64,000 nucleotides of DNA. It comes from an uncultured Bacteroidales bacterium. GTDB taxonomy: Bacteria > Bacteroidota > Bacteroidia > Bacteroidales > P3. Numbering within the stretch: the stretch's first letter is position 1; each line of letters begins with the position of its first letter. The position numbers and the translations under genes are program-made. Of this stretch, positions 1-64,000 are shown in pieces. The notes beneath the pieces are model-generated. The model did not search any database. It worked only from the letters and a program-made list of their open reading frames with translations, and was not told the DNA's origin. Location of the stretch: contig CAMHDJ010000004.1 of NCBI GenBank assembly GCA_946183915.1, positions 17,998 to 81,997 of the forward strand. The letters run 5' to 3'.

Positions 1-337
1 CCGCTGCGCGCTGCACTGTTGCGGGAGTGGTCGGCGCCAGGTGCTCCACGGCGGCGGGCTGCGGGGCGACGACGGCGGGCACCGAGGCCTCGGCCACCAT
101 CGGCGCCTCGGCGTGCCGGGGCCCGAGGAGCGACCACGCGGCCAGGCCGGCCACCATCAGGCCTGCCGCCGAGAAGAGTGCCGACCGCCGCCGCCGCACG
201 ATGCCGCCGGCCTGCCGTTCGGCCTGGGCCATCACTTCGTCGCGGTGCGTCAGCCGGTTCAGTTCGGCCAGTTCGCTGTCGCTGAGCGTCCCTTCGCGGT
301 AGCGCTCCAGCAGGTGTTGTATGATGTCGTTTTTCAT
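1..337 (-). CDS. Anti-sigma factor-like membrane protein, C-terminus cut by window edge
   Basis: The frame opens with ATG at 337 and runs off the left edge with no stop; 112 residues are visible. Residues 1-51 are a charged cytoplasmic part with a short helical start (MKNDIIQHLLERYREG) and an Arg-rich patch. Residues 52-71 form one hydrophobic membrane segment, followed by an Ala/Pro-rich extracytoplasmic stretch. It begins 8 bp after the stop of the ECF sigma gene, which is the usual place for the cognate anti-sigma factor. No zinc-binding HxxxCxxC motif is visible, so it is not a classical ZAS protein. The role is inferred from context and topology. Confidence 0.6.
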   Translation of the reverse strand, partial: MKNDIIQHLLERYREGTLSDSELAELNRLTHRDEVMAQAERQAGGIVRRRRSALFSAAGLMVAGLAAWSLLGPRHAEAPMVAEASVPAVVAPQPAAVEHLAPTTPATVQRAA

Positions 338-345
338 TTCGGGTG

Positions 346-801
346 TTATATCTCGTGTGTCATTATATACTTCAGTTTCTTCTCGGCCGAGGCCTGCAGC
401 CGCTTGACTGTGGAGGGGCTGACGCCGGTGAGGCGCGAGGTCTCTTCGATCGTGTAGCCGTGGTCGTGCCTCAGGTCCAGCACCTTCCTCTCCAGGGGGA
501 GCAGCAGCGAGCGGCTCTCCTTCAGCTCGTTGCCGAGGCGGCGATCCTCGGCCGCCGGCTCCTCGCTGGCGTCGAGTCGCATCAGGCGGCGCCGGCGGCG
601 CATGATGTTGATGCACTCGTTCTCCGTGGTGCGGAAGCAGTAGCCCACCACGTCGCGCAGCCCCACCCGCACCAAGGTCTTCACCACGGCCTCCTGCACG
701 GCATCCTTGGCGTCATCCTCGTCGTCGAGGATGCTCACCGCCCGGCTGTAGAAGTCGAGGTAGTGCTCTTCGAGGATGTGCCGCTTGTGTGCCGTTTTCA
801 T
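346..801 (-). CDS. RNA polymerase sigma factor, ECF type
   Basis: A 151-residue protein with an ECF layout. A region-2-like helix lies near residues 10-45 (YLDFYSRAVSILDDEDDAKDAV) and a region-4 helix-turn-helix lies near 100-147 (RKVLDLRHDHGYTIEETSRL, then a recognition helix with VSPSTVKRL). The linker is short and region 2 is slightly divergent, as in many Bacteroidota ECFs. It should redirect RNA polymerase to a small regulon and be restrained by the membrane protein encoded just downstream. No promoter is obvious in the 49 bp between it and the upstream gene. Confidence 0.85.
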   Translation of the reverse strand: MKTAHKRHILEEHYLDFYSRAVSILDDEDDAKDAVQEAVVKTLVRVGLRDVVGYCFRTTENECINIMRRRRRLMRLDASEEPAAEDRRLGNELKESRSLLLPLERKVLDLRHDHGYTIEETSRLTGVSPSTVKRLQASAEKKLKYIMTHEI

Positions 802-811
802 GCCCTATAGA

Positions 812-836
812 CGAAAAAGGAGCCCCGTTTGGCTCA
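812..836 (-). terminator. Short intrinsic terminator after the HsdR_N-type gene
   Basis: Read leftward, GAGCC, a short loop and GGCTC are followed by CTTTTT. It lies 15-40 bp past the stop of the gene ending at 851, before the sigma gene starts at 801. The stem is short. Confidence 0.5.
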
Positions 837-850
837 CGGTTTAACATTTT

Positions 851-1285
851 TTATGAAAATAGTGGCAGGTCGTGCAGCTGGCGGATGGCCCGGCGCTCGA
901 AGTCGACCTCGACCACCACCTGCTGGCGGCCGTTGGTGAGCAGCAGCAGCGGCACGTGCAGCACCGTGTTGTAGCGGCAGGCCTGGTCGCAGACCCGCTG
1001 GGTGATGGCCACCTCGGGCCGCTTGCACTCGACGATGATGCGCGGCCGACCGTCGGTGCCGTAGACCACGATGTCGCACCGGCGCGACTGCCCGTTGACC
1101 GTGATGGCGCCCTCCACCTGCATCAGTTCCAGCGGGTAACGGTAGTGTGTGTGCAGCATGTGGAGGGTTTGCTGGCGCACCTCCTCCTCGGGCGTCAGGG
1201 CCACCCATCGGCGGCGCACGGGGTCGAGCACTTCGCGCCGGCCGTCGGCCTCGCGCACCTCTATCTCGTCGTGTATCAGGTTCAT
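851..1285 (-). CDS. HsdR_N-type restriction endonuclease-fold protein
   Basis: A 144-residue stand-alone protein resembling the small Bacteroidota proteins carrying the type I restriction enzyme R N-terminal domain (HSDR_N_2, PF13588). The PD-(D/E)XK signature is present: Asp71, then Glu86-Cys-Lys88 after a beta-strand, then Gln101 and Tyr105 in the following helix. The first 30 residues form a conserved N-terminal cap (DPVRRRWVALTPEEEVRQ). No helicase, HsdM or HsdS gene is nearby, so it is not part of a restriction system here. The substrate is unknown. A good promoter lies 32 bp upstream and a hairpin terminator follows, so it appears monocistronic. Confidence 0.8.
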   Translation of the reverse strand: MNLIHDEIEVREADGRREVLDPVRRRWVALTPEEEVRQQTLHMLHTHYRYPLELMQVEGAITVNGQSRRCDIVVYGTDGRPRIIVECKRPEVAITQRVCDQACRYNTVLHVPLLLLTNGRQQVVVEVDFERRAIRQLHDLPLFS

Positions 1286-1316
1286 GGCTTACGTTTCGGG
1301 GTTGTCGTTACATGTG

Positions 1317-1324
1317 CAAAGATA
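1317..1324 (-). promoter_or_regulatory. Promoter -7 box (TATCTTTG) for the HsdR_N-type gene
   Basis: Leftward reading gives TATCTTTGCA, the Bacteroidota -7 element, 32 bp before the ATG at 1285. An 11-bp word array starts about 18 bp upstream, so the -33 region lies within or against the array. Confidence 0.75.
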
Positions 1325-1341
1325 CAAAAAAATCCCCAATC

Positions 1342-1434
1342 GCATCCGCCAGGCATCATCCAGGCATCATCCAGGCATCAACTAGGCATCAACTAGGCAT
1401 CAACCATGCATCCCCTCTGCATCATCTCTGCATG
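1342..1434. repeat. 11-bp periodic array (GGCATC words)
   Basis: GCATC, or GCATG in the last unit, recurs at 1342, 1353, 1364, 1375, 1386, 1397, 1408, 1419 and 1430: nine units with exact 11-bp spacing. The inner units read AACTAGGCATC or ATCCAGGCATC. The tail (units 1408-1434, ending CTCTGCATGTTTCCC) matches the tail of the array at 23074. On the minus strand the word is GATGCCTAGTT-like and points at the promoter at 1317. It is not coding; the period is not a multiple of three. Confidence 0.9.
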
Positions 1435-1487
1435 TTTCCCTTGTCGAAGCATCCCACGGACGGGGATGGGGGCAGGCCGACGGGGCG

Positions 1488-4058
1488 TCAATAGACGGTG
1501 CTCTCGTCGCCGCCCTCTTCCTCCATCTGCTGCGGGCGCTGCTTGAGGCCGTTGTTGATCTTCCATGAGAAGCCCACGGTGATCACCGGCGACAGCCGGC
1601 GGCCCTTCATCACGCGGTTGAAGGTCTGGCTGTAGGTGGTGTGGCCCCAGCCGCCGGTGCAGAAGACGTCGCTCACGCGCAGGTTGATGGTGCCGCGCCG
1701 GTCGAAGACGTCCTTCTTCACCGCCAGATCGACCCAGTAGGAGGGGTCCATCTGCGTCTGCAGGTCGAGCCACGGGGCCCAGTACTGGCCGCTGAGCTGC
1801 ACGGTCCAGTCCTTGGGCAGGGTCATGAACGAGCTGAACTTGCCGCTGGCCTGGAACGACGAGGTGCTCTGGTTGTAGAGCAGCTCCGTGCCCTCGATGT
1901 GGCTCTGGTAGAGGTTGAGGCTGACGTTGATCTTCCACCACTGGAATATCTGCCAGTCGAAGATGAACTCCATGCCGTAGTTGTAGCCGGTGCTGAGGTT
2001 GAGGCGCGTCGAGGCGCGGTAGCCGTCGTACTGGCTGTTGTAGGGCTCCCACCAGGCGTAGCGGGCCACGCTGTCGGCGCACCACGTGAAGCCGTAGTGG
2101 GTGATCATGTTGTTCGTCTGGCGGTAGTAGACCGAGGTGAAGAGGTTCACCTTCTTGATGCCGAGGTTGTAGCTCAGCTCGAAGGCGTTGGTGTATTCGG
2201 GGTCGAGGTCGGGATTGCCGAAGCTCATCTGGTTGTCTTCGCGGATGTCCATGAAGGGGTTGAGATCCCACATGTGGGGGCGGTGCACGCGACGGCTGTA
2301 GCTGAGCTGGGCGCTCTGCAGGTCGCTGATCTTGTAGGAGAGGTGCAGGGTGGGGTAGATCTGCCAGTAGGTCTTGTCGACCGGCACCGTGTCGGCCGGG
2401 CGGTAGAGGTCGCGGCCGTAGATGCTGGCGTACTCGCCGCGCAGGCCCGCCTGCAGCGAGAGGGCGTCGGTGAGGCTGCCGCCCAGGGTGGCGTAGACGG
2501 CGTGCACGTGCTGGCGGTAGTCGAAGTGGGTCGAGGAGAGCGAGTCGTAGTAGCGCTCCAGGCCGTAGCCCGAGGCCGTTCCCGTCGAGGGGAAGTACTC
2601 GGTGCGGTAGTAGTCGGCGCGCTGGTCGGGCCAGTCCATGCGACCCTCGTAGCCCGTCTCCAGCCGCCAGCCTTCGCGGCCCAGGAACGAGTCGAGCGGC
2701 CGCAGCCAGTTGGCCTTCAGGTTCAGGGCCTGGTGGTGGTTCTCGGTCAGGTTCTCGCGCAGGTAGTAGTTGTCCCACAGGGCGGCGTCGCCGAAGTAGG
2801 TCTGCTCCTGGTCGCCCTCGCCCTGCACGTGGCGCATGCTGAAGGTGGCGTCGAGGGTCAGCTCCTCGTCCTTGCGGTCGAATTTTTTGGTGTAGAGAAG
2901 GTTGAACGAGTGGTTGACGTTCCGGTTGCTGCTGGTGGTGTGCTGGTGGTAGCCGAGCGAGTCGCCGAAGAGGAGGTCGGTGGCATAGCTGTCGCTCTGG
3001 CGCCGACGGTTGCCGCCACGCAGCTGGTAGCTCAGCAGCAGGCTGTTCTTGTCGTCGAAGTAGTACTCGCCGCCCAGCTTGACGCTCCCCATGGTGCCGG
3101 GGTTGAGGCTGTACTGTTCGATGCTGTTGTGCGAGATGGGCGAGCCCGTGTTGTCGAGGTACTCGATGTCCGACTCGGCCCGGTTGCCGCGCTGGCGCAG
3201 GCCCGCGTCGGCGCTGAAGAAGAGGTTGTACTTCTCCGTGGTGTAGTTCAGGCTGATGTTGCCCATGGCTGTGGGGATGAACGAGGGCAGCGAGTCTGGC
3301 ACTGCGAAGGGCAGCGGGGCGCCCACGTTGACGTTCACCACGCCGTTGAGGCCCAGGGCACCGGCGGTGCGGTCCTTGAGCTTGATGTTGATGATGCCGC
3401 TCATGCCCTCGGGGTCGTACTTGGCCGAGGGGTTGGTGATGACCTCCACGTTCTCCACCGTCGAGGCGGGGATCTGCTCCAAGAGGGTGCTCAGGTCGGA
3501 GGCCAGCAGTTCGCTCGGGCGCCCGTTGACGAGCACCTTGACATTCGACGAGCCGCGCAGCGTCACGTTGCCGTCGTTGTCCACGGCCACACTCGGCACC
3601 TGCTCCAGCACGTCGGTCGCCGTGCCGCCGCCGGCCACGATGTTCTTGTCCACGTTCACCACCCGCTTGTCCAGCTGGTACTCCACCATGCTCCGCTCGG
3701 CGGTGATCTCCACGGCCTCCATCAGGGTGGCCTGCGGGCTGATGGGCAGCTTGCCCAGGTTCATTGTCGGCCGGTCGGCGCTGAGGGAAACCAGACTTTT
3801 GTGGTACTGCGGCTCGTAGCCGATGAAGGTGATGCGCAGCAGGTAGCGCCCGTAGGGAGCCTCCAGGCGGAAGCTGCCGTTGCTCTCGGTCACCGTGCCC
3901 CCCTTCAGGGTGCTGTCGTTGGGCGAGAGCAGCGCCACGGTGGCGTACTCGATATTCTCACCCGTGCGGGCATCGACCACGCGGCCCCGCACCGTCCCTT
4001 TCTGCGCAGCCGCCGTGAGCGACAGGGCGCAGACCATCAACACCAGTATCCGTTTCAT
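1488..4058 (-). CDS. Outer-membrane beta-barrel receptor, TonB-dependent-receptor-like
   Basis: An 856-residue outer-membrane protein. Residues 1-19 are a Sec signal peptide. About 20-110 is a carboxypeptidase-regulatory-like beta-sandwich (GRVVDARTGENIEYATV). About 130-240 is a plug-like domain (DVLEQVPSVAVDNDGNVTLRG, NVEVITNPSAKYDPEG). The rest is a beta-barrel of the OMP_b-brl_3 type with many aromatic strands. It probably imports or binds a substrate with TonB energy, though no TonB box was verified. The start at 4058 follows the signal peptide; the frame is open further upstream, but that part overlaps the PAS gene and looks like shadow sequence. The start overlaps the PAS gene's stop as ATGA, indicating translational coupling. 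The substrate cannot be told from context. Confidence 0.88.
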   Translation of the reverse strand: MKRILVLMVCALSLTAAAQKGTVRGRVVDARTGENIEYATVALLSPNDSTLKGGTVTESNGSFRLEAPYGRYLLRITFIGYEPQYHKSLVSLSADRPTMNLGKLPISPQATLMEAVEITAERSMVEYQLDKRVVNVDKNIVAGGGTATDVLEQVPSVAVDNDGNVTLRGSSNVKVLVNGRPSELLASDLSTLLEQIPASTVENVEVITNPSAKYDPEGMSGIINIKLKDRTAGALGLNGVVNVNVGAPLPFAVPDSLPSFIPTAMGNISLNYTTEKYNLFFSADAGLRQRGNRAESDIEYLDNTGSPISHNSIEQYSLNPGTMGSVKLGGEYYFDDKNSLLLSYQLRGGNRRRQSDSYATDLLFGDSLGYHQHTTSSNRNVNHSFNLLYTKKFDRKDEELTLDATFSMRHVQGEGDQEQTYFGDAALWDNYYLRENLTENHHQALNLKANWLRPLDSFLGREGWRLETGYEGRMDWPDQRADYYRTEYFPSTGTASGYGLERYYDSLSSTHFDYRQHVHAVYATLGGSLTDALSLQAGLRGEYASIYGRDLYRPADTVPVDKTYWQIYPTLHLSYKISDLQSAQLSYSRRVHRPHMWDLNPFMDIREDNQMSFGNPDLDPEYTNAFELSYNLGIKKVNLFTSVYYRQTNNMITHYGFTWCADSVARYAWWEPYNSQYDGYRASTRLNLSTGYNYGMEFIFDWQIFQWWKINVSLNLYQSHIEGTELLYNQSTSSFQASGKFSSFMTLPKDWTVQLSGQYWAPWLDLQTQMDPSYWVDLAVKKDVFDRRGTINLRVSDVFCTGGWGHTTYSQTFNRVMKGRRLSPVITVGFSWKINNGLKQRPQQMEEEGGDESTVY

Positions 4059-4420
4059 TGCTGGGGCTTGGGTTGGCGCACGTAGTGCGGCATCTCGAAG
4101 GGGATCTCGATCGAGTACTCGATCAGTCCGCCGAACTCTCCGTTCTCTTTCCACCAGGGGGTCTGGTAGATCAGTTTCTTCACCTTCGAGCCGTCGGCCA
4201 GGGTTTTCTCGATGGTGTAGGCGTTCATCTGCTGGTGCTCGAGCAGGCCTTTGAGCTTGGTCTTGGCGGGCTCGGGGTGGCAGTCCATCAGGTTGTGGCC
4301 GATGATCTTGTGGCCGTGGCTGTTGACGTCGGCGCTGTGCTGGTTCATGTCGACGACGTAGCCGTCGGCGTCGCACACCGTGATGGCGATATTCTTCAGT
4401 CCTTCAAAATAACTATCCAT
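4055..4420 (-). CDS. PAS domain protein coupled to the outer-membrane receptor
   Basis: A 121-residue protein consisting of essentially one PAS domain: N-terminal NIAITVCDADGYVVDMN, a central helix with GHNLMDCHPEP, then the closing strands (TIEKTLADGSKVKKLIYQTPWW). No histidine kinase, cyclase or DNA-binding domain is attached. PAS domains of this form bind small ligands or cofactors such as flavin or heme, but none can be assigned here. It is the first gene of a two-gene operon and overlaps the receptor gene by 4 bp, so a sensory or binding role linked to uptake is plausible but inferred. Confidence 0.75.
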   Translation of the reverse strand: MDSYFEGLKNIAITVCDADGYVVDMNQHSADVNSHGHKIIGHNLMDCHPEPAKTKLKGLLEHQQMNAYTIEKTLADGSKVKKLIYQTPWWKENGEFGGLIEYSIEIPFEMPHYVRQPKPQQ

Positions 4421-4477
4421 ATCTATTCTGTTTTATTTCAATCAAATAAACAATAAGCTCCATTGCTTTTCAGAAAG

Positions 4478-4485
4478 CAAAGGTA
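4478..4485 (-). promoter_or_regulatory. Promoter -7 box (TACCTTTG) for the PAS-receptor operon
   Basis: Leftward TAGTACCTTTGC gives a TAnnTTTG box about 58 bp before the ATG at 4420. No clear TTTG is seen at the -33 spacing. Confidence 0.6.
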
Positions 4486-4703
4486 CTAAAAATATTACTC
4501 TTTTTGACGGGTCGGGGAAATTATTTTCGCCAATTGGAATAAAAGTCGCACTTTTGCAGTCGCAAACAATCTATGTGCATCTGCCAAACGGCGGCACCCT
4601 CGGAATGAAAAAAAGTTAATAACACCTGTAAGATTTGCCCTTTTATGCGACTACTATGTGTGAAAGGACAAAATATGTTTAATCCGATAAAACCAACAAT
4701 ACA

Positions 4704-5207
4704 ATGAAGAGGCTCCTTTTTAAACTCGTACTGGTGTTCTGTGCACTTGCGACATTCGCTGCCTGCAGTGCCAGCCGCCCTCTTGAGAAACAACTTGCCA
4801 AGATGCCGCAGAAGGCGATGCTTCTCTCGGAAGTCACCGAAATGGGCATCACGCTCGACACGTTGGAAACCATCTATCCCAGCGGCATGTTCATCCTTGG
4901 AGACAGTGTACCGCAAGAGTATATGCAGTCGTGGATGGCTTTCGTACAGGGATTGAGTGAAGCAATGAGGGAAGCAGGCATGAACTGGACGGAGCCTTAC
5001 CGCCTGTGGGGTCGCGCCTACTTCTCCCCTGACGGTACAGTGGAACATTACTTTTACACATGGTCAGGCGACAGGAAACCAACAAATGAATGGCAAGTGC
5101 AGTTTCGCGAAGTGCTGGAGCGTTATCTTGCCACCTACCGCTTCGCCTACCCGATGAACCGTAGATTTGCCCAATGCGGAGGAATCAGGCTAACGCCAGC
5201 TGAATAG
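4704..5207 (+). CDS. Small lipoprotein of unknown function
   Basis: A 167-residue protein with a lipoprotein signal peptide (MKRLLFKLVLVFCALATFAAC, lipobox Cys21). The mature part is mixed alpha/beta and ends in FAYPMNRRFAQCGGIRLTP. No family is recognised. GC content is lower than in most neighbours. The 280 bp upstream is AT-rich; a weak box (CACTTTTG near 4552) may be its promoter, giving a leader of about 140 nt. The next lipoprotein gene follows 62 bp downstream in the same direction. Confidence 0.75.
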   Translation: MKRLLFKLVLVFCALATFAACSASRPLEKQLAKMPQKAMLLSEVTEMGITLDTLETIYPSGMFILGDSVPQEYMQSWMAFVQGLSEAMREAGMNWTEPYRLWGRAYFSPDGTVEHYFYTWSGDRKPTNEWQVQFREVLERYLATYRFAYPMNRRFAQCGGIRLTPAE

Positions 5208-5269
5208 TTATATTCTATATAGTTCTACGAATAATCAAAATAATTCTTGTTAAATAAAAATCAATCATA

Positions 5270-5716
5270 ATGAAAAGAAACATCAAGAAAATCACAAGCA
5301 TTCTGTTTGTGGCAGCCACAATGACGATGGCTGCATGCGACCCTGACGAGATTGTCTCTCCAAATCCGGAACACCCGGCAAATCCGATAAGCGATGTGTA
5401 CCACACCGCATGGATTAACGAGGAAACCGACACCTATGAAGACGAGTACGGCAACCAGCACGAGTCGGTCGAGACCAACATCCTCAGGTTCGAGACCGAG
5501 ACAACGGGACAAATGGAATACAAGTACGTGACGGCCACGCAAAACGAGGACGAGAGCTATCCGTTCACCTACACCTATTCCACGCCCAACGGTACAATCA
5601 CGATTAGCGAAGGCGGCAGCACCGAGACGTTCAACTTCTCGTACAACGCCAGCAACAACACGCTCGCGATTTACGACGGTGCGTACTATAGAATGTTCTC
5701 CCGTCTACAGGAATAA
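5270..5716 (+). CDS. Small lipoprotein, lipocalin-like beta-rich
   Basis: A 148-residue protein with a lipoprotein signal (ending MTMAAC, lipobox Cys23). The mature part consists of alternating polar strands (TNILRFETETTGQMEYKYV, TYTYSTPNGTITISEGG), resembling small Bacteroidota lipoproteins with a lipocalin-like barrel. The exact family is not certain. It is probably periplasmic or surface-anchored. A strong terminator follows at 5738. It may share a transcript with the lipoprotein gene upstream. Confidence 0.7.
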   Translation: MKRNIKKITSILFVAATMTMAACDPDEIVSPNPEHPANPISDVYHTAWINEETDTYEDEYGNQHESVETNILRFETETTGQMEYKYVTATQNEDESYPFTYTYSTPNGTITISEGGSTETFNFSYNASNNTLAIYDGAYYRMFSRLQE

Positions 5717-5737
5717 TAGGATGAGATTCTCTCCAAG

Positions 5738-5769
5738 GGTGTCCGCATCGCCGCGGGCACCTTTTTTTT
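5738..5769 (+). terminator. Intrinsic terminator after lipoprotein gene
   Basis: Stem GGTGTCCGC (5738-5746) pairs with GCGGGCACC (5753-5761) with one G-T pair and a 6-nt loop, followed by eight T residues. Confidence 0.9.
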
Positions 5770-5864
5770 ATGTGCCTACATTTGGTGGCACGTCACGAAA
5801 TGGGAAATGGCGCTGTAAAACGACCGCCGACACATCGCCGAGGGATCACCGAGAGGTCGTGGGA

Positions 5865-5928
5865 CAAAAAAAAGCTTGCGCAGGTGCAATTGGAGCGGTG
5901 GACTCCAAATTGACCTGCGCAAGCTTTT
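5865..5928 (-). terminator. Long-stem terminator after the ptb-like gene
   Basis: AAAAGCTTGCGCAGGT (5870-5885) and its perfect 16-bp inverse (5913-5928) enclose a 27-nt loop that itself nearly pairs (CAATTGGAG with CTCCAAATTG). Read leftward the hairpin ends in a run of T. It sits 30 bp past the stop at 5958. Confidence 0.85.
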
Positions 5929-5957
5929 CAGTGGTTTGGCTTAATTTGCCGTAATGT

Positions 5958-6866
5958 TTATTTGCACTGCAGGGCGGCCAGGGCGATGCTGTAGAGCTTG
6001 GTCTTGGCGCTGTCGCCGCGGCTGGTGAGGACGCAGGGTACGCGGGCACCCATCACCATGCAAGCCAGCTCGGCGTGGGCAAACTTGGTGCAGGCCTTGT
6101 AGAAGATGTTGCCGCTCTCGATGTTGGGGAACAGCAGGCAGTCGGCGTCGCCGGCCACCTCGCTGGTGAGCTTCTTGGTCTGGGCGCTCTCCTTGTCGAT
6201 GGCGCAGTCGAGGCTCAGGGGGCCGTCGACCACGGCGCCGGGGATCTGGCCACGCTGGCTCTGCATGCCAAGCCATGCGGCTTCGGCGCAGGCGGGCATA
6301 CCCACGGAGACCTGCTCGGTGGCGGCGAGGACGGCCACCTTGGGTTTCGGGTTCTCGAGGCTCTTGGAGACCTGGATCAGGAAGTTCATGATGGCGGTCT
6401 TCTGCTTGAAGTCGGGGGCGGGGATGATGGCCATGTCCGAGCAGCAGAGCAGCTTGTGGTAGGCGGGCACCTCCATGACGGCCATGTGGGTCAGCATGTC
6501 GTTCTTCTTGCCGGGCATCAGACCGCTCTCCTTGTTGAGGATGGCGCGCATGTACTTGTCGGTCGAGAGCAGACCCTTCATCAGGAAGTCGCCCTTGCCT
6601 TCGTTGATCAGGGCCACGGCCTTGGCACCGGCCTTGTTGTCGTTGGCTTCCTGCACCAGCTCGAACTTGTTCACGTCGATGCCTTCTTCGGCACAGACTT
6701 TCTTGATCGTCTCGATGTCGCCCACGAGGGTGGCCTCGACGATACCGCGGTCGATGGCGGCGCTCACGGCGCTGATGGTGTGGCTGTCGTTGGCATAAGC
6801 AGCGACGAGACGTTTCTTACCTTTCGATTTGACCAGCTCAAGCAGGTCGTCAAGTTTCGTAATCAT
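5958..6866 (-). CDS. ptb: Phosphate acyltransferase (phosphate butyryltransferase-like)
   Basis: A 302-residue cytoplasmic enzyme of the PTA/PTB family. It moves an acyl group between CoA and phosphate (acyl-CoA + Pi to acyl phosphate). Family motifs include KGLLSTDKYMRAILN, NDMLTHMAVMEVPAY, the acidic PAPDFKQKTAIM stretch and a C-terminal LLFPNIESGNIFYK. The length and the lack of a separate N-terminal regulatory domain fit phosphate butyryltransferase better than acetyl Pta, but the chain-length preference cannot be read from sequence. No butyrate kinase gene is adjacent. It has its own promoter and a strong terminator. Confidence 0.85.
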   Translation of the reverse strand: MITKLDDLLELVKSKGKKRLVAAYANDSHTISAVSAAIDRGIVEATLVGDIETIKKVCAEEGIDVNKFELVQEANDNKAGAKAVALINEGKGDFLMKGLLSTDKYMRAILNKESGLMPGKKNDMLTHMAVMEVPAYHKLLCCSDMAIIPAPDFKQKTAIMNFLIQVSKSLENPKPKVAVLAATEQVSVGMPACAEAAWLGMQSQRGQIPGAVVDGPLSLDCAIDKESAQTKKLTSEVAGDADCLLFPNIESGNIFYKACTKFAHAELACMVMGARVPCVLTSRGDSAKTKLYSIALAALQCK

Positions 6867-6914
6867 ATTGATAATTAATTATTTGTAGTTAAACTTTCTT
6901 CCCATTCGGGACTG

Positions 6915-6946
6915 CAAATATATAAAATAATTTGCAATCCGCGAAA
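6915..6946 (-). promoter_or_regulatory. Promoter of the ptb-like gene
   Basis: Leftward -7 box TATATTTG (6922-6915), 20-bp spacer, and TTTC at the -33 position (6946-6943), about 50 bp before the ATG. Confidence 0.7.
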
Positions 6947-7071
6947 TACTTTTTCGCCCCGAAGGCATAATTCTCCCAATCGAGGAAAATATTGCCGCCC
7001 AGCACCCCGGTTGAACACCCTGCGACGAGGGTGGAGTCGACCCCTCCGAAATGCCCATGGTTCCTAGTCTT

Positions 7072-7250
7072 CTCCCTGATGACTCCCTGATGACTCCCTG
7101 ATGACTCTCTTAAAACCAGGGCAAAATCCTTGCCCTGTCAGCGTTTTGCGAGTTTTCCAGCATGGTTTGCACACTTCCGGAAGGCCAAACGTCTCGTTTA
7201 GAACGGTTTAAATGTGCAAATTAGATCGTGCACGATCTAATTTTTTAACT
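7072..7250 (+). repeat. Composite intergenic element, copy 1
   Basis: In order: 11-bp GATGACTCCCT words with GATG at 7078, 7089 and 7100; a hairpin CAGGGCAA/TTGCCCTG near 7118-7138; a conserved middle (GCGTTTTGCGAGTTTTCCAG); and a perfect 26-bp palindrome at 7218-7243 with core AGATCGTGCACGATCT, running into T residues. Matching copies lie at 49531-49730 (+) and 57552-57756 (-). It occupies the 550-bp gap between the ptb-like gene and the GT2 gene; nothing else is seen there apart from promoters. Confidence 0.9.
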
Positions 7251-7382
7251 TAATTTAGTATAATTTTCAGAAGCGGCGACCGTCGCTGTTATATACCTCG
7301 CTCGGCGGCGACCATTCCCGGCGTCTCTGACGAAAAATCGGTTTTTTTTTCGATTGTCCCCTCGCGAATTGTTTTTTTTGTG

Positions 7383-7390
7383 TATCTTTG
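7383..7390 (+). promoter_or_regulatory. Promoter -7 box (TATCTTTG) for the GT2 gene
   Basis: TATCTTTGCA ends 26 bp before the ATG at 7416. The -33 element is unclear in a T-rich stretch. Confidence 0.75.
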
Positions 7391-7415
7391 CAATTTGATT
7401 AAAAAGGTAAAAGTT

Positions 7416-8141
7416 ATGTCAGACACACTGGTTATCACGCCTACTTACAACGAGAAAGAGAACATCGAGGCCATCATCCGCAAGGTCTTTTCGCTCCCCA
7501 AGGAGTTCGATATGCTCATCGTCGAGGACAATTCGCCCGACGGCACGGCCGACATCGTCAAGCGACTGATGCAGGAATTCCCCGAGCGCCTGCACATCGT
7601 CGAGCGCAAGGGCAAGCTGGGCCTCGGCACCGCCTACCTGGACGGCATGCGCTGGGGCGCCGATCACGGCTACGACTACATGATCGAGATGGACGCCGAC
7701 TTCAGCCACAACCCCGACGACCTCGTGCGCCTCTACGACGCCTGCTCGACGGGCAAGGGCGACGTGGTGGTCGGTTCGCGCTACGTCGACGGCAAGATCA
7801 GCGTGGTCAACTGGCCCATGACGCGCCTGCTGATGAGCTACTTTGCCTCGAAGTACGTCAAGTGCGTCACCGGCATGCGGGTGGCCGACGCCACGGCCGG
7901 CTTTGTCTGCTGGAGCCGCCGTGTGCTGGAGCGGATGAAGTTCGACAAGGTGAAGTTCGTAGGCTATGCCTTCCAGATCGAGATGAAGTATACCGCCACG
8001 CGCCTGGGCTTCAAGGTCTACGAGGTGCCCATCATCTTCACCGACCGCGTCCTCGGCACCTCGAAGATGAGCATGAAGATCTTTAAGGAGGCCTTCTTCG
8101 GGGTCTTCAACCTCAAGTTCCGCAACTGGAAGAACTACTGA
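7416..8141 (+). CDS. Polyprenol monophosphomannose synthase-like GT2 glycosyltransferase
   Basis: A 241-residue GT-A fold enzyme of the dolichol-phosphate mannosyltransferase group. N-terminal VITPTYNEKENIEAIIRKV, then EDNSPDGTAD, the metal/nucleotide-binding EMDADFSHNP near residue 90-100, the GSRYVDG motif, and the C-terminal RVLGTSKMS motif. No C-terminal membrane domain is present, so it is the short soluble type. It transfers mannose (or a related sugar) from GDP-sugar to polyprenyl phosphate for envelope glycan or protein O-glycosylation. The start at 7416 is chosen because an earlier in-frame ATG at 7380 lies inside the promoter. Confidence 0.88.
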   Translation: MSDTLVITPTYNEKENIEAIIRKVFSLPKEFDMLIVEDNSPDGTADIVKRLMQEFPERLHIVERKGKLGLGTAYLDGMRWGADHGYDYMIEMDADFSHNPDDLVRLYDACSTGKGDVVVGSRYVDGKISVVNWPMTRLLMSYFASKYVKCVTGMRVADATAGFVCWSRRVLERMKFDKVKFVGYAFQIEMKYTATRLGFKVYEVPIIFTDRVLGTSKMSMKIFKEAFFGVFNLKFRNWKNY

Positions 8142-8186
8142 TCTCACTCTCCGAGGAACCTTTAGCTCCTTGCCGCTGGCGCGGCA

Positions 8187-8212
8187 GAAATCTCGTAAAT
8201 CTTGTAAATTAT
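8187..8212. repeat. Left inverted arm flanking the GxxExxY gene
   Basis: The arm contains two 9-bp words (AATCTCGTA, AATCTTGTA) followed by AATTAT, and it overlaps the start codon at 8211. It matches the inverse of 8629-8654 at 24 of 26 positions. Confidence 0.85.
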
Positions 8213-8612
8213 GCTGACGCAGCAAGAAATGTATGGTTTGATGTATGAGGTCCGTGGTGCGGCTATGGAAGTGTATAACCACTTCGGACCGGGATTGTTG
8301 GAGTCGGTGTATGAGAAGGCGATGATTCAGGAGTTGGTTTTGCGAGGGTTGCAGGTTGTATCTCAAGCACCTGTCTCCATTATGTACAAAGGTGCTTCTA
8401 TAGGAGACGATTTGCGCTTGGATCTACTTGTCGAGAATGAACTGATTGTCGAGCTGAAGTCGGTGGAGGAAATAAAAGACGTTCATTATAAACAGTTAAG
8501 GACATATTTGAAACTGCTTGACAAGCCGGAAGGATTGCTGATAAACTTTGGGGAGTATGATTTGAAAAAGGGAATGAGAAGAGTAACGCTAAACGAATAT
8601 AGGACTGCGTAG
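8211..8612 (+). CDS. GxxExxY family protein (PD-(D/E)XK fold)
   Basis: A 133-residue protein with the family signature GLLESVY at 28-34. The nuclease-fold residues are Asp71, Glu81 and Lys83 (DLLVENELIVELKS) with Gln95 in the next helix. The biochemical function of the family is not established. Base composition is clearly more AT-rich than the flanking genes. The gene lies between near-perfect inverted 26-bp arms made of 9-bp words, so it looks like an inserted unit between the GT2 and S9 peptidase genes. No promoter of its own is evident. Confidence 0.88.
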   Translation: MLTQQEMYGLMYEVRGAAMEVYNHFGPGLLESVYEKAMIQELVLRGLQVVSQAPVSIMYKGASIGDDLRLDLLVENELIVELKSVEEIKDVHYKQLRTYLKLLDKPEGLLINFGEYDLKKGMRRVTLNEYRTA

Positions 8613-8628
8613 CTTCCCGCGAAGCGGA

Positions 8629-8654
8629 ATAATTTACAAGATTTACAGGATTTC
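8629..8654. repeat. Right inverted arm flanking the GxxExxY gene
   Basis: Inverse of the left arm at 8187-8212 (24/26). Further out, GC-rich sequence (CGCGAGCGAAGCGAGCAGGAG) roughly mirrors the sequence left of the other arm, so the inverted match extends imperfectly to about 45 bp. Two 10-bp words (AGATTAATAG, AGATTAACAG) follow just before the next gene. Confidence 0.8.
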
Positions 8655-8712
8655 GCGAGCGAAGCGAGCAGGAGAAAAGAATAAAGATTAATAGAGATTA
8701 ACAGAGAAAAAA

Positions 8713-10701
8713 ATGAAGAAGATACTTTTGACACTGGCGGTGCTGCTGATGGCGGGCGCCGCGTTTGCACAAGGCAAGCTGCTCGAGTGGGACCAGCTGA
8801 TGGACCGCAACCTGTATCCACAGCGCGAGGCGATGAGCTTCATCTTCGCCCCCGACGGCAAGACGGTCACCTACTACAAGGCTGGCGAGGCCTACGGCTT
8901 CGACGGCAAGAAGGAGTTTAAGCTCACCGAGGCCCAGCAGGACCTCCGCAAACCCCGCAACAATGACCCCAAACTGGAGGAGCGCGTGGAGAAAAAGGAA
9001 GGCAACCTCTATGTCGACGGCAAGCTGGTGGAGCGCGGCGACGGCTACAATGTCGTCCTCGGCGAGAGTGTGCACCGCAACGAGTTCGGCATCAACGGCG
9101 GCCTCTTCTGGTCGCCTAAGCAGTCGCGCCTGGCCTTCTACCGCATGGACCAGAGCATGGTGGTGGACTATCCGCTGGTGAACACCAAGGCCCGCGAGGC
9201 CGAGGTGATGCCCATCAAGTACCCCATGGCCGGCATGCAGAGCCACTGGGTGACGGTGGGGGTCTACGAGCCTGCCACCGGGAAGCTCGTCTACCTCAAC
9301 ACCGCCCGCGACACCTCCGTCCACGAGCGCGAGATGTACCTCACCAACGTGGCCTGGAGCCCCGACGAGAAGTCGGTCTACATTGCCAAGGTGAACCGCG
9401 AACAGAACCACATGTGGCTTGAGCAGTACGATGCCGCTACGGGCGCTTTCGTGAAGGTCCTCTTCGAGGAGACCAACCCCCGCTACGTAGAGCCCTGCGA
9501 GCCCATGATTTTCACCCCCAAGGGCGACCAGTTCCTCTGGTTTTCGATGCGCGACGGCTACAAGCATCTCTATCTCTACAACCTCGACGGTAGCCTGGTG
9601 AAGCAGGTGACCAAGGGCGAGTATGAGGTCGAAGGCTTCATCCAGTTCGACAAGAAGGGCGAAAACATCTTCGTCTACGCCAACAAGGACAACCTTGCCG
9701 GTCGCGACGCCTACCGCGTGAACCTCAAGAAGGGTACCATGGAGTGCCTCACCATGCAGGAGAACGGTCTGCACGGCACCCACAGCGTGGTGATTAACGA
9801 GGCGGGTACCATGTGGGTCGATGTGTGGAGCAGTGTCCAGGTGCCCCTGCGTGCCGACCTGCGCGATTGGAAGCATAAGGATCCCGTCAAGACCTTCTAT
9901 GAGGCTAAGAATCCCCTGGAAGGCTACGCCATGCCCGACATTACCCTCGGCACCATCAAGGCTGCTGACGGCAAGACCGACCTCTACTACCGCCTTATTA
10001 CCCCTCCCAATATGGAGAAGAGCAAGAAGTACCCCACGCTGGTCTATGTCTATGGCGGCCCGCACTCGCAGCTGGTCACCGACAGCTGGCTGGGAGGCGG
10101 AAACCTCTACTTCCTCCGCCTCGCCCAGCAGGGCTATGTGGTCTTCACCCTCGACAACCGCGGCACCGACAACCGTGGCTTCGAGTTCGAGAGCTGCACG
10201 CACCGCCGCCTTGGCGAGATCGAGTTGGCCGACCAGATGGAGGGTGTCAAGTTCCTGCAGTCGCTGCCTTACGTCGACAAGGACCGCATGGGCGTGGAGG
10301 GCTGGAGCTTCGGCGGCTTCATGACCATCACCATGAAGCTGGCTCATCCCGAGGTCTTCAAGGTGGGCTGCGCCGGTGGTCCCGTTATCGACTGGAAGTG
10401 GTACGAGATCATGTACGGTGAGCGCTACATGGACACCCCGCAGGAGAACCCCGAGGGCTACGAGGCCACCAGCCTGCTGAACAAGGCCAAGAACCTCGAA
10501 GGCCGCCTGCTCGTCATCCAGGGCGCCGAAGACAACACCGTTGTGCCGCAGCACAGCACCGAGTTCATCGAGCGCTGCATCAACAACTTCAAGCAGGTCG
10601 ACTACTTCGCCTACCCCCACCACGAGCACAATGTCCTTGGCCGCGAACGCCTCCACCTCTACCAAAAGATGTTCCAGTACTACGAGGACTTCCTGAAATA
10701 A
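8713..10701 (+). CDS. S9 family peptidase (dipeptidyl peptidase IV-like)
   Basis: A 662-residue exported serine peptidase. Residues 1-20 are a Sec signal peptide (MKKILLTLAVLLMAGAAFAQ). About 60-400 is the DPPIV N-terminal beta-propeller. About 420-662 is the alpha/beta hydrolase domain with nucleophile Ser532 in GWSFGG, acid Asp607 (GAEDNTVVP) and the catalytic His in the 636-639 cluster (HHEH). Family members remove X-Pro or X-Ala dipeptides from peptide N-termini in the periplasm, fitting an amino-acid-fermenting anaerobe. The exact specificity is inferred. The gene stands alone, followed by a 7-bp word array and ribE. Confidence 0.92.
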   Translation: MKKILLTLAVLLMAGAAFAQGKLLEWDQLMDRNLYPQREAMSFIFAPDGKTVTYYKAGEAYGFDGKKEFKLTEAQQDLRKPRNNDPKLEERVEKKEGNLYVDGKLVERGDGYNVVLGESVHRNEFGINGGLFWSPKQSRLAFYRMDQSMVVDYPLVNTKAREAEVMPIKYPMAGMQSHWVTVGVYEPATGKLVYLNTARDTSVHEREMYLTNVAWSPDEKSVYIAKVNREQNHMWLEQYDAATGAFVKVLFEETNPRYVEPCEPMIFTPKGDQFLWFSMRDGYKHLYLYNLDGSLVKQVTKGEYEVEGFIQFDKKGENIFVYANKDNLAGRDAYRVNLKKGTMECLTMQENGLHGTHSVVINEAGTMWVDVWSSVQVPLRADLRDWKHKDPVKTFYEAKNPLEGYAMPDITLGTIKAADGKTDLYYRLITPPNMEKSKKYPTLVYVYGGPHSQLVTDSWLGGGNLYFLRLAQQGYVVFTLDNRGTDNRGFEFESCTHRRLGEIELADQMEGVKFLQSLPYVDKDRMGVEGWSFGGFMTITMKLAHPEVFKVGCAGGPVIDWKWYEIMYGERYMDTPQENPEGYEATSLLNKAKNLEGRLLVIQGAEDNTVVPQHSTEFIERCINNFKQVDYFAYPHHEHNVLGRERLHLYQKMFQYYEDFLK

Positions 10702-10711
10702 GCTTCTGCTG

Positions 10712-10746
10712 CCTTAAACCTTAAACTTTAAACCTTAAACCTTACC
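10712..10746. repeat. 7-bp word array (CCTTAAA) before ribE
   Basis: Four 7-bp units (CCTTAAA, with one CTTTAAA) and a degenerate fifth end directly at the ATG at 10747. The same word forms a four-unit array at 28733-28760, also just upstream of a start codon. Confidence 0.85.
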
Positions 10747-11358
10747 ATGTTTACAGGAATAATAGAGACCACTGCCCGCGTGGTCAACATCGAGAAAGAA
10801 AACACCAACTACCACTTCACGCTGGAGGTGCCCTTCGGCGACGAGCTGGCCATTGACCAGAGCATGGCCCACGATGGCTGCTGCTTGACGGTGGTGAAAG
10901 TGGACAAGGCGAAGAAGCAGTACGTCGTCACCGCCATGGACGAGACGATGCTGAAGACCAACCTCTCCACCTGGAAGGTGGGCACCGAGGTGAACGTGGA
11001 GCGCTCGATGCGCATGGACGGCCGCTTCGACGGCCACATCGTGCAGGGCCATGTGGATCAGACGGCCACTTGCACCAAGGTGGTGGACGACAACGGCAGC
11101 TGGCGCTTCTACTTCAGCTATGACGCCAAGAACGCTCCCAGCATCACCGTCCCCAAGGGCAGCATCAGCATCAACGGCGTGAGCCTGACGGTGGTGGACA
11201 GCGAGCCCGGCATGTTCAGCGTGGCCATCATCCCCTACACCTACCAGGTGACCAATTTCCACAACTTCCAGCCCGGCACGGTGGTCAACATCGAGTTCGA
11301 CGTCTTCGGCAAGTACGTCCAGCGCCTGCTGGAGCAGTATATGGCCGCGCAGAAATGA
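10747..11358 (+). CDS. ribE: Riboflavin synthase, alpha subunit
   Basis: A 203-residue enzyme with two lumazine-binding beta-barrel repeats. Repeat 1 starts MFTGIIETTARV with AHDGCCLTVV. Repeat 2 spans about residues 98-195 with GHVDQTATC and SINGVSLTVV. It dismutates two 6,7-dimethyl-8-ribityllumazine molecules to riboflavin. Length and the N-terminal MFTGIIE are standard. No FMN riboswitch is visible upstream; only the 7-bp word array separates it from the S9 gene. It overlaps the following HAD gene by 4 bp (ATGA). Confidence 0.96.
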   Translation: MFTGIIETTARVVNIEKENTNYHFTLEVPFGDELAIDQSMAHDGCCLTVVKVDKAKKQYVVTAMDETMLKTNLSTWKVGTEVNVERSMRMDGRFDGHIVQGHVDQTATCTKVVDDNGSWRFYFSYDAKNAPSITVPKGSISINGVSLTVVDSEPGMFSVAIIPYTYQVTNFHNFQPGTVVNIEFDVFGKYVQRLLEQYMAAQK

Positions 11359-11996
11359 CGCGACTGGTCATCCTCGACTTCGACGGCACGCTGGCCGACA
11401 CACAGCCCATCATCATCGCCTCCATCCAGCACGCGCTGCGCGAGTTGGGGCTGCCGGAGCGCACCGATGACGAGTGCCGTTCCATCATAGGGCTGCCGCT
11501 TCGGGAGTGTTTTACCACGCTCTGCGGTATTGACGACGACCGTGCCGAGCACTGTGCCGACGTCTACCGCCGCGTCTTCGACGAGTTGAACACCGACGGC
11601 ACCGTCCGCCTCTTCCCCCATGTGCTCGAGACCCTCCACACGCTGCACGACCGTGGCCTGCAACTAGCCATCTGCAGCAGTCGCGGTCGTCCCACGTTGG
11701 AGGGCTTTGTGAAGACCTTTCAGCTGGAGTCTTACGTCGGCATGGTGGTCAGCGCCAACGACGTCGAGCACCACAAGCCCCACCCCGAGCCGGTGCAGAA
11801 GATACTCTCTGCCCTCGGGGTCGCCCCCGAGGAGGCCGTCGTGGTGGGCGATGCCAACTATGACATCCTCATGGGGCGTGCCGCCGGCTGCCGCACGGTG
11901 GGCGTCACCTACGGCAACCAGTCGGCCGCCGACCTTCGAGCGGCCGGTGCCGACTGGCTGATAGATGATTTCTCCGATCTTATTTCTTGTCTGTAG
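11355..11996 (+). CDS. HAD-superfamily phosphatase, phosphoglycolate phosphatase-like
   Basis: A 213-residue HAD hydrolase. Motif I is DFDGT with nucleophile Asp8 and Asp10. The cap domain is about residues 15-85. Motif II is CSSRG, motif III Lys is in HHKPHPEP, and motif IV is VVGDANYDI. Overall it resembles Gph/PpaX-type phosphatases. Its ATGA overlap with ribE suggests co-translation; a missing link in flavin synthesis is the dephosphorylation of a pyrimidine intermediate, which HAD enzymes perform in other bacteria, so that role is possible but only inferred. Confidence 0.85.
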   Translation: MTRLVILDFDGTLADTQPIIIASIQHALRELGLPERTDDECRSIIGLPLRECFTTLCGIDDDRAEHCADVYRRVFDELNTDGTVRLFPHVLETLHTLHDRGLQLAICSSRGRPTLEGFVKTFQLESYVGMVVSANDVEHHKPHPEPVQKILSALGVAPEEAVVVGDANYDILMGRAAGCRTVGVTYGNQSAADLRAAGADWLIDDFSDLISCL

Positions 11997-12005
11997 TACA
12001 ACAGA

Positions 12006-13205
12006 TCAACCCTTTGCCAGACACTCGTCGAGGGCGGCGGTGATGGCTTGGCGATCCATGTGCTGGCCGATGAAGACGAGTTTCTGCATGCGGTCGCCGT
12101 AGGTGTCGTCCCAGTCGCGCTGCAGGTCGGGGTTGCGACGCATGAAGTCGAGCAGCTCGTCGTCAGGCATGGTGGCGTACCATTGGCCGGTGTCGCGCAG
12201 GGAGACCTGCTTGCCGGCCTGCTCGAAGAGGTAGCAGGTGTCGGGTTCGGAGAGGAACCAGCAGATGCCTTTGGCGCGGATGACGCCCTCGGGCCAGTGG
12301 CGGGCCACGAATTCGTCGAAGCGCGAGATGTTCATCGGCTCGCGGCGATAGTAGACGAAGGTGCTGATGCCGTACTCCTCGGCCTCGCCCTCGTCGTGGT
12401 GATGATGGTGTTCGTGGTGGTGATGCTCGTGCTCGTGGTGATGGTGCTCATGCTCCTCTTCGTCGTCATCCTCGTCGTGGTGACCCTCGATCTCGTTGAT
12501 CCAGGTGGCCGATGTCGCCACCTTGTCGAAGTCGAACATGCCGGTGTGGAGGATCTTGTCGAAGTCGAAGTCGCAGTAGTCGCAGGGGATGATCTCGGCC
12601 TTGGGCTGGATGGCGCGGATGATCTCGCGGATGCGGCCCAGCTCGTCGGCGCTGACTTCGGAGGCTTTGTTGAGCAGGATGATGTTGCAGAACTCGATCT
12701 GCTGGATGACGAGGTTCTCGATGTCGTCCTCGGCGAGGCCGGGCTTCAGGAGGTTCTTGCCGCTGCCGAACTCGTCGCGCATGCGCAGGGCGTCGACAAC
12801 GGTGACGATGCTGTCCACCACCGGCACGCCGTCGCGGATGTACTCGGGCCCCATGGTGGGCATGGAGCAGATGGTCTGCGCGATAGGGGCGGGCTCGCAG
12901 ATGCCGCTGGCTTCGATGACGATGTAGTCGAAGCGCTGTTGCGACGTGATGTCGCGCAGCTGTTCGACGAGGTCCATCTTCAGCGTGCAGCAGATGCAGC
13001 CGTTCTGCAGGGCCACGAGGTTGTCGTCCTTCTGGCCCACGATGCCGCCTTTCTCGATGAGGTCGGCGTCGATGTTCACCTCGCCGAGGTCGTTGACGAT
13101 GACGGCAAAGCGGATGCCGCGGCGGTTGTTGAGGATGCGGTTCAGCAGTGTGGTCTTGCCGCTGCCGAGGTAACCGGTGAGTAACAGTACGGGTATTGTA
13201 TTCAT
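12006..13205 (-). CDS. COG0523/CobW-type metal-chaperone GTPase with His-rich loop
   Basis: A 399-residue G3E GTPase. Walker A GYLGSGKTT is at residues 11-19, the metal-binding CxCC (GCICC) at 70-73, the GTP-specificity LNKAS motif near residue 195, and a CobW C-terminal domain near 300-395. Between them lies a long His/Asp/Glu-rich segment (about residues 240-280, more than 18 His), a metal-binding feature typical of zinc or nickel chaperones. It probably delivers zinc or a related metal to a client protein. The start at 13205 gives MNTIPVLLLTG. It is convergent with the HAD gene (9-bp gap). Confidence 0.88.
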   Translation of the reverse strand: MNTIPVLLLTGYLGSGKTTLLNRILNNRRGIRFAVIVNDLGEVNIDADLIEKGGIVGQKDDNLVALQNGCICCTLKMDLVEQLRDITSQQRFDYIVIEASGICEPAPIAQTICSMPTMGPEYIRDGVPVVDSIVTVVDALRMRDEFGSGKNLLKPGLAEDDIENLVIQQIEFCNIILLNKASEVSADELGRIREIIRAIQPKAEIIPCDYCDFDFDKILHTGMFDFDKVATSATWINEIEGHHDEDDDEEEHEHHHHEHEHHHHEHHHHHDEGEAEEYGISTFVYYRREPMNISRFDEFVARHWPEGVIRAKGICWFLSEPDTCYLFEQAGKQVSLRDTGQWYATMPDDELLDFMRRNPDLQRDWDDTYGDRMQKLVFIGQHMDRQAITAALDECLAKG

Positions 13206-13257
13206 CTCTTTTCGGGGGCGCCGGCATCTTGCCGGCATTTAATGTTGTTTTATTGTA

Positions 13258-14079
13258 TTATTCTTTGATGTAGCTGTCGGGGCCGAAGAGGCGCTTGGCG
13301 TAGGGGGTGAGCTCCACGTGCTTGGAGAGCCAGAAGACGGGCAGCACCACCGAGGGGATGCCGCAGGCGTAGGGCTGGATGTGGTAGAGGTTGTAGCTGA
13401 CGGTGATGCCGTTGCGCGCGCTGTCGATGAAGAAGTCGGCCGGCATGGGCATCCGGTCGGCGCCCTGGTACTCGTCGAAGAGGCACTCGCGCACGTCGCG
13501 GTTGGCCTCGAGGTCGAAGACGGCACGGGCTATAGCCTCGCAGAGGCCGTTGGTGTCGGCGACGAGATCCGTCAGGTGGACCACCTCGCCGCTCTCCAGG
13601 TCGACGGTCAGCGTGTGCGACGAGTAGAAGCCGTGGGCGGCGCCGGCGCCGTAGCTCTCGGTGTTGACGGTGAAGGTGGCCAGCGCGCTGTCGGTCCGGC
13701 AGGTGGACTGCAGGTGCACGTAGCTGTGCTCGATGGTGTCGGCGATAGCGCCGATCACCTCGCCCTGCAGGCTCTCGTCGTCGGTGAACCAGATGCGCCG
13801 CAGCCATCGCTGCGCGGCATCCTCCACGCTGGCGGCCGCGCTGTCGTCGAAGCAGAGCCCCATCAGCTCGCGCTGCGCCGCCGCCGAGAGCGTACCCGCG
13901 GCGGGCCATGCCACCGAGTAGCTGTTCTTTTCGTAGATGGGCCACGGGTCGTCCGGGCCGTCGCTGTAGTAGAGGCACAGGCTGTCGGCCATGGTGCGGG
14001 TGGAGAATTCGGGGTTGTCGTGGCGGCATCCTGCCATGAGCAGGGCCGCGAGGGCTAGGGCCAGTGTCAGTCGTTTCAT
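13258..14079 (-). CDS. Lipoprotein with DUF3298 (RsiV-like) domain
   Basis: A 273-residue lipoprotein (signal ending LLMAGC, lipobox Cys18). The C-terminal half carries the DUF3298 pattern: TVNTESYGAGAAHGFYSSHTLTVD, then LVADTNGLCEAIAR, then GITVSYNLYHIQPYACG near the end. In RsiV this fold binds lysozyme, but many Bacteroidota lipoproteins with DUF3298 have no known ligand. It is anchored to the periplasmic or surface side. The next gene leftward, the metal GTPase, starts 52 bp beyond its stop, so co-transcription is possible. Confidence 0.82.
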   Translation of the reverse strand: MKRLTLALALAALLMAGCRHDNPEFSTRTMADSLCLYYSDGPDDPWPIYEKNSYSVAWPAAGTLSAAAQRELMGLCFDDSAAASVEDAAQRWLRRIWFTDDESLQGEVIGAIADTIEHSYVHLQSTCRTDSALATFTVNTESYGAGAAHGFYSSHTLTVDLESGEVVHLTDLVADTNGLCEAIARAVFDLEANRDVRECLFDEYQGADRMPMPADFFIDSARNGITVSYNLYHIQPYACGIPSVVLPVFWLSKHVELTPYAKRLFGPDSYIKE

Positions 14080-14209
14080 AGTGGTAGCTTATGTTTTTTT
14101 CAGTTTCAGTTCTCCTTTTGCCGGGGCGGTTGGCGGTGTCCGACCGCGCTTTCGCCTCGATCCCCGGCCTCCTTGTTCCTGCAATTTCCGTGCCGAATGC
14201 CGCCGGGGG

Positions 14210-14235
14210 AATATAATTTATTTATAAATTATATT
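14210..14235. other. AT-only hairpin inside a GC-rich frame
   Basis: An 11-bp AT-only stem (AATATAATTTA and its inverse) with a 4-nt loop, enclosed by GC-rich arms (GCCGGGGGA and TCTCCCGGGG). It lies in the 377-bp gap upstream of the DUF3298 gene. No gene was found in this gap. Confidence 0.6.
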
Positions 14236-14275
14236 GCTCTCCCGGGGTTCGGTTGCCTGTCCGGTCCGGGTAGTG

Positions 14276-14389
14276 CTAGGGTAGCGCTAGGGTAAGCCTA
14301 GGGTAATTCTAGGGTAACTATAGGATGACTCCCTGATAACACCCTGATAACACTCTGATGACGCCCTGATGCGGCCCTGATGGCGGCTC
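14276..14389. repeat. 11-bp periodic array, CTAGGGTAA to GATGACTCCCT words
   Basis: CTAG (ATAG in the last unit) is at 14276, 14287, 14298, 14309 and 14320. In the same phase, GATG or GATA is at 14324, 14335, 14346, 14357, 14368 and 14379. At least ten units keep the 11-bp period while the sequence drifts from one word type to another. The second word type equals the words in the composite elements at 7072, 49531 and 57552. Confidence 0.88.
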
Positions 14390-14456
14390 CGTTTTCAGCA
14401 GGAAACCACGGACTTGGTACGGTTTTGTAGGCATGTCGGCACGGTTCCGGTACGGC

Positions 14457-15095
14457 TTATCTGCGCCAAGCGCCGATCACCTCGCCGATGTAGACGGTGT
14501 GGATGCCGGCCTCGAAGCCGTCGTACCACTGGCGCGGGGTGTCGCTGCGGAAGTCGCTCTCTGTCTGGTGCCAGGCGGTCATGGTCGAGCATTCGATGAC
14601 GAGGCTGGCCTCTTCGTAGTAGGGGGTGCCGTGGTCGGTGTAGGCCACGTGGAGGCCGAGGGCGGCAGCCTTGGGGTCGGCCGCGGTGCTGTCGGCGAAT
14701 TCGCGCCCGCTGCGCTTGCCGAAGAACTGCCACACCGCGGGGTCGTCGAACTCCATGATGGTGAACCGCGGGTGCCGCTCCATGAACTCGTAGGTGTAGC
14801 GCCCGGGCGCCACGTAGACCGTCACCGCCGGACGCTCGTGGCCCAGGTAGTTGCCGATGGCGCCCCAGCCGATGGTCATGGCGTTGCTCTCCGTGCTGTC
14901 GCCCGCGCAGAGGACGAGGTTGCGCGTGAAGAGGGTGAAGCCGTTGTCGGCAAAGTCCTTCTGCACGTCGATGGGTTTCAGTTGCGTGTTCATTGTGGTG
15001 TCTTGTTTGTCGTCCGCGTGTTGCTGGCGGTTGGCGCATCCGGCCAGCAGGGCCAGCAGCAGCGCGGGGAGGATGAATCTGCAGGTTTGGGTCAT
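14457..15095 (-). CDS. Flavin reductase-like split-barrel protein with lipoprotein signal
   Basis: A 212-residue protein. Residues 1-20 form a lipoprotein signal (LALLAGC). The rest is a flavin reductase-like FMN-binding split barrel: AMTIGWGAIGNYLGHERPAVTVYVAPGR is interrupted here only by quotation limits, with the fold continuing as FTIMEFDDPAVWQFFGKRSG and ending IGEVIGAW. Relatives are usually cytoplasmic. An internal Met at 14993 would give the soluble form, but the lipobox is convincing, so I favour an exported flavoprotein. It follows the GNAT gene by 11 bp. Confidence 0.75.
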   Translation of the reverse strand: MTQTCRFILPALLLALLAGCANRQQHADDKQDTTMNTQLKPIDVQKDFADNGFTLFTRNLVLCAGDSTESNAMTIGWGAIGNYLGHERPAVTVYVAPGRYTYEFMERHPRFTIMEFDDPAVWQFFGKRSGREFADSTAADPKAAALGLHVAYTDHGTPYYEEASLVIECSTMTAWHQTESDFRSDTPRQWYDGFEAGIHTVYIGEVIGAWRR

Positions 15096-15106
15096 AAGGG
15101 TGGTTT

Positions 15107-15742
15107 TTATAATTCTTTCACAAGGCTCCAGCTGCCCATCGTCTGCCCCTGGCAGTCGAGCTCCTGGTAGTCGGCCACCGCGAAGCCGAGGTGCTGGTAG
15201 AAGCGGAGGTTGCTCTCGCTGTTGGTGAAGAGGCAGAGCCGCGTGCCGCCCAGCTGGCGGATGTGGCTGACGACGTGCTCCATCAGCATCTCGCGTCCGT
15301 AGCCTTTGCCCTGCTGATGGGGGTCGACGGTGAGCGAGCTGAGGTACCAGGTGGTGCCGCCAAGCAGCGTGTGGCAGTAGTGTCCGGCGCGGGTGTCCAT
15401 GTCCAGCCATGCCTTCACGGTGTCTTGCTTCGGCAGCCGCAGCACGCGTCCCCAGCCGTGGAGCAGGTATTGCAGGTCGGACGGCTTGCGCCACTCCGGC
15501 GCGAAGAGGTCGGCCACCGCCACGGGTTGCCCTTCGTGCCGGCCGACGAGGAAGTGCGCCCGGCGGCGGGTGGTGCGGTATTCGCTGCGGATCATGGCCC
15601 GCATGAACTGCAGGCACTCGTCGCGGTCGGGGTAGAAGTGGGTGAAATACTCGTAGTCGGCGAAGGCCTGCACCGACAGTTCGGCGCACTCGTCGACGTC
15701 GTGCCGCCGCATGGGGGTGACGATCAGGTGTTGGGTGTTCAT
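15107..15742 (-). CDS. GNAT family N-acetyltransferase
   Basis: A 211-residue GNAT acetyltransferase. Acetyl-CoA-binding motif A lies near residues 137-155 (LTVDPHQQGKGYGREMLMEH), followed by the motif B region (TNSESNLRFYQHLGF). The N-terminal half resembles general GNAT proteins of Bacteroidota and gives no substrate. It lies in a leftward gene run between the thioesterase and the flavin-reductase-like lipoprotein with short gaps, so it is probably co-transcribed. Confidence 0.85.
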   Translation of the reverse strand: MNTQHLIVTPMRRHDVDECAELSVQAFADYEYFTHFYPDRDECLQFMRAMIRSEYRTTRRRAHFLVGRHEGQPVAVADLFAPEWRKPSDLQYLLHGWGRVLRLPKQDTVKAWLDMDTRAGHYCHTLLGGTTWYLSSLTVDPHQQGKGYGREMLMEHVVSHIRQLGGTRLCLFTNSESNLRFYQHLGFAVADYQELDCQGQTMGSWSLVKEL

Positions 15743-15770
15743 ATCTCGTGTACTCGTGGTGTCGCGTCAA

Positions 15771-16562
15771 CTATAGTTTCCGGGCAAGTGTCTCGGCAAT
15801 GTCGGGAATGACGGTGGCCGTCTGCCAGCGGGTCAGGAGCTCGCATACGGGGGCGCCGTCGGGGCCGGTGATGGTGTGCAGGCATTGCTCCTCGTCGCCT
15901 GCGACGGGGCAGGTGCGGCAGCGCAGCCGGTCGCCCAAGTGCGACTCGCGCAGCCAGTGGACCGTCATCTGCGCCAGACGCTTGGTGCGCAGCTGCTGCT
16001 CGGGCAGCGTCAGCAGGGCGAGGTCGACGTAGCTGCGGTTGCCCATGTGGCCGTTGAAGTCGACGTCGAGCCGCGTCACCGTGTGTTCCATCTCCGCCAT
16101 GGCGGTTTCGCCCTTGGGGAAGCGCTGCTTCTTGTGGCTCGGCGTCATCAGCTCGGGCACCACGGCGAAGCGGCCTTGCAGGAAGTCGGTCGGCTCCAGC
16201 CGGTGGCTCTCGGTGTTGAGTATGTTCATCTGGAAGGAGCCTGTGGCCACGGTCGTCCCGTTGTCGGCCCTCGCAATGCGGAAGTCGGCGAAGATTCGGA
16301 GCAAGGACAACTCGCTGACCCACAGCTCCACGTCGACCTCCTCCGACCAGAAAGCCACCGCCGACCCCATGTCGGCCGTGTATTCGCTGATGACCCACAT
16401 GCGGTGATCCTTCTCCACGTCGAACGCCGCCACGCGGCAGAGGGTCATCATTCGGGCAAAACAGTCCTGGGCATACATCAGTATGGCGTTGGGGGTCAGT
16501 GTGTAGTTGGCAGCCATATCGGCGGCTGTGACGGTGTAGCGGTGTTTGTATCGGTCCATCAT
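15771..16562 (-). CDS. Acyl-ACP thioesterase
   Basis: A 263-residue double hot-dog enzyme of the FatA/FatB-like family (PF01643). Residues 5-130 make the first hot-dog (TVTAADMAANYTLTPNAIL, WVISEYTADM). The second hot-dog carries LDVDFNGHMGNRSYVDLAL near residues 165-183, whose Asn-His-Asn pattern is the family signature. It releases free fatty acids from acyl carrier protein. The start at 16562 (tandem ATG) leaves a 16-bp gap after the upstream gene; an earlier in-frame ATG at 16616 would overlap that gene by 38 bp. Confidence 0.88.
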   Translation of the reverse strand: MMDRYKHRYTVTAADMAANYTLTPNAILMYAQDCFARMMTLCRVAAFDVEKDHRMWVISEYTADMGSAVAFWSEEVDVELWVSELSLLRIFADFRIARADNGTTVATGSFQMNILNTESHRLEPTDFLQGRFAVVPELMTPSHKKQRFPKGETAMAEMEHTVTRLDVDFNGHMGNRSYVDLALLTLPEQQLRTKRLAQMTVHWLRESHLGDRLRCRTCPVAGDEEQCLHTITGPDGAPVCELLTRWQTATVIPDIAETLARKL

Positions 16563-16578
16563 GGGGAGTCTGTTTGGG

Positions 16579-17334
16579 TTATTTCTCGCGGACATGTTTG
16601 CCGCTGAGGTGTTCAATCTGCATTTCGAGCACGTAGGCCCGGGGGGCGTTCCGCCGCATGTCGTCCTCGAGGTCGTAGCCCTGCGGGAAGTATTTGGCCC
16701 CCAGCTGGCGCAGGAGTGCGTCGGCGCGGGTGTCGTCGACGATGCCGATGCGGCCGAAGCAGACGACGCTCTCGAAGTGATACCACCAGCTGTCGGGTTC
16801 CTTCACGCCCTCGCCGAGCACGCAGAACGAGGCTTTGTCGCAGCGGCGGATGGCGTCGAGCTTGTGCCCCTCGCGGGCGCAGTGGAAGTAGAGGCGGCCG
16901 TCGGCGTAGAGGAAGTCGAGCGGAACGGTGTAGGGGTAGCCGCCGTCGCCCAGCACGGCCAGGATGCCGCGCGGGGCCCGCTGGAGGAGGCTGGCGCACT
17001 CCTCGGGGCTCATCTGCTGCTTGAAGCGCCGCATGGGGCGGAACGTGGTGTCGGCCTCGGCCAGGCAGGCGTGCTTCTCCAGCTCGCGGTGGCGCTCGAG
17101 GAGGTTCCACACGGCGTCCTCGCTGAGCACGCCCCGCTTGAGACCGTCGGGCAGACGCCCGGCCTCGTCGTCGGCGCGGTCGGCGTGCCATTCGGCGCTG
17201 CCGAGGTAGGTGTCGAGGGATGCCAGATCGTCGCGTACGGCTTGGTATTGTTCAAGGGCTGCTTCCAGCGCCTCGACGGCCGCCGTCGTGCGCTCGAGCC
17301 GTTGCTCCATCTGGCTGATTCTATTGGTGTTCAT
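16579..17334 (-). CDS. DUF4298 fused to a pyridoxamine 5'-phosphate oxidase-like domain
   Basis: A 251-residue fusion. Residues 1-88 match the DUF4298 pattern (RISQMEQRLERTTAAVEALE, LGSAEWHADRADDEAGRLP, LKRGVLSEDAVWNLL). Residues about 98-250 form a split-barrel FMN-binding domain of the NimA/Pyridox_ox_2 type (RGILAVLGDGGYPYTVPLDF, YFHCAREGHKLDAI, SVVCFGRIG). NimA-type relatives reduce nitroimidazoles or bind heme, but substrate prediction is unsafe. I know both domains as separate small proteins; the fused form suggests a shared function. The stop of the Ogt-Nudix gene upstream is immediately adjacent (17335). Confidence 0.82.
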   Translation of the reverse strand: MNTNRISQMEQRLERTTAAVEALEAALEQYQAVRDDLASLDTYLGSAEWHADRADDEAGRLPDGLKRGVLSEDAVWNLLERHRELEKHACLAEADTTFRPMRRFKQQMSPEECASLLQRAPRGILAVLGDGGYPYTVPLDFLYADGRLYFHCAREGHKLDAIRRCDKASFCVLGEGVKEPDSWWYHFESVVCFGRIGIVDDTRADALLRQLGAKYFPQGYDLEDDMRRNAPRAYVLEMQIEHLSGKHVREK

Positions 17335-18168
17335 CTATTGTTTCAGTTTTTTTATCAGGTCTCGGTCGGCCGGTAGCCAGTCGACGCTCTCCAGTTCGCT
17401 TGGCGTCAGCCATCGGGCCGCCTCGTGCTCCTTCAGCTCCAGCCGGCCGCTCTCCACGTGGCAGCGGTAGCAGTGCATCGTCAGGTGGAAGGCAGGATAG
17501 TCCCATTCCACCGTCTCTACCAGTCGCTCCACGGCGATATATGTCGCCAACTCCTCCCATATCTCGCGCCGCAGGGCCTCCTCGGGCGTCTCGCCGGCTT
17601 CCATCTTGCCGCCGGGAAACTCCCACCAGTCCTTCCACTCGCCGTAGCCTCGCTGGGTGGCGAAGATGCGGCCCTCGGCGTCGTGGATGATGGCGGCCAC
17701 CACCTCGATGTGCTTTCGCTGTTCGAGGTCCAGCAGACGCTGTTTGATGTCGGGGCCGTAGGCGTAGCCGCCGAGTCCGTTGGCGGCTATGAGACGGTGG
17801 CAGGGGATGATGAGGGCGATGGGGTTGCGGCCCGCGGCCTGGCCCACAGCCTGCGGCGAGCGGCAGCCGAGGCGGCGCGCAAGGTCGCCGTAGGTGGCGG
17901 TGTGGCCGTAGGGTATCTTCAGCAGCTCTTGCCATACTCGCAGTTGGAAGGGGGTGCCCTGGGGGGCGAGGGGCGGGATGAAGCCCGGGTCGCGGCTGGC
18001 GAAGTAGAGGTCGAGCCAGCGGAGGGTGTCGATCTGTGGCGCCTGAATGCCCCGACGGGTCTGGCACGACGGGCCGCCTGCAAGTTGCAGGGCTGTCAGT
18101 CGGGTGCCGTAGAAGGTCAGCGATAGGTTGCCCAGGGGCGAGGTGTAGAGGACCGAAGCTTCCGTCAT
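17335..18168 (-). CDS. Ogt-type alkylguanine-DNA alkyltransferase fused to a Nudix hydrolase
   Basis: A 277-residue repair fusion. Residues 1-150 are a methylated-DNA--protein cysteine methyltransferase with acceptor Cys123 in IIPCHR and the upstream ATYGDLARRLG helix-turn-helix. Residues about 152-277 are a MutT/Nudix domain whose box begins GGKMEAGETPEEALRR near 186 and continues EIWEEL. The first part removes O6-alkyl groups from guanine by self-alkylation; the second probably hydrolyses an oxidised nucleotide such as 8-oxo-dGTP. The start at 18168 overlaps the TfoX_N gene's stop by 4 bp. Confidence 0.92.
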   Translation of the reverse strand: MTEASVLYTSPLGNLSLTFYGTRLTALQLAGGPSCQTRRGIQAPQIDTLRWLDLYFASRDPGFIPPLAPQGTPFQLRVWQELLKIPYGHTATYGDLARRLGCRSPQAVGQAAGRNPIALIIPCHRLIAANGLGGYAYGPDIKQRLLDLEQRKHIEVVAAIIHDAEGRIFATQRGYGEWKDWWEFPGGKMEAGETPEEALRREIWEELATYIAVERLVETVEWDYPAFHLTMHCYRCHVESGRLELKEHEAARWLTPSELESVDWLPADRDLIKKLKQ

Positions 18169-18458
18169 AGTGCTGAGCAGGTGGCTTTGACCAGAGCCGT
18201 GAGGTAGTGGCGGTCGTCCACCTCTTCGATGTAGAAGTATGGCTTGGCACCGGGATAGGGTGGCCGCATGGCTACGCTTTGCAGCAAGGCTCGTCCCGCT
18301 TCGGTGGGTTTGATGTAAAAGCCATTGTCGCTGATGAGGCCGAAGAGCTTGCCGTTGCAGTAGGCACAGTAGTCGCCGAACATCTTGCGGGCCGTTACCT
18401 CGCCCGCACCGCTGCACTGGTCGACAATATATTGTACAAAGTCAGGGTTGCTGGCCAT
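18165..18458 (-). CDS. TfoX/Sxy N-terminal domain protein
   Basis: A 97-residue protein made only of a TfoX_N domain (VTARKMFGDYCAYCNGKLFG, YIKPTEAGRALL, PGAKPYFYIEEVDD). The full-length Sxy/TfoX regulates competence in Proteobacteria; the short form is common in Bacteroidota with unknown role. Its stop overlaps the alkyltransferase-Nudix start (ATGA), so it is the first gene of a coupled group. Confidence 0.88.
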   Translation of the reverse strand: MASNPDFVQYIVDQCSGAGEVTARKMFGDYCAYCNGKLFGLISDNGFYIKPTEAGRALLQSVAMRPPYPGAKPYFYIEEVDDRHYLTALVKATCSAL

Positions 18459-18479
18459 GGACTCTAGGTGTTAATGGGA

Positions 18480-18519
18480 GCCTCCACCGACGCCAAAGTC
18501 TCTTTTGCGCGGTGGAGGC
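18480..18519. terminator. Hairpin between purL and the TfoX_N gene
   Basis: GCCTCCACCG (18480-18489) and CGGTGGAGGC (18510-18519) form a perfect 10-bp stem around a 20-nt loop. There is no strong T run on either side, so termination strength is uncertain. Confidence 0.5.
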
Positions 18520-18553
18520 GTGTTTCCATTTCTGTGTTTTTGCCGAGGCCCAT

Positions 18554-21500
18554 TTATTTGAAGTACTGCACGCCGGACTCGAAGATCTGCTGGTCGTCGT
18601 CGCCGTAGATGTTCAGGGCGGAGCCCTTGCTGCGGCGCTCGCTGTGGCCCATCTTGCCGAAGACGCGCCCGTCGGGGCTGGTGATGCCCTCGATGGCCAT
18701 GTAGGAACCGTTCATGTTGTACTCCTCGTCCATGGTGGGGTTGCCCTGCAGGTCGACATACTGGGTGGCCACCTGGCCGTTCTTGAAGAGGCGGTCGATC
18801 CACTCCTGCGGTGCCACGAAGCGGCCTTCGCCGTGCGAGATGGGGATGACGTAGGTCTTGCCCAGCTCGGCGCGCTGCAGCCACGGGCTGAGGTTCGAGC
18901 TGACGCGCGTGTAGGCCATCTTGCTCTGGTGGCGTCCGATGGTGTTGAAGGTCAGCGTGGGGGCATCGGCGGCCTGCGGACGTATCTCGCCGTAGGGCAC
19001 CAGGCCCAGCTTCACCAAGGCCTGGAAGCCGTTGCAGATGCCCAGCATCAGGCCGTCGCGCTTGCCCAGGAGCTCCATCACGGCATCGGCGATCCGCGGG
19101 TTGCGGAAGACGCTGGTGATGAACTTGGCGCTGCCCTCCGGCTCGTCGCCGGCCGAGAAGCCGCCGGGGATCATGATGATCTGGCTGCGACGGATGGCGT
19201 CGACGTAGGCGTCCACGCTTTCGCGGATCTGCTGGCCGTTCTGGTTGCGGAAGACGATGATCTCGCTCTCGGCGCCGGCGCGGTTGAAGGCGCGGGCCGA
19301 GTCGTACTCGCAGTTGGTGCCCGGGAAGGCGGGAATGAAGACGTGCGGCTTGGCAGAATGCGTTAATGTGTTAATGTGTGAATGCGTTAGTGGAGTGGAG
19401 GCCTTGAAGAGCGGGCTTTCCACTTTCATCTTTCCGCTTTCCACTTGGTTGGTGCGGGTGGGGAAGACCCCTTCGAGGGGCTTTTGCCAGGCGGCGAGGG
19501 CATCCTCGATGCTGATGCGCTCGCCCTTGTACTCGAAGAAGGGCTTGTCGGTGACCACGCCGATCTCGCGGCAGCGGAAGGGCAGCTCGCCCACTTCGGC
19601 GGCGGTCTCGACGATGATGTGGCCGTAGTTGATCTTGCTCAGGTCGTCGAGGGCGATACCGTCGCTGAGGGTCACGCCCAGCTTGTTGCCGAAGGCCATC
19701 TTGCTGATGGCTTCGACCAGTGCGCCGCGACCGATGCAATAGGTCGACAGCACCTGCCCCTGCTCGATGCTGCGACGCAGGGCGGCGTACTGGCTGAGGG
19801 CGTCCTCGTAGTCGGGCATGTCGTAGTCCTTCTGCTTCACGTCGAGCAGCACCAGACGGCTGCCGGCTTTCTTCAGTTCGGGGGTGACGACATGCTGCAG
19901 GTCGCTGATGCCGACGGCGAAGGAGCAGAAGGTGGGCGGCACGTCGATATCGTTGAAGGTGCCGGACATGGAGTCCTTGCCGCCGATGGCGGGCAGGTGG
20001 AGGCCCATCTGGGCGTTGTAGGCACCCAGCAGGGCGCTGAAGGGCTCGCCCCAGCGGTAGGGGTCGTTGCCCAGTTTCTTGAAGTATTCCTGGAAGGTGA
20101 GGCGCACCCGGCTGGCATCGCCACCGGCGGCGGCGATCTTGGCCACCGAGTCGAGCACGGCATAGACGGCGCCGTGGAACGGGCTCCAGCTGAGCTTGTA
20201 GGGGTCGAGACCATAGGACATGATGGTCACCGTGTCGCACTTGCCGTCCAGCAGGGGCAGCTTGCCGATCATGCTCTGCGTGGGCGTCAGCTGATATTTG
20301 CCGCCGAAGGGCATCACCACGCTGCCGGCGCCGATCGAGCTGTCGAACATCTCGACCAGTCCTTTCTGCGAGCAGACGTTGAGGTCAGAAAGAACTTTAA
20401 GCCAAAGTTCTTTAGTGTTCAGTGGGCAGTGTTCAGCGTTCAGTGAGGTGGGGCCGTTTGCGTCAGCCAACTGACCACTGACCACTGACCACTGACCACT
20501 CTTCTCCGGCATGGTCACCGAGACGGTGGTCTCCTGGTGGGCGCCGTTGGTGTCGATGAAGCGGCGGCTGAGGTTGACGATCTCCTTGCCACGCCAGCTG
20601 ATCACCATGCGGGGCTCCTCAGTGACGGTGGCTACCACCGTGGCCTCGAGGTTCTCCTCATCGGCATAGCGCAGCATCTGGTCCACGTCCTTCGGGTCGA
20701 CCACCACGGCCATGCGCTCTTGGCTCTCGCTGATGGCCAGCTCGGTGCCGTCGAGGCCGGCGTACTTCTTGGGCACGCGATCCAGGTTGATCTGCAGGCC
20801 GTCGGCCAACTCGCCGATGGCCACACTGACGCCGCCGGCGCCGAAGTCGTTGCACTTCTTGATGAGCGACGACACCTCTTCGCGGCGGAAGAGGCGCTGT
20901 ATCTTGCGTTCGGTGGGGGCATTGCCCTTCTGCACCTCGGCACCGCAGGTGGTGAGGCTCTTGGTGGTGTGGCTCTTCGAGGCGCCCGTGGCACCACCGA
21001 TGCCGTCGCGGCCCGTGCGGCCACCCAGAAGGATGATGACGTCGCCCGGGTCGGAGGTGAGGCGCTTCACGGCGCGGCGCGGCGCAGCGGCAATGACGGC
21101 GCCGATCTCCATGCGCTTGGCCACATAGCCCGGATGGTAGATCTCGTTGACCAGGCCGGTGGCCAGGCCGATCTGATTGCCGTAGCTGCTGTAGCCGCGG
21201 GCGGCGGTGGTGACGATCTTGCGCTGCGGCAGCTTGCCGGGCAGGGTCTCGCTGAGGGGCTTGGTGGGATCGGCGGCGCCGGTGACGCGCATGGCCTGGT
21301 ACACGTAGGTGCGGCCGCTCAGCGGGTCGCGGATGCAGCCGCCCAGGCAGGTGGCCGCGCCGCCGAAGGGCTCGATCTCGGTCGGATGGTTGTGGGTCTC
21401 GTTCTTGAAGTTGATGAGCCACTCCTCGCGGTTGCCGTCGATCGTGACGGGCACCACGATCGAGCAGGCATTGATCTCGTCGCTCGGCTCCTGGTCGTCC

Positions 21501-22384
21501 AGGTAGCCGGCTTTCTTCAGCCGTTTGCCGGCCAGGGTGCCGATGTCCATCAGACAGACGTACTTGTCGGTGCGGCCGGCGTACTGCTCCTGGTGGTCGG
21601 CCAGATATTGATTGAAAGCACCCTCGATCAGCGGACGGTAGTAGCCGTCGTCGAACGTCACATCCTTCAGCTCGGTGGCGAAGGTGGTGTGGCGGCAGTG
21701 GTCGCTCCAGTAGGTGTCCAGCACGCGGATCTCGGTCATGGTGGGGTTGCGCTTTTCTTCGTCGTGGAAGTAGCGCTGTATGTGCTTGAAGTCGGCCAGG
21801 GTCATGGCCAGGCCCAGCGAGCCGTAGAGCTCCTTCAGCTGCGGTTCGGCCATGTCTTTGAAGCCGTCGAAGACGATGACGTCGGCCGGCTCGTCGAAGT
21901 GGTCCTCCAGGGTGGCGGGCTTCTCCTCGTCGGTCAGGCGGCTGTCCACGGGGTTCACGCAGTGCTTCACCACCGCTTCCTGCCACTCGCTCGCCGCTTT
22001 CCACTTGCCACTCTTCACGCCCGAGATGACATACGTCGTGGCGCTCTTGATGATTGGATGCTCGGCGTCGTTGAGCAGGCAGACGCACTGCTCGGCGCTG
22101 TCGGCCCGCTGGTCGAACTGGCCGGGCAGGTACTCCACCGTGAAGCAGAAGTCTCCGGCCTGGTGCGGGAACTCCTCGAGGTAGACGTCGTCGACCGGCG
22201 GCTCGCTGAAGACGGTGGTCAGGGCCGTCTGGAAGGTGGCGTCGCCGACGTTCTCCACGTCGTAGCGCACCAGCACACGCACCCCTTCGGCCTCGATGCC
22301 GAGGTATTGGCTCATTTCTTCCTTCAGCTCCTTGGCGCGCACGGCGTAGGGAGCCTTCTTTTCTACGTAGATTCTTCTTACCAT
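18554..22384 (-). CDS. purL: Phosphoribosylformylglycinamidine synthase, single-chain
   Basis: A 1276-residue purine biosynthesis enzyme converting FGAR, glutamine and ATP to FGAM. An N-terminal PurS-like domain is followed by the first synthase half (IQRYFHDEEKRNPTMTEIRV, WSDHCRHTTFATEL, NETHNHPTEIEPFGGAATCL). The second half contains LLGGRTGRDGIGGAT and DFGAGGVSVAIGELADG, and the C-terminus is a class I glutamine amidotransferase (AFPGTNCEYDSARAF, ending ITSPDGRVFGKMGHSERR). Two in-frame stretches do not look like PurL: about residues 629-656 (20415-20499) and about 981-1009 (19358-19444). Both are short-word arrays in linker positions. The reading frame is intact, so the enzyme should be functional. 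Confidence 0.95.
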   Translation of the reverse strand: MVRRIYVEKKAPYAVRAKELKEEMSQYLGIEAEGVRVLVRYDVENVGDATFQTALTTVFSEPPVDDVYLEEFPHQAGDFCFTVEYLPGQFDQRADSAEQCVCLLNDAEHPIIKSATTYVISGVKSGKWKAASEWQEAVVKHCVNPVDSRLTDEEKPATLEDHFDEPADVIVFDGFKDMAEPQLKELYGSLGLAMTLADFKHIQRYFHDEEKRNPTMTEIRVLDTYWSDHCRHTTFATELKDVTFDDGYYRPLIEGAFNQYLADHQEQYAGRTDKYVCLMDIGTLAGKRLKKAGYLDDQEPSDEINACSIVVPVTIDGNREEWLINFKNETHNHPTEIEPFGGAATCLGGCIRDPLSGRTYVYQAMRVTGAADPTKPLSETLPGKLPQRKIVTTAARGYSSYGNQIGLATGLVNEIYHPGYVAKRMEIGAVIAAAPRRAVKRLTSDPGDVIILLGGRTGRDGIGGATGASKSHTTKSLTTCGAEVQKGNAPTERKIQRLFRREEVSSLIKKCNDFGAGGVSVAIGELADGLQINLDRVPKKYAGLDGTELAISESQERMAVVVDPKDVDQMLRYADEENLEATVVATVTEEPRMVISWRGKEIVNLSRRFIDTNGAHQETTVSVTMPEKSGQWSVVSGQLADANGPTSLNAEHCPLNTKELWLKVLSDLNVCSQKGLVEMFDSSIGAGSVVMPFGGKYQLTPTQSMIGKLPLLDGKCDTVTIMSYGLDPYKLSWSPFHGAVYAVLDSVAKIAAAGGDASRVRLTFQEYFKKLGNDPYRWGEPFSALLGAYNAQMGLHLPAIGGKDSMSGTFNDIDVPPTFCSFAVGISDLQHVVTPELKKAGSRLVLLDVKQKDYDMPDYEDALSQYAALRRSIEQGQVLSTYCIGRGALVEAISKMAFGNKLGVTLSDGIALDDLSKINYGHIIVETAAEVGELPFRCREIGVVTDKPFFEYKGERISIEDALAAWQKPLEGVFPTRTNQVESGKMKVESPLFKASTPLTHSHINTLTHSAKPHVFIPAFPGTNCEYDSARAFNRAGAESEIIVFRNQNGQQIRESVDAYVDAIRRSQIIMIPGGFSAGDEPEGSAKFITSVFRNPRIADAVMELLGKRDGLMLGICNGFQALVKLGLVPYGEIRPQAADAPTLTFNTIGRHQSKMAYTRVSSNLSPWLQRAELGKTYVIPISHGEGRFVAPQEWIDRLFKNGQVATQYVDLQGNPTMDEEYNMNGSYMAIEGITSPDGRVFGKMGHSERRSKGSALNIYGDDDQQIFESGVQYFK
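19358..19444. repeat. Word element in purL: four 8-bp words, 27-bp core, four 7-bp words
   Basis: ATGYGTKA-type 8-bp words sit at 19358, 19366, 19374 and 19382. A 27-bp core begins GTGGAGTGGAGG. TTTCCAC-type 7-bp words sit at 19417, 19424, 19431 and 19438. The element is 87 bp (29 codons) and in frame just before the PurL amidotransferase domain. Confidence 0.88.
20415..20499. repeat. Word element in purL: four words, 29-bp core, four inverted words
   Basis: Left words are GTGTTCA-type at 20415, 20422, 20429 and 20436. A 29-bp core runs from GTGAGG to GCCAAC. Right words are TGACCAC at 20472, 20479, 20486 and 20493. The right arm is roughly the inverse of the left. In purL it encodes SGQWSVVSGQ-like residues. 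Confidence 0.9.
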
Positions 22385-22397
22385 ATTGTGTGTTGTT

Positions 22398-22970
22398 TTA
22401 TTTCGTGAGGTCGTTCAGTTCGACGAACTGGTCGGGCCGCTTGGCCATGTCGGCGCGGTAGAGGCGGTGGATGGCGGCGCGGTCGGCCTCGTAGTCGTCG
22501 GTGGGCATCACGGAGTCGAAGAGGCCGATCTCCTTGCGTCCGAAGTCGATGTAGGCCGGCACCAGCGGCACCTGGGCCTGGTGGGCGATCTCCCAGAAGC
22601 CGCGCTTCCAGCGGCGTACGGGCTTGCGGGTGCCCTCGGGGGTGATCACCACGGCGAAGGGCTCGCCGGTGGCAAAGCGGCGCACGGCGGCACCCATCAT
22701 GTCGTTGTGCCGGTTGCCGCGGTCGATGGCCACGCAGCCCAGCCGACGCAGCAGCCCGCCGACCGGCCAGCGGAAGAATTCTTTTTTGATAAACACGTGC
22801 CCGTCGACGTTCAATGCCCACAGATAGGCGGCCCCGATCAGGAAATCGGACACCGCCGTGTGCGGCGCCACGACGAACACACAGCGCTGCAACTCAGGCC
22901 GTTCGCCCTCGGCCGGCAGGTTGAACTTCCAGCCCAGCAGTTTCACTATTGCAATCCAGATTCGCTTCAT
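22398..22970 (-). CDS. 1-acyl-sn-glycerol-3-phosphate acyltransferase family protein
   Basis: A 190-residue PlsC-family acyltransferase. The HX4D motif is APHTAVSDF near residues 36-44, and the phosphate-binding motif is PEGTRK near residue 113. An N-terminal hydrophobic amphipathic segment (MKRIWIAIVKLLGW) should place it on the inner membrane. It probably acylates lysophosphatidate or a related acceptor. The start at 22970 follows a phylum-type promoter closely; the frame is open upstream, but that part is promoter sequence. purL begins 13 bp beyond its stop, so the two are co-transcribed. Confidence 0.85.
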   Translation of the reverse strand: MKRIWIAIVKLLGWKFNLPAEGERPELQRCVFVVAPHTAVSDFLIGAAYLWALNVDGHVFIKKEFFRWPVGGLLRRLGCVAIDRGNRHNDMMGAAVRRFATGEPFAVVITPEGTRKPVRRWKRGFWEIAHQAQVPLVPAYIDFGRKEIGLFDSVMPTDDYEADRAAIHRLYRADMAKRPDQFVELNDLTK

Positions 22971-22981
22971 AAATCGAACTG

Positions 22982-23010
22982 CAAAGATACGAATAATATT
23001 TAATACCAAA
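22982..23010 (-). promoter_or_regulatory. Promoter of the acyltransferase-purL operon
   Basis: Leftward TATCTTTG (22989-22982) with TTTG 17 bp upstream (23010-23007). The -7 box ends about 12 bp before the ATG at 22970, so the leader is only a few nt. Confidence 0.75.
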
Positions 23011-23073
23011 AAAAATACTTTTCAACCGCTCCTCCAAAGCGCCCTCCGGCCCCCGACGACCCCTGTCATCCAG

Positions 23074-23188
23074 GCATCATCCAGGCATCATCTAGGCATC
23101 AACTAGGCATCAACTAGGCATCAACTAGGCATCAACTAGGCATCAACTAGGCATCCTCCAAGCATCCCCTCTGCATCATCTCTGCATG
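23074..23188. repeat. 11-bp periodic array (AACTAGGCATC words)
   Basis: GCATC or GCATG occurs at 23074, 23085, 23096, 23107, 23118, 23129, 23140, 23151, 23162, 23173 and 23184: eleven units with no phase break. The last three units and the following TTTCCCT match the tail of the array at 1342. It lies in the 410-bp gap between the acyltransferase and the next lipoprotein gene; apart from the two promoters, nothing else is seen there. Confidence 0.92.
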
Positions 23189-23328
23189 TTTCCCTGCAAA
23201 ATGCTTTGTTTCACCCTGTTTTCGGTAGGGCAGGCCGCAACTTGGCGGCGAGTCGGGCCGGTGGAGGATGTTTTTTGTTAAAAATATTTAAATGAGAGTC
23301 CGCTGCCGGTCGGTAGGGGAATTTTTCG

Positions 23329-23336
23329 TATATTTG
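23329..23336 (+). promoter_or_regulatory. Promoter -7 box (TATATTTG) for lipoprotein gene
   Basis: TATATTTGCA ends 44 bp before the ATG at 23381; the -33 element is weak. Confidence 0.65.
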
Positions 23337-23380
23337 CAGTCTCAATTAACGGAATTATAAACTAAAAACTCTGATCTACA

Positions 23381-24304
23381 ATGAAGAAAACCACTACTGT
23401 TTTGATGCTCGCCGTCTGTGCCGTCGCGATGATGGGCCTCAGCGGCTGCTACCGCGACCATCCGCTCAAGGGCGACCGCGCCAAGCGCCTGGTCAAGAAA
23501 GAGATGGCTCGCACCTTCGAGAACGAGCAGTCCACCACCCTGGCCGTGGGCTACTACGAGTGCAACGATGACGACGCGCGCTACAAGCTGCGCCAGCTGG
23601 CCGCCAACGAGCTGGTCACCTACAGCTGCGACCGCGTGCAGCGCACCCAGAACGTCCGCAAGTCGCGCCGCGTGCAGAAGGTCATCTACGGCTACTCCTA
23701 CTATGACACGCAGTACTACTACGACACCGAGGAGGTGACCACCTACTTCGTCAACGTGGCACTCACCGAGAAGGGCAAGAAACTGTTGTTCGAGCAGCTC
23801 GACGCGGTGCCTACGCCCGAGGAGAAGGAGCTGCGCGAGGACTTCGAGCCCGACCTGAGCCAGTATCCCGAAGCGGCGGTCGACTACGACGAGTTCTCCT
23901 CCGGCGCCGCGCCTGCGGCCGAGGATGCCGTGCTGAGCGACGAGGTGGACATCGACGAGGGCGAGGAGGATCACAACTTCGAGGACGAGTTCCAGCCCGA
24001 CGAGCCCATGGTGGACGGCGAGGTCGACGGCTACGATGCCTACGCCGCGGCCAAGAGCAAGGAGAAGATCGAGACGGTGCGCGTCAAGACCTTCGACCTC
24101 AAGGTGGTCAAGGTGCGCAACATACGCCAGAACAACAGCGGTGTGCCCACGGCCACGGCCGAGGTGCTCCTCGAGGCTAGCAACGTGACCCCCTTCGGTC
24201 GCATCCTCAGCAAGGTCTACGACGGCCAGCGCGAACTGATGGACGAGGTGTCGTTCGCCTACTTCCAGGACAAGGGATGGCGCCTGGTCGACCTCGACTT
24301 CTGA
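23381..24304 (+). CDS. Lipoprotein with acidic central region, function unknown
   Basis: A 307-residue lipoprotein (signal ending GLSGC, lipobox Cys23). Residues 30-155 are a folded N-terminal part with a tyrosine-rich stretch (IYGYSYYDTQYYYDTEEV). About 160-235 is a very acidic low-complexity segment. The C-terminal part is beta-rich (VTPFGRILSKVYDGQRELMD). No family is recognised. It is probably anchored in the outer membrane. It has its own promoter and terminator and is therefore monocistronic. Confidence 0.75.
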   Translation: MKKTTTVLMLAVCAVAMMGLSGCYRDHPLKGDRAKRLVKKEMARTFENEQSTTLAVGYYECNDDDARYKLRQLAANELVTYSCDRVQRTQNVRKSRRVQKVIYGYSYYDTQYYYDTEEVTTYFVNVALTEKGKKLLFEQLDAVPTPEEKELREDFEPDLSQYPEAAVDYDEFSSGAAPAAEDAVLSDEVDIDEGEEDHNFEDEFQPDEPMVDGEVDGYDAYAAAKSKEKIETVRVKTFDLKVVKVRNIRQNNSGVPTATAEVLLEASNVTPFGRILSKVYDGQRELMDEVSFAYFQDKGWRLVDLDF

Positions 24305-24318
24305 CCCGCCTTCCAGCC

Positions 24319-24352
24319 AACGGGGGCGCCGCACGGCGCCCCCGTTGCTTTT
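24319..24352 (+). terminator. Intrinsic terminator
   Basis: Perfect 13-bp stem AACGGGGGCGCCG with its inverse and a 2-nt loop, followed by GCTTTTG, 15 bp past the lipoprotein stop. Confidence 0.85.
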
Positions 24353-24438
24353 GCCCTCCGGCAGGGGAGGCCGACCTCCGGCGCAAAGGCTGGAAGCGGT
24401 GTACTACGACGCTGACCGACAGAGGGTTGAAAATAATA

Positions 24439-24470
24439 TTTGGCTATGTCGAAAAATGGGCGTATCTTTG
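24439..24470 (+). promoter_or_regulatory. Promoter of tRNA-Ser
   Basis: TTTG (24439-24442), 20-bp spacer, TATCTTTG (24463-24470): a consensus Bacteroidota promoter, 12 bp before the tRNA. Confidence 0.92.
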
Positions 24471-24482
24471 CACATCAATTCA

Positions 24483-24570
<88 letters not shown>

Positions 24571-24600
24571 AAAAGTACTAACCAATTAAACTACAAACAC

Positions 24601-25059
24601 ATGAAAAAAGCAATGAAATTTCTGACGGTGGCTTTTGTGGCCGCCATGACGCTGGCTGTCACTGGCTGCCAGAAAGACCCCGAAGACCTGATTATCGGCA
24701 CCTGGAACGGCACCACGGCCTATTCTACTTTCACCATCACCGGCTTCGGTGAGGAGATCGACGGCACGACGGCCGACACCATCACCATGGCAGAGGGCGA
24801 TTACGTCTACACCTTCAACAAGGACAACACCATGACGATCCACTCCGTGGACGAGGAAAGTGGTACGGCAACGGACAGCCAAGCCACCTACACTATCAAC
24901 GACAAGACGCTCACCATCACCATGGAAGGCGAGCCGCAGGAGATGACCATTGTCGAGATCAGCAAGAAAGATCTCGTCCTCTCCTACACCGTCAGCATGG
25001 CGCAAGGCGAGGGGTCGATGACTTTGGGTACGGAGATCCACTTCAAGAAAGCCAAGTAA
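24601..25059 (+). CDS. Lipocalin-like lipoprotein
   Basis: A 152-residue lipoprotein (signal ending LAVTGC). The mature part begins QKDPEDLIIGTWNG and continues as alternating strands ending in FKKAK, the layout of Bacteroidota lipocalin-like lipoproteins (e.g. PF13648). The start at 24601 gives the signal peptide; the open frame extends into the tRNA. The next gene is a diverged tandem paralogue sharing the pattern GCQ, D, EDLIIG, W. Confidence 0.82.
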   Translation: MKKAMKFLTVAFVAAMTLAVTGCQKDPEDLIIGTWNGTTAYSTFTITGFGEEIDGTTADTITMAEGDYVYTFNKDNTMTIHSVDEESGTATDSQATYTINDKTLTITMEGEPQEMTIVEISKKDLVLSYTVSMAQGEGSMTLGTEIHFKKAK

Positions 25060-25082
25060 AAACCCCTTAAATTAAAAACGTT

Positions 25083-25547
25083 ATAAAGAATTTATTGAAA
25101 ACGGTGGCGGTGGCCCTCTGCACCGCCTTGACGCTGGGCCTGGTGGGCTGCCAGCCCGACAACGAGGACCTCATCATCGGCTCGTGGCAGGTCGTGGGCT
25201 GTACCATTACCGAGACTGTTGACGGTCAAAGCAGTACAAGAACGGAGGCTCTTCCGGTTGGGTACAGTGAGACTTGTACGTTCAACAAGGATAACACTTT
25301 TGTCGGCAAACGGACTGGAGGGGGCGGTAGCGATACCTATCAGGGTACCTATTCGCTCAGCGACGACCAGCTTACCATTGCTGTCAACTCCGACTGGCAG
25401 GACGACGAGGGCGAGTGGCACAGCACGGTCGATACCAAAACCGCTACCATTAAGAATCTCGACAAGAAGGAGTTGGTGATGGTGTGGACCGAGACGGAGG
25501 GCTCGAATTATACCTATTCGGTGGAATACAAGCTCAAGAAGATGTGA
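25083..25547 (+). CDS. Lipocalin-like lipoprotein, paralogue with a non-ATG start
   Basis: About 154 residues. There is no ATG upstream of the signal peptide. An in-frame ATA at 25083 would give xKNLLKTVAVALCTALTLGL, a natural signal peptide of usual length, while a TTG at 25095 would give a shorter but still usable one. The lipobox is LGLVGC; the mature part starts QPDNEDLIIGSWQ, matching its neighbour upstream. ATG-to-ATA loss would sharply lower expression, so the gene may be decaying, but the rest of the frame is intact and ends in a strong terminator. Confidence 0.7.
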   Translation: MKNLLKTVAVALCTALTLGLVGCQPDNEDLIIGSWQVVGCTITETVDGQSSTRTEALPVGYSETCTFNKDNTFVGKRTGGGGSDTYQGTYSLSDDQLTIAVNSDWQDDEGEWHSTVDTKTATIKNLDKKELVMVWTETEGSNYTYSVEYKLKKM

Positions 25548-25572
25548 TTCGACGCTGACTGGAAAACAATGG

Positions 25573-25612
25573 CCTGGGCGGCGCTCGCTGAGCGCCGCCC
25601 AGGTTTTTATTT
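25573..25612 (+). terminator. Intrinsic terminator after lipoprotein pair
   Basis: A perfect 14-bp stem (CCTGGGCGGCGCTC and inverse) with a 3-nt loop, followed by TTTTTATTTT. Confidence 0.93.
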
Positions 25613-25677
25613 TATTCGTCGCCCACGCACAATAAACCCATGGCGGTGGCGTTATATATGCTAAAATTTATATCAAG

Positions 25678-26952
25678 ATGTTACAACTGCAATACATAAA
25701 AGACCATCGTGAGGAGTGTATCTCCCGCTTGAAAATCAAGAATGTGAAGGATGTCGAGGCCCGCCTGGCCGAGATCCTGGAACTCGACGCCCAGCGCCGC
25801 GCCCTGCAGGTGAAGGCCGACGCCGTCAAGGCCGAGCAGAACCGCATGGCCAAGGAGATCGGCATGCTGATGAAACAGGGCAAGAAGGAGGAGGCCGAGG
25901 CCGCCAAGGCCCGCACCGCCGAGCTGAAGGGCGAGGAGAAAGCCCTCAGCGAGGAGCAGGCCGCCACCGAGAAGACCCTCAACGAGAAGCTCATCTCGCT
26001 GCCCAACGCGCCGCATCCCTCGGTGCCGTGCGGCACCAGCGAGGCCGACAATGTGGTGGTGGGCGAGTTCGGCACGAAGCCCGACCTGCCCGCCGATGCC
26101 TTGCCCCACTGGGACCTCTGCGCCAAGTACGACATCATCGACTTCGAGTTGGGCAACAAGGTGACCGGCGCCGGCTTCCCCTTCTACAAGGGCAAGGGTG
26201 CCCGTCTGCAGCGTGCCCTGATCAACTTCTTCCTCAACGAGGCCGCCGACGCGGGCTTCGTGGAGGTTCAGCCCCCGCTGATGGTCAACGAAGCCTCGGG
26301 TCTCGGCACCGGCCAGCTGCCCGACAAGGAGGGTCAGATGTACGCCATCCCGCTCGACGGCTTCTACATGATCCCCACGGCCGAAGTGCCTATCACCAAC
26401 ATCTTCCGTGGCGAGGTGGTCGACGCCAAGCAGTTCCCCATCAAGCGAGTGGGCTACAGCGAGTGCTTCCGCCGCGAGGCCGGCAGCTACGGCAAGGACG
26501 TCCGCGGCCTGAACCGTCTGCACGAGTTCTCGAAGGTTGAGATTGTTGTCATCGAGCACCCCGACCGCTCCTACGACATGCTGGAGGAGATGAAGCGCCA
26601 CGTGGGCGGCCTGCTCGACAAGCTGGGTTTGCCCTACCACATCCTCAAGCTCTGCGGAGGCGACATCAGCTTCACCTCGGCCATGACCTTCGACTTCGAG
26701 GTGTGGAGCGCCGCACAGAAACGCTGGCTCGAGGTGAGCTCGGTATCCAACTTCGAGACCTTCCAGGCCAACCGCATGAAGCTCCGCTTCAAGGACGAGA
26801 ACGGCAAGATGCAGCTCTGCCACACGCTGAACGGCTCGGCCCTGGCCCTACCGCGCATCGTCGCCGCCCTGCTGGAGAACAACCAGACGCCCGACGGAAT
26901 CGTCATGCCCGAGTGCCTGAGACCCTATCTTGGATTTGATGTTATTGATTAG
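25678..26952 (+). CDS. serS: Seryl-tRNA synthetase
   Basis: A 424-residue class II synthetase. The N-terminal tRNA-binding coiled coil covers about residues 28-100 (Lys/Glu/Ala-rich). The catalytic core has GTGQLPDKEGQMY, TAEVPITNIFRGE and motif 2 FRREAGSYGKDVRGLNRLHEF, and motif 3 is NGSALALPRIVAALLEN. It charges tRNA-Ser and supplies the precursor for selenocysteine if that pathway exists. Length and motifs are standard. A 9-bp word array begins 2 bp after its stop. Confidence 0.97.
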   Translation: MLQLQYIKDHREECISRLKIKNVKDVEARLAEILELDAQRRALQVKADAVKAEQNRMAKEIGMLMKQGKKEEAEAAKARTAELKGEEKALSEEQAATEKTLNEKLISLPNAPHPSVPCGTSEADNVVVGEFGTKPDLPADALPHWDLCAKYDIIDFELGNKVTGAGFPFYKGKGARLQRALINFFLNEAADAGFVEVQPPLMVNEASGLGTGQLPDKEGQMYAIPLDGFYMIPTAEVPITNIFRGEVVDAKQFPIKRVGYSECFRREAGSYGKDVRGLNRLHEFSKVEIVVIEHPDRSYDMLEEMKRHVGGLLDKLGLPYHILKLCGGDISFTSAMTFDFEVWSAAQKRWLEVSSVSNFETFQANRMKLRFKDENGKMQLCHTLNGSALALPRIVAALLENNQTPDGIVMPECLRPYLGFDVID

Positions 26953-26954
26953 TA

Positions 26955-27008
26955 GTGAGAGAAGTGAGGGAAGTGAAAGAAGTGAAAGAAGTGAAAGAAG
27001 TGAAAGAC
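26955..27008. repeat. Left arm of 9-bp words flanking the four-helix-bundle gene
   Basis: Six 9-bp units (GTGARRGAA, the last GTGAAAGAC) run in perfect phase from 26955 to 27008, then CGATA. The right arm at 27494-27529 is the inverse and has the same inner boundary word GTGAAAGAC. Confidence 0.9.
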
Positions 27009-27042
27009 GATAGCGGTTTCTCTCACATATACTAAGAAAAAT

Positions 27043-27435
27043 ATGGATGCCAGATATGGTTTTCAACGGGTAGTGGCGTGGCAAAAAGCGCATGCTTTTG
27101 TAGTGCTTGTCTACAAAGTCACTCGAACATTCCCTGACGACGAACGATTTGGACTGACATCTCAGTTCAGACGAGCAGCGGTTTCGATAGAAGCAAATAT
27201 TGCTGAGGGTTACAAGAAGATTAGCAAGGCCGACAAGTTGCGCTTCTATAATATATCGCAAGGCAGTCTTGAAGAATGCAGGAATTATGTTATCCTTTCA
27301 TACGATCTAAACTATATAGACGAAAGATTGTTTGACCAATTATGTGACGCGTTGGAGGATGCCAGCCGGTTGATTAACGCCTATTGTGAAAGTATTGTAA
27401 GAGATGTGGCGATGAGGAACGATGATTTAAAGTGA
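27043..27435 (+). CDS. Four-helix bundle protein (S23/23S rRNA intervening-sequence family)
   Basis: A 130-residue all-helical protein of the S23 or IVP family: VVAWQKAHAFVVLVYKVTRTFP, FGLTSQFRRAAVSIEANIAEGY near 36-57, and a third helix SQGSLEECRNYVILSYDL. The fold is shared with Avd accessory proteins of diversity-generating retroelements. Family members are classically encoded inside 23S rRNA intervening sequences, but many are free-standing as here; the function is unknown. AT-rich relative to its neighbours. It sits between inverted arms of 9-bp words in the serS-flavodiiron gap, so it appears to be inserted cargo. Confidence 0.92.
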   Translation: MDARYGFQRVVAWQKAHAFVVLVYKVTRTFPDDERFGLTSQFRRAAVSIEANIAEGYKKISKADKLRFYNISQGSLEECRNYVILSYDLNYIDERLFDQLCDALEDASRLINAYCESIVRDVAMRNDDLK

Positions 27436-27493
27436 ATTAAAAAAACAATATAAAGAAGGAAAGAATGCATAAGACTAAGGAAGGCGAGGTATT

Positions 27494-27529
27494 GTCTTTC
27501 ACTTCTGTCACTTCTCTCCCTTCTTTCAA
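27494..27529. repeat. Right arm of 9-bp words flanking the four-helix-bundle gene
   Basis: On the minus strand the units are GTGAAAGAC, GTGACAGAA, GGGAGAGAA and TTGAAAGAA: four 9-bp words, inverse of the left arm. It ends 12 bp before the flavodiiron start. Confidence 0.9.
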
Positions 27530-27541
27530 TTCTTAAAGAAA

Positions 27542-28738
27542 ATGCAAAACATACAGAAAATACACGAAAACCTGATCTATGTCGGTGCCAGCGACCGTCG
27601 CCTGGCCCTGTTTGAGAATGTGTACCCCATTCCGCGTGGGGTGAGCTATAACAGCTATGTGTTGCTGGACGAGAAGACGGTGCTCTTCGACACCGTCGAC
27701 GCCTCGGTGGCCCAGCAGTTCTACGAGAACGTCGAGGCCGCCCTCGCCTGCCGCAAACTGGACTACGTGGTGGTGCACCACATGGAGCCCGACCACGCCG
27801 CCACGCTGATGGATCTCCTGCTGCGTCATCCTGAGGCCACGGTGGTCACCACCGCCAAGGCCGCCCAGATGATCGAGCAGTTCTTCGGTGCCAAGCCTGC
27901 CAATGTGCAGGCTGTCAAAGAGGGCGATACCCTCGCCACCGGCACCCACACGCTTGTCTTCACCATGGCCCCCATGGTGCACTGGCCCGAGGTGATGATG
28001 ACCTACGACAGCACCAGCAAGACCCTCTTCTCCGCCGACGCCTTCGGCACCTTTGGCGCCCTCAGCGGCAACCTCTTCGCCGACGAGGTGAACTTCGAGC
28101 ACGAGTGGCTCAACGACGCCCGCCGCTACTACATCAATATCGTGGGCAAGTACGGTCTGCAGGTGCAGAACGTTCTGAAGAAGGCCGCCACGCTCGACAT
28201 CCAGATGATCTGTCCGCTGCACGGTCCGGTGTGGCGCGAGAACCTCGGTTGGTTCATTGGCAAGCACGACACTTGGAGTAAGTACGAGCCCGAGGATAGG
28301 GGAGTGGTCATCATCTATAGCAGCATCTACGGCCACACCGAAGCCGCCGCCCTGCGTCTGGGCACGCTGCTCTCGGAGCGTGGTGTGCGTGGCATCAAGG
28401 CCTACGACGCCAGCCACACGCACGCCAGCAAGCTGGTGGCCGAGTGCTTCCGCGCCAGCCATGTGGTCCTGGCTTCCAGCACCTACAACAATGGCATCTT
28501 TACCCCCATGGAGAGCCTCCTGGCCGACCTCAAGGCCCATGCCTGGCAGAAGCGCACCGTTGCTCTCATCGAAAACGGCAGCTGGGCCGCGCAGAGCGGC
28601 AAACTGATGCGCGCCGAGCTGGAGCAGATGAAGGACATCGCCATCGTCGGCGATACGGTATCGCTCAAGAGCGCCGCCACCCCCGCCCAGGAGGAGCAGC
28701 TCGCCGCCCTGGCCGACGCGATTGTCGCCACTCTTTAA
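27542..28738 (+). CDS. A-type flavoprotein (flavodiiron oxygen/NO reductase)
   Basis: A 398-residue FprA-family protein. Residues 1-245 are a metallo-beta-lactamase domain with di-iron ligands HxExDH (His80, Glu82, Asp84, His85) and HWPEV near 149; the last ligand is in CPLHGP. Residues about 250-398 are flavodoxin-like with the FMN loop YSSIYGHTE and later STYNNGIFTP. It reduces O2 to water or NO to N2O in the cytoplasm, taking electrons from rubredoxin. The next gene encodes a rubredoxin-flavin reductase fusion, its likely donor. Confidence 0.95.
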   Translation: MQNIQKIHENLIYVGASDRRLALFENVYPIPRGVSYNSYVLLDEKTVLFDTVDASVAQQFYENVEAALACRKLDYVVVHHMEPDHAATLMDLLLRHPEATVVTTAKAAQMIEQFFGAKPANVQAVKEGDTLATGTHTLVFTMAPMVHWPEVMMTYDSTSKTLFSADAFGTFGALSGNLFADEVNFEHEWLNDARRYYINIVGKYGLQVQNVLKKAATLDIQMICPLHGPVWRENLGWFIGKHDTWSKYEPEDRGVVIIYSSIYGHTEAAALRLGTLLSERGVRGIKAYDASHTHASKLVAECFRASHVVLASSTYNNGIFTPMESLLADLKAHAWQKRTVALIENGSWAAQSGKLMRAELEQMKDIAIVGDTVSLKSAATPAQEEQLAALADAIVATL

Positions 28739-28760
28739 ACCTTAAACTTTAAACCATAAA
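28733..28760. repeat. 7-bp word array (CYTTAAA) between the flavodiiron and rubredoxin genes
   Basis: CTTTAAA, CCTTAAA, CTTTAAA and CCATAAA: four units, starting inside the stop of the upstream gene and ending 9 bp before the next ATG. Same word as 10712-10746. Confidence 0.85.
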
Positions 28761-28769
28761 CCAATAATC

Positions 28770-29438
28770 ATGATTGACAACAAAGCCCTTTTCACCATTG
28801 GTTACGGCCTATATGTCCTTGTCGCCCGGCAGGGCGACAAGGACAACGCCTGTATCATCAACGTGGCCCAGCAGGTCAGCAGCGACCCGCTGCAGCTGAT
28901 GATCTGCGTCAATAAGGCGAACCTCACGCACGACATGGTGCTGCGCACGCTGAAGTTCAACCTCTGTCCCCTCAGCGAGGAGGCCACCATGAAGCCCTTC
29001 CAGCACTTCGGCTTCCAGAGCGGCCGCGATGTAGACAAGTTCGCCGGCTGCGAGCAGGAGCTGCGTACGGAGAACGGCCTGCTGTACCTGCCGAAGTTCA
29101 TCAATGCCGTCATCAGCTGCGTCGTCACCAAGAGCATCGACCTCGGCAGCCACACCATGTTCATCGCCATGCCGCTGGAGGCCCGTATCCTCAGCGACAG
29201 CCCGTCCATCACCTACGCCTACTACCAGCAGCACATCAAACAAGTGGGTGGTGGGCAGTTGAAAGTGGATAGCAATAGTGGTCAGGTGCCACCCACTACC
29301 CACTCCACACTACCCACTCAAAAGAAGTGGGTCTGCGACGTCTGCGGCTACGTCTACGAAGGCGACTCTCTGCCACCCGACTTCATCTGCCCCTGGTGCA
29401 AGCACCCTGCCAGCGACTTCCGCTTGATGGAACAATAA
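28770..29438 (+). CDS. hrb: High-molecular-weight rubredoxin (flavin reductase-rubredoxin fusion)
   Basis: A 222-residue fusion. Residues 1-155 are an FMN-binding flavin reductase domain (NACIINVAQQVSSDPLQLMI). Residues about 187-222 are a rubredoxin with Cys189, Cys192, Cys207 and Cys210. It passes NAD(P)H-derived electrons to flavodiiron proteins, matching the gene directly upstream. The linker (about 158-183) is encoded by an in-frame 7-bp word element (29244-29317). A decayed copy of this gene's last 18 codons lies beyond the next gene at 30331. Confidence 0.93.
   Translation: MIDNKALFTIGYGLYVLVARQGDKDNACIINVAQQVSSDPLQLMICVNKANLTHDMVLRTLKFNLCPLSEEATMKPFQHFGFQSGRDVDKFAGCEQELRTENGLLYLPKFINAVISCVVTKSIDLGSHTMFIAMPLEARILSDSPSITYAYYQQHIKQVGGGQLKVDSNSGQVPPTTHSTLPTQKKWVCDVCGYVYEGDSLPPDFICPWCKHPASDFRLMEQ
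29244..29317. repeat. Word element in the rubredoxin fusion: four words, 18-bp core, four inverted words
   Basis: Words GTGGGTG, GTGGGCA, GTTGAAA and GTGGATA occupy 29244-29271. The core GCAATAGTGGTCAGGTGC is 29272-29289. Words CACCCAC, TACCCAC, TCCACAC and TACCCAC occupy 29290-29317. The core aligns with that of the intergenic element at 55465 at 12 of 18 positions. Confidence 0.92.
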
Positions 29439-29451
29439 TATAGTACTTACT

Positions 29452-30315
29452 GTGACACAGAGACAAGCATTACAGCTGTTCGAAGAGAAGAAGGTACGCA
29501 CCGTATGGGACGACCAGGAGGAGAAATGGTATTTCTCCATTGTCGACGTCGTGGCCATTCTCTCGGAAAGCACTAATCCTCAGACTTATTGGCGTGTTCT
29601 TAAGAACCGGTTGGCCAAAGAAGGAAATGAAACCGTTACAAATTGTAACGCTTTTAAGATGCCCGCCGCCGACGGCAAGATGCGTCTGACCGATGTGGCT
29701 GACACAGAGCAACTCTTCCGCCTCATCCAGTCCATCCCGTCGCCCAAGGCGGAACCATTCAAGCAGTGGATGGCCGAGGTGGCTGCCCAACGGCTGGAAC
29801 AGATGCAGGACCCAGAGCTTAACTTTGACCAAGCCTACGCCGACTATCGAAGGTTGGGCTATTCCGACAAGTGGATCAACCAGCGCTTGCGTGGTATCGA
29901 GGTGCGCAAGGAACTAACAGACGAGTGGAACCGCGCCGGTGTCACCGAGCAGACGCAGTATGCCTCGCTGACCGACATCATCACACGCGGATGGAGCGGG
30001 AAGTCAACAAAACAATACAAACAATATAAAGGACTGAAGAAGGAGAAACTGCGCGACAACATGACCAACATCGAGCTGGCGCTGAACACCCTGGCCGAAG
30101 CTTCTGCCGCGGAAATCAGCAAGGCGCAGAACCCGAAAGGTTTCAAACAGAGTGCCAAAGTTGCGCAGCAGGGAGGCAAGATAGCCGGCGATGCCCGAAG
30201 GCAGTTGGAACAACGCGTAGGCCATTCCGTCATCTCCCCATCCAAGGCCGCCGACTACCTCCCGCCAGCGCAAGAGCCAGACCAGATTGACACAGGCCGA
30301 GAAGAGGAATCTTGA
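29452..30315 (+). CDS. Bro-N domain protein, phage-antirepressor/DinD-like
   Basis: A 287-residue protein starting with GTG. Residues 8-105 are a Bro-N domain (KKVRTVWDDQEEKWYFSIVD, DVADTEQLFRLIQSIPSPKA). Residues 105-160 hold the conserved companion part (GYSDKWINQRLRGIEVRKEL). The C-terminal third is Ala/Gln/Lys-rich (about 205-265). Such genes are common in phages and mobile islands but also occur alone in Bacteroidota. The DNA-related role is inferred. It begins 13 bp after the rubredoxin fusion, and just after its stop lies a duplicated fragment of that gene's 3' end, so it was probably inserted there. Confidence 0.85.
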   Translation: MTQRQALQLFEEKKVRTVWDDQEEKWYFSIVDVVAILSESTNPQTYWRVLKNRLAKEGNETVTNCNAFKMPAADGKMRLTDVADTEQLFRLIQSIPSPKAEPFKQWMAEVAAQRLEQMQDPELNFDQAYADYRRLGYSDKWINQRLRGIEVRKELTDEWNRAGVTEQTQYASLTDIITRGWSGKSTKQYKQYKGLKKEKLRDNMTNIELALNTLAEASAAEISKAQNPKGFKQSAKVAQQGGKIAGDARRQLEQRVGHSVISPSKAADYLPPAQEPDQIDTGREEES

Positions 30316-30330
30316 TCATCAACTTCTTCC

Positions 30331-30387
30331 GACTTCATCTGCCCCAGACGCAAGCACCCCGCCAGCGACTTCAAGCTGGTGGAATAA
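30331..30387 (+). pseudogene. Decayed duplicate of the rubredoxin-fusion 3' end
   Basis: The 19 codons from GAC at 30331 read DFICPRRKHPASDFKLVE and stop, against DFICPWCKHPASDFRLMEQ and stop at 29389-29438. Most DNA positions are identical. The second metal Cys is replaced (WC to RR), so this copy could not bind iron. It starts 16 bp after the Bro-N stop. Confidence 0.85.
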
Positions 30388-30478
30388 TGGTACGTTGCGT
30401 TTTGACGCTCCCGTTAGCGGCACATATATGATTAAGATTGGTAATCACGCGGCAAAGAAAAAGGTGGTGATAAAATAG
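30388..30478 (+). pseudogene. Orphan tail resembling a T9SS sorting-domain C-terminus
   Basis: Directly after the rubredoxin relic an open stretch encodes FDAPVSGTYMIKIGNHAA followed by KKKVVIK and a stop. The G-Y-hydrophobic-x-K/R-I-G pattern with a Lys-rich end is like the last strands of type IX secretion C-terminal domains. No start, signal or passenger is attached, so it is a fragment. The tail is short, hence the moderate confidence. Confidence 0.5.
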
Positions 30479-30503
30479 CAATCACGTCAAAGCACATATA
30501 GAA

Positions 30504-30548
30504 ACCATGCTCGTGATTCGTACATGATCATGAGCATGTTTTTTTATA
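30504..30548 (+). terminator. Intrinsic terminator after the relic region
   Basis: CATGCTC (30506-30512) pairs with GAGCATG (30532-30538) with a partly paired interior, followed by eight T residues. From here to the rubredoxin promoter (about 170 bp) nothing is recognised. Confidence 0.8.
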
Positions 30549-30720
30549 ATAGATACTTATGCATATTTGGATATAAATGATTTCCGGTATATTTGACAAG
30601 GCCGCAAAGAAGGCACATAGAAGCCATGAAGAAGGAGTGAAGAAAGGAACCTGTCGGCCGTTCGCTGCTCAACGGCAAATTCTTTTGCAAAATATTTTTT
30701 ACCGATTGCGAAAATAGTCG

Positions 30721-30728
30721 TATCTTTG
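30721..30728 (+). promoter_or_regulatory. Promoter -7 box (TATCTTTG) for rubredoxin-ferritin
   Basis: TATCTTTGCA lies 35 bp before the ATG at 30764; the -33 region is T-rich without an exact TTTG. Confidence 0.75.
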
Positions 30729-30763
30729 CAGCCGAATTATTAACCCTTAAAATCGAAAACAAT

Positions 30764-30922
30764 ATGGAAAAGTATGTTTGCAACGTTTGCGGGTATGTGT
30801 ATGACCCCGCAGTGGGTGACCCCGACAACGGCATCGCTCCCGGCACCAAGTTCGAAGACCTGCCCGCCGACTGGGTGTGCCCGCTATGCTCGGTCGACAA
30901 GACTCATTTTGAAAAACAATAA
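30764..30922 (+). CDS. Rubredoxin
   Basis: A 52-residue classic rubredoxin with iron ligands Cys6, Cys9, Cys39 and Cys42 (VCNVCGY and VCPLC) and the conserved [20 protein letters not shown] middle. It is a small soluble one-electron carrier serving the flavodiiron and rubrerythrin enzymes encoded nearby. It has its own promoter and is followed after 20 bp by the ferritin gene, so the two probably share a transcript. Confidence 0.97.
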
Positions 30923-30942
30923 ATCAATTAATACCTATTATT

Positions 30943-31458
30943 ATGTTGAATAAGAAAGTTTCCGACCTGCTCAACGAGCAGATCAACAAGGAGCTCTACA
31001 GCGCCTATCTCTATCTGGACATGAACAACTACTTCGACAAGCGCGGCCTCAACGGCTTCGCCAACTGGTACATGATCCAGGCCCAGGAGGAGCGTGACCA
31101 CGCCATGCTCATCTACAAGTACATGCAGAACAACGACTGCCCCATCACCCTCAACGCCATCGCCAAGCCCGACAAGAAATACAAGAAAGACATGGACGTG
31201 TTGAAGGCCGGACTGGAGCACGAGGAGTACGTCACCGCCAGCATCCACACCATCTATGATGCCGCTTACAAGGTGAAGGACTTCCGCACCATGCAGTTCC
31301 TCGACTGGTTCGTCAAGGAGCAGGGCGAGGAGGAGACCAACGCGCGCGACATGATCTCGAAGATGGAACTCTTCGGCAGCGACGCCCGCAGCCTCTACAT
31401 GCTCAACCAGGAGCTCGCCGGCCGCACCTACAGCGCCCCGAGTCTGGTGCTCGACTGA
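30943..31458 (+). CDS. ftnA: Ferritin
   Basis: A 171-residue non-heme ferritin. The di-iron ferroxidase centre has Glu17, Glu50 and His53 (AQEERDHAM), with further ligands in EEYVTASIHT and EQGEEET. It oxidises and stores iron in a 24-subunit cage and removes Fe2+ that would feed hydroxyl-radical formation. Location directly after rubredoxin and between flavodiiron and rubrerythrin genes supports an oxidative-stress role. A perfect terminator follows. Confidence 0.96.
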   Translation: MLNKKVSDLLNEQINKELYSAYLYLDMNNYFDKRGLNGFANWYMIQAQEERDHAMLIYKYMQNNDCPITLNAIAKPDKKYKKDMDVLKAGLEHEEYVTASIHTIYDAAYKVKDFRTMQFLDWFVKEQGEEETNARDMISKMELFGSDARSLYMLNQELAGRTYSAPSLVLD

Positions 31459-31484
31459 GCCCCCGCTCGAGGCCCTCAACCCCG

Positions 31485-31514
31485 AAGGCCCCGCCGCACG
31501 GCGGGGCCTTTTTT
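31485..31514 (+). terminator. Intrinsic terminator after ferritin
   Basis: A perfect 12-bp stem AAGGCCCCGCCG with a 2-nt loop, running into TTTTTTG. Confidence 0.95.
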
Positions 31515-31527
31515 GTTGCCCCAAAAA

Positions 31528-31545
31528 TAGATCGTGCACGATCTA
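31528..31545. repeat. Solo palindrome TAGATCGTGCACGATCTA
   Basis: A perfect 18-bp palindrome with the same core as the 26-bp palindromes ending the composite elements (7218, 49696, 57566), but without the rest of the element. It lies 14 bp past the ferritin terminator. Confidence 0.9.
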
Positions 31546-31724
31546 ATTTGATTTTCCGCACCTCGCCCCGCCGGCCGCTCGCATCGTCCCTCCGCCCTGT
31601 CGGCTCCGGAAGCCTGTCGATAAAAATGGCCTCTTTTTAGGAGATAACTATTTGTCAATCTGGTCGTTATGTGGTGTCAAGTGGCTTAAATAGCTGATAA
31701 TCACCTATGAAGACCCACCATGTC

Positions 31725-31800
31725 TTACTCAACTCCTACTCTTCGCCTACTCAACTCCTAGTCAACACCTACTCGAGTAGGAGAAGAGTAGGCGAAGATT
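31725..31800. repeat. 11-bp array turning into its own inverse around a palindrome
   Basis: TACT or TAGT recurs at 31726, 31737, 31748, 31759 and 31770. The 14-bp palindrome CCTACTCGAGTAGG is at 31768-31781. Then TAGG recurs at 31778 and 31789. It lies in the 560-bp gap between ferritin and reverse rubrerythrin, where no gene was found. Confidence 0.85.
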
Positions 31801-31815
31801 TGGGGAGGGTAAAAA

Positions 31816-31833
31816 TATGTCGCGCACGATCTA
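31816..31833. repeat. Degenerate copy of the AGATCGTGCACGATCT palindrome
   Basis: TATGTCGCGCACGATCTA matches the solo palindrome at 15 of 18 positions. It lies about 125 bp upstream of the reverse rubrerythrin -7 box, a spacing close to that seen for the three full elements. Confidence 0.6.
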
Positions 31834-31958
31834 TCTTGTCATCCCACCCCTCGTCCCGGGGTGCGTCCGCGGTCCTGCCGTGGGGGCCGGACGGGGGTGG
31901 GGGAGGGGTGTTTTCGGCCCTCGGCAAAAAAATATTTCTCCATGTCATAAAAAGTTAG

Positions 31959-31966
31959 TACTTTTG
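31959..31966 (+). promoter_or_regulatory. Promoter -7 box (TACTTTTG) for reverse rubrerythrin
   Basis: TACTTTTGCA ends 54 bp before the ATG at 32021. Confidence 0.75.
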
Positions 31967-32020
31967 CATTTCGATTGGATTGAAAATAGTTATTAACCCT
32001 AAAACAGAAAAGAGAACAAT

Positions 32021-32563
32021 ATGAGCAAAAAGTTTATCTGCCCCGTGTGCGGTTACGTCTACGAGGGCGACGAGATGCCTGAGAAGTGCCCCATCTGCGG
32101 CAAACCGATGCAGGAAGTGAAAGAGGACATCAAGACCTGGGCCGCCGAGCACATCGTCGGCGTGGCCAAAGATGCCCCCGAAGATATCAAGATGGACCTC
32201 CGCGCCAACTTTGAGGGCGAGTGCAAGGAAGTCGGTATGTACCTGGCCATGGCCCGAGTGGCCCATCGCGAGGGCTACCCCGAAATTGGCCTCTATTGGG
32301 AGAAGGCTGCCTACGAGGAGGCTGAGCACGCCGCCAAGTTTGCCGAACTGCTGGGCGAGGTGTTGACCGACAGCACCAAAGAGAATCTGAAGATGCGTGT
32401 CGACGCTGAGTACGGCGCCACCGCCGGCAAGACCGACCTGGCCAAGCGTGCCAAGGCCCTCAACCTCGACGCCATCCACGACACGGTCCACGAGATGGCA
32501 CGCGACGAGGCCCGCCACGGCAAAGCTCTCGAAGGCCTGCTTAACCGCTACTTCAATAAGTGA
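32021..32563 (+). CDS. Reverse rubrerythrin
   Basis: A 180-residue protein with the rubredoxin domain first (Cys7, Cys10, Cys23, Cys26) and the ferritin-like di-iron domain second ([51 protein letters not shown]). This reversed order defines the family, known in clostridia as an O2/H2O2-responsive NADH peroxidase partner. It probably reduces H2O2 in the cytoplasm. A 7-bp word element begins in its stop codon and fills the gap to lpxK. Confidence 0.95.
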
Positions 32564-32678
32564 GCAGTGGTAAGTGTTTAGTGTTTAGTGTGCTACGCAG
32601 AATAATGGCGGCAACTAAACACTAAACACTGAACACTAAACACTGAACACTAAACACTAAACACTGAACACTGAACAC
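32560..32678. repeat. Word element: four words, 28-bp core, nine inverted words
   Basis: Left words GTGAGCA, GTGGTAA, GTGTTTA and GTGTTTA run 32560-32587. The core starts GTGTGCTACG and ends GCGGCAAC (32588-32615). Nine right words TAAACAC or TGAACAC follow at exact 7-bp spacing to 32678. It fills the whole gap between reverse rubrerythrin and lpxK. Confidence 0.92.
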
Positions 32679-32679
32679 G

Positions 32680-33834
32680 ATGTCGTTCCGCACCACCATA
32701 TCGTACATCCTGTGGCCACTCTCCATGTGGTACGCTGTCGGCGTGGCGGTGCGGAACCTTCTTTTCTCCCTGGGCATCAAGCGGCAGCAGGCGCCGCACA
32801 TCACCACCATCGGTGTGGGCAATCTGGCCACCGGCGGCACCGGCAAGACGCCGCACGTGGAGTACCTGCTCGAACTCTTCGGCGACCGCTACCGGACGGC
32901 CATGCTCAGCCGGGGCTACCGCCGGCGCAGCAAGGGCTTCGTGCTCGACGACGGGCGCCACGACGCCGCCTTGCTGGGCGACGAGCCCGCCATGATGGCC
33001 CGCAAGTACCCGCAGGTGCAGGTGGCCGTGTGCGAGAAGCGCGTCGAGGGAGTCCGCCGGCTGATGGCCCTGTCGGAGCCGCCGCTGCCGTCGGACGAGT
33101 CTGTCCCGTCTGACTCGTCGGACGTGTCTGACGCCGCCGACCAGCCCGCCGCCGAGCCCATCCAGCTGGTCATCCTCGACGATGTCTTCCAGCATCGGCA
33201 GATCAAGCCCAACATCAACATCCTCCTCACCGAGTACCAGCACCCCTACTTCCGCGACCGCATCCTGCCCTACGGCAACCTGCGCGAGTTCCGCTCGGCT
33301 CGGCGCTATGCCGGCATCGTGATCGTCACCAAGTGCCCCGCGCGGCTCAACCCCGTCGACAAGCACAATATCATCCACGACTTGCGGCTGCAGAACTATC
33401 AAAAGGTCTTCTTCTCCTACTTCCAGTATGGCGCCCTGCGCACCCTCGACGGGCAGGCGTCCGACGTCGACCTGCGGCGGATGGAGCAGGTGCTCGTCGT
33501 CACCGGCATCGCGCACCCCGAGCCGATGCTCGACGAGGTGCGGCGTCACTGCAAGGCACAGCATCTGGCCTTCCCCGACCACCACGACTACACCCGGCGC
33601 GACGTGGCGCGCATCGCGGACGCTTTTGATGCCCTGCCGGGCCAGCGCAAGGCCATCGTCACCACCGAGAAGGACGCCGTGCGCCTGCGCGGCCTCGCCG
33701 ACCGGCTGCCTGTCTACGTGCTGCCCGTCCGCGTGGCCTTCCACAAGGACGGCGACCTCGACTTCGACCAACTCGTCGAAGCCTCAGTCCGCGAAAACAT
33801 CTCTTTCCTTAGCAAGCTCAGCATCTGGAGCTGA
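32680..33834 (+). CDS. lpxK: Tetraacyldisaccharide 4'-kinase
   Basis: A 384-residue inner-membrane lipid A kinase that phosphorylates the 4' position of the lipid A disaccharide precursor. The P-loop is TIGVGNLATGGTGKTPHVEY near residues 44-63; later VILDDVFQHRQIKPNINILL and PYGNLREFRSARRY are family hallmarks. Near residues 138-152 an Asp/Ser-rich stretch (PSDESVPSDSSDVSD) is encoded by five 9-bp words and looks inserted. Transcription probably reads through the word element from the rubrerythrin gene; no separate promoter is evident. Confidence 0.93.
   Translation: MSFRTTISYILWPLSMWYAVGVAVRNLLFSLGIKRQQAPHITTIGVGNLATGGTGKTPHVEYLLELFGDRYRTAMLSRGYRRRSKGFVLDDGRHDAALLGDEPAMMARKYPQVQVAVCEKRVEGVRRLMALSEPPLPSDESVPSDSSDVSDAADQPAAEPIQLVILDDVFQHRQIKPNINILLTEYQHPYFRDRILPYGNLREFRSARRYAGIVIVTKCPARLNPVDKHNIIHDLRLQNYQKVFFSYFQYGALRTLDGQASDVDLRRMEQVLVVTGIAHPEPMLDEVRRHCKAQHLAFPDHHDYTRRDVARIADAFDALPGQRKAIVTTEKDAVRLRGLADRLPVYVLPVRVAFHKDGDLDFDQLVEASVRENISFLSKLSIWS
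33090..33134. repeat. 9-bp word array in lpxK (GTCKGACNN)
   Basis: Five 9-bp units at 33090, 33099, 33108, 33117 and 33126, in frame with lpxK. The same word family (GTCYGACRA) forms an in-frame array at 52358-52393. Confidence 0.85.
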
Positions 33835-33902
33835 GGGCGATCCACTCCTGTTTGATTCTCACCGCACACGTGTCCTCTACAGCCCCTCGCCCTGCGTGAA
33901 GA

Positions 33903-34898
33903 TCATTTCTTGATGTAGGAGAGGAAGTCGAGGTCGATGCTGAGGGAGATGAAGGGTTTGAGGAGCCAGGCCTTGGCGGTGACGTCGTCGATGCTCTCAC
34001 CGTAGATGAGCACGTCGGAGGCGCTGCGGCCCTCGGCCAGCACTTGGTACTCGGCCACGTTGAAGCCCGCCGTCAGGTAGAAGAAGTCGACGAAGCGGAA
34101 GCTGGCGCCGACGTAGAAGTTCTTGAACAGGTTGCTGCCGCCGAAGCCCACATAGAGGCCCAGGTCGTAGGCGAAGTCCTGGTCGAAGCGCGGTATCTCG
34201 CCGGTCTTCAGCTCGTGGGGTTTGTTGAAGTATTTGGTCATGTCCCACAGCATCACCGAGGCGCCGGTGACGTAGTCGAACTCGATGTTGCCGGCGTTGC
34301 GGTTGGAGATGCGGCGGTTGCCGTTGGCGTCGAGGCGTATCTCCCAGGCGGGAGTGCGGTAGAAGCGCATGGCGATGCCCTGGATGGGGCGCACCTTCTT
34401 CTTGCGGTTGGTGGCGGCGGCCACCTTCTCCTCGGCGGCTTTGGCCCGTTCAGCCAGGTACTTGTTGGCCTCCTCCTTGCGCACAGCCTCGATCTCCGCC
34501 ACCCGCACGATGCTCCGCAGCGAGTCCACCACCCGGATGTAGTAGTTGCGCTCGGCCTCGAGTTTCTCCTTGTCGACACCGTTGGCGGTGAGGATCTCGC
34601 GGTAGAAGACCTCCTTCTCCTGCAGGGCCTTGAGGGCCGCCGTGTCGGCGATGCGGCGTATGACGGTATCGGTGCGGAGGATGTAGGTGGTGTCGACGCG
34701 CAGGAGGGTCAGGGTGTCGGTGCGGGTGATGTAGACCGTGTCGTGGATGGGCGCCGGCGGTGCCGACAGGTCGTGCCACTCGCCGACCCCGGTCTCGGTC
34801 AGGCTGTCGGCCACGGCGATGCCCACCCGCAGGGTGTCCTGCGCGCGAAGGGCCACACACGACAGCAGCAGCCACGCTATGAGCAGCAGGCGTTTCAT
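33903..34898 (-). CDS. Envelope protein with coiled coil and C-terminal barrel-like domain
   Basis: A 331-residue exported protein. Residues 1-19 are a signal peptide ([19 protein letters not shown]). About 45-85 is a Thr/Asp-rich beta stretch ([20 protein letters not shown]). About 88-165 is a long charged coiled coil. The last 150 residues are aromatic and strand-rich ([39 protein letters not shown]), like a small outer-membrane barrel. No named family is recognised. Its start overlaps the hisS stop by 4 bp (ATGA), so it is translated from the hisS transcript. It probably spans periplasm and outer membrane, but that is inferred. Confidence 0.72.
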
Positions 34899-36247
34899 CT
34901 CAGGCGTTCGATCATTTGGTCCACGGTCAGGGTCTCCTGCGTGCCGTCGACCATGTTTTTGAGGGTGACGGTGCCGTCCTTCATCTCGCTCTCGCCCACG
35001 AAGGCCACGAACGGGAACCCCTTGCGGTTGGCGTAGTCCATCTGTTTCTTCATCTTGGCGGCGTCGGGATAGACCAGCGTGGCGATGCCGGCCTCGCGCA
35101 GCCGGTAGGCGCAGCGGATGCAGTGCTTGAGTTCTTCGGGGCCGAAGTTGACGAACATCACGCGGGCCGACTGGCCAAGGTCGGCCGGGAAGAGCTCGAG
35201 CTCGGTGAGCACGTCGTAGATGCGGTCGGCGCCGAACGAGATGCCCACGCCGCTGACGCCCGGCATGCCGAAGATGCCCGTCAGGTTGTCGTAGCGGCCG
35301 CCGCCGCAGATGCTGCCGATGCTGACGTTCTTGGCCTTGACTTCGAAGATGGCGCCGGTGTAGTAGTTCAGGCCGCGGGCCAGGGTGAGGTCCAGCTCCA
35401 CCTCGCAGCCGAGGCTGAAGAGGCCGATGAGGTCGAACAGTTCGGAGGTCTCCTCGACGCCTTTGAGGCCCACCTCGATGCCGGCGAAGAGCTCGCGCAG
35501 GCGGGCCAGCTTCTGGCGTGCGTCGCCCTGCAGGTCGAAGACGGGGTTGAGCGCCTCGATCTGCTCCTCGCCGAGGCCGCGTTCGCGCAGCTCGGCGCGC
35601 ACGTTGTCGAGGCCGATCTTGTCCAGTTTGTCGATGGCCACGGTGATGTCCACCAGCTTGTCCGGCGCCCCGATGAGCTCGGCGATGCCGGCCAGGATCT
35701 TGCGGTTGTTGATCTTCACCACCACGTTGATGTTCAGGCGGCGGAACACCTCGTCGATCATCTGCACCAGCTCCAGCTCGTTGAGCATCGAGTCGGAGCC
35801 GATCATGTCGGCGTCGCACTGGTAGAACTCGCGGTAGCGGCCCTTCTGCGGCCGGTCGGCGCGCCAGACGGGCTGCAGCTGATAGCGGCGGAAGGGGAGC
35901 TGCACCTGCTCGCGGTGCTGCACCACGAAGCGGGCGAAGGGCACCGTCAGGTCGTAGCGCAGGCCGCGCTCGCAGATCTGCGGCGCCACCTTGTGGTAGT
36001 CCTGCCCGAAGTCGACCCCCTCCATGAAGTTGCCGCTGTTGAGCACTTTGAAGAGCAGCTTGTCGCCCTCCTCGCCGTATTTGCCCATCAGCGTGGAGAG
36101 GTTCTCGAGCGACGGCGTCTCGATGGGTTCGAAGGCGAAGGCCTTGAACACGGAGCGGATGGTGTCGAAAATATAGTTGCGGCGCGCCATCTCGACAGGC
36201 AGGAAATCGCGCGTACCCTTTGGTATTGAACACTTAACGTTGGCCAT
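34895..36247 (-). CDS. hisS: Histidyl-tRNA synthetase
   Basis: A 450-residue class II synthetase. Start [20 protein letters not shown]; motif 2 is at [16 protein letters not shown]; the histidine-binding loop is [15 protein letters not shown]; motif 3 is [15 protein letters not shown]; the C-terminal anticodon-binding domain runs from about residue 345 and ends MIERLR. It charges tRNA-His. Length is typical for Bacteroidota. It has a consensus promoter and is coupled to the envelope gene downstream. Confidence 0.97.
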
Positions 36248-36267
36248 AGCACATTATTTTAGTCTGC

Positions 36268-36299
36268 AAAGATACATCTTTTTTCCATAACAAGCAAAT
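36268..36299 (-). promoter_or_regulatory. Promoter of hisS
   Basis: Leftward TTTG (36299-36296), 20-bp spacer, TATCTTTG (36275-36268): full Bacteroidota consensus, 20 bp before the ATG. Confidence 0.9.
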
Positions 36300-36345
36300 T
36301 TTAACCGCCGAATCGCTCGAATTTGACGAACAACCGCCCTGCGCC

Positions 36346-36455
36346 GCTTCGAGTAATCAGCCCTTCCCAACCTGCGTAGCTTCGAGTAATCAGCCCATTT
36401 CAACCTGCGCAGCTTCGAGTAATTAGCCCTACCCAACCTGCGTAGCTTCGAGTCC
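36346..36455. repeat. 33-bp tandem repeat (3 x 11 bp)
   Basis: GCTTCGAGTAA (the last copy GCTTCGAGTCC) recurs at 36346, 36379, 36412 and 36445, exactly 33 bp apart, separated by similar units ending CAACCTGCGTA. The copies are contiguous without unique spacers. It lies about 50 bp upstream of the hisS promoter. Confidence 0.92.
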
Positions 36456-36567
36456 TTCGAGTAATTCGCCGTTAAAAAACACCCACCTCGCCGTTAAAAA
36501 AATCCCCGCCGCTGCCATTTTCGTCCCCTTGCAACCCTCTTTCGGCCAGCATGATGCGCCACCATCT

Positions 36568-36645
36568 CCTACTCATCGCCTACTATCCTCCTTGTCTTCG
36601 CCTTAAGAAAATTTACTCGAGTAGGCAATAAGTAGGCGAAGAGTA
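36568..36645. repeat. 11-bp array with TACTCGAGTA palindrome, second copy
   Basis: TACT at 36570 and 36581, palindrome TACTCGAGTA at 36614-36623, then TAGG at 36622 and 36633 with AGTAGGCGAAGAG. It is related to the array at 31725-31800. Together with the 33-bp repeat it fills most of the 450-bp gap between hisS and the DUF6266 gene; no gene is seen there. Confidence 0.75.
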
Positions 36646-36697
36646 CGTTATGATCAGTGGAAAATAGATGGTAAACTCCTAATCAACCTTTAGCAAT

Positions 36698-37465
36698 ATG
36701 GCAAAACAATGGGGCAGTTACATGGGAGGCTTCAGCGGGAAGCTGGGGCCGGCCGTGGGGTACATGTGGAACGGCAAGTGGTGCCTGCGGAGCCTTCCCT
36801 CGCAGGTGCGCAACCCTCGCACGCCGAGGCAGATGGCCACGCGCGACGCCTTCCGACAGCAGGTGCAGCTGGCGGCGTCGATGCGCGACACCGTCCTGCA
36901 CGGGCTGACGCCCGCGGCGCGGCAGCAGGGCATGACGGCCTACAACCTTTTCGTGTCCATCAACCAGCCGTGCTTCGCGCTGGCGGAGAGCCAGTTGGTG
37001 GTCGACTGGACGGGGCTGCAGCTGAGCGTGGGCGACGTGGCGCCGGTGCGCCTCGGGGTGCCCGCAGTGGATGCCGACGGGGTGTTGACCGTCGACTTCG
37101 ACCCCTGCCGCGGCCTGCGGCGGGCGCGGGGCAACGACCTGGTGCGGCTCTACGTCTATTGCCCCGACCTCGGGCAGGGATGCCCGGCGGCGCCGGTCTA
37201 CAGGCGCGACAAGCGGGTAAGCCTCTTGTTGCCAGACGCTTTCGTGGGTCGCACGCTGCAGGTCTACGCCTCGGCCGAGGATGAGCACGGCTGCGGCTCG
37301 CCGACGGCGCACGCCGAGTGGCGCCCCGAGGCCATGGCGGCCGAGGCCGGCGACCTGCCGACGGAGGCCATGAATGAATGGCCGTCCGCGACCGCCGTGG
37401 CGGCGGCGATGGAGGGTGGGAGAGAGGCGGCGGCTGCGGCACCGCCCGGGCCGCAGTTCGGCTGA
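36698..37465 (+). CDS. DUF6266 family protein
   Basis: A 255-residue protein with the N-terminal pattern of a Bacteroidota-specific family (GGFSGKLGPAVGYMWNGKW, LRSLPSQVRNPRTPRQ). The middle is a beta-sandwich-like section (GVLTVDFDPCRGLRRARGND) and the C-terminus is Ala/Glu-rich and probably disordered. There is no signal peptide. The family's function is unknown. It stands alone between the repeat-rich gap and the C25 protease gene. Confidence 0.78.
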   Translation: MAKQWGSYMGGFSGKLGPAVGYMWNGKWCLRSLPSQVRNPRTPRQMATRDAFRQQVQLAASMRDTVLHGLTPAARQQGMTAYNLFVSINQPCFALAESQLVVDWTGLQLSVGDVAPVRLGVPAVDADGVLTVDFDPCRGLRRARGNDLVRLYVYCPDLGQGCPAAPVYRRDKRVSLLLPDAFVGRTLQVYASAEDEHGCGSPTAHAEWRPEAMAAEAGDLPTEAMNEWPSATAVAAAMEGGREAAAAAPPGPQFG

Positions 37466-37525
37466 CGGCGGGGCGCTTTTTGCGGGCTTCGGAGGGTGAA
37501 GAGCGCCGATGTTAGATTTTTTTTG

Positions 37526-37533
37526 TACTTTTG
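37526..37533 (+). promoter_or_regulatory. Promoter -7 box (TACTTTTG) for the C25 protease
   Basis: TACTTTTGCC follows a T-rich stretch and ends 21 bp before the ATG at 37555. Confidence 0.75.
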
Positions 37534-37554
37534 CCGTGGTCAAATGTAGCCGCA

Positions 37555-40500
37555 ATGAAGAGTCTTCTGCAATATATAGCATTGACCCTGTGTTTGTTGC
37601 TCCCTTGCGCTGTGCGCGCGCAGGTGGGCGGAGAGGCCTCGTTTTCGCTCCGCGAAGGGCCCGAAGGCGCCTGGCGGGTGGAGTTCCGCCTGGGGCGCTG
37701 GGGGGTGGACACGGTGGCGGGTGGCTATAGCCGCCTCGTGGCCGCCGGCCTGACCGGTGCCCACGGCGCGGTGGGCTGTCCGTCGCTGCCGACGGAGAGC
37801 CGGCTGGTGGTGCTGCCGCGGGGCAGCCGCCTGGCGCTTGCTGCGGTCGAGGGGCGCGAGGTGACCCTCGACGGGGCCGTCGACGCCGGCCGGCCGCTGC
37901 ATCCCGTCGCCGCGGCGCGGCCCAAGGATGCCCCGCCGGCGGCCTTCGATCCCGACGCCAAGATCTACGGCTCGGCCCAGTGGTACCGCGGCGGCGAGCC
38001 GCTGGAGCTGGAGCATGTAGGCACCATGGGGGGCAGCGAGGTGTTCCGCCTCACGGTGCGCCCGGTGGCCTACCAGCCCGCAAGCGGCGCCCTGCGCCTC
38101 TACGAACGCCTCGAGGCCCGGCTCGAAGGCGCGGCCAGCGGCGCCGGCACGGCCCCGTCGAGGCGCTATCTCATCGTGTCGCGGCCGCAGTTTCGCGAGG
38201 GCTTGCAGCCTTTCGTGCGCTGGAAACGCCAGCAGGGCTACGAGGTGGTGGAGCGCTATGCCGTCACCAACAGCCGCGCGGTGGTCAAGGGCCTGATCGA
38301 TGCCGAGTTTGCCGAGCCCGACCGCTGGCCCGGACACCTGCTGCTGGTGGGCGATGTGGCGCAGCTGCAGGCCTTCCTCGGCACCACCCGCCCCTCCGAC
38401 ATGGGGCAGCATATCACCGACCTCTACTACGCCGAGCACACGGGCGACTACCTGCCCGATGCGCTGGTGGGCCGCTGGCCTGTGAACGACAGCGCCGAAC
38501 TGGGCGCCGTGGTGCGCAAGAGCATGGCCTACGAGCAGGGCCGGCTGGCCGACAGCGCCGCCCTGCGCCGCCTGCTGCTCGTGGCCGGCGCCGAGAGCAC
38601 CGCGCCCGCCCCGACCACCACCAACGGGCAGGTGAACTACCTGGGGCGCGAGATCAAGCTGGCGCACCCCGCCTGGGACACCCTCTGCTATCGCAATCCC
38701 GCCTCGGGCTCGCAGCGCGAGGCCATCCTGACCGACCTGCGCCAGGGCGTAGCGGCGGTCAACTATACGGCCCACTGCACCGCCGCCGGCTGGTCGTCGC
38801 CGGCGGTGTCGTTCACCAGCATCGACACGCTGGGCCTCGCACAGCCGATGCTCTACGTCAACAACTGCTGCCTGAGCAACGAGTTCGGCGGCACCTGCTT
38901 CGGCGAGCAGCTGCTGCGTGCCCCCGCGGGGGGCGCCATCGGCGTTGTCGGGGCCACCAACTCGACCCTCTGGGACGAGGACTACTACTGGGCCGTGGGC
39001 CCGAAGCTGCCGCTCGCCCTCGAGCCGCTCTACGACAGTCTGCGCCCGGGCGCCTTCGACCGCTGGCTGGGCCGCGCGGCCGACATCCGCTCGCAGGGCC
39101 GGCTGCTGGCCGCGGGCAACCTGGCCGTGACGGCCGTCGGCTCGCCCTACGACAAGTTCTACTGGGAGATCTACTGCCTGCTGGGCGACCCCTCGCTGGA
39201 GCCCTGGGTGGGTGTGCCGCCGGCGGTCGACCTGCATCTGGCCGACGGCCTGCCGCGCAACGGCGCGGGCACCCTGCACCTGGGGGGCACCCCGGGCGCC
39301 ACGGTCACCGCCATGCAGCACGACAGTGTGCTGGGCTGCGGCACCATCGGCGCCGACGGGCTGCTGGCGCTGCCGCTCAGCGTGTCGATCGACACCACAG
39401 CACTCGTGCTCACCGCCACCCGCAGCGGCTACATTCCGCGCATCGACACCGTCGTGGCGCTGCCCGCCGAGGGCATGGCCGTGGCGCTGCGTGAGGTGAC
39501 GGTGGGCGACAGCACCGTCGGCTGCCGGCTGGAGAACGTGGGCACCCTGCCGCTCTACGGCCTGCGGGTGGTGCTGAGCCAGCTGGAGGCCGACAGCCTG
39601 ACCGACGCCCTGGTGGAGGAACGGGCGGCGACGGTCGACACCCTCATGCCGCAACACTCCAGCCCGTGGCTGACCCTGCCGCTGCACGTCTCGGCCGTGG
39701 GGCAGACGCCCGGCTGGGAGGCCGACCTCACAGTGTGGGACAGCGTCGAAGGGATGCTCTGCCACCTCGTGCTGCAGGGGCGGCTGTCGGTGGCCTATCC
39801 GTCGGCGGAGTTCCGGCTGCTCGAGGCCGACGGCAGCGAAAGCCACTCGCTGCAGCCGCAGCGGGGCTACCTTCTTGAGACCCTTCTCGCGGGCACGGCC
39901 GACAGCCTCGCCCTCCGAGTCACCGCCCTGCCGTCGGAGGACGTGCTGATAGATACGACTCTCCACTCTCCACTCCCCGCTCTTCACTCCCCGCTCACCA
40001 CTCCCGACAGCCTGACACACCTGCGCCTGCAGGCCACGCTCCGGCTGGGCAACCACCGCAGCCAGAGCGAGCACTACCTGACCGCCGGCCGGCGCGACGA
40101 CAGCTTCGAGGCCGGCATGGGGTCCTACCCCTGGCTGGCGGCCGGCACCGCGGGGTGGCAGGTGGACAGCACCGTGGCTCGCAGCGGGCGCTACAGCCTG
40201 CGCAGCGGCGCCATCGGCCACCGCCAGACCTCCGATCTGGTGCTCGAGGTGTGGCTGCCGGTCGACGACACCCTCCGCTACTGGTCGCGCATCTCGAGCG
40301 AACCCAATGCCGACAAGTTGCTCTTCACGGTCGACGGCCAGTCGCGTGCCAACGCCCGCTGGGGCAGCGGCGACTGGAAACAGCAGGTGGTGACGCTCGG
40401 CGCCGGGCGGCACACGCTGCGGTGGCGCTATGTGAAGGACGACAGCGTCGAGCAGGGAAGCGACTGCGCCTGGCTCGACGACGTGCAGCTGCCGATGGCC

Positions 40501-40797
40501 GTGTGGGATGCACCCTACGGATGGTTCGGTTCGCTGCCGGCGCTGGCCGTCGAGTCGCCAGAGGACGAGTCGTCCCGATTCCGGGTCTATCCCAATCCGA
40601 CCACCGGCCGCTTCGGGTGGAGCGGCGAGGAGGTGCGGCGCATGACCCTCCGCGACCTCTATGGACGCGAGGTTCTCACGCTCGAACAACCCCTGCCGAC
40701 GACGGTCGACCTGAGCTCGCTGCCCGACGGACTCTACCTGCTTCAGGTGGCCACCGATCATGATACCTACCACGTCAAACTGATAATACGCCATTAA
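37555..40797 (+). CDS. Gingipain-family (C25) cysteine protease with T9SS sorting domain
   Basis: A 1080-residue secreted protein. The signal peptide (MKSLLQYIALTLCLLLPC, cut near ARAQ) precedes a propeptide-like part. The C25 catalytic domain holds His407 (NYTAHCTAAGW) and the Cys438/Cys439 pair (VNNCCLSNEFGG). Later beta-sandwich domains follow, and a type A C-terminal sorting domain begins near residue 1008 (FRVYPNPTTGRFGW, LPDGLYLLQV). It should leave via type IX secretion and act at the cell surface. An in-frame array of seven 7-bp words (39960-40008) adds SPLPALHSPL-like residues around 803-818 in a domain linker. The start at 37555 avoids the promoter. Confidence 0.92.
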   Translation: MKSLLQYIALTLCLLLPCAVRAQVGGEASFSLREGPEGAWRVEFRLGRWGVDTVAGGYSRLVAAGLTGAHGAVGCPSLPTESRLVVLPRGSRLALAAVEGREVTLDGAVDAGRPLHPVAAARPKDAPPAAFDPDAKIYGSAQWYRGGEPLELEHVGTMGGSEVFRLTVRPVAYQPASGALRLYERLEARLEGAASGAGTAPSRRYLIVSRPQFREGLQPFVRWKRQQGYEVVERYAVTNSRAVVKGLIDAEFAEPDRWPGHLLLVGDVAQLQAFLGTTRPSDMGQHITDLYYAEHTGDYLPDALVGRWPVNDSAELGAVVRKSMAYEQGRLADSAALRRLLLVAGAESTAPAPTTTNGQVNYLGREIKLAHPAWDTLCYRNPASGSQREAILTDLRQGVAAVNYTAHCTAAGWSSPAVSFTSIDTLGLAQPMLYVNNCCLSNEFGGTCFGEQLLRAPAGGAIGVVGATNSTLWDEDYYWAVGPKLPLALEPLYDSLRPGAFDRWLGRAADIRSQGRLLAAGNLAVTAVGSPYDKFYWEIYCLLGDPSLEPWVGVPPAVDLHLADGLPRNGAGTLHLGGTPGATVTAMQHDSVLGCGTIGADGLLALPLSVSIDTTALVLTATRSGYIPRIDTVVALPAEGMAVALREVTVGDSTVGCRLENVGTLPLYGLRVVLSQLEADSLTDALVEERAATVDTLMPQHSSPWLTLPLHVSAVGQTPGWEADLTVWDSVEGMLCHLVLQGRLSVAYPSAEFRLLEADGSESHSLQPQRGYLLETLLAGTADSLALRVTALPSEDVLIDTTLHSPLPALHSPLTTPDSLTHLRLQATLRLGNHRSQSEHYLTAGRRDDSFEAGMGSYPWLAAGTAGWQVDSTVARSGRYSLRSGAIGHRQTSDLVLEVWLPVDDTLRYWSRISSEPNADKLLFTVDGQSRANARWGSGDWKQQVVTLGAGRHTLRWRYVKDDSVEQGSDCAWLDDVQLPMAVWDAPYGWFGSLPALAVESPEDESSRFRVYPNPTTGRFGWSGEEVRRMTLRDLYGREVLTLEQPLPTTVDLSSLPDGLYLLQVATDHDTYHVKLIIRH
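39960..40008. repeat. 7 x 7-bp word array in the C25 protease gene
   Basis: Seven words (TCTCCAC, TCCCCGC and variants) in exact phase, 49 bp. On the minus strand they read GTGGAGA, GCGGGGA and so on, the same word family and the same 49-bp length as the array at 53774-53822. Confidence 0.88.
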
Positions 40798-40803
40798 ACA
40801 GCC

Positions 40804-41655
40804 ATGAATACTGCCGAAGATACCCCCGACCTCACGCAAGTGCCGTTCTACCAGTGGGACAGCATCCCCTACGACCTGGAGGTGGAAGCCCCGGAGGTGG
40901 GCGTGGCGACCGATTCGACATTCGGCGTGTACATGCTCTGCGACACCACGGCGGTGCGCGAAAGCGTCGAGCGCCCCTCGCTCTTCGCCGGCCACGAACT
41001 GCCGGTCAACCAGCCGTTGGCCGAGCGCGCTGCCACGGCGCCCCAGGCCTGGGTCTTCGTGGTGCTCGTGGCGCTGATGGCGGTCACCACCCTCTACTAC
41101 CGCCAGAGCAAGATCCGCTTCGGCGAGATGCTGCGCTCGCTCTTCGACAGTCGGGCGATGGATCGCATGATGCGCAACAACAACCTGACGCGCTCGTCGC
41201 AGCTGGCCCCGATGGGACTGCTGCTGGCGGTCACCGCGGCCCTTCCGGTGCACCAGCTGGCGCTGGCCCGGACGGGCTTTGTGGGCTACCTTCTGCTGGC
41301 CGTTGGCCTGGTCTTGGCCTACTACCTCCGCAACGGCATCATACGCCTGCTGGCGGCCATCTTCGACGACACCGCCGCCACGGGCTCCTACATTGCCAGC
41401 AACTACCTCTACCATCTGGTTCTGGCCACGGTTATGCTACCTCTGCTTCTGCCGCTACTATACATGCCCTTCGGGCGCGAAACGTTCACTTACATGCTGG
41501 CAATCCTGGTTGTTATCGCGTTTGTGATGCGCCTCATCCGGGGCATGAAACTATTTTTAACACAATCAAGCGGCTCCTATTTCTATCTTTTTTACTATCT
41601 TTGCATCGTCGAAATTGCACCGATTTTGCTCATGGCAAAGTGGTTAATCGTGTAA
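40804..41655 (+). CDS. DUF4271 membrane protein
   Basis: A 283-residue inner-membrane protein. The N-terminal 80 residues are soluble; hydrophobic helices follow near 82-97, 137-153, 158-175, 203-222, 226-243 and 262-282. The pattern and the neighbour (HemD-like gene 33 bp downstream) match the DUF4271 family, conserved in Bacteroidota with no established function. It follows the protease by 6 bp, so part of its expression may come from the protease promoter. Confidence 0.85.
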   Translation: MNTAEDTPDLTQVPFYQWDSIPYDLEVEAPEVGVATDSTFGVYMLCDTTAVRESVERPSLFAGHELPVNQPLAERAATAPQAWVFVVLVALMAVTTLYYRQSKIRFGEMLRSLFDSRAMDRMMRNNNLTRSSQLAPMGLLLAVTAALPVHQLALARTGFVGYLLLAVGLVLAYYLRNGIIRLLAAIFDDTAATGSYIASNYLYHLVLATVMLPLLLPLLYMPFGRETFTYMLAILVVIAFVMRLIRGMKLFLTQSSGSYFYLFYYLCIVEIAPILLMAKWLIV

Positions 41656-41688
41656 TTGATAGATAATTGTGAAAAATCAAAGTAGAGC

Positions 41689-42615
41689 ATGAAAATCAAA
41701 AAAATCCTCATTTCGCAGCCGGCACCGGCCGATTTGGAGAAGTCTCCCTACCGAAATTTGATCAGCAAACACGGCATCGACATCACCTTCTACAAATTTT
41801 TCGAGGTGGTAGGCATCTCTGCAAGCGACTTCAGAAAGACGCGTATCCATATAGGTGAATACTCAGCCATCATCTTCAACAGCAAACAGTCGATCGATCA
41901 CTTCTTCCGTATGCTCAAGGAATTGCGCGAGACGGTGGGGGAAGAGATGAAGTACTTTTGCTCCACTGAGGCCATAGCCCTTTACCTCCAGAACTACATC
42001 CAATACCGTAAACGCAAAGTCTTCTTCGGCGCCCAGTACTTCTCCGACCTCGTTGAGATCATCGGCAAGCACCGCGACGAGAAGTACCTCTTCCCGTGTT
42101 CGGACGAGAAGCAGACCGAGTACACCAAGGCGCTCGACAAGGCCAAGATCAAGTACACCAAGGCTCCGATGTACACGTCGGTGCCACGCGACCTGAGCCG
42201 TTTCAAACTCGAGGACTATGACGCCATCTGCCTCTTCTCGCCCGTTGGAGTACGCAGCCTTGTCAAGAACTTCCCCGACGTCAAAGACCGCAATATCACC
42301 ATTGCAGCCTTCGGCGCCTCGACCCACGCGGCCCTGAAGGAGAACGGCATCAAACTCACCATCGCCGCCCCAACGCAGGTGGCACCGTCCATGGCTATGG
42401 CGCTCGAGAACTACATCCTGGGCAAGCAGCAGGGCTCTGTCATCTCGCTCAAGGGCGAGAGTAAGCGTGCCCGCGGCAGCGCATCTGTGGTAGGGGTCGG
42501 CAAACGCACCAAGCCCGTCATCGCCAACAAGGAAGTCTACAAGCAGCGCATGGAGGAGAAGAAGGCCCAGGCAGCCGCCCGTCGCGCCCAGCGTGCCGCC
42601 GAGAAAGCCAAATGA
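41689..42615 (+). CDS. hemD: Uroporphyrinogen-III synthase (HemD-like)
   Basis: A 308-residue protein with two alternating alpha/beta lobes typical of HemD: KKILISQPAPADLEKSPYRN, YSAIIFNSKQSIDHFFRML, then SPVGVRSLVKNFPD and AFGASTHAALKENG. It would cyclise hydroxymethylbilane to uroporphyrinogen III. The C-terminal 55 residues are a basic low-complexity tail. Bacteroidota carry such proteins without a full heme pathway, and no other heme gene is here, so a different role is possible. Its stop overlaps rnpA as ATGA. Confidence 0.82.
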   Translation: MKIKKILISQPAPADLEKSPYRNLISKHGIDITFYKFFEVVGISASDFRKTRIHIGEYSAIIFNSKQSIDHFFRMLKELRETVGEEMKYFCSTEAIALYLQNYIQYRKRKVFFGAQYFSDLVEIIGKHRDEKYLFPCSDEKQTEYTKALDKAKIKYTKAPMYTSVPRDLSRFKLEDYDAICLFSPVGVRSLVKNFPDVKDRNITIAAFGASTHAALKENGIKLTIAAPTQVAPSMAMALENYILGKQQGSVISLKGESKRARGSASVVGVGKRTKPVIANKEVYKQRMEEKKAQAAARRAQRAAEKAK

Positions 42616-43031
42616 ACGCCCGCTTCCCCAAAGCCGAACACCTCTGCAGCCAACGCCTCATCGAGCGGCTCCACACCGAAGGCCACCGTCTGATGGTCTT
42701 CCCCTACAGCATACACTGGCGCCAGGAGGCCGACCTTCCGGTGCCGTGCCAGGTGCTCATCGTGGCCCCCAAGCGGAAGTTGCGCCATGCCGTCGACCGC
42801 AACCGCGTCAAGCGCCTCACGCGCGAGTGCTACCGACAGAACAAGCACCTGCTGATCCCGCAGCTGGCCGAGCAGGGACTGCGCGTCACGTTGTCGCTCG
42901 TCTATGTCCACAACGAGCCGCTGTCCTACGACCAGCTGCAACACAAGTTCCAAAAACTGCTGCCCCAACTGGCGGCCCAAATCCTGAGCCATGAGGACTC
43001 TCTACCGCCTGCTGAAGAGCGTCCTGAGTAA
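42612..43031 (+). CDS. rnpA: Ribonuclease P protein component
   Basis: A 139-residue basic protein. The RNA-binding signature is [20 protein letters not shown] near residues 57-76. It assists the RNase P RNA in trimming tRNA 5' leaders. It overlaps hemD by 4 bp and yidD by 41 bp, the standard rnpA-yidD arrangement; in most bacteria rpmH and dnaA lie near, but here no rpmH is present. Confidence 0.93.
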
Positions 43032-43233
43032 GGCCATGCTGGCCCTCATCGCCTTCTACCGGAGTTGCATCTCCCCGCTGACGCCGCCGGCTTGCCGCTA
43101 CACGCCCACCTGCTCGCAGTATGCGCAGGAGGCCATCCGCAAGTACGGCCCCTTCCGCGGCGGTTGGCTGGCCCTCAAGCGCATCTTGCGCTGCCACCCC
43201 TGGGGCGGCTCCGGCTACGATCCGGTGCCGTAA
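42991..43233 (+). CDS. yidD: Membrane protein insertion efficiency factor YidD
   Basis: An 80-residue protein with the YidD signature: [48 protein letters not shown]. It is a small amphipathic membrane-associated factor helping YidC insertion. It overlaps the end of rnpA in another frame. The last gene of the hemD-rnpA-yidD group. Confidence 0.95.
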
Positions 43234-43254
43234 ACCCCGCGCGGCAAAATAATA

Positions 43255-43286
43255 TTTGGCCATCTCGCTATTTTTGTGTACTTTTG
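43255..43286 (+). promoter_or_regulatory. Promoter of the RecQ-UvrD fusion gene
   Basis: TTTG (43255-43258), 20-bp spacer, TACTTTTG (43279-43286), 21 bp before the ATG. Confidence 0.9.
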
Positions 43287-43307
43287 CAGTCTCGAAATGA
43301 GAAATAG

Positions 43308-46300
43308 ATGATAGCCTTTATCGACACTGAAGTAAACCCACAAAGCAAGAAGGCTCAGGACTATGGTGCTGTGCGTGATGACGCTGCGGCTCTGCATACG
43401 CATAACAAGGATGAGTTCTTGGCCTTTGTTGAGCCGTGCAGTGCCATCTGCGGACATAACATCATAGGTTTTGACCTGAAGCATACTCCGATAAATGGCA
43501 ATCACATTTTCATCGACACCCTTTATCTTTCTCCGCTATTATTCCCCAACAGACCGTATCATCGGCTGGTGAAAGACGATAAACTCCAGGTGGACGAGTT
43601 CAACAATCCGGTGAACGATGCCATGAAGGCGCGAGACCTCTTCTTCGACGAAGTGGAGGCATGGAAAAGACTGCCCCAAAGTCGCAGGGTGATATACAAG
43701 GGCTTGCTATCGATAGTCTGTGAATTTAAGGGCTTCTTTACTTACATCGATGAAAATGAACCTCTCGTCACAGGACAGCCTTTGGTTTATGCCATATGTC
43801 AGGAATACGAGGGTCGTATATGTACCCATGCAAACCTCGCGGCAGTTGTGAAGCACTACCCTGTCGAACTGGCCTATGCGCTTGCTGTCATTGGTGCCGA
43901 CGATATGATGAGCATCACCCCCGCATGGGTCATGCGCAACTTCCCGAAGGTGGCCAATGTGATGAACTTCCTGCGAAACACACCTTGTGGAGAATGCACA
44001 TACTGCAAGAAACGGCAAGATGCTCACCATGGTCTGCGCGAATTCTTCGGCTACGACGACTTCCGTCTTTTCGATGGAAAGAACATGCAGCAACAGGCGG
44101 TGGAGACTGCAGTTCGTGGCGAATCCCTGCTCTGCATATTCCCAACCGGTGGGGGCAAGAGCCTGACCTTTCAGCTGCCCGCGTTGATGGCTGGCCGCAA
44201 CACCCACGGCCTCACTGTTGTTATCTCTCCCCTGCAAAGCTTGATGAAAGACCAAGTGGATAACCTCGCTGAACGTGGCATCAGCGGTGCGGTTACTATC
44301 AACGGCATGCTCGACCCCATCGAGCGGGCTGCTGCTGTGCAGCAGGTGGTCGATGGCAGTGCCGACCTGCTATACATCGCGCCGGAGATGCTGCGCAGCA
44401 AGACCATCGAGCGCCTTTTGATGGGCCGCAACGTGGTGCGTTTTGTTATTGATGAGGCCCACTGTTTCTCAGCATGGGGCCAGGATTTCCGCCCCGACTA
44501 TCTCTATATCGGCGACTTCATCCGTAACCTTCAGGAGCAAAAACAGCAGCAGCAATCAATCGCCGTCAGTTGCTTCACAGCCACTGCCAAGCAGAAGGTC
44601 ATTAGCGACATCTGTGACTATTTCCGCACGAAGCTCGGTTTGGATCTGAAAGTCTTTGCTGCCAATGCCGAACGCAAGAATCTTCGCTACTCTGTCATAC
44701 ATGTCGACACTGACGAAGAGAAGTACAACCACCTCCGCTCTCTTATTCTCGGCAGGCAATGCCCGACCATCGTTTATGTCAGTCGTAAAAAACGCACACG
44801 AGAAATCTCCGCTCACCTGTGCGCCGACGGCATTCGAGCCCTACCTTTCAATGGTGGGATGGACGCAGCCGACAAAATCCGCAACCAGGAAGCGTTCATG
44901 AATGGCGATGCACAAGTGATTGTCGCCACCTCGGCCTTTGGCATGGGAGTGGACAAGAAGGACGTGGGCTTGGTGATCCACTACGACATCAGCGATTCGC
45001 TGGAAGCCTACGTTCAGGAGGCCGGACGGGCTGGGCGCGACCCGCACATGGAAGCCGAGTGCTATGTGCTCTATTCTGACAACGACCTCGACAAACATTT
45101 CATACTTCTCAATCAGACCAAACTCTCCATCAGCGAAATCCAGCAGGTCTGGAAGGTTATAAAAGACCTCACACCCAAGCAACCCACCGTCAGTTGTTCG
45201 CCGCTTGAGATAGCTCGTCAGGCCGGTTGGAATGAAGAAGTCGAAGATATAGAAACCCGTGTCAAGTCTGCCATCGCGGCGCTGGAGAACGCCGGACTGG
45301 TGACCCGAGGCAGCAACACTCCGCACATATTCGCCACCGGCATCACCGTGGCTAATATGGACGAGGCCCGCCGTCGTCTAACTCTGTCGCCGCTTTTCGA
45401 CGAAACCACACGTGAAGAGGCTGCCCGTATCATCGGCTCGCTTATTAGCCGTCGAGCCACGAGCGATAACAATGACGAGGCCGAGAGCCGTATCGACTAT
45501 TTGGCTGATGTCCTTGGCATGTCGAAAGAAACCGTTATCCACAACGTCAACCTCATGCGGCAGGAAGGTATCCTTACCGATAGTCGCGACATGCAGGCTT
45601 GGACTGTTAAAAGCACCACCCGCCGCGAGCTGGACAATATCCTGCGGCTGGAGCAGTTCCTGCTGATGCATCTCGGTGAGGAAAGCCGGGATTTTTACTA
45701 TAAGCAGCTAAATGAAGAGGCCCATAAGTCTGGCATGGCCTTTAGCACCGTTCGCCGTATCAAGACGCTCCTCTATTTTCTTTCCTTGAAAGGCTATGTG
45801 CGCAAGGAGGAACACACCTACAGTGATAGTGTCAGCCTGCGACTCCAGGTGTCGTTGGAGAACTCGCTCAAGCGATTCGAACAGCGTGTCGGCCTGTGCC
45901 GTTTTGTGGTGGACAGGCTCTATGCGCAGAAGAACGACGGCGAAACGACACTCGTGTCCTTCTCGCTCGTCGAACTGCTCAAGCAGTACTGCGCGCAGCT
46001 CACCCTCGCCGACCCTCCCTCTACCACTGACATGGAGGAAGCCCTGCTCTACCTCAGCAAGACCGATCTGCTGAAACTTGAGGGTGGTTTTCTTGTCATC
46101 TACAACACCATGCAACTCAAACGTATGGTGAAACGGCGTTTCGAATATACAAAAGAACATTACCGTCTGCTCGACGAGTTCTATCGTCAGCGTATACAGC
46201 AGATTCACATCGTCGGCGAATATGCCAATATGATGGTTCGCGACTACGACGCCGCCCTGCAATACGTCAGCGACTACTTCATGCTCGACTACAAGGCATT

Positions 46301-47954
46301 CATCTCAAAATACTTCAAGGGAGATCGACGGACGCAGATCGGCAAGAATATTACTCCCGCTAAGTACAACAAGATTTTCGGCTCCCTCTCCGACCGACAG
46401 ATGGAGATAATCAGCGACAAAGAGTCTCGCCGCATTGTGGTCGCCGCCGGTCCGGGCAGTGGCAAAACCCGTGTGCTGGTTCACAAACTGGCGTCGCTTT
46501 TGTTGCTCGAAGACGTGAAGCATGAGCAATTGCTTATGCTCACATTTTCTCGTGCCGCCGCCACCGAGTTCAAAATCCGCCTGATGGAACTTGTAGGAAA
46601 TGCAGCTCTTTTTGTCGACATCAAAACCTTCCACTCTTTTGCCTTCGATCTGCTGGGCAAGCAGGGGTCCCTCGAGGAGGCTGACACCGTTGTCGGCCGG
46701 GCAGCCGAGATGATAGAAACGGGCGAGGTGGAAGAGACCAAGATAGCCAAGAGTGTGCTCGTTATCGATGAGGCGCAGGACATGGGCGCCGACGACTACC
46801 GTCTTGTCTCGGCGTTGATGCAGCGCAACGAGGATATCCGCGTTATTGCGGTCGGCGACGATGACCAAAATATTTATGCTTTTCGGGGAAGCAACTCGAA
46901 ATATCTGAAGGCGCTTGTCGCTGACCATGGCGCCACCTTCTACGAAATGACGACTAACTACCGCTCCGATCGTTCTATTGTGGCCTTTGCAAACCGCTTT
47001 GTGCAAAGTATCCCCGCACGCATGAAATACACTCCAATCGAGGCTGCTAGCAGGGATGATGGTGTGGTCGAAACCTTCGACAACCGACAGTTTACATTTG
47101 ATGATTTCCAGATACAAGGTTCCACAGCCATCCTCACTCGCACCAACGAGCAAGCGCTGCAAATCGCCTACCTGTTAGAGCAGCAGGGTGTCCATACCAC
47201 ACTTGCGCAGTCGGGCGTTGGCTTCCGCTTCATCAATCTTGCAGAGGTGCGCTATTTTATGAAACAGACGGGCGACGGAAGTTCAATTTCCAAGGAGCAA
47301 TGGCTCTCCGCCAAGGAGCGTACATGCGAACGATATGCCACTAGCCGCCAGTTGTCGCTTATGCACAGATTTTGGAAGCAATACGAGCACGCCAACCGTC
47401 ACTACTACCGCAGCGATCTGCGTCAGTTTCTGTTGGAGAGTGATATCGAGGACTTCCTCTCTGCCGAGGGCAGTGTTTTTGTCAGTACCATACATAAAGC
47501 CAAAGGCCGCGAGTTTGATACCGTACATCTCTTCGTCGACAATCCCGATGTCACCGACCCGGAAGACCTCCGCACAACATACGTCGGTATTACCCGTGCC
47601 CGGCACCACCTCTACAACCACATCCGTCCCATACTGCCTCAATCCGATATTGCTGTCAGTCTCGGCCTGCGCGACGTGTGGCTCGACTATTTCCGCGACC
47701 GCAAGGATTCTGTCCTCCGCCTCCGCAGCGGCGACTCGCTGCGTTACTCGAACGGCTATCTGATCTCCGCACAGGGAGAATACATAGCATCGCTTTCGAA
47801 ATCCAAACGCCAGCAGATCGATAACCTTCAAGAGAGAGGCTATGAGGTCGCCATGGCCGAGGTGTCCTATGTCCTGGCATGGCGCCCTCGCGAAGAGCCA
47901 CAGGAGGTGGCCGTTTGCCTGGCCAATCTGATTTTGAAAAAAACAAACCAATAA
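43308..47954 (+). CDS. Exonuclease-RecQ-UvrD triple fusion helicase
   Basis: A 1548-residue cytoplasmic DNA enzyme. Residues 1-115 are a DEDDh-type 3'-5' exonuclease: Asp6 and Glu8 (FIDTE), Asp56 (GHNIIGFD), then His85 and Asp90 (HRLVKD). A CxxC pair (GECTYCKK) precedes the RecQ core with Walker A GGGKS at 281-285 and DEAH at 382-385, RecA domain 2 with QEAGRAGRD, and a RecQ C-terminal region. From about 1025 an SF1 UvrD/Rep helicase follows: GPGSGKT at 1048-1054, DEAQD at 1154, DDDQNIYAFRG, HKAKGREFD at 1396, and VGITRARHHLYNH. All key residues are intact. It probably processes recombination or stalled-fork intermediates; defence against foreign DNA is also possible. Base composition is slightly less GC-rich than its neighbours. 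Confidence 0.93.
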   Translation: MIAFIDTEVNPQSKKAQDYGAVRDDAAALHTHNKDEFLAFVEPCSAICGHNIIGFDLKHTPINGNHIFIDTLYLSPLLFPNRPYHRLVKDDKLQVDEFNNPVNDAMKARDLFFDEVEAWKRLPQSRRVIYKGLLSIVCEFKGFFTYIDENEPLVTGQPLVYAICQEYEGRICTHANLAAVVKHYPVELAYALAVIGADDMMSITPAWVMRNFPKVANVMNFLRNTPCGECTYCKKRQDAHHGLREFFGYDDFRLFDGKNMQQQAVETAVRGESLLCIFPTGGGKSLTFQLPALMAGRNTHGLTVVISPLQSLMKDQVDNLAERGISGAVTINGMLDPIERAAAVQQVVDGSADLLYIAPEMLRSKTIERLLMGRNVVRFVIDEAHCFSAWGQDFRPDYLYIGDFIRNLQEQKQQQQSIAVSCFTATAKQKVISDICDYFRTKLGLDLKVFAANAERKNLRYSVIHVDTDEEKYNHLRSLILGRQCPTIVYVSRKKRTREISAHLCADGIRALPFNGGMDAADKIRNQEAFMNGDAQVIVATSAFGMGVDKKDVGLVIHYDISDSLEAYVQEAGRAGRDPHMEAECYVLYSDNDLDKHFILLNQTKLSISEIQQVWKVIKDLTPKQPTVSCSPLEIARQAGWNEEVEDIETRVKSAIAALENAGLVTRGSNTPHIFATGITVANMDEARRRLTLSPLFDETTREEAARIIGSLISRRATSDNNDEAESRIDYLADVLGMSKETVIHNVNLMRQEGILTDSRDMQAWTVKSTTRRELDNILRLEQFLLMHLGEESRDFYYKQLNEEAHKSGMAFSTVRRIKTLLYFLSLKGYVRKEEHTYSDSVSLRLQVSLENSLKRFEQRVGLCRFVVDRLYAQKNDGETTLVSFSLVELLKQYCAQLTLADPPSTTDMEEALLYLSKTDLLKLEGGFLVIYNTMQLKRMVKRRFEYTKEHYRLLDEFYRQRIQQIHIVGEYANMMVRDYDAALQYVSDYFMLDYKAFISKYFKGDRRTQIGKNITPAKYNKIFGSLSDRQMEIISDKESRRIVVAAGPGSGKTRVLVHKLASLLLLEDVKHEQLLMLTFSRAAATEFKIRLMELVGNAALFVDIKTFHSFAFDLLGKQGSLEEADTVVGRAAEMIETGEVEETKIAKSVLVIDEAQDMGADDYRLVSALMQRNEDIRVIAVGDDDQNIYAFRGSNSKYLKALVADHGATFYEMTTNYRSDRSIVAFANRFVQSIPARMKYTPIEAASRDDGVVETFDNRQFTFDDFQIQGSTAILTRTNEQALQIAYLLEQQGVHTTLAQSGVGFRFINLAEVRYFMKQTGDGSSISKEQWLSAKERTCERYATSRQLSLMHRFWKQYEHANRHYYRSDLRQFLLESDIEDFLSAEGSVFVSTIHKAKGREFDTVHLFVDNPDVTDPEDLRTTYVGITRARHHLYNHIRPILPQSDIAVSLGLRDVWLDYFRDRKDSVLRLRSGDSLRYSNGYLISAQGEYIASLSKSKRQQIDNLQERGYEVAMAEVSYVLAWRPREEPQEVAVCLANLILKKTNQ

Positions 47955-47962
47955 AACGATAT

Positions 47963-49426
47963 ATGAAACAACAGAACGACATCCTGAAAGGGCTCCGGCC
48001 GGCGCGTGTGTGGCACTGGTTCGGGGAGATCATGCAGATTCCGCGCCCGTCGAAGCACGAGGAGCGCATCAGCGCCTGGCTCGTGCAGTGGGGCAAAGAC
48101 CACGGCTTCGAGACCAAGAGCGACAAGCTCGGCAACGTCCTCATCCGCAAGCCCGCCGCCAAGGGCTACGAGAAGAGCCCCATGGTGGCCTTGCAGGCCC
48201 ACATGGACATGGTGTGCGAGAAGAACAGCGACAAGAAGTTCGACTTCATGACCGACGCCATCCAGCCGGTGCTCGACGGCGAGTGGCTCACGGCCGACGG
48301 CACCACCCTGGGTGCCGACGACGGCATCGGCGTGGCCACCATCCTGGCCATCCTCGAGGACAAGACCCTCAAGCATCCGGCCCTCGAGGCCCTCTTCACC
48401 GTCGACGAGGAGACCGGCCTCACCGGCGCCAACGGCCTCAGCAAGAAGTGGCTGCAGAGCGAGATCCTCCTCAACTTCGACGACGAGGACGAGGGCGAGT
48501 ACTGCATCGGCTGTGCCGGCGGCATCGACACCACCGTCGAGCTCGACTACAAGATAGTGACCGCCCCGCGCGGCTACCAGGCTTTCCGCCTGCGCGTTTT
48601 CGGCCTCAAGGGCGGCCATAGCGGCGACGACATCAACCGCGGCCGTGGCTGCGCCAACAAGCTCCTCAACCGCCTCCTCTGGAACGGCACCTACCACCAC
48701 TCCATGCGCATGGCCTCCATCGACGGCGGCAACCTGCGCAACGCCATCGCCCGCGAGGCCGAGGCTGTCGTGGCTGTGCCCGAGGCCGAGGTGCGCGCCT
48801 TCAAGACCATGGTGACCCGCATGGGCAAGGCCATGCAGTTCGAGTTCCGCACCACCGAGCCCGACATGAAGGTGTCGCTCCACACCGTCGATATGCCCCG
48901 CCAGGTGATCGACGCCGACACCCAGACCAAGCTCGTCAACGTGCTCTACGCCTGCGCCCACGGCGTGCTGGCCATGAGCCGCGAGATCGACAACTTCGTC
49001 GAGACCTCCACCAACCTGGCCAGCGTCAAGATGCGCGACGGTGTGATCCACATCGCCACCTCGCAGCGCAGCAGCGTGGAGAGCGCCAAGCTGGCCGCCG
49101 CCCAGAAGATCGAGGCCACCTTCCGCCTCATCGGGGCCCGCGTGAGCCACAGCGACGGCTATCCCGGCTGGACGCCCAACCCCGACAGCCGCGTGCTGAA
49201 GGTGGGCGTCGACGTGTACCGCAAGATGTACGGCCGCGAGCCCGTGGTGCGTGCCATCCATGCCGGCCTCGAGTGCGGCCTCATCGGCGAGAAGTACCCC
49301 CAGATGGACATGATCTCCTACGGCCCCACACTGCGTGGCGTCCACAGCCCCGACGAGCGCATCGAGATCAAGACCGTCGAGATGTTCTGGAACCAGACCC
49401 TCGAGATCCTCCGCCGCCTGAAGTAA
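47963..49426 (+). CDS. pepD: Aminoacyl-histidine dipeptidase (M20 family)
   Basis: A 487-residue di-zinc peptidase. Metal-site motifs are MVALQAHMDMVCEK, TTLGADDGIGVA and DEETGLTGANGL; the lid domain has GGHSGDDINRGRG; the C-terminal zinc ligand region is AIHAGLECGLIG. It cleaves Xaa-His and related dipeptides inside the cell. Start 47963 (MKQQNDILKGLRPARVW) matches the family; 8 bp after the helicase stop. A large terminator follows. Confidence 0.95.
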   Translation: MKQQNDILKGLRPARVWHWFGEIMQIPRPSKHEERISAWLVQWGKDHGFETKSDKLGNVLIRKPAAKGYEKSPMVALQAHMDMVCEKNSDKKFDFMTDAIQPVLDGEWLTADGTTLGADDGIGVATILAILEDKTLKHPALEALFTVDEETGLTGANGLSKKWLQSEILLNFDDEDEGEYCIGCAGGIDTTVELDYKIVTAPRGYQAFRLRVFGLKGGHSGDDINRGRGCANKLLNRLLWNGTYHHSMRMASIDGGNLRNAIAREAEAVVAVPEAEVRAFKTMVTRMGKAMQFEFRTTEPDMKVSLHTVDMPRQVIDADTQTKLVNVLYACAHGVLAMSREIDNFVETSTNLASVKMRDGVIHIATSQRSSVESAKLAAAQKIEATFRLIGARVSHSDGYPGWTPNPDSRVLKVGVDVYRKMYGREPVVRAIHAGLECGLIGEKYPQMDMISYGPTLRGVHSPDERIEIKTVEMFWNQTLEILRRLK

Positions 49427-49439
49427 CGCAAGCGGCCGC

Positions 49440-49520
49440 GGGTAGCGAACGGCGCCGATGGCGGGTGGACCCTCTCCCCGAGGGTCCCCTGCCATCGGAC
49501 ATTCGCTACCCATTTTTTTT
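49440..49520 (+). terminator. Large nested terminator after pepD
   Basis: GGGTAGCGAA (49440-49449) pairs with TTCGCTACCC (49502-49511). An inner stem pairs GATGGCGGG and GGACCCT with their inverses. Eight T residues follow. Confidence 0.9.
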
Positions 49521-49530
49521 GCCTCTCGAC

Positions 49531-49730
49531 CCCCCTGAAACCCTGTCTGCTCCCTGATGGCTCCGTGATGACTCCCTGATGACTCTCTTAAAACCAGGGC
49601 AAAATCCTTGCCCTGTCAGCGTTTTGCGAGTTTTCCAGCATGGTTGACACACTTTCGGAAGGTCAAACATCTCGTACTGAATGTTTTGAATGTGCAAATT
49701 AGATCGTGCACGATCTAATTTTTTAACCTA
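49531..49730 (+). repeat. Composite intergenic element, copy 2
   Basis: Near-identical to copies at 7072 and 57552. GATG words are at 49556, 49567 and 49578; then the CAGGGCAA/TTGCCCTG hairpin; the conserved GCGTTTTGCGAGTTTTCCAG; and the perfect 26-bp palindrome at 49696-49721 followed by T residues. It shares an extra upstream part (ACCCTGTCTGCTCCCTGATG) with copy 3. It fills the gap between pepD and cutC. Confidence 0.92.
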
Positions 49731-49821
49731 AATTTACTTAAAACACACTGCAGAGGGCTAGCCCCCTGTCGGCTCGATGGGATTTTTTTCATCGGATGGT
49801 GTCCACGTCTGGAAAATTGTG

Positions 49822-49829
49822 TATTTTTG
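49822..49829 (+). promoter_or_regulatory. Promoter -7 box (TATTTTTG) for cutC
   Basis: TATTTTTGCA ends only 4 bp before the ATG at 49834, so transcription would start at or next to the start codon. Confidence 0.7.
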
Positions 49830-49833
49830 CACC

Positions 49834-50517
49834 ATGATACAAGTGGAGATATGTACCCCCTCGAGGGGCTCGGCCGAGGCGGCCAAGGCTGGTGGGGCTC
49901 AGCGCGTTGAGCTCTGCCGCGACCTCGCGTGCGGCGGCTTGACGCCGAGCGACGAGGACATTGATTATTGCGTTCGCGTGCTGGGTCTGCGTACCCATGT
50001 GCTGGTGCGTCCGCGCCCGGGCGACTTCTGCTATTCGGAGGCCGAGGTGGCGGAGGTGATGGCCACCATCGACCGCTGCCGCCAGCTTGGGGCCGCCGCC
50101 GTGGTGGTAGGCTTCCTGGACCGCGCGGGACGCGTCGACGTGGCGCTGACGCGGCGGGCCGTGCAGCGGGCCGAGGGCATGGAGGTGACCTTCCACCGCG
50201 CCTTCGACGAGGCCCGGCAGGATCCGCTGGAAGCTTTGCAAGCCATCGCCGACTGCGGTTGCCACCGGCTGCTCACCAGCGGCCAGGCCCCCACGGCCAT
50301 GGAGGGCGCCGCGGTCATCCGCCGGCTGGTGGAGGCCGGCGGGCCGGTCAAGATACTGGCCGGCAGCGGCGTGACGCCGCAGAACGTGCGCCGGCTGATC
50401 GAACAGACGGGGGTGGGTGAGGTGCACGGCTCGTGCAAGACCACCCTCCCCGACGGCACGGTGCAGACCGACGCCGTGCAGGTGAGACAACTGATTGATA
50501 TTACATCCCAGATATGA
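49834..50517 (+). CDS. cutC: Copper homeostasis protein CutC family
   Basis: A 227-residue TIM-barrel protein: VEICTPSRGSAEAAKAGGAQ, RVELCRDLACGGLTPS, VRPRPGDFCYSEAEV, TFHRAFDEARQDP, LTSGQAPTAMEGA, ILAGSGVTPQN. CutC was linked to copper tolerance in E. coli, but its catalytic role remains unclear. The start at 49834 gives the conserved N-terminus; an earlier in-frame ATG at 49777 lies upstream of the promoter. It overlaps the transglutaminase gene by 4 bp. Confidence 0.93.
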   Translation: MIQVEICTPSRGSAEAAKAGGAQRVELCRDLACGGLTPSDEDIDYCVRVLGLRTHVLVRPRPGDFCYSEAEVAEVMATIDRCRQLGAAAVVVGFLDRAGRVDVALTRRAVQRAEGMEVTFHRAFDEARQDPLEALQAIADCGCHRLLTSGQAPTAMEGAAVIRRLVEAGGPVKILAGSGVTPQNVRRLIEQTGVGEVHGSCKTTLPDGTVQTDAVQVRQLIDITSQI

Positions 50518-53093
50518 AGAAGATCATCCTTGCGGCGGCAGCCGTTGTGCTGTTGGCCGCCTGCGGCCGCGACCCGCATTTCATCACCGATCGCGACTAC
50601 CGGAACACGGTGCATGAGGATTTTGAAACAAGGATTTCTCAATTCTCAATTCTCAATTCTCAATTAAGGCTCGACACCCTCTCGCGCGCGGAGCGCGAGG
50701 CCATGGAGTTCCTTTATGCCTATATGCCGCTGAGCGACCTGGCTGACTATGAGCCACAGTTCTACCTCGACCAGGTGCGCTACGCTTTCCGCGCCCGCGA
50801 GGAGATGCCGTGGGGCAAAGACATTCCGGAGGATGTCTTCCGCCACTTCGTGCTGGTGTACCGCGTCAACAACGAGAACCTCGACACGGCCCGTATGGTC
50901 TTCTTCCGCGAACTGAAGGAGCGCGTGCAAGGCTTGACCATCGAGGAGGCGGCGCTGGAGGTGAACCACTGGTGCCACGAGCATGTGGCCTACCGCGCCA
51001 GCGACAGCCGCACCTCGGCGCCGCTGGCCACCATGCGCACCAGCCTGGGCCGCTGCGGCGAGGAGAGCACCTTCGCCGTCACCGCCCTGCGCGCCGTGGG
51101 CATTCCCGCCCGCCAGTGCTACACGCCCCGCTGGGCGCACTGCGACGACAATCACGCCTGGGTAGAAGTATGGGTCTCAGGCAAATCCGGAGCCTCTGGC
51201 GAGTGGAAGTTCCTCGGCGCCTGCGAGCCCGACCCACGTCTAAACATGGGCTGGTTCTCCGTGCCGAGCACGCGCTGCATGATGGTACACTCGAAGGCCT
51301 TCGGCAAGTACAAGGGCGACGAGGAGGTGGTGAAGCGCACGGGCCTCTACAGCGAGCTGAATCTGCTTTCTCATTATGCACCCACACGGCGTGTCACCGT
51401 CACCGTGATTGACGGCAATGCCGACCCTGTCGAAGGCGCACAGGTAAAGTTCAAGCTCTATAACTACGCTGAATATTACACACTCAGCACACAGACCACC
51501 GACAAGGAAGGCCACGCCAGCCTCACCACTGGCCTCGGCGACCTCCTGATCTGGGCGACTATGGGGCAAACGGCAGACGGCGAGACGCTTTTCGCCTTCG
51601 ATAAGATTGATGTCCGCAAGGACTCCACGCTGACCCTGCGCACCGATTATGCTTATGATTTGAAATATGACCCATCGGTGAAAGAGTTTGAGATGCTGCC
51701 GCCAATGGCGGGCAACCCCAAGGTGGTAGCCACCGAAGAAGAGACTGCCGCCAACGCCAAGCGCTTGGCCTACGAGGATTCGCTGCGTAACGCCTATACT
51801 GCCACGTTCCCGACGAAAGAGAACTACACAAAGTTGCTACCCTACACGGATGACAATGCTTGGGACATCATCCGCAGGAGTGAGGGCAACTATGCCGAGA
51901 TTGCAGAGTTTATCTGGGAGGATTTTGATTATGATTACCTCTGCACCTTCAGTGACAAGGACCTGCGCGACATCACAGCCGACGTGCTGGCCGCCAACTA
52001 CGACTTGTTCACCGACAAAAATGTTTCCTACGAGGTTTACAAGAAAGGCATCCTCCCCGCCCGCATCAGCAACGAGATGGTGTGCCCTTACCGCGAGGAG
52101 CTCGCCTGCTTCAAGGGCATGACGGCCGAGGAGATACGACAATGGACGCTGGACAGCATCGCCATCGACGACAGCAGCAACTATTACAACTGTCCCATCT
52201 CGCCTGTGGGCGTGTACAAGCTTCGCCGCGCCGACAGCCACAGCCGCGACATCTTCTTCGTGGCCGCCTGCCGTGCCGCCGGGGTGCCTGCCTATCTGGA
52301 CAATGCCACCAATATCATCTACTGCTGGGATGGTACGGATTGGAAGAAATCCGACTGGTCCGACGAGTCTGACAAGTCTGACAAGTCCGACAATGCATTT
52401 CTCACCCTCACCTACCGCGGCAAGGATCCCGCCAAGCCTGTCTACTGGCCCCACTTCACGCTGGCCAAGCTGGAGAACGGCGACCTGCGTACCTTCGACT
52501 TCGAGAACGACCCGCGCATGGCCTCCTTCCCCGCCACCCTCGAGTTGGAGCCCGGCACCTACTGTCTCAGCACCGGCAACCGCTACCCCGACGGGGCGGT
52601 TCGGTCAAGGATGGAGTTCTTCGAGGTGAAGGCTGGCGAGAAGCTGAGTAAAGAGATCGTCATCCTGCCTCTGCTGGCCCGCACCGACGAGCTGGGCATC
52701 GTGGACAAGAACCTGGAGCTCTTCGACGGCATCGAGCTGTGGGACTATGCCGGCAAGGAGGGAATGCTCTACGTCAACCTGGGCGAATACAGCGAGCCCT
52801 CGAAGCACCTCATCGTCGAGCTGCGCCAGCTGCAGAAGGAGATGAAGCAGTGGGGCGGCATGACCCTCATGGTGGGGCCCTCCAATATCGGCATGGCCGA
52901 GTGGAATCTGGTCAACACCGACTTCGCCTACCGGAAGGGCCAGTTGGAGCAGCGCATCTGTGAGGCTGCCAAGCTGACCAACGTGGAGTACCCGCTGGTG
53001 GCCCTCATCGACGGCGATGGCCACATCCTCTACCACAGCACGGGCTACAAGATCGGCGTGGTGGAGCAGGTGCTCAAAGCCACCCGCCGGTAG
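50514..53093 (+). CDS. Lipoprotein with transglutaminase-like protease fold
   Basis: An 859-residue lipoprotein (signal ending LLAAC, lipobox Cys17). A transglutaminase-like domain at about 110-245 has the triad Cys181 (GRCGEESTF), His214 (DDNHAWVEVW) and Asp240 (CEPD). Beta-sandwich domains follow (VTVTVIDGNADPVEGAQVKF near 292) and the C-terminus is thioredoxin-like in sequence (YPLVALIDGDGHILYHSTGY). It is probably a surface or periplasmic amidase or peptidase. Two in-frame word arrays, at 50636 (SQFSILNSQ) and 52358 (SDESDKSDKSD), sit in linkers. It is co-translated with cutC (ATGA). Confidence 0.85.
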   Translation: MKKIILAAAAVVLLAACGRDPHFITDRDYRNTVHEDFETRISQFSILNSQLRLDTLSRAEREAMEFLYAYMPLSDLADYEPQFYLDQVRYAFRAREEMPWGKDIPEDVFRHFVLVYRVNNENLDTARMVFFRELKERVQGLTIEEAALEVNHWCHEHVAYRASDSRTSAPLATMRTSLGRCGEESTFAVTALRAVGIPARQCYTPRWAHCDDNHAWVEVWVSGKSGASGEWKFLGACEPDPRLNMGWFSVPSTRCMMVHSKAFGKYKGDEEVVKRTGLYSELNLLSHYAPTRRVTVTVIDGNADPVEGAQVKFKLYNYAEYYTLSTQTTDKEGHASLTTGLGDLLIWATMGQTADGETLFAFDKIDVRKDSTLTLRTDYAYDLKYDPSVKEFEMLPPMAGNPKVVATEEETAANAKRLAYEDSLRNAYTATFPTKENYTKLLPYTDDNAWDIIRRSEGNYAEIAEFIWEDFDYDYLCTFSDKDLRDITADVLAANYDLFTDKNVSYEVYKKGILPARISNEMVCPYREELACFKGMTAEEIRQWTLDSIAIDDSSNYYNCPISPVGVYKLRRADSHSRDIFFVAACRAAGVPAYLDNATNIIYCWDGTDWKKSDWSDESDKSDKSDNAFLTLTYRGKDPAKPVYWPHFTLAKLENGDLRTFDFENDPRMASFPATLELEPGTYCLSTGNRYPDGAVRSRMEFFEVKAGEKLSKEIVILPLLARTDELGIVDKNLELFDGIELWDYAGKEGMLYVNLGEYSEPSKHLIVELRQLQKEMKQWGGMTLMVGPSNIGMAEWNLVNTDFAYRKGQLEQRICEAAKLTNVEYPLVALIDGDGHILYHSTGYKIGVVEQVLKATRR
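50636..50663. repeat. 4 x 7-bp word array (TTCTCAA) in the transglutaminase gene
   Basis: Four identical TTCTCAA words from 50636 to 50663, near the lipidated N-terminus of the protein. Confidence 0.9.
52358..52393. repeat. 9-bp word array (GTCYGACRA) in the transglutaminase gene
   Basis: Four 9-bp words at 52358, 52367, 52376 and 52385, preceded by one degenerate unit, in frame and encoding SD-E/K repeats. The same word family occurs in lpxK at 33090. Confidence 0.88.
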
Positions 53094-53122
53094 AGAATAT
53101 TTGCACCCCGTTGTTGCATTCC

Positions 53123-53173
53123 GTCATGTCGGTGCGCCTAATCCATCAGAACGAAAAGGCACACCGACATGAC
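53123..53173 (+). promoter_or_regulatory. Leader hairpin enclosing the start codon of the second ECF sigma gene
   Basis: GTCATGTCGGTG (53123-53134) and its perfect inverse CACCGACATGAC (53162-53173) form a 12-bp stem with a 27-nt loop; the ATG at 53169 lies within the right arm. An upstream box near 53096-53104 (AATATTTG) may be the promoter. Confidence 0.7.
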
Positions 53174-53669
53174 TGTTAATGGACATAACGAAGACGAGCG
53201 GGCCTTCCGCGAGCTGGTGCGACGACAACGCGACCTCATCTGGCAGGTCTGTCGCTCGTTCCGCCTCAGTGCCGCCTGGGAGCCGCAGGACGCCTTCCAC
53301 GAGGTGCTTATGGCCCTCTGGCGCGACTACGGCTCCTTCGGCGGCCGCAGCTCGGAGCGCACCTGGGTCTACCGCGTGGCGGTCAACACCCTGATCTCCC
53401 TCAGGCGCCGCATCGGCAACCAGCCCACTGCGGACGCCCCTGCGACGCCCGACCCCTCCACCGACCCCGACGGCGACGAGCGGAGGCACTACCTGCGCCA
53501 GCTCATCGACACCCTCGACGAGCGCGACCACAGCATTGTGATGGCGCACCTGCACGGCTTCAGCAACATTGAGATCGCCCGCATGACCGGCCTCACGGCG
53601 GCCCACGTCAGTGTGCTCCTCACCCGTATCAAACGTAAACTCAGAAAGCTTTATGAAGATGAAATATAA
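53169..53669 (+). CDS. RNA polymerase sigma factor, ECF type
   Basis: A 166-residue ECF sigma. Region 2 is about residues 8-75 (AFRELVRRQRDLIWQVCRSF, PQDAFHEVLMALWRDYGSF, WVYRVAVNTL). Region 4 is about 105-160 (RQLIDTLDERDHSIVMAHL, GFSNIEIARMTGL with AAHVSVLLTRIKRKL). It is followed by an overlapping membrane protein gene, probably the anti-sigma factor, and two lipoprotein genes that may be its targets. The start codon is buried in a leader hairpin. Confidence 0.92.
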   Translation: MTVNGHNEDERAFRELVRRQRDLIWQVCRSFRLSAAWEPQDAFHEVLMALWRDYGSFGGRSSERTWVYRVAVNTLISLRRRIGNQPTADAPATPDPSTDPDGDERRHYLRQLIDTLDERDHSIVMAHLHGFSNIEIARMTGLTAAHVSVLLTRIKRKLRKLYEDEI

Positions 53670-54009
53670 CGACTTTGAACAGCAGTGGCAGGCGCTGAGC
53701 GACGACCTGCAGTCGGGCCGTTGCCCGATGACCGACACCGAGCTGGACCGCGAGGTGCGGCAGGTGCTTTGGAGTGGAGAGCGGAGAGTGGAAAGTGGAG
53801 AGCGAAAAGTGGGAAGTGGGAACTGGAAGGCGTGGGTTGCGGCGGCGGCATGTGTGGCGGCGGTGGTGCTGCCCCTGGCCCTGCACGGCGCTGCCGACGA
53901 CGACGGCATCCGCACCGTCAAGGTCGACGGCGAGCAGATGCTCTTCGCCTGCAACACTGGCTGCTCGCCCGACGGAGCGATAGAAACCTTTAAAACCTAC
54001 CTGCGATGA
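53653..54009 (+). CDS. Small membrane protein, probable anti-sigma factor
   Basis: A 118-residue protein. The N-terminal cytoplasmic part is about residues 1-68; one hydrophobic segment covers about 70-88 (WVAAAACVAAVVLPLAL); a short C-terminal part holds two Cys (FACNTGCSPDG). The start at 53653 overlaps the sigma gene end by 17 bp; a second ATG at 53659 is possible. Residues about 42-57 (SGERRVESGERKVGSG) are encoded by seven 7-bp words and look inserted just before the membrane segment. Confidence 0.72.
   Translation: MKMKYNDFEQQWQALSDDLQSGRCPMTDTELDREVRQVLWSGERRVESGERKVGSGNWKAWVAAAACVAAVVLPLALHGAADDDGIRTVKVDGEQMLFACNTGCSPDGAIETFKTYLR
53774..53822. repeat. 7 x 7-bp word array in the probable anti-sigma gene
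   Basis: Seven words (GTGGAGA, GCGGAGA, GTGGAAA and variants) in phase, 49 bp, in frame. Equal in length and word type to the inverse of 39960-40008. Confidence 0.9.
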
Positions 54010-54692
54010 AAAGATTGTTGTTACCCCTGACGCTCCTGCTGCTCCTGCTGACAGCCTGCCAGCGCGAGGAGCCGTTGCCCGAGGCCACCACGGCTGCCAA
54101 GGCCATCTACCTGAAGTACGCCGACCGCACGGATCTCACCGTGGCCCTCGTGGGTGGCTACCGCGGCTTCAACGCCGTCATGTTCGAGGCCCCCGACCAT
54201 GAGGCCTGGCTGCAGCTCTGCGACGACTTAGGTGTACACCACCGCGAGGATGCCGGTGCCCTCGACTCGGTCAGCGTCTCCAACCTCAAGGCCACCATCA
54301 CCCGCTCCTACACCCTCGACAGCGTGCCCAGCATGGGCGAAGCGTTCACCCAGGTGCTGCAAGAGCTGATGGCGCAGAAGCTGGATGGCCGGCCCATCGA
54401 CACGATGCTCTGCGTGGACACCGTCATCCGGTTAGACACCCTCGTCACCGGCAGCGTACACTACGACCACGGTGCGCTGATCGACTCCATAATTGACACC
54501 ACATTCCGCTCCCACGGTGTCCGACCGCCCACCACCGATCCCCTGATGCAGACCGCCCTGCAGCACGGCGACAGCGGCTACCTCGTCGCCAGCGACAGCC
54601 GGCGCCTCACGCTCTGCCTCTTCTTCTACAGCACAATGGAGGAGATGGCGCAGATAATCAATCACGTCACCAATATACACACACACCAATGA
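54006..54692 (+). CDS. Lipoprotein of unknown function in sigma operon
   Basis: A 228-residue lipoprotein (signal ending LLLLTAC, lipobox Cys18). The mature part is alpha/beta (YADRTDLTVALVGGYRGFNA, MFEAPDHEAWLQLCDDLGV) with no recognised family. It overlaps the anti-sigma-like gene upstream and the next lipoprotein downstream by 4 bp each, so all four genes form one operon. Confidence 0.78.
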   Translation: MKRLLLPLTLLLLLLTACQREEPLPEATTAAKAIYLKYADRTDLTVALVGGYRGFNAVMFEAPDHEAWLQLCDDLGVHHREDAGALDSVSVSNLKATITRSYTLDSVPSMGEAFTQVLQELMAQKLDGRPIDTMLCVDTVIRLDTLVTGSVHYDHGALIDSIIDTTFRSHGVRPPTTDPLMQTALQHGDSGYLVASDSRRLTLCLFFYSTMEEMAQIINHVTNIHTHQ

Positions 54693-55456
54693 AACGCATC
54701 GTAACCTTACTGATGGCGGCTCTGCTCCTCGCCGCCTGCCAACCGGAGGAGCCTACGACCAACCCTCAACCTGCACCCCAACCCGCCGTGCCCTCGCTGG
54801 CCGGCACCGCCTGGGTGGGCACGCTGGCCGACACCTACCAGGGCTACCCCATGACCATCACCTACAACCTAGACTTCGCCGACGACAGCACTGGCAGCCT
54901 CTACGTGGAGCTGTTGGTCAACGGCATCACCAATCCTGTCGACCTCACGTTCCACTACACCTTCGACGGCGACAGCGGCCTGCTGGAGGGCGACGACTGG
55001 AATGCCGACTTCGCCTACCACGCCGAGGGGCCAACCATCACAACCTACATTTACATGATCGACGACCAATATGGCGACACCCTGGGCGGCGAGGTGACCC
55101 TCTACCCGCGAGGTGAACAGCCTGCGCCGCCAGTGGTCGACTCCTTCCCGGCCAACACCGACTGGAGCGCCCAGCAGGTGCTCGACAGCGGCGACACCGT
55201 CACCTTCGCCCTCGCCTTCTGGGACTACGGCGCCGGCGGCTCGCTCACCATCCGTCTGCTCGACCACAGCGTCTCGACCTACATCGGCTGGCAGTATACC
55301 CCCGCCACCGCCCGAGGCACTCTCACCCTTTCCGGCCACACCGTCCCCTTCACCTACGATGCCGCCACCGACGTCATCGCTTGTGTGATCAACGGCAGGA
55401 TCCATTTCGGCGACGAGAGCGTCACCGTCGGAGGGCCGTTGCAGTTTCGAAGGTAG
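54689..55456 (+). CDS. Lipoprotein with two beta-rich repeats
   Basis: A 255-residue lipoprotein (signal ending LLLAAC, lipobox Cys16), then a Pro/Gln/Glu linker. Two similar beta-rich parts (about 38-140 and 150-255) each begin with an x-W motif (GTAWVGTLADTYQGYPMTIT and NTDWSAQQVLDSGDTVTFAL), suggesting internal duplication of a lipocalin-like domain. The last gene of the second ECF operon. It is convergent with glmS. Confidence 0.75.
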   Translation: MKRIVTLLMAALLLAACQPEEPTTNPQPAPQPAVPSLAGTAWVGTLADTYQGYPMTITYNLDFADDSTGSLYVELLVNGITNPVDLTFHYTFDGDSGLLEGDDWNADFAYHAEGPTITTYIYMIDDQYGDTLGGEVTLYPRGEQPAPPVVDSFPANTDWSAQQVLDSGDTVTFALAFWDYGAGGSLTIRLLDHSVSTYIGWQYTPATARGTLTLSGHTVPFTYDAATDVIACVINGRIHFGDESVTVGGPLQFRR

Positions 55457-55464
55457 GGAATTTA

Positions 55465-55539
55465 GTGGGCAGTAGAGAAGTGGGTAGTGGATAGCACCTT
55501 CGGTCAAGTGCTACCCACTACCCACTATTCACTACCCAC
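55465..55539. repeat. Word element between convergent genes: four words, 18-bp core, four inverted words
   Basis: Left words GTGGGCA, GTAGAGAA (8 bp), GTGGGTA and GTGGATA run 55465-55493. The core GCACCTTCGGTCAAGTGC is 55494-55511. Right words TACCCAC, TACCCAC, TATTCAC and TACCCAC run 55512-55539. The core shares GCA at its left and GGTCAnGTGC at its right with the element inside the rubredoxin fusion. It fills the gap to the glmS stop and could fold as a long hairpin. Confidence 0.92.
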
Positions 55540-55546
55540 TATAACT

Positions 55547-57406
<1,860 letters not shown>

Positions 57407-57441
57407 AATTAGTCAGTTTGGTTATTGATGATTTTAGGATG

Positions 57442-57472
57442 CAAAGATACAAACATTTTTAGTACTGGCAAA
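57442..57472 (-). promoter_or_regulatory. Promoter of glmS
   Basis: Leftward TTTG (57472-57469), 19-bp spacer, TATCTTTG (57449-57442), 35 bp before the ATG. Confidence 0.92.
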
Positions 57473-57551
57473 AAAAAGTTTCGAACGCAAGGCAGCATGG
57501 GAAGGGCTCGGGTGGATGGTGGGTGTCTGTGTGCCGGGATGTTGTTTAAGT

Positions 57552-57756
57552 AAAATTTGGTTAAAAAATTAGATCGTGCACGATCTAATTTGCACATTTA
57601 AAACATTCAGAACGAGACATCTAAGGGTTCGGGAGTGTGTTAACCATGCTGGAAAACTCGCAAAACGCTTACAGGGCAAGGATTTCACCCTGGTTTTAAG
57701 AGAGTCATCAGGGAGTCATCACGGAGCCATCAGGGAGCAGACAGGGTTTTGAGGGG
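57552..57756 (-). repeat. Composite intergenic element, copy 3
   Basis: Inverse orientation relative to copies 1 and 2, so its palindrome end faces glmS. The perfect 26-bp palindrome is at 57566-57591. In the hairpin the left arm has CAGGGTGA instead of CAGGGCAA; both changes keep pairing as G-U wobbles in RNA read in the element's direction. The remainder of the 600-bp gap (57757-57950) is G-rich then AT-rich and holds only the promoter of the export gene. Confidence 0.92.
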
Positions 57757-57952
57757 GTTGGGGTGGGGGTGAGGAGGGGTGGCGGAGGAGACCAATGTGG
57801 GGCCATCTGGACTGCCTCGCTGCCCCAAACGGGCCGTTGGGGTGGCGGTGGATAGATAAAAATACGGTGATTAATTGTGTGTATATCATTCTGTTGTGTG
57901 TTCTTTCTGGGGGCAAAACACTTTTTTTGCCGGCCGATTGGAAAAAAAATCG

Positions 57953-57960
57953 TATCTTTG
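57953..57960 (+). promoter_or_regulatory. Promoter -7 box (TATCTTTG) for the polysaccharide export operon
   Basis: TATCTTTGCA lies 44 bp before the ATG at 58005. Confidence 0.8.
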
Positions 57961-58004
57961 CACCCAAATTGTCTGTAAATAAAAATAAGAAATCAACCAA
58001 TATC

Positions 58005-60686
58005 ATGAAGAAGTTTTTACTGACCCTACTGCTCTTCGCCAGCCTGCCCGTTGCCCTGATGGCACAGACGCCTGATATGATGGCCATGGCCCGCGGTGAA
58101 CTACAGAAACGCGGTCTCGAGGAGACCGAGGTGCGCGCCCGCCTGCTTCAGGAGGGTATCGATGTGGACAACATCCCCCCGACCGAGTATGCCAACTATC
58201 AGGGACGCGTCACCGCCATATTGAACCAGATGCAGGCCGAGAAGGCTTCGCAGAATAACGCGGCCCCCACGGCTGCCGCGTCGGCCAACGAGGCCACGGT
58301 GACGGCCAGCGACATGCCGCAGACCACCGTGGGTGAGGCTGCCGCCGAGGTGGCCCTCGAAGAGACCCTCGAGCAGAACAACGTGTCGCCCACCGAGGGA
58401 TCGGACATCTACGGCCATTCGCTCTTCAAGGGCAAGGGCCTCGAGGTGTTCCGCACCACCGACGGTGCCCAGGCCCCCGAGACCTACGTGCTCGGCGAGG
58501 GCGACGAGGTGCACATCTCGATCTTCGGCTCGTCGCAGACCGAGATGCACCAGCGCGTCGGTGCCGACGGCAGCATCCAGCCCGCCGGCGCTTCCAAGAT
58601 CTTCCTCAAGGGTATGACCCTGGCCCAGGCTCGTACTGCTATCCGCAGCAAGCTGGCCCAGCACTTCTCCTTCCGCGAGGATCAGATCGCTGTCACCATC
58701 ACCACGGCCCGCACCGTGACGGTGAACATCTACGGCGAGGTGGGTGTGCAGGGTGGCTTCACGCTGAGCGCCCTCAACACGGCCTTCAACGCCCTGGCCG
58801 CCGCCGGCGGTCCCACGGCCCTGGGTTCGGTGCGCAACATCCAGCGCTCGCGTGCCGGCAAGACCGTTACCCTCGACCTCTACAAGTACATGACCAACCC
58901 CACCGAGGGTGTGCAGTATGACCTGCAGAACAACGACGTCTTCTTCGTGCCCATCGCCCAGAAGGTGGTCAGCATCGAAGGTGCCGTGCGCCGTCCGATG
59001 CGCTATGAGATGCTCGACGGCGAGACGCTGCTTGATCTCGTCAACTTTGCCGGTGGCCTGGAGGCCAACGTGAACCCCGACTTCGTGCAGGTGGAGCGCT
59101 TCGAGAACGGCTCGAAGAAGTACCTCGAGTTCAACCTCAAGGACGTCATGTCGGGCAAGACCAAGGTGAAGCTGGAGGCTGGCGACGTGGTGCGCATCCG
59201 CAGCGGCAACGAGCCGATGGACCAGTACGTGTCGATCAGCGGCGACGTCTACTACGGTGGCAACTACGACCTGTCGAAGAACCGCAGCCTGAAGACCCTG
59301 CTCGACAACGCCAAGCCGCGCTACACGGCCCGCACGGAGTATGTCTACGTGGAGCGTCGCCGTCCGGACGAGACGGTCGAGGTGCTCACCGTGCCTTTCC
59401 CCGGCGAGAATGGTAACCCCGACTTCACCCTTCAGGAGCGCGACGCTGTGCGGGTGCTCAACCAGGCCTCGTTCCGCGACGTGGAGCAGATCTCGGTATC
59501 CGGTCAGGTGCGTGCCCCCTTCACCCGCACCTTCGGCCTGAACGACCGCATGACGGTGGCCCAGGCCATCGAGTATGCCGACGGTCTGAAGCCCAGCGTC
59601 TTCCCGGTGGCCTACATCTTCCGCCGCGACCTCTCCAACTCCGACAAGATGGAGTACATCCGCGTCAACCTCGACACCGACGGCGATACGCAACTGCAAC
59701 CGGGCGACCGCCTACAGGTCTACGACAACGCCACCTACACCAACATCGGCGAGGTGCGCGTCAGCGGTGCTGTGAAGAACCCCTTTGGCACGGCCTTCGA
59801 CCCGTCGCTGACTGTCAAAGACCTCCTCAGCATGGCCGGTGGCTTCACCGTGGGTGCTGCCTTCGACCGCGTCGAGGTCTTCCGCCTCAACATCTCGAAG
59901 AAAGACGAGGTCAACCTGGAACTCATCACCCTGCAGGTGGACGAGAACTACAACCCCAGCGATGCCACCTTCCAGCTGCAGCCCTACGACCACATTGTGG
60001 TCCGCATGACGCCCAACTTCAGCACCGGACGCACCGTCGAGGTCAACGGCCGTGTGCGCTACCCCGGTGTCTATGTCCTCGAGGACAACCGCACCCAGTT
60101 GGCTGAGATCATTAAGATGGCCGGCGGCCTGCTCGACGACGCCGACCCCTATGCCCGCCTCACCCGTACCAATGGCCGCAATCTGGGCACCATTGGCCTT
60201 GATCTGCGCAAGGTGAAGCGCTACAAAGGCAGTCTCAAACATGACCCCATCCTTGTCGAGGGCGATGTGATCAACATTGTCCGCGAGGAGAACACCGTCG
60301 TCATCCGTGAGACGGGTACCCGCATGGCGCAGTATGTGCCGGCCGACTTCTCGGCCACGCAGAAGACCATCGTCTACCAGGGTCCCCACACCGCAGCTTG
60401 GTATGTGAAGCACTTTGCCGGTGGCTTTGCCAAGTATGCCGACCGCAACAGCGTCACCGTCACCATGCCCAACGGCCAGTCGGAGGGCACCAAGTGGTTC
60501 CTCTGTTTCCGCCACACCCCCACGGTGGAGCCCGGTAGCGTGATCACCATGCGTATGAATCAGGAGAAGCGTGAAAAAGCCGAGAAACCGAAAGAGAAGA
60601 TCGACTGGGGTGCCGAACTCCGCAGCACCCTTGCGGCTCTTACCTCGGTGGTGTCCATCATCCTTCTTGTCGACCGCTTGCAGTAA
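58005..60686 (+). CDS. Polysaccharide export outer-membrane protein (Wza-like, SLBB domains)
   Basis: An 893-residue exported protein. The signal peptide is MKKFLLTLLLFASLPVALMA. About 30-75 is a helical part and about 80-130 an Ala/Thr/Glu-rich linker. The polysaccharide export (Wza) domain starts about 155 (YVLGEGDEVHISIFGSSQTEM, DGSIQPAGASKIFLKGMTL). Several SLBB beta-grasp repeats follow to about 840 (e.g. VSIEGAVRRPMRYEMLDGET, VRVSGAVKNPFGTAFDPSLT, VEVNGRVRYPGVYVLEDNRT). A final hydrophobic helix near 872-890 (AALTSVVSIILLVDRL) probably inserts in the membrane. It forms the outer-membrane export channel with the Wzz-like partner encoded next. Confidence 0.93.
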   Translation: MKKFLLTLLLFASLPVALMAQTPDMMAMARGELQKRGLEETEVRARLLQEGIDVDNIPPTEYANYQGRVTAILNQMQAEKASQNNAAPTAAASANEATVTASDMPQTTVGEAAAEVALEETLEQNNVSPTEGSDIYGHSLFKGKGLEVFRTTDGAQAPETYVLGEGDEVHISIFGSSQTEMHQRVGADGSIQPAGASKIFLKGMTLAQARTAIRSKLAQHFSFREDQIAVTITTARTVTVNIYGEVGVQGGFTLSALNTAFNALAAAGGPTALGSVRNIQRSRAGKTVTLDLYKYMTNPTEGVQYDLQNNDVFFVPIAQKVVSIEGAVRRPMRYEMLDGETLLDLVNFAGGLEANVNPDFVQVERFENGSKKYLEFNLKDVMSGKTKVKLEAGDVVRIRSGNEPMDQYVSISGDVYYGGNYDLSKNRSLKTLLDNAKPRYTARTEYVYVERRRPDETVEVLTVPFPGENGNPDFTLQERDAVRVLNQASFRDVEQISVSGQVRAPFTRTFGLNDRMTVAQAIEYADGLKPSVFPVAYIFRRDLSNSDKMEYIRVNLDTDGDTQLQPGDRLQVYDNATYTNIGEVRVSGAVKNPFGTAFDPSLTVKDLLSMAGGFTVGAAFDRVEVFRLNISKKDEVNLELITLQVDENYNPSDATFQLQPYDHIVVRMTPNFSTGRTVEVNGRVRYPGVYVLEDNRTQLAEIIKMAGGLLDDADPYARLTRTNGRNLGTIGLDLRKVKRYKGSLKHDPILVEGDVINIVREENTVVIRETGTRMAQYVPADFSATQKTIVYQGPHTAAWYVKHFAGGFAKYADRNSVTVTMPNGQSEGTKWFLCFRHTPTVEPGSVITMRMNQEKREKAEKPKEKIDWGAELRSTLAALTSVVSIILLVDRLQ

Positions 60687-60705
60687 ACCCTATTACATCT
60701 AATCT

Positions 60706-61851
60706 ATGGACGAAAACAGAATCAATACCGCCGCTCCCGAAGAAGAGGAGGAAAGCATAGATATCATGGCTATGCTCCGTGGCCTTTGGGACGGCCGCAA
60801 GACCATCATCATCTGCACCGCCATCTTCCTGGTGCTGGGTCTGCTGGCAGCCCTCACCATGAAGCGCACCTACTCCGTTACCTCGGTCATGGTGCCCCAA
60901 CTGGGCTCCTCGAAGAACTCCAGCCTCAGCAGTCTGGCCTCGCTGGCCGGATTCGACATGGGGATGGCCAATACTGGCGCTGAACTCTCGCCGCTGATCT
61001 ATCCCCAGATTGTCAGTAGCGTGCCTTTCCGCCTGGCCTTGATGCACACACCCCTGCACTACGAGAAATGCGACACTGCCATCAGTATGTTCGACTATGT
61101 GCAGTCCGACTACAACAAGCCGACGGTGGTCGACTATGTGAAACGCTACACCATCGGTCTGCCGGGCGTCATCATAGGTGCCCTGCGCGGCAAGCAGGAG
61201 GAGCCCACCTACACTGTCGGTGGCGGTGAGGGCCCGAGTGGTCCCCGTCCGGTGGTGATGAGCGCCAAGGAGTACAGGATGCAGCAGGCCTTCGGCCAGA
61301 TTGTGTCGCTCAACGTCGACAAGAAGGAGGGCTATGTCACCCTCGTTGTCAATGGTTCGGAGCCCGTACAGACCGCCGAACTGGCCCTGAAGGCCCAGCA
61401 GCTGCTGCAGGACGAGGTGACGCGATTCCGCGTGGAGAAGTCGGAAAGTGAGTTGGCCTATATTCAAGCCCGCTATGATGAGATCAAGGCGGAGAATGAG
61501 CGCTACCAAGTGATGCTGGCTTCGGCTCGCGACCGCTCGCAGAACGTGGCCACTACAGCGGCCCGTGTGGGTACCGACCGTATCCAGTCGAAGTACAATG
61601 TGTCCAATGCTGTCTTTATGGAGATGGCCAAGCAGTTGGAACAGGCCAAGATGCAGGTGAAGAAAGATACCCCCGCCTTCACTATCATCCAGCCGGTCAC
61701 CGTACCGATGAAGCCCGCCAACAGCCGTGCCAAGACCCTCATCGTATGGACATTCCTGGGCATCGTGCTGGGTTGTGGCATCGTGATTGCCAAGGGCTAC
61801 TGGCCCAAGCTTAAGGAAAAGATGAAAGCTCCCGAGAAGGAGGAGAAGTAA
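60706..61851 (+). CDS. Wzz-type chain-length determinant / polysaccharide co-polymerase
   Basis: A 381-residue inner-membrane protein. An acidic N-terminus (EEEEESIDIMAMLRGLWDGR) leads into TM1 at about 33-52 (IIICTAIFLVLGLLAALTMK). The periplasmic part includes a coiled coil near 235-275. TM2 is about 344-363 with the Pro-rich approach motif (IIQPVTVPMKPANSRAKT). This is the Wzz/Etk N-terminal layout without a tyrosine kinase domain. It controls surface polysaccharide chain length and works with the Wza-like protein 19 bp upstream. A hairpin terminator follows. Confidence 0.92.
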   Translation: MDENRINTAAPEEEEESIDIMAMLRGLWDGRKTIIICTAIFLVLGLLAALTMKRTYSVTSVMVPQLGSSKNSSLSSLASLAGFDMGMANTGAELSPLIYPQIVSSVPFRLALMHTPLHYEKCDTAISMFDYVQSDYNKPTVVDYVKRYTIGLPGVIIGALRGKQEEPTYTVGGGEGPSGPRPVVMSAKEYRMQQAFGQIVSLNVDKKEGYVTLVVNGSEPVQTAELALKAQQLLQDEVTRFRVEKSESELAYIQARYDEIKAENERYQVMLASARDRSQNVATTAARVGTDRIQSKYNVSNAVFMEMAKQLEQAKMQVKKDTPAFTIIQPVTVPMKPANSRAKTLIVWTFLGIVLGCGIVIAKGYWPKLKEKMKAPEKEEK

Positions 61852-61874
61852 AAATATCCTCAAGGCAGAATAGA

Positions 61875-61905
61875 AGAGGGCGTCCCGATGGGACGCCCTC
61901 TCTTG
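61875..61905. terminator. Bidirectional hairpin between convergent operons
   Basis: A perfect 12-bp stem AGAGGGCGTCCC with a 3-nt loop. The T run is modest on the plus strand. It sits between the Wzz-type gene and the leftward oxidoreductase operon. Confidence 0.8.
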
Positions 61906-61924
61906 TTGTATCGGGACCAGATGC

Positions 61925-62476
61925 TTAGAGCTTCTGGACGCATTCGATGATGCCCTTGCCGATCTCGATAGCCTCTTCGTTCTGGGGGATGAGGTTCCAG
62001 TGGCGCTGAGGCAGCGAGTGCTCGAGACCTTCGTGGATGTACTTGGGCTCCACGATGGGTTTGAGCTTCAGGAAGCCACCGAGGACCACCATGTTGAACA
62101 CCTTGCTGATGCCGAGCTCCTGGGCCTTGGCCGTGGCGGCGATCTTGTAGATGTTGATGTCCTTGCGGGTGGGCTCGTGGGTGATGCCGTTGGGGTCGTA
62201 GATGAGCAGGCCGCCGGGCTTCACGCTGGGCTCAAACTTGTCCAGCGACTGCTGGTTGAGGATGATGGCCGTGTCGAACTGGTTGATGATGGGCGAGCTG
62301 ATGCGCTCGTCGCTGATGATGACGGAGACGTTGGCCGTGCCGCCGCGCATCTCGGGGCCGTAGCTGGGCATCCAGCTGACCTCTTTGTCCTGCATGACGC
62401 CGGAGTAGGCAAGAATCTTACCCATCGAGAGGACACCCTGTCCACCGAAACCGGCTATGATGATTTCTTCAGTCAT
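61925..62476 (-). CDS. 2-oxoacid:ferredoxin oxidoreductase, gamma subunit
   Basis: A 183-residue subunit with the family start EIIIAGFGGQGVLSMGKIL and the conserved PSYGPEMRGGTANVSVIISD. With the alpha and beta subunits it oxidatively decarboxylates a 2-oxoacid to acyl-CoA, reducing ferredoxin. Last gene of the operon. The substrate (2-oxoisovalerate or 2-oxoglutarate) cannot be fixed from this subunit. Confidence 0.93.
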   Translation of the reverse strand: MTEEIIIAGFGGQGVLSMGKILAYSGVMQDKEVSWMPSYGPEMRGGTANVSVIISDERISSPIINQFDTAIILNQQSLDKFEPSVKPGGLLIYDPNGITHEPTRKDINIYKIAATAKAQELGISKVFNMVVLGGFLKLKPIVEPKYIHEGLEHSLPQRHWNLIPQNEEAIEIGKGIIECVQKL

Positions 62477-62501
62477 TTCTTTGCTTGTTTTTAATTGTTA
62501 A

Positions 62502-63350
62502 TTATTGCATAACGGTCAGCGGGTGATCCAGAACCAGACGGTTGGCATCGATACCCTCGACAATCTTGCCGTCGACTTTGATGTCGCCGATGGGGTAGTT
62601 GGGCATCATGTTGTCTTCCATCCACTTGTTGGCGGCCACGGGGGTCATCTTCCAGCCGGAGTTGCAGTTGGAGAGGATCTCGACGAAGGTGAGGCCTTTC
62701 TTGAGCTTCTGGTTCTCGAAAGCCTTGCGGATGGCAGCCTTGGCCTTGCGCACGGCGGCGGGGTTCTGCACGCTCTGGCGGGTCACATAGTAGGTGCCGG
62801 GCAGGGTGGAGAGGAGCTCCGTCATGCGGAGGGGGTAGCCGTTGAGGTCGACGCGGCGGCCGTAGGGGGTGGTGGCGCTGCTCATGCCGACCAGCGTGGT
62901 GGGGGCCATCTGGCCACCGGTCATGCCGTAGATACCGTTGTTGACGAAGATCATGGTGATGTTCTCACCGCGGTTGGCGGCGTGGATGGTCTCGGCGGTA
63001 CCGATAGCGGCCAGGTCACCGTCACCCTGGTAGGTGAACACGAAGGTGTCGGGGTTGAGGCGCTTGATGGCGGTAGCCAGTGCGGGGGCGCGACCGTGGG
63101 CGGCCTCCTGGAAGTCGACGTCGAAATAGTTGTAGGCCAGAACCGAGCAGCCGACGGGCGAAACGCCGACGACCTTGTCCTGAATGCCCATCTCGTCGAT
63201 CACCTCGGCGATCAGGCGGTGCGTGGTGCCGTGGCCGCAGCCGGGGCAGTAGTGCATCACAGCGTCGGTGAGCACTTTGGTGCGGGTGTACACCTCTTCG
63301 TAACCCTCGTTCAGCAGTTGTTGTCTGCGAGCTTCATTATCTTTATTCAT
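62502..63350 (-). CDS. 2-oxoacid:ferredoxin oxidoreductase, beta (TPP-binding) subunit
   Basis: A 282-residue subunit. The Fe-S or structural CPGCGHGTTHRLIAEVIDEM motif is at residues about 35-54; the TPP/Mg motif is TYQGDGDLAAIGTAETIHA, followed by NNGIYGMTGGQMAPTT. It binds thiamine diphosphate and makes the active site with the alpha subunit encoded 15 bp upstream. Similar operons in Bacteroidales are annotated Vor or Kor. Confidence 0.94.
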   Translation of the reverse strand: MNKDNEARRQQLLNEGYEEVYTRTKVLTDAVMHYCPGCGHGTTHRLIAEVIDEMGIQDKVVGVSPVGCSVLAYNYFDVDFQEAAHGRAPALATAIKRLNPDTFVFTYQGDGDLAAIGTAETIHAANRGENITMIFVNNGIYGMTGGQMAPTTLVGMSSATTPYGRRVDLNGYPLRMTELLSTLPGTYYVTRQSVQNPAAVRKAKAAIRKAFENQKLKKGLTFVEILSNCNSGWKMTPVAANKWMEDNMMPNYPIGDIKVDGKIVEGIDANRLVLDHPLTVMQ

Positions 63351-63365
63351 TGCTGTAATCTTTTC

Positions 63366-64000
63366 TTATTTGATAATCTTGTTTTCCAGGGCTTCCAGGA
63401 CCTCGCCGGGAGTGGGGATGATACCGCCGAAGCGGCCGAAGTGCTCGGTCTTCACACCGCACTGGGTGGCGAGCTTCACATCCTCGATCATCTGGCCGGC
63501 GCTCATCTCGACGCAAAGGATACCCTTCACGTGCTTGGCGATCTCGGCCAGCTGTTTGGTCGGGAACGGGAAGAGGGTGATCAGGCGGAACAGACCCACC
63601 TTGATGCCCTTCTCGCGGGCCATCTGCATGGCCTTCATAGCGATACGGCTGCTCGAACCGTAGGCCACGATGATGTAGTCGGCGTCCTCGCAGTTCAGGG
63701 TCTCGTAGCGCACCTCTTTCTCCTTCATCTCGGCATACTTCTTCTGGAGCTTCAGGTTGAAGACTTCCTGGCGGGCGCTGTCGAGCTCAAGGCTGGTGAT
63801 GATGTTGTGGTCGCGGGTGGCAGGCTTGCCCCAGGTGCCCCAGGGGGCGTTCTTGCGGCGCTCCTCCTCGGTCCAACGGGCCACGTTGTCGCGGGTGTAG
63901 AGCTTCTCCATGCACTGGCCGATGGCACCATCGGAGAGGATCAGGACGGGGTTGCGATACTTGAAGGCGATGTCCCAAGCGTCGAACACGAAGTCGTACA
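63366..64000 (-). CDS. 2-oxoacid:ferredoxin oxidoreductase, alpha subunit, N-terminus cut by window edge
   Basis: The C-terminal 210 or so residues of the alpha subunit; the frame stays open to the right edge (a GTG at 63989 is internal, preceded in frame by YDF). Visible family features are DAWDIAFKYRNPVLILSDGA, the transition IIVAYGSSSRIAMKAMQMAR, and a domain II stretch VGLFRLITLFPFPTKQL with the ending PTPGEVLEALENKI. It lies first of the three visible genes; a small ferredoxin subunit gene commonly lies further upstream in Bacteroidales. Confidence 0.92.
   Translation of the reverse strand, partial: YDFVFDAWDIAFKYRNPVLILSDGAIGQCMEKLYTRDNVARWTEEERRKNAPWGTWGKPATRDHNIITSLELDSARQEVFNLKLQKKYAEMKEKEVRYETLNCEDADYIIVAYGSSSRIAMKAMQMAREKGIKVGLFRLITLFPFPTKQLAEIAKHVKGILCVEMSAGQMIEDVKLATQCGVKTEHFGRFGGIIPTPGEVLEALENKIIK

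What the first reader, a model, noticed from the sequence alone, without database searches (positions are those of the whole stretch)
19358..55539. A family of 'four words - core - four inverted words' elements, some in frame inside genes
Five elements share one plan: 19358-19444, 20415-20499, 29244-29317, 32560-32678 and 55465-55539. Each has four tandem words of 7 bp (8 bp in one arm of 19358), a unique core of 18-29 bp, then four words (nine in 32560) that in most cases roughly invert the left arm. The words differ between elements (GTGTTCA, GTGGGTA, GTGTTTA) while the architecture is constant. That argues against simple copying of one sequence and for a process that regenerates or homogenises words within each element. 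Three of the five lie in coding sequence without breaking the frame. I know of no described family with this plan; it differs from the single fixed palindrome of Rickettsia RPE elements.
Basis: seen in the sequence. Interest (0 to 1): 0.88.

Follow-up and report, generated by a model that had tools for sequence, protein, structure and literature searches.

The report
Genome hairpins with swappable word arms
This likely gut bacterium and its relatives carry short hairpin-shaped DNA repeats, built from small repeated words around a shared centre and lying inside housekeeping genes and in tight gaps between genes; related species carry different words at some of the same spots, so the hairpins likely spread as mobile DNA and are likely rewritten by copying errors.

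Summary
The arrays are real and far beyond chance. Four of the five listed elements (20415, 29244, 32560, 55465) have the plan "tandem words - core - inverted words"; 19358 is two adjacent unrelated arrays. The word is AGTGNNN: 182 genome matches to AGTGNNNAGTGNNNAGTG against 5 for a reversed control.

The cores are not unique. One family (76 bp, 16 full-length places here, also in other species) keeps GTAGCAC...GTGCTAC. A second group keeps a GGCTGNCGC-type motif while its words change (AGTGTTC, AATTGAA, GGTTATA, GAATGAT, even 8- and 9-mers); its right arm matches its own left arm (0 of 10,000 permutations). At orthologous slots related species have no element, an expanded one, or one with other words. 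In the sample 17 of 31 inverted elements lie inside genes, none in divergent gaps.

I read them as dispersed, RPE-like palindromic repeats that probably spread by copying, with arms that turn over by slippage and probably template switching, surviving where inserts are tolerated. No mobilising enzyme was found.

The parts
20414..20500 (.). Element in purL: AGTGTTC-type words, core, inverted ACTGACC words; in frame, about residues 628-657
   Evidence: orthologous in G001 with a right arm of about 13 words; other words in G012
20460..20468 (-). Conserved core motif GGCTGACGC of this element
29243..29318 (.). 76-bp family A element forming the linker between the flavin reductase and rubredoxin domains
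   Evidence: 13 of 13 relatives compared have a 32-43 bp linker instead
32559..32679 (.). Element filling the rubrerythrin-lpxK gap: AGTGTTT words, core tgctacgcagaataatggcggc, nine to ten inverted words
   Evidence: the rubrerythrin stop lies in the first word and the lpxK ATG follows the last
55464..55540 (.). 77-bp family A element between the convergent ends of ORF 54689-55456 and glmS
   Evidence: G007 has a hairpin followed by TTT (terminator-like) there
19358..19395 (+). One-armed 8-mer array AATGYGTT in purL (left part of the listed 19358 element)
19416..19446 (-). One-armed 7-mer array TTTCCAC in purL, not the inverse of its neighbour
39957..40002 (-). One-armed AGTGGAG-type array inside the C25 peptidase gene (37531-40797)
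53773..53825 (+). One-armed AGTGGAG array; G007 has 21 bp (three words) more in 98%/94% identical flanks
21988..22019 (-). Short degenerate AGTGGAA array in a variable purL loop

Best explanation
These are dispersed palindromic repeats, with two arms made of short tandem words around a core shared between copies, which likely spread by an unidentified transposition-like copying and are likely rewritten by replication slippage within an arm and occasional template switching between the arms. Shown: the copies, the shared cores, the different words at one orthologous slot, length changes in whole words, and the placement inside genes, in gaps between genes on the same strand and between convergent genes. 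Inferred: the copying step, slippage as the cause of within-arm likeness, template switching as the cause of arm-to-arm likeness, and tolerance as the reason for placement (the copies compared here lie in interdomain linkers, variable loops and stop-to-start gaps). On this reading two processes act together: dispersal of a whole hairpin with its words, and later drift of the words in place, so that each species ends up with its own vocabulary in the same tolerant slots.
For: Dispersal: the 76-bp family has 16 full-length places in this genome and at least one match (E up to 1e-4) in 35 of 59 sampled genomes of the genus, own genome included, with a near-fixed length and shared core. The odd last word AATAACT recurs in copies at different loci (L064, L115). 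The G001 copies at L111 and L132 share right-arm words and core type. The GGCTGACGC motif alone leads to such elements: 6 of 49 occurrences adjoin an array and 6 of 6 have the inverted arm; for shuffled motifs 1 of 274 and 0. Gain and loss: at e32560, 11 of the 14 relatives resolved on both sides have no array, one has an element with other words, two have degenerate arrays. At e29244, 13 of 13 lack the element, two of them (G001, G010) with short word-like stretches. In-place turnover: the orthologous copies in G000 and G023 differ by the same base in 3 of 4 left words. The purL right arm has about 4 words in G000 and about 13 in G001. The array at 53773 differs by exactly 3 words from G007. 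34 non-A elements: within arm 0.802, between arms 0.732, other elements of the same genome 0.555. Placement: 17 of 31 inverted elements inside ORFs, 9 in codirectional gaps, 4 convergent, 0 divergent, 1 at an edge; bp-weighted chance of 0 divergent among 13 is 0.0034 (two of the 13 share one gap).
Against: No mobilising enzyme was found. IS200-like (RAYT-type, PF01797) gene number does not track AGTG arrays across 119 genomes (rho 0.08). No target duplication could be defined: the sites compared, at roughly 68-96% flank identity, show replacement of about 4-43 bp rather than a clean insertion. In the 76-bp family arm-to-arm matching is absent, so template switching is not general. Element detection required similar arms, so those identities are biased upward; searches are not biased in that way. 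In the genus-wide AGTG count the reversed-pattern control is itself high in many genomes (for example G098, 135 against 697), because other heptad words match it. No hit to one 77-bp copy in plasmid records or to one 76-bp copy in phage records.
Confidence: 0.55

Rival explanations
1. Local origin only: each element grows in place by slippage from a short seed and becomes a palindrome by template switching, with no mobile element.
For: Different words and even different word lengths at one slot; many one-armed arrays (37 single against 16 paired, though some singles have a decayed partner); at two sites some relatives without the element contain a short seed (CACT, AATT).
Against: A 76-bp family with near-fixed length and shared core at 16 unrelated places and a core motif shared by elements with different words and word lengths.
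Confidence: 0.2
2. Functional RNA hairpins: the elements act in transcripts, as terminators, processing or stability sites, and selection keeps them there.
For: Found only in presumably transcribed places, 0 of 13 intergenic ones in divergent gaps; strong folds; a hairpin followed by TTT in G007 sits where 55465 lies.
Against: No covariation above shuffles in 12 family A copies; more than half lie inside ORFs; gain and loss; no T-run after the window copies (sequence); no Rfam match in the window other than a tRNA.
Confidence: 0.15
3. REP-like elements mobilised by the IS200-like (RAYT-type) transposases present in the genome.
For: Two such genes in this genome and a weak correlation with the 76-bp family (rho 0.26, p 0.045, 59 genomes).
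Against: The two genes are flanked by other, GC-rich palindromes and no AGTG array in the fetched flanks; no correlation with AGTG arrays (rho 0.08; 10 genomes without the gene have 50 or more matches); G019 (81% complete) has none found but 22 family A matches counted on both strands.
Confidence: 0.05
4. Chance or assembly artefact.
For: The Bacteroidales records named are mostly metagenome assemblies, which can collapse or misjoin repeats.
Against: Controls near zero; reading frames kept across elements in purL, IleS, RimO, RsgA, NqrA and others; separate genomes share copies.
Confidence: 0.02

Closest known systems
Rickettsia palindromic elements (RPE)
   Same: Palindromic repeats, many copies, often in frame inside unrelated genes (review PMC10969869, passages read). 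Ten family A places listed give translated matches to the copy in L043, in open frames of 188-952 aa, so they are read in the same frame.
   Different: Shorter (76-121 bp in the window against about 150 bp); arms are tandem 7-bp words; words change between elements and species around a shared core; the host is a Bacteroidales.
Heptamer direct repeats (TAACTGA) of Beggiatoaceae, Cyanobacteria and five Bacteroidetes
   Same: Arrays of 7-bp words, mainly intergenic, some in genes (PMC4679880: abstract and sections 3, 12, 15 read). TAACTGA read on the other strand is the word AGTTATC, inside the ARTKNNN class counted.
   Different: [quoted passage not shown] no inverted arms with a shared core are described in the parts read.
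BrickBuilt MITE of Porphyromonas gingivalis
   Same: A tandem repeat inside an element with inverted ends in a Bacteroidales (PMC4596501, abstract read).
   Different: 23-bp unit, always intergenic, repeat in the middle and small inverted ends outside, not word-built arms.
Coding palindromes of nematomorph mitochondria
   Same: Inverted repeats inside genes with gains and losses; template switching named as one possible upkeep mechanism (PMC6649704, abstract and passages read).
   Different: Long perfect inverted repeats whose arms encode conserved protein; the word tandem does not occur in its main text.
REP sequences with RAYT transposases (description recalled)
   Same: Short dispersed palindromes; such genes exist here.
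   Different: No association in position, and none with AGTG array number.

Membership tests
RPE | Palindromic repeat present in many copies | tested here: met
RPE | Inserted in frame in unrelated protein genes | tested here: met
   17 of 31 inverted elements overlap ORFs by at least 70%; gene names
RPE | Copies share one conserved sequence/peptide | tested here: inconclusive
   Family A yes (same-frame translated matches); the GGCTGNCGC group shares only the core
RPE | Homologous to Rickettsia RPE families | not tested
   no RPE sequence was compared
MITE | Terminal inverted repeats | tested here: met
   88% of arm cells pair
MITE | Target site duplication | tested here: inconclusive
   sites too diverged, replacement rather than clean insertion
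MITE | Partner transposon sharing the ends | not tested
   no search for a full-length partner; only PF01797 was searched
REP/RAYT | Elements flank or track the RAYT gene | tested here: not met
   (AGTG arrays rho 0.08; family A rho 0.26)
Heptamer LSSR/TAACTGA repeats | Tandem 7-bp direct repeats beyond chance | tested here: met
Heptamer LSSR/TAACTGA repeats | Word TAACTGA placed just upstream of start codons | tested here: not met
   the common words differ; more than half of the inverted elements lie inside ORFs
Intrinsic terminator | Hairpin followed by a T-run | tested here: not met
   sequence beside 20414-20500, 29243-29318, 32559-32679, 55464-55540

The most novel reading that the evidence does not exclude
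A class of mobile palindromes with a constant core and exchangeable arms: the word of both arms is rewritten as a unit around a GGCTGNCGC core, so that each lineage overwrites the same tolerant slots in housekeeping genes with its own vocabulary of 7-, 8-, 9- or 10-bp words. No described repeat family that I know of works this way.
Probability: 0.35. Interest if true: 0.87.

Novelty: new variant of a known kind. Interest (0 to 1): 0.72.

Why it matters
It is a natural record of how short repeats are born, spread and change inside housekeeping genes. Because sister species hold no element, an expanded one, or a differently worded one at the same site, slippage, template switching and transposition can be told apart by comparing strains. 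It also offers one source for the fast-changing linkers of proteins in these bacteria. Heptad arrays of the wider ARTKNNN class are common in parts of the order: by my count from the table, about 43 of 149 genomes have 50 or more matches and at least twice the control, the richest 1,165 against 47; others sit at the control level. The process may therefore be widespread.

Tried and rejected
RAYT mobilisation: rejected as the main cause. Selection on RNA pairing: no covariation above shuffles in 12 copies of family A. A one-sequence family: rejected for the GGCTGNCGC group. Arm-to-arm homogenisation in family A: not seen. Known RNA families: only a tRNA in the window. Plasmids (one family A copy) and phages (another copy): no match. 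Four IMG/VR contigs carry a 31-bp arm pattern and two of them (L346, L349) show an inverted partner; not followed up. Paper searches on heptanucleotide or heptamer repeats, Cryptobacteroides, STRR, RPE, quasipalindromes and Bacteroidales palindromes listed no paper whose title or abstract start shows this plan; the library is open-access only. Word seeds at sites without the element (CACT, AATT) were seen at two sites only and are not claimed as a rule.

Limits: the gene caller is home-made and counts an element as inside an ORF from 70% overlap; detection selects for similar arms; each Markov control is a single simulation. In one search this genome has 19 pairs in the left-right order and 0 in the reverse; 6 of the 19 are self-overlaps of the palindromic word AATT, leaving 13. 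In the relatives the counts are 30 and 5, and the 5 involve AATT words, which read on either strand. In one search one match is near chance: 131 of 149 genomes have at least one, and in some the control is as high or higher (G262, 448 against 545). At e32560, G014 matched on one side only. For e55465 only G007 gave both flanks; eight others matched one side, and G022, G015, G004, G001, G023 and G014 were not fetched there. For e39957, G012 has a longer array and G010 none; G041 gave no two-sided match. The outputs were cut, so I saw part of those alignments; one search covers the same purL sites.
Full report
WHAT IS THERE. Four of the five listed elements have the reported plan; 19358 does not. 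The word is AGTGNNN on the left and its reverse complement on the right. AGTGNNNAGTGNNNAGTG has 182 matches in the 2.22-Mb genome against 5 for the reversed pattern. In an 836-kb sample (40 fetched stretches plus the window), periods 7, 8, 9 and 11 gave 91, 23, 13 and 98 arrays against 1, 0, 0 and 0 in one Markov-5 simulation. A scan for pairs of inverted arrays with any word of 7-11 bp, over this sample and stretches of relatives, found 60 elements, 31 of them in this genome, against 1 in one Markov-4 control. In the ARTK-word search all 13 genuine pairs in this genome have the same left-right order and none the reverse (6 further listed pairs are self-overlaps of AATT; relatives in Tried and rejected).

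THE CORES ARE SHARED. Family A (29244 and 55465 in the window) is an almost complete palindrome of 76 bp, four words and AGCA(C) in each arm. A model of it finds 16 full-length places in this genome and at least one match in 35 of 59 sampled genomes of the genus, own included. Of 28 distinct full-length copies collected, 20 are exactly 76 bp. Many of the other elements carry a core of the type GGCTGNCGC or GGCTACGC. Starting from the motif alone, five variants have 268 occurrences in the samples; 18 adjoin a tandem array and 13 of these have an inverted right arm. For GGCTGACGC the numbers are 49, 6 and 6. For twelve shuffled motifs they are 274, 1 and 0. The words beside this core type differ: AGTGTTC and AGTGGTC (G000, G001), AATTGAA, GGTTATA, GAATGAT and AAAAATG (G002), 8-mers TTGCGTTA (G000) and 9-mers AAATCTAGT (G002).

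ARMS. For 24 motif-anchored arrays, chosen without looking at the right arm, the right arm matches its own left arm at 0.723 against 0.584 for others (0 of 10,000 permutations; 13 in G000: 2 of 5,000; 5 in G002: 36 of 5,000). Some of the 24 have no partner at all (own score 0.40-0.58) and are included. Words within an arm agree more than words across arms (0.802 and 0.732; other elements 0.555; 34 non-A elements, biased by selection). In family A this is different: in 25 copies arms of one copy match no better than arms of different copies, and pairing shows no covariation (88.3% paired against 88.2% in shuffles, 12 copies). Within-arm likeness there is slightly raised (22 of 1,000 shuffles reach it).

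THE SAME SLOT IN OTHER SPECIES. purL at 20415: G000 has 87 bp; G001 the same element with its right arm grown, 147 bp in all, in an open frame; G012 an element with AATTGAA/AATTGAG words and another core; several species carry 9-bp or palindromic words there; others an ordinary linker. Gap L064:14276: G000 and G023 have the 76-bp element, differing by the same base in three of four left words; G002 has a GGTTATA element; G004 TTTTGAA words with partly inverted ones. RimO gene (L050): 7-bp words in G000, about 10-bp words with inverted arms in G001. Flavin reductase-rubredoxin linker (29244): 13 of 13 relatives have a 32-43 bp linker, in G001 and G010 with short word-like stretches. Rubrerythrin-lpxK gap (32560): of 14 relatives resolved on both sides, 11 have no array, G002 has an element with GAATGAT words, G007 and G019 have degenerate arrays. 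S1/helix-hairpin-helix protein gene (L043; 22 genomes aligned): the family A slot holds other palindromes or words in G001, G052, G015, G012, G008 and G002; the second, 8-mer element is private to G000 among the 22. The 53773 array differs by three words from G007 in 98%/94% identical flanks.

PLACEMENT. In the sample 17 of 31 inverted elements lie inside ORFs, 9 between codirectional genes, 4 between convergent genes, 0 between divergent genes, 1 at an edge. Nine of the 13 intergenic ones sit in gaps of 88-118 bp, most of which the element fills. Divergent gaps hold 35% of intergenic bases, so 0 of 13 has a chance of 0.0034. Host genes include purL, ileS, rimO, rsgA, nqrA and a murC/mpl-like ligase. 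The 29244 element covers about residues 159-183, between the flavin reductase (10-159) and rubredoxin (187-217) domains.

WHO. The window's genome belongs to a genus of Bacteroidales; relatives found by PurL include RUG, RGIG and other rumen or gut metagenome genomes and Candidatus Colimorpha onthohippi, whose 17,483-bp contig has the length of G013:C87. In the order, ARTKNNN arrays are frequent in some genomes (1,165 matches against 47 in the control in the richest) and at control level in others.

HOW IT LIKELY WORKS. Shown: copies, shared cores, slots with different words, whole-word length changes, placement. Inferred: a copying step spreads a hairpin with its words; slippage then spreads word changes along an arm; template switching at the hairpin, a mechanism named elsewhere for quasipalindromes (PMC6649704, passages read), sometimes carries them to the other arm; survivors are those in tolerant places. 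In a coding copy the words must also avoid stops: AGTGGGTAG holds TAG, and in two coding family A copies read here (29244 and L043:18188) the second word ends in GGGC, which gives CAG in the frame used (sequence).

VERDICT. Real, abundant, partly as described. Closest in behaviour to Rickettsia palindromic elements, but word-built and with words that change around a shared core. No mobilising enzyme was found; RAYT genes do not fit.

Noticed in passing
window 1349-1433, 7072-7107, 23066-23187, 49550-49585, 57702-57737: Arrays of 11-bp words (AGGCATCAACT, CTCCCTGATGA); in the sample 43 of 98 such arrays lie in divergent gaps and only 5 in genes, so they look like a separate, promoter-side class.
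   Followed up: partly
L046:614, L047:16926, L061:16133, L063:8553, L066:9552, L069:5772, L076:11356: A larger intergenic repeat with a palindrome like TTAGATCGTGCACGATCTAA before one left arm of family A, in most copies followed by GAATTACTCGAA words; 7 copies printed from the sample.
   Followed up: no
L109, L110: Two IS200-like (RAYT-type) genes flanked by GC-rich REP-like palindromes.
   Followed up: partly
window 26954-27007 and 27495-27534: Two inverted arrays of the 9-bp word AGTGAAAGA about 490 bp apart, flanking ORF 27043-27435.
   Followed up: no
purL loops in L080-L102: Species-specific in-frame 9-bp words in protein linkers (CCCATTAAA, ACTAGTNNN, GACCTTAAG, TTCCGGAAA) at the same sites in different species.
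   Followed up: partly
L346, L349: IMG/VR contigs carrying AGTGGGY-type arms with an inverted partner, so the kind may reach beyond this genus.
   Followed up: no
L209 (G007): A GC-rich hairpin followed by TTT stands where this genome has the 55465 hairpin.
   Followed up: no
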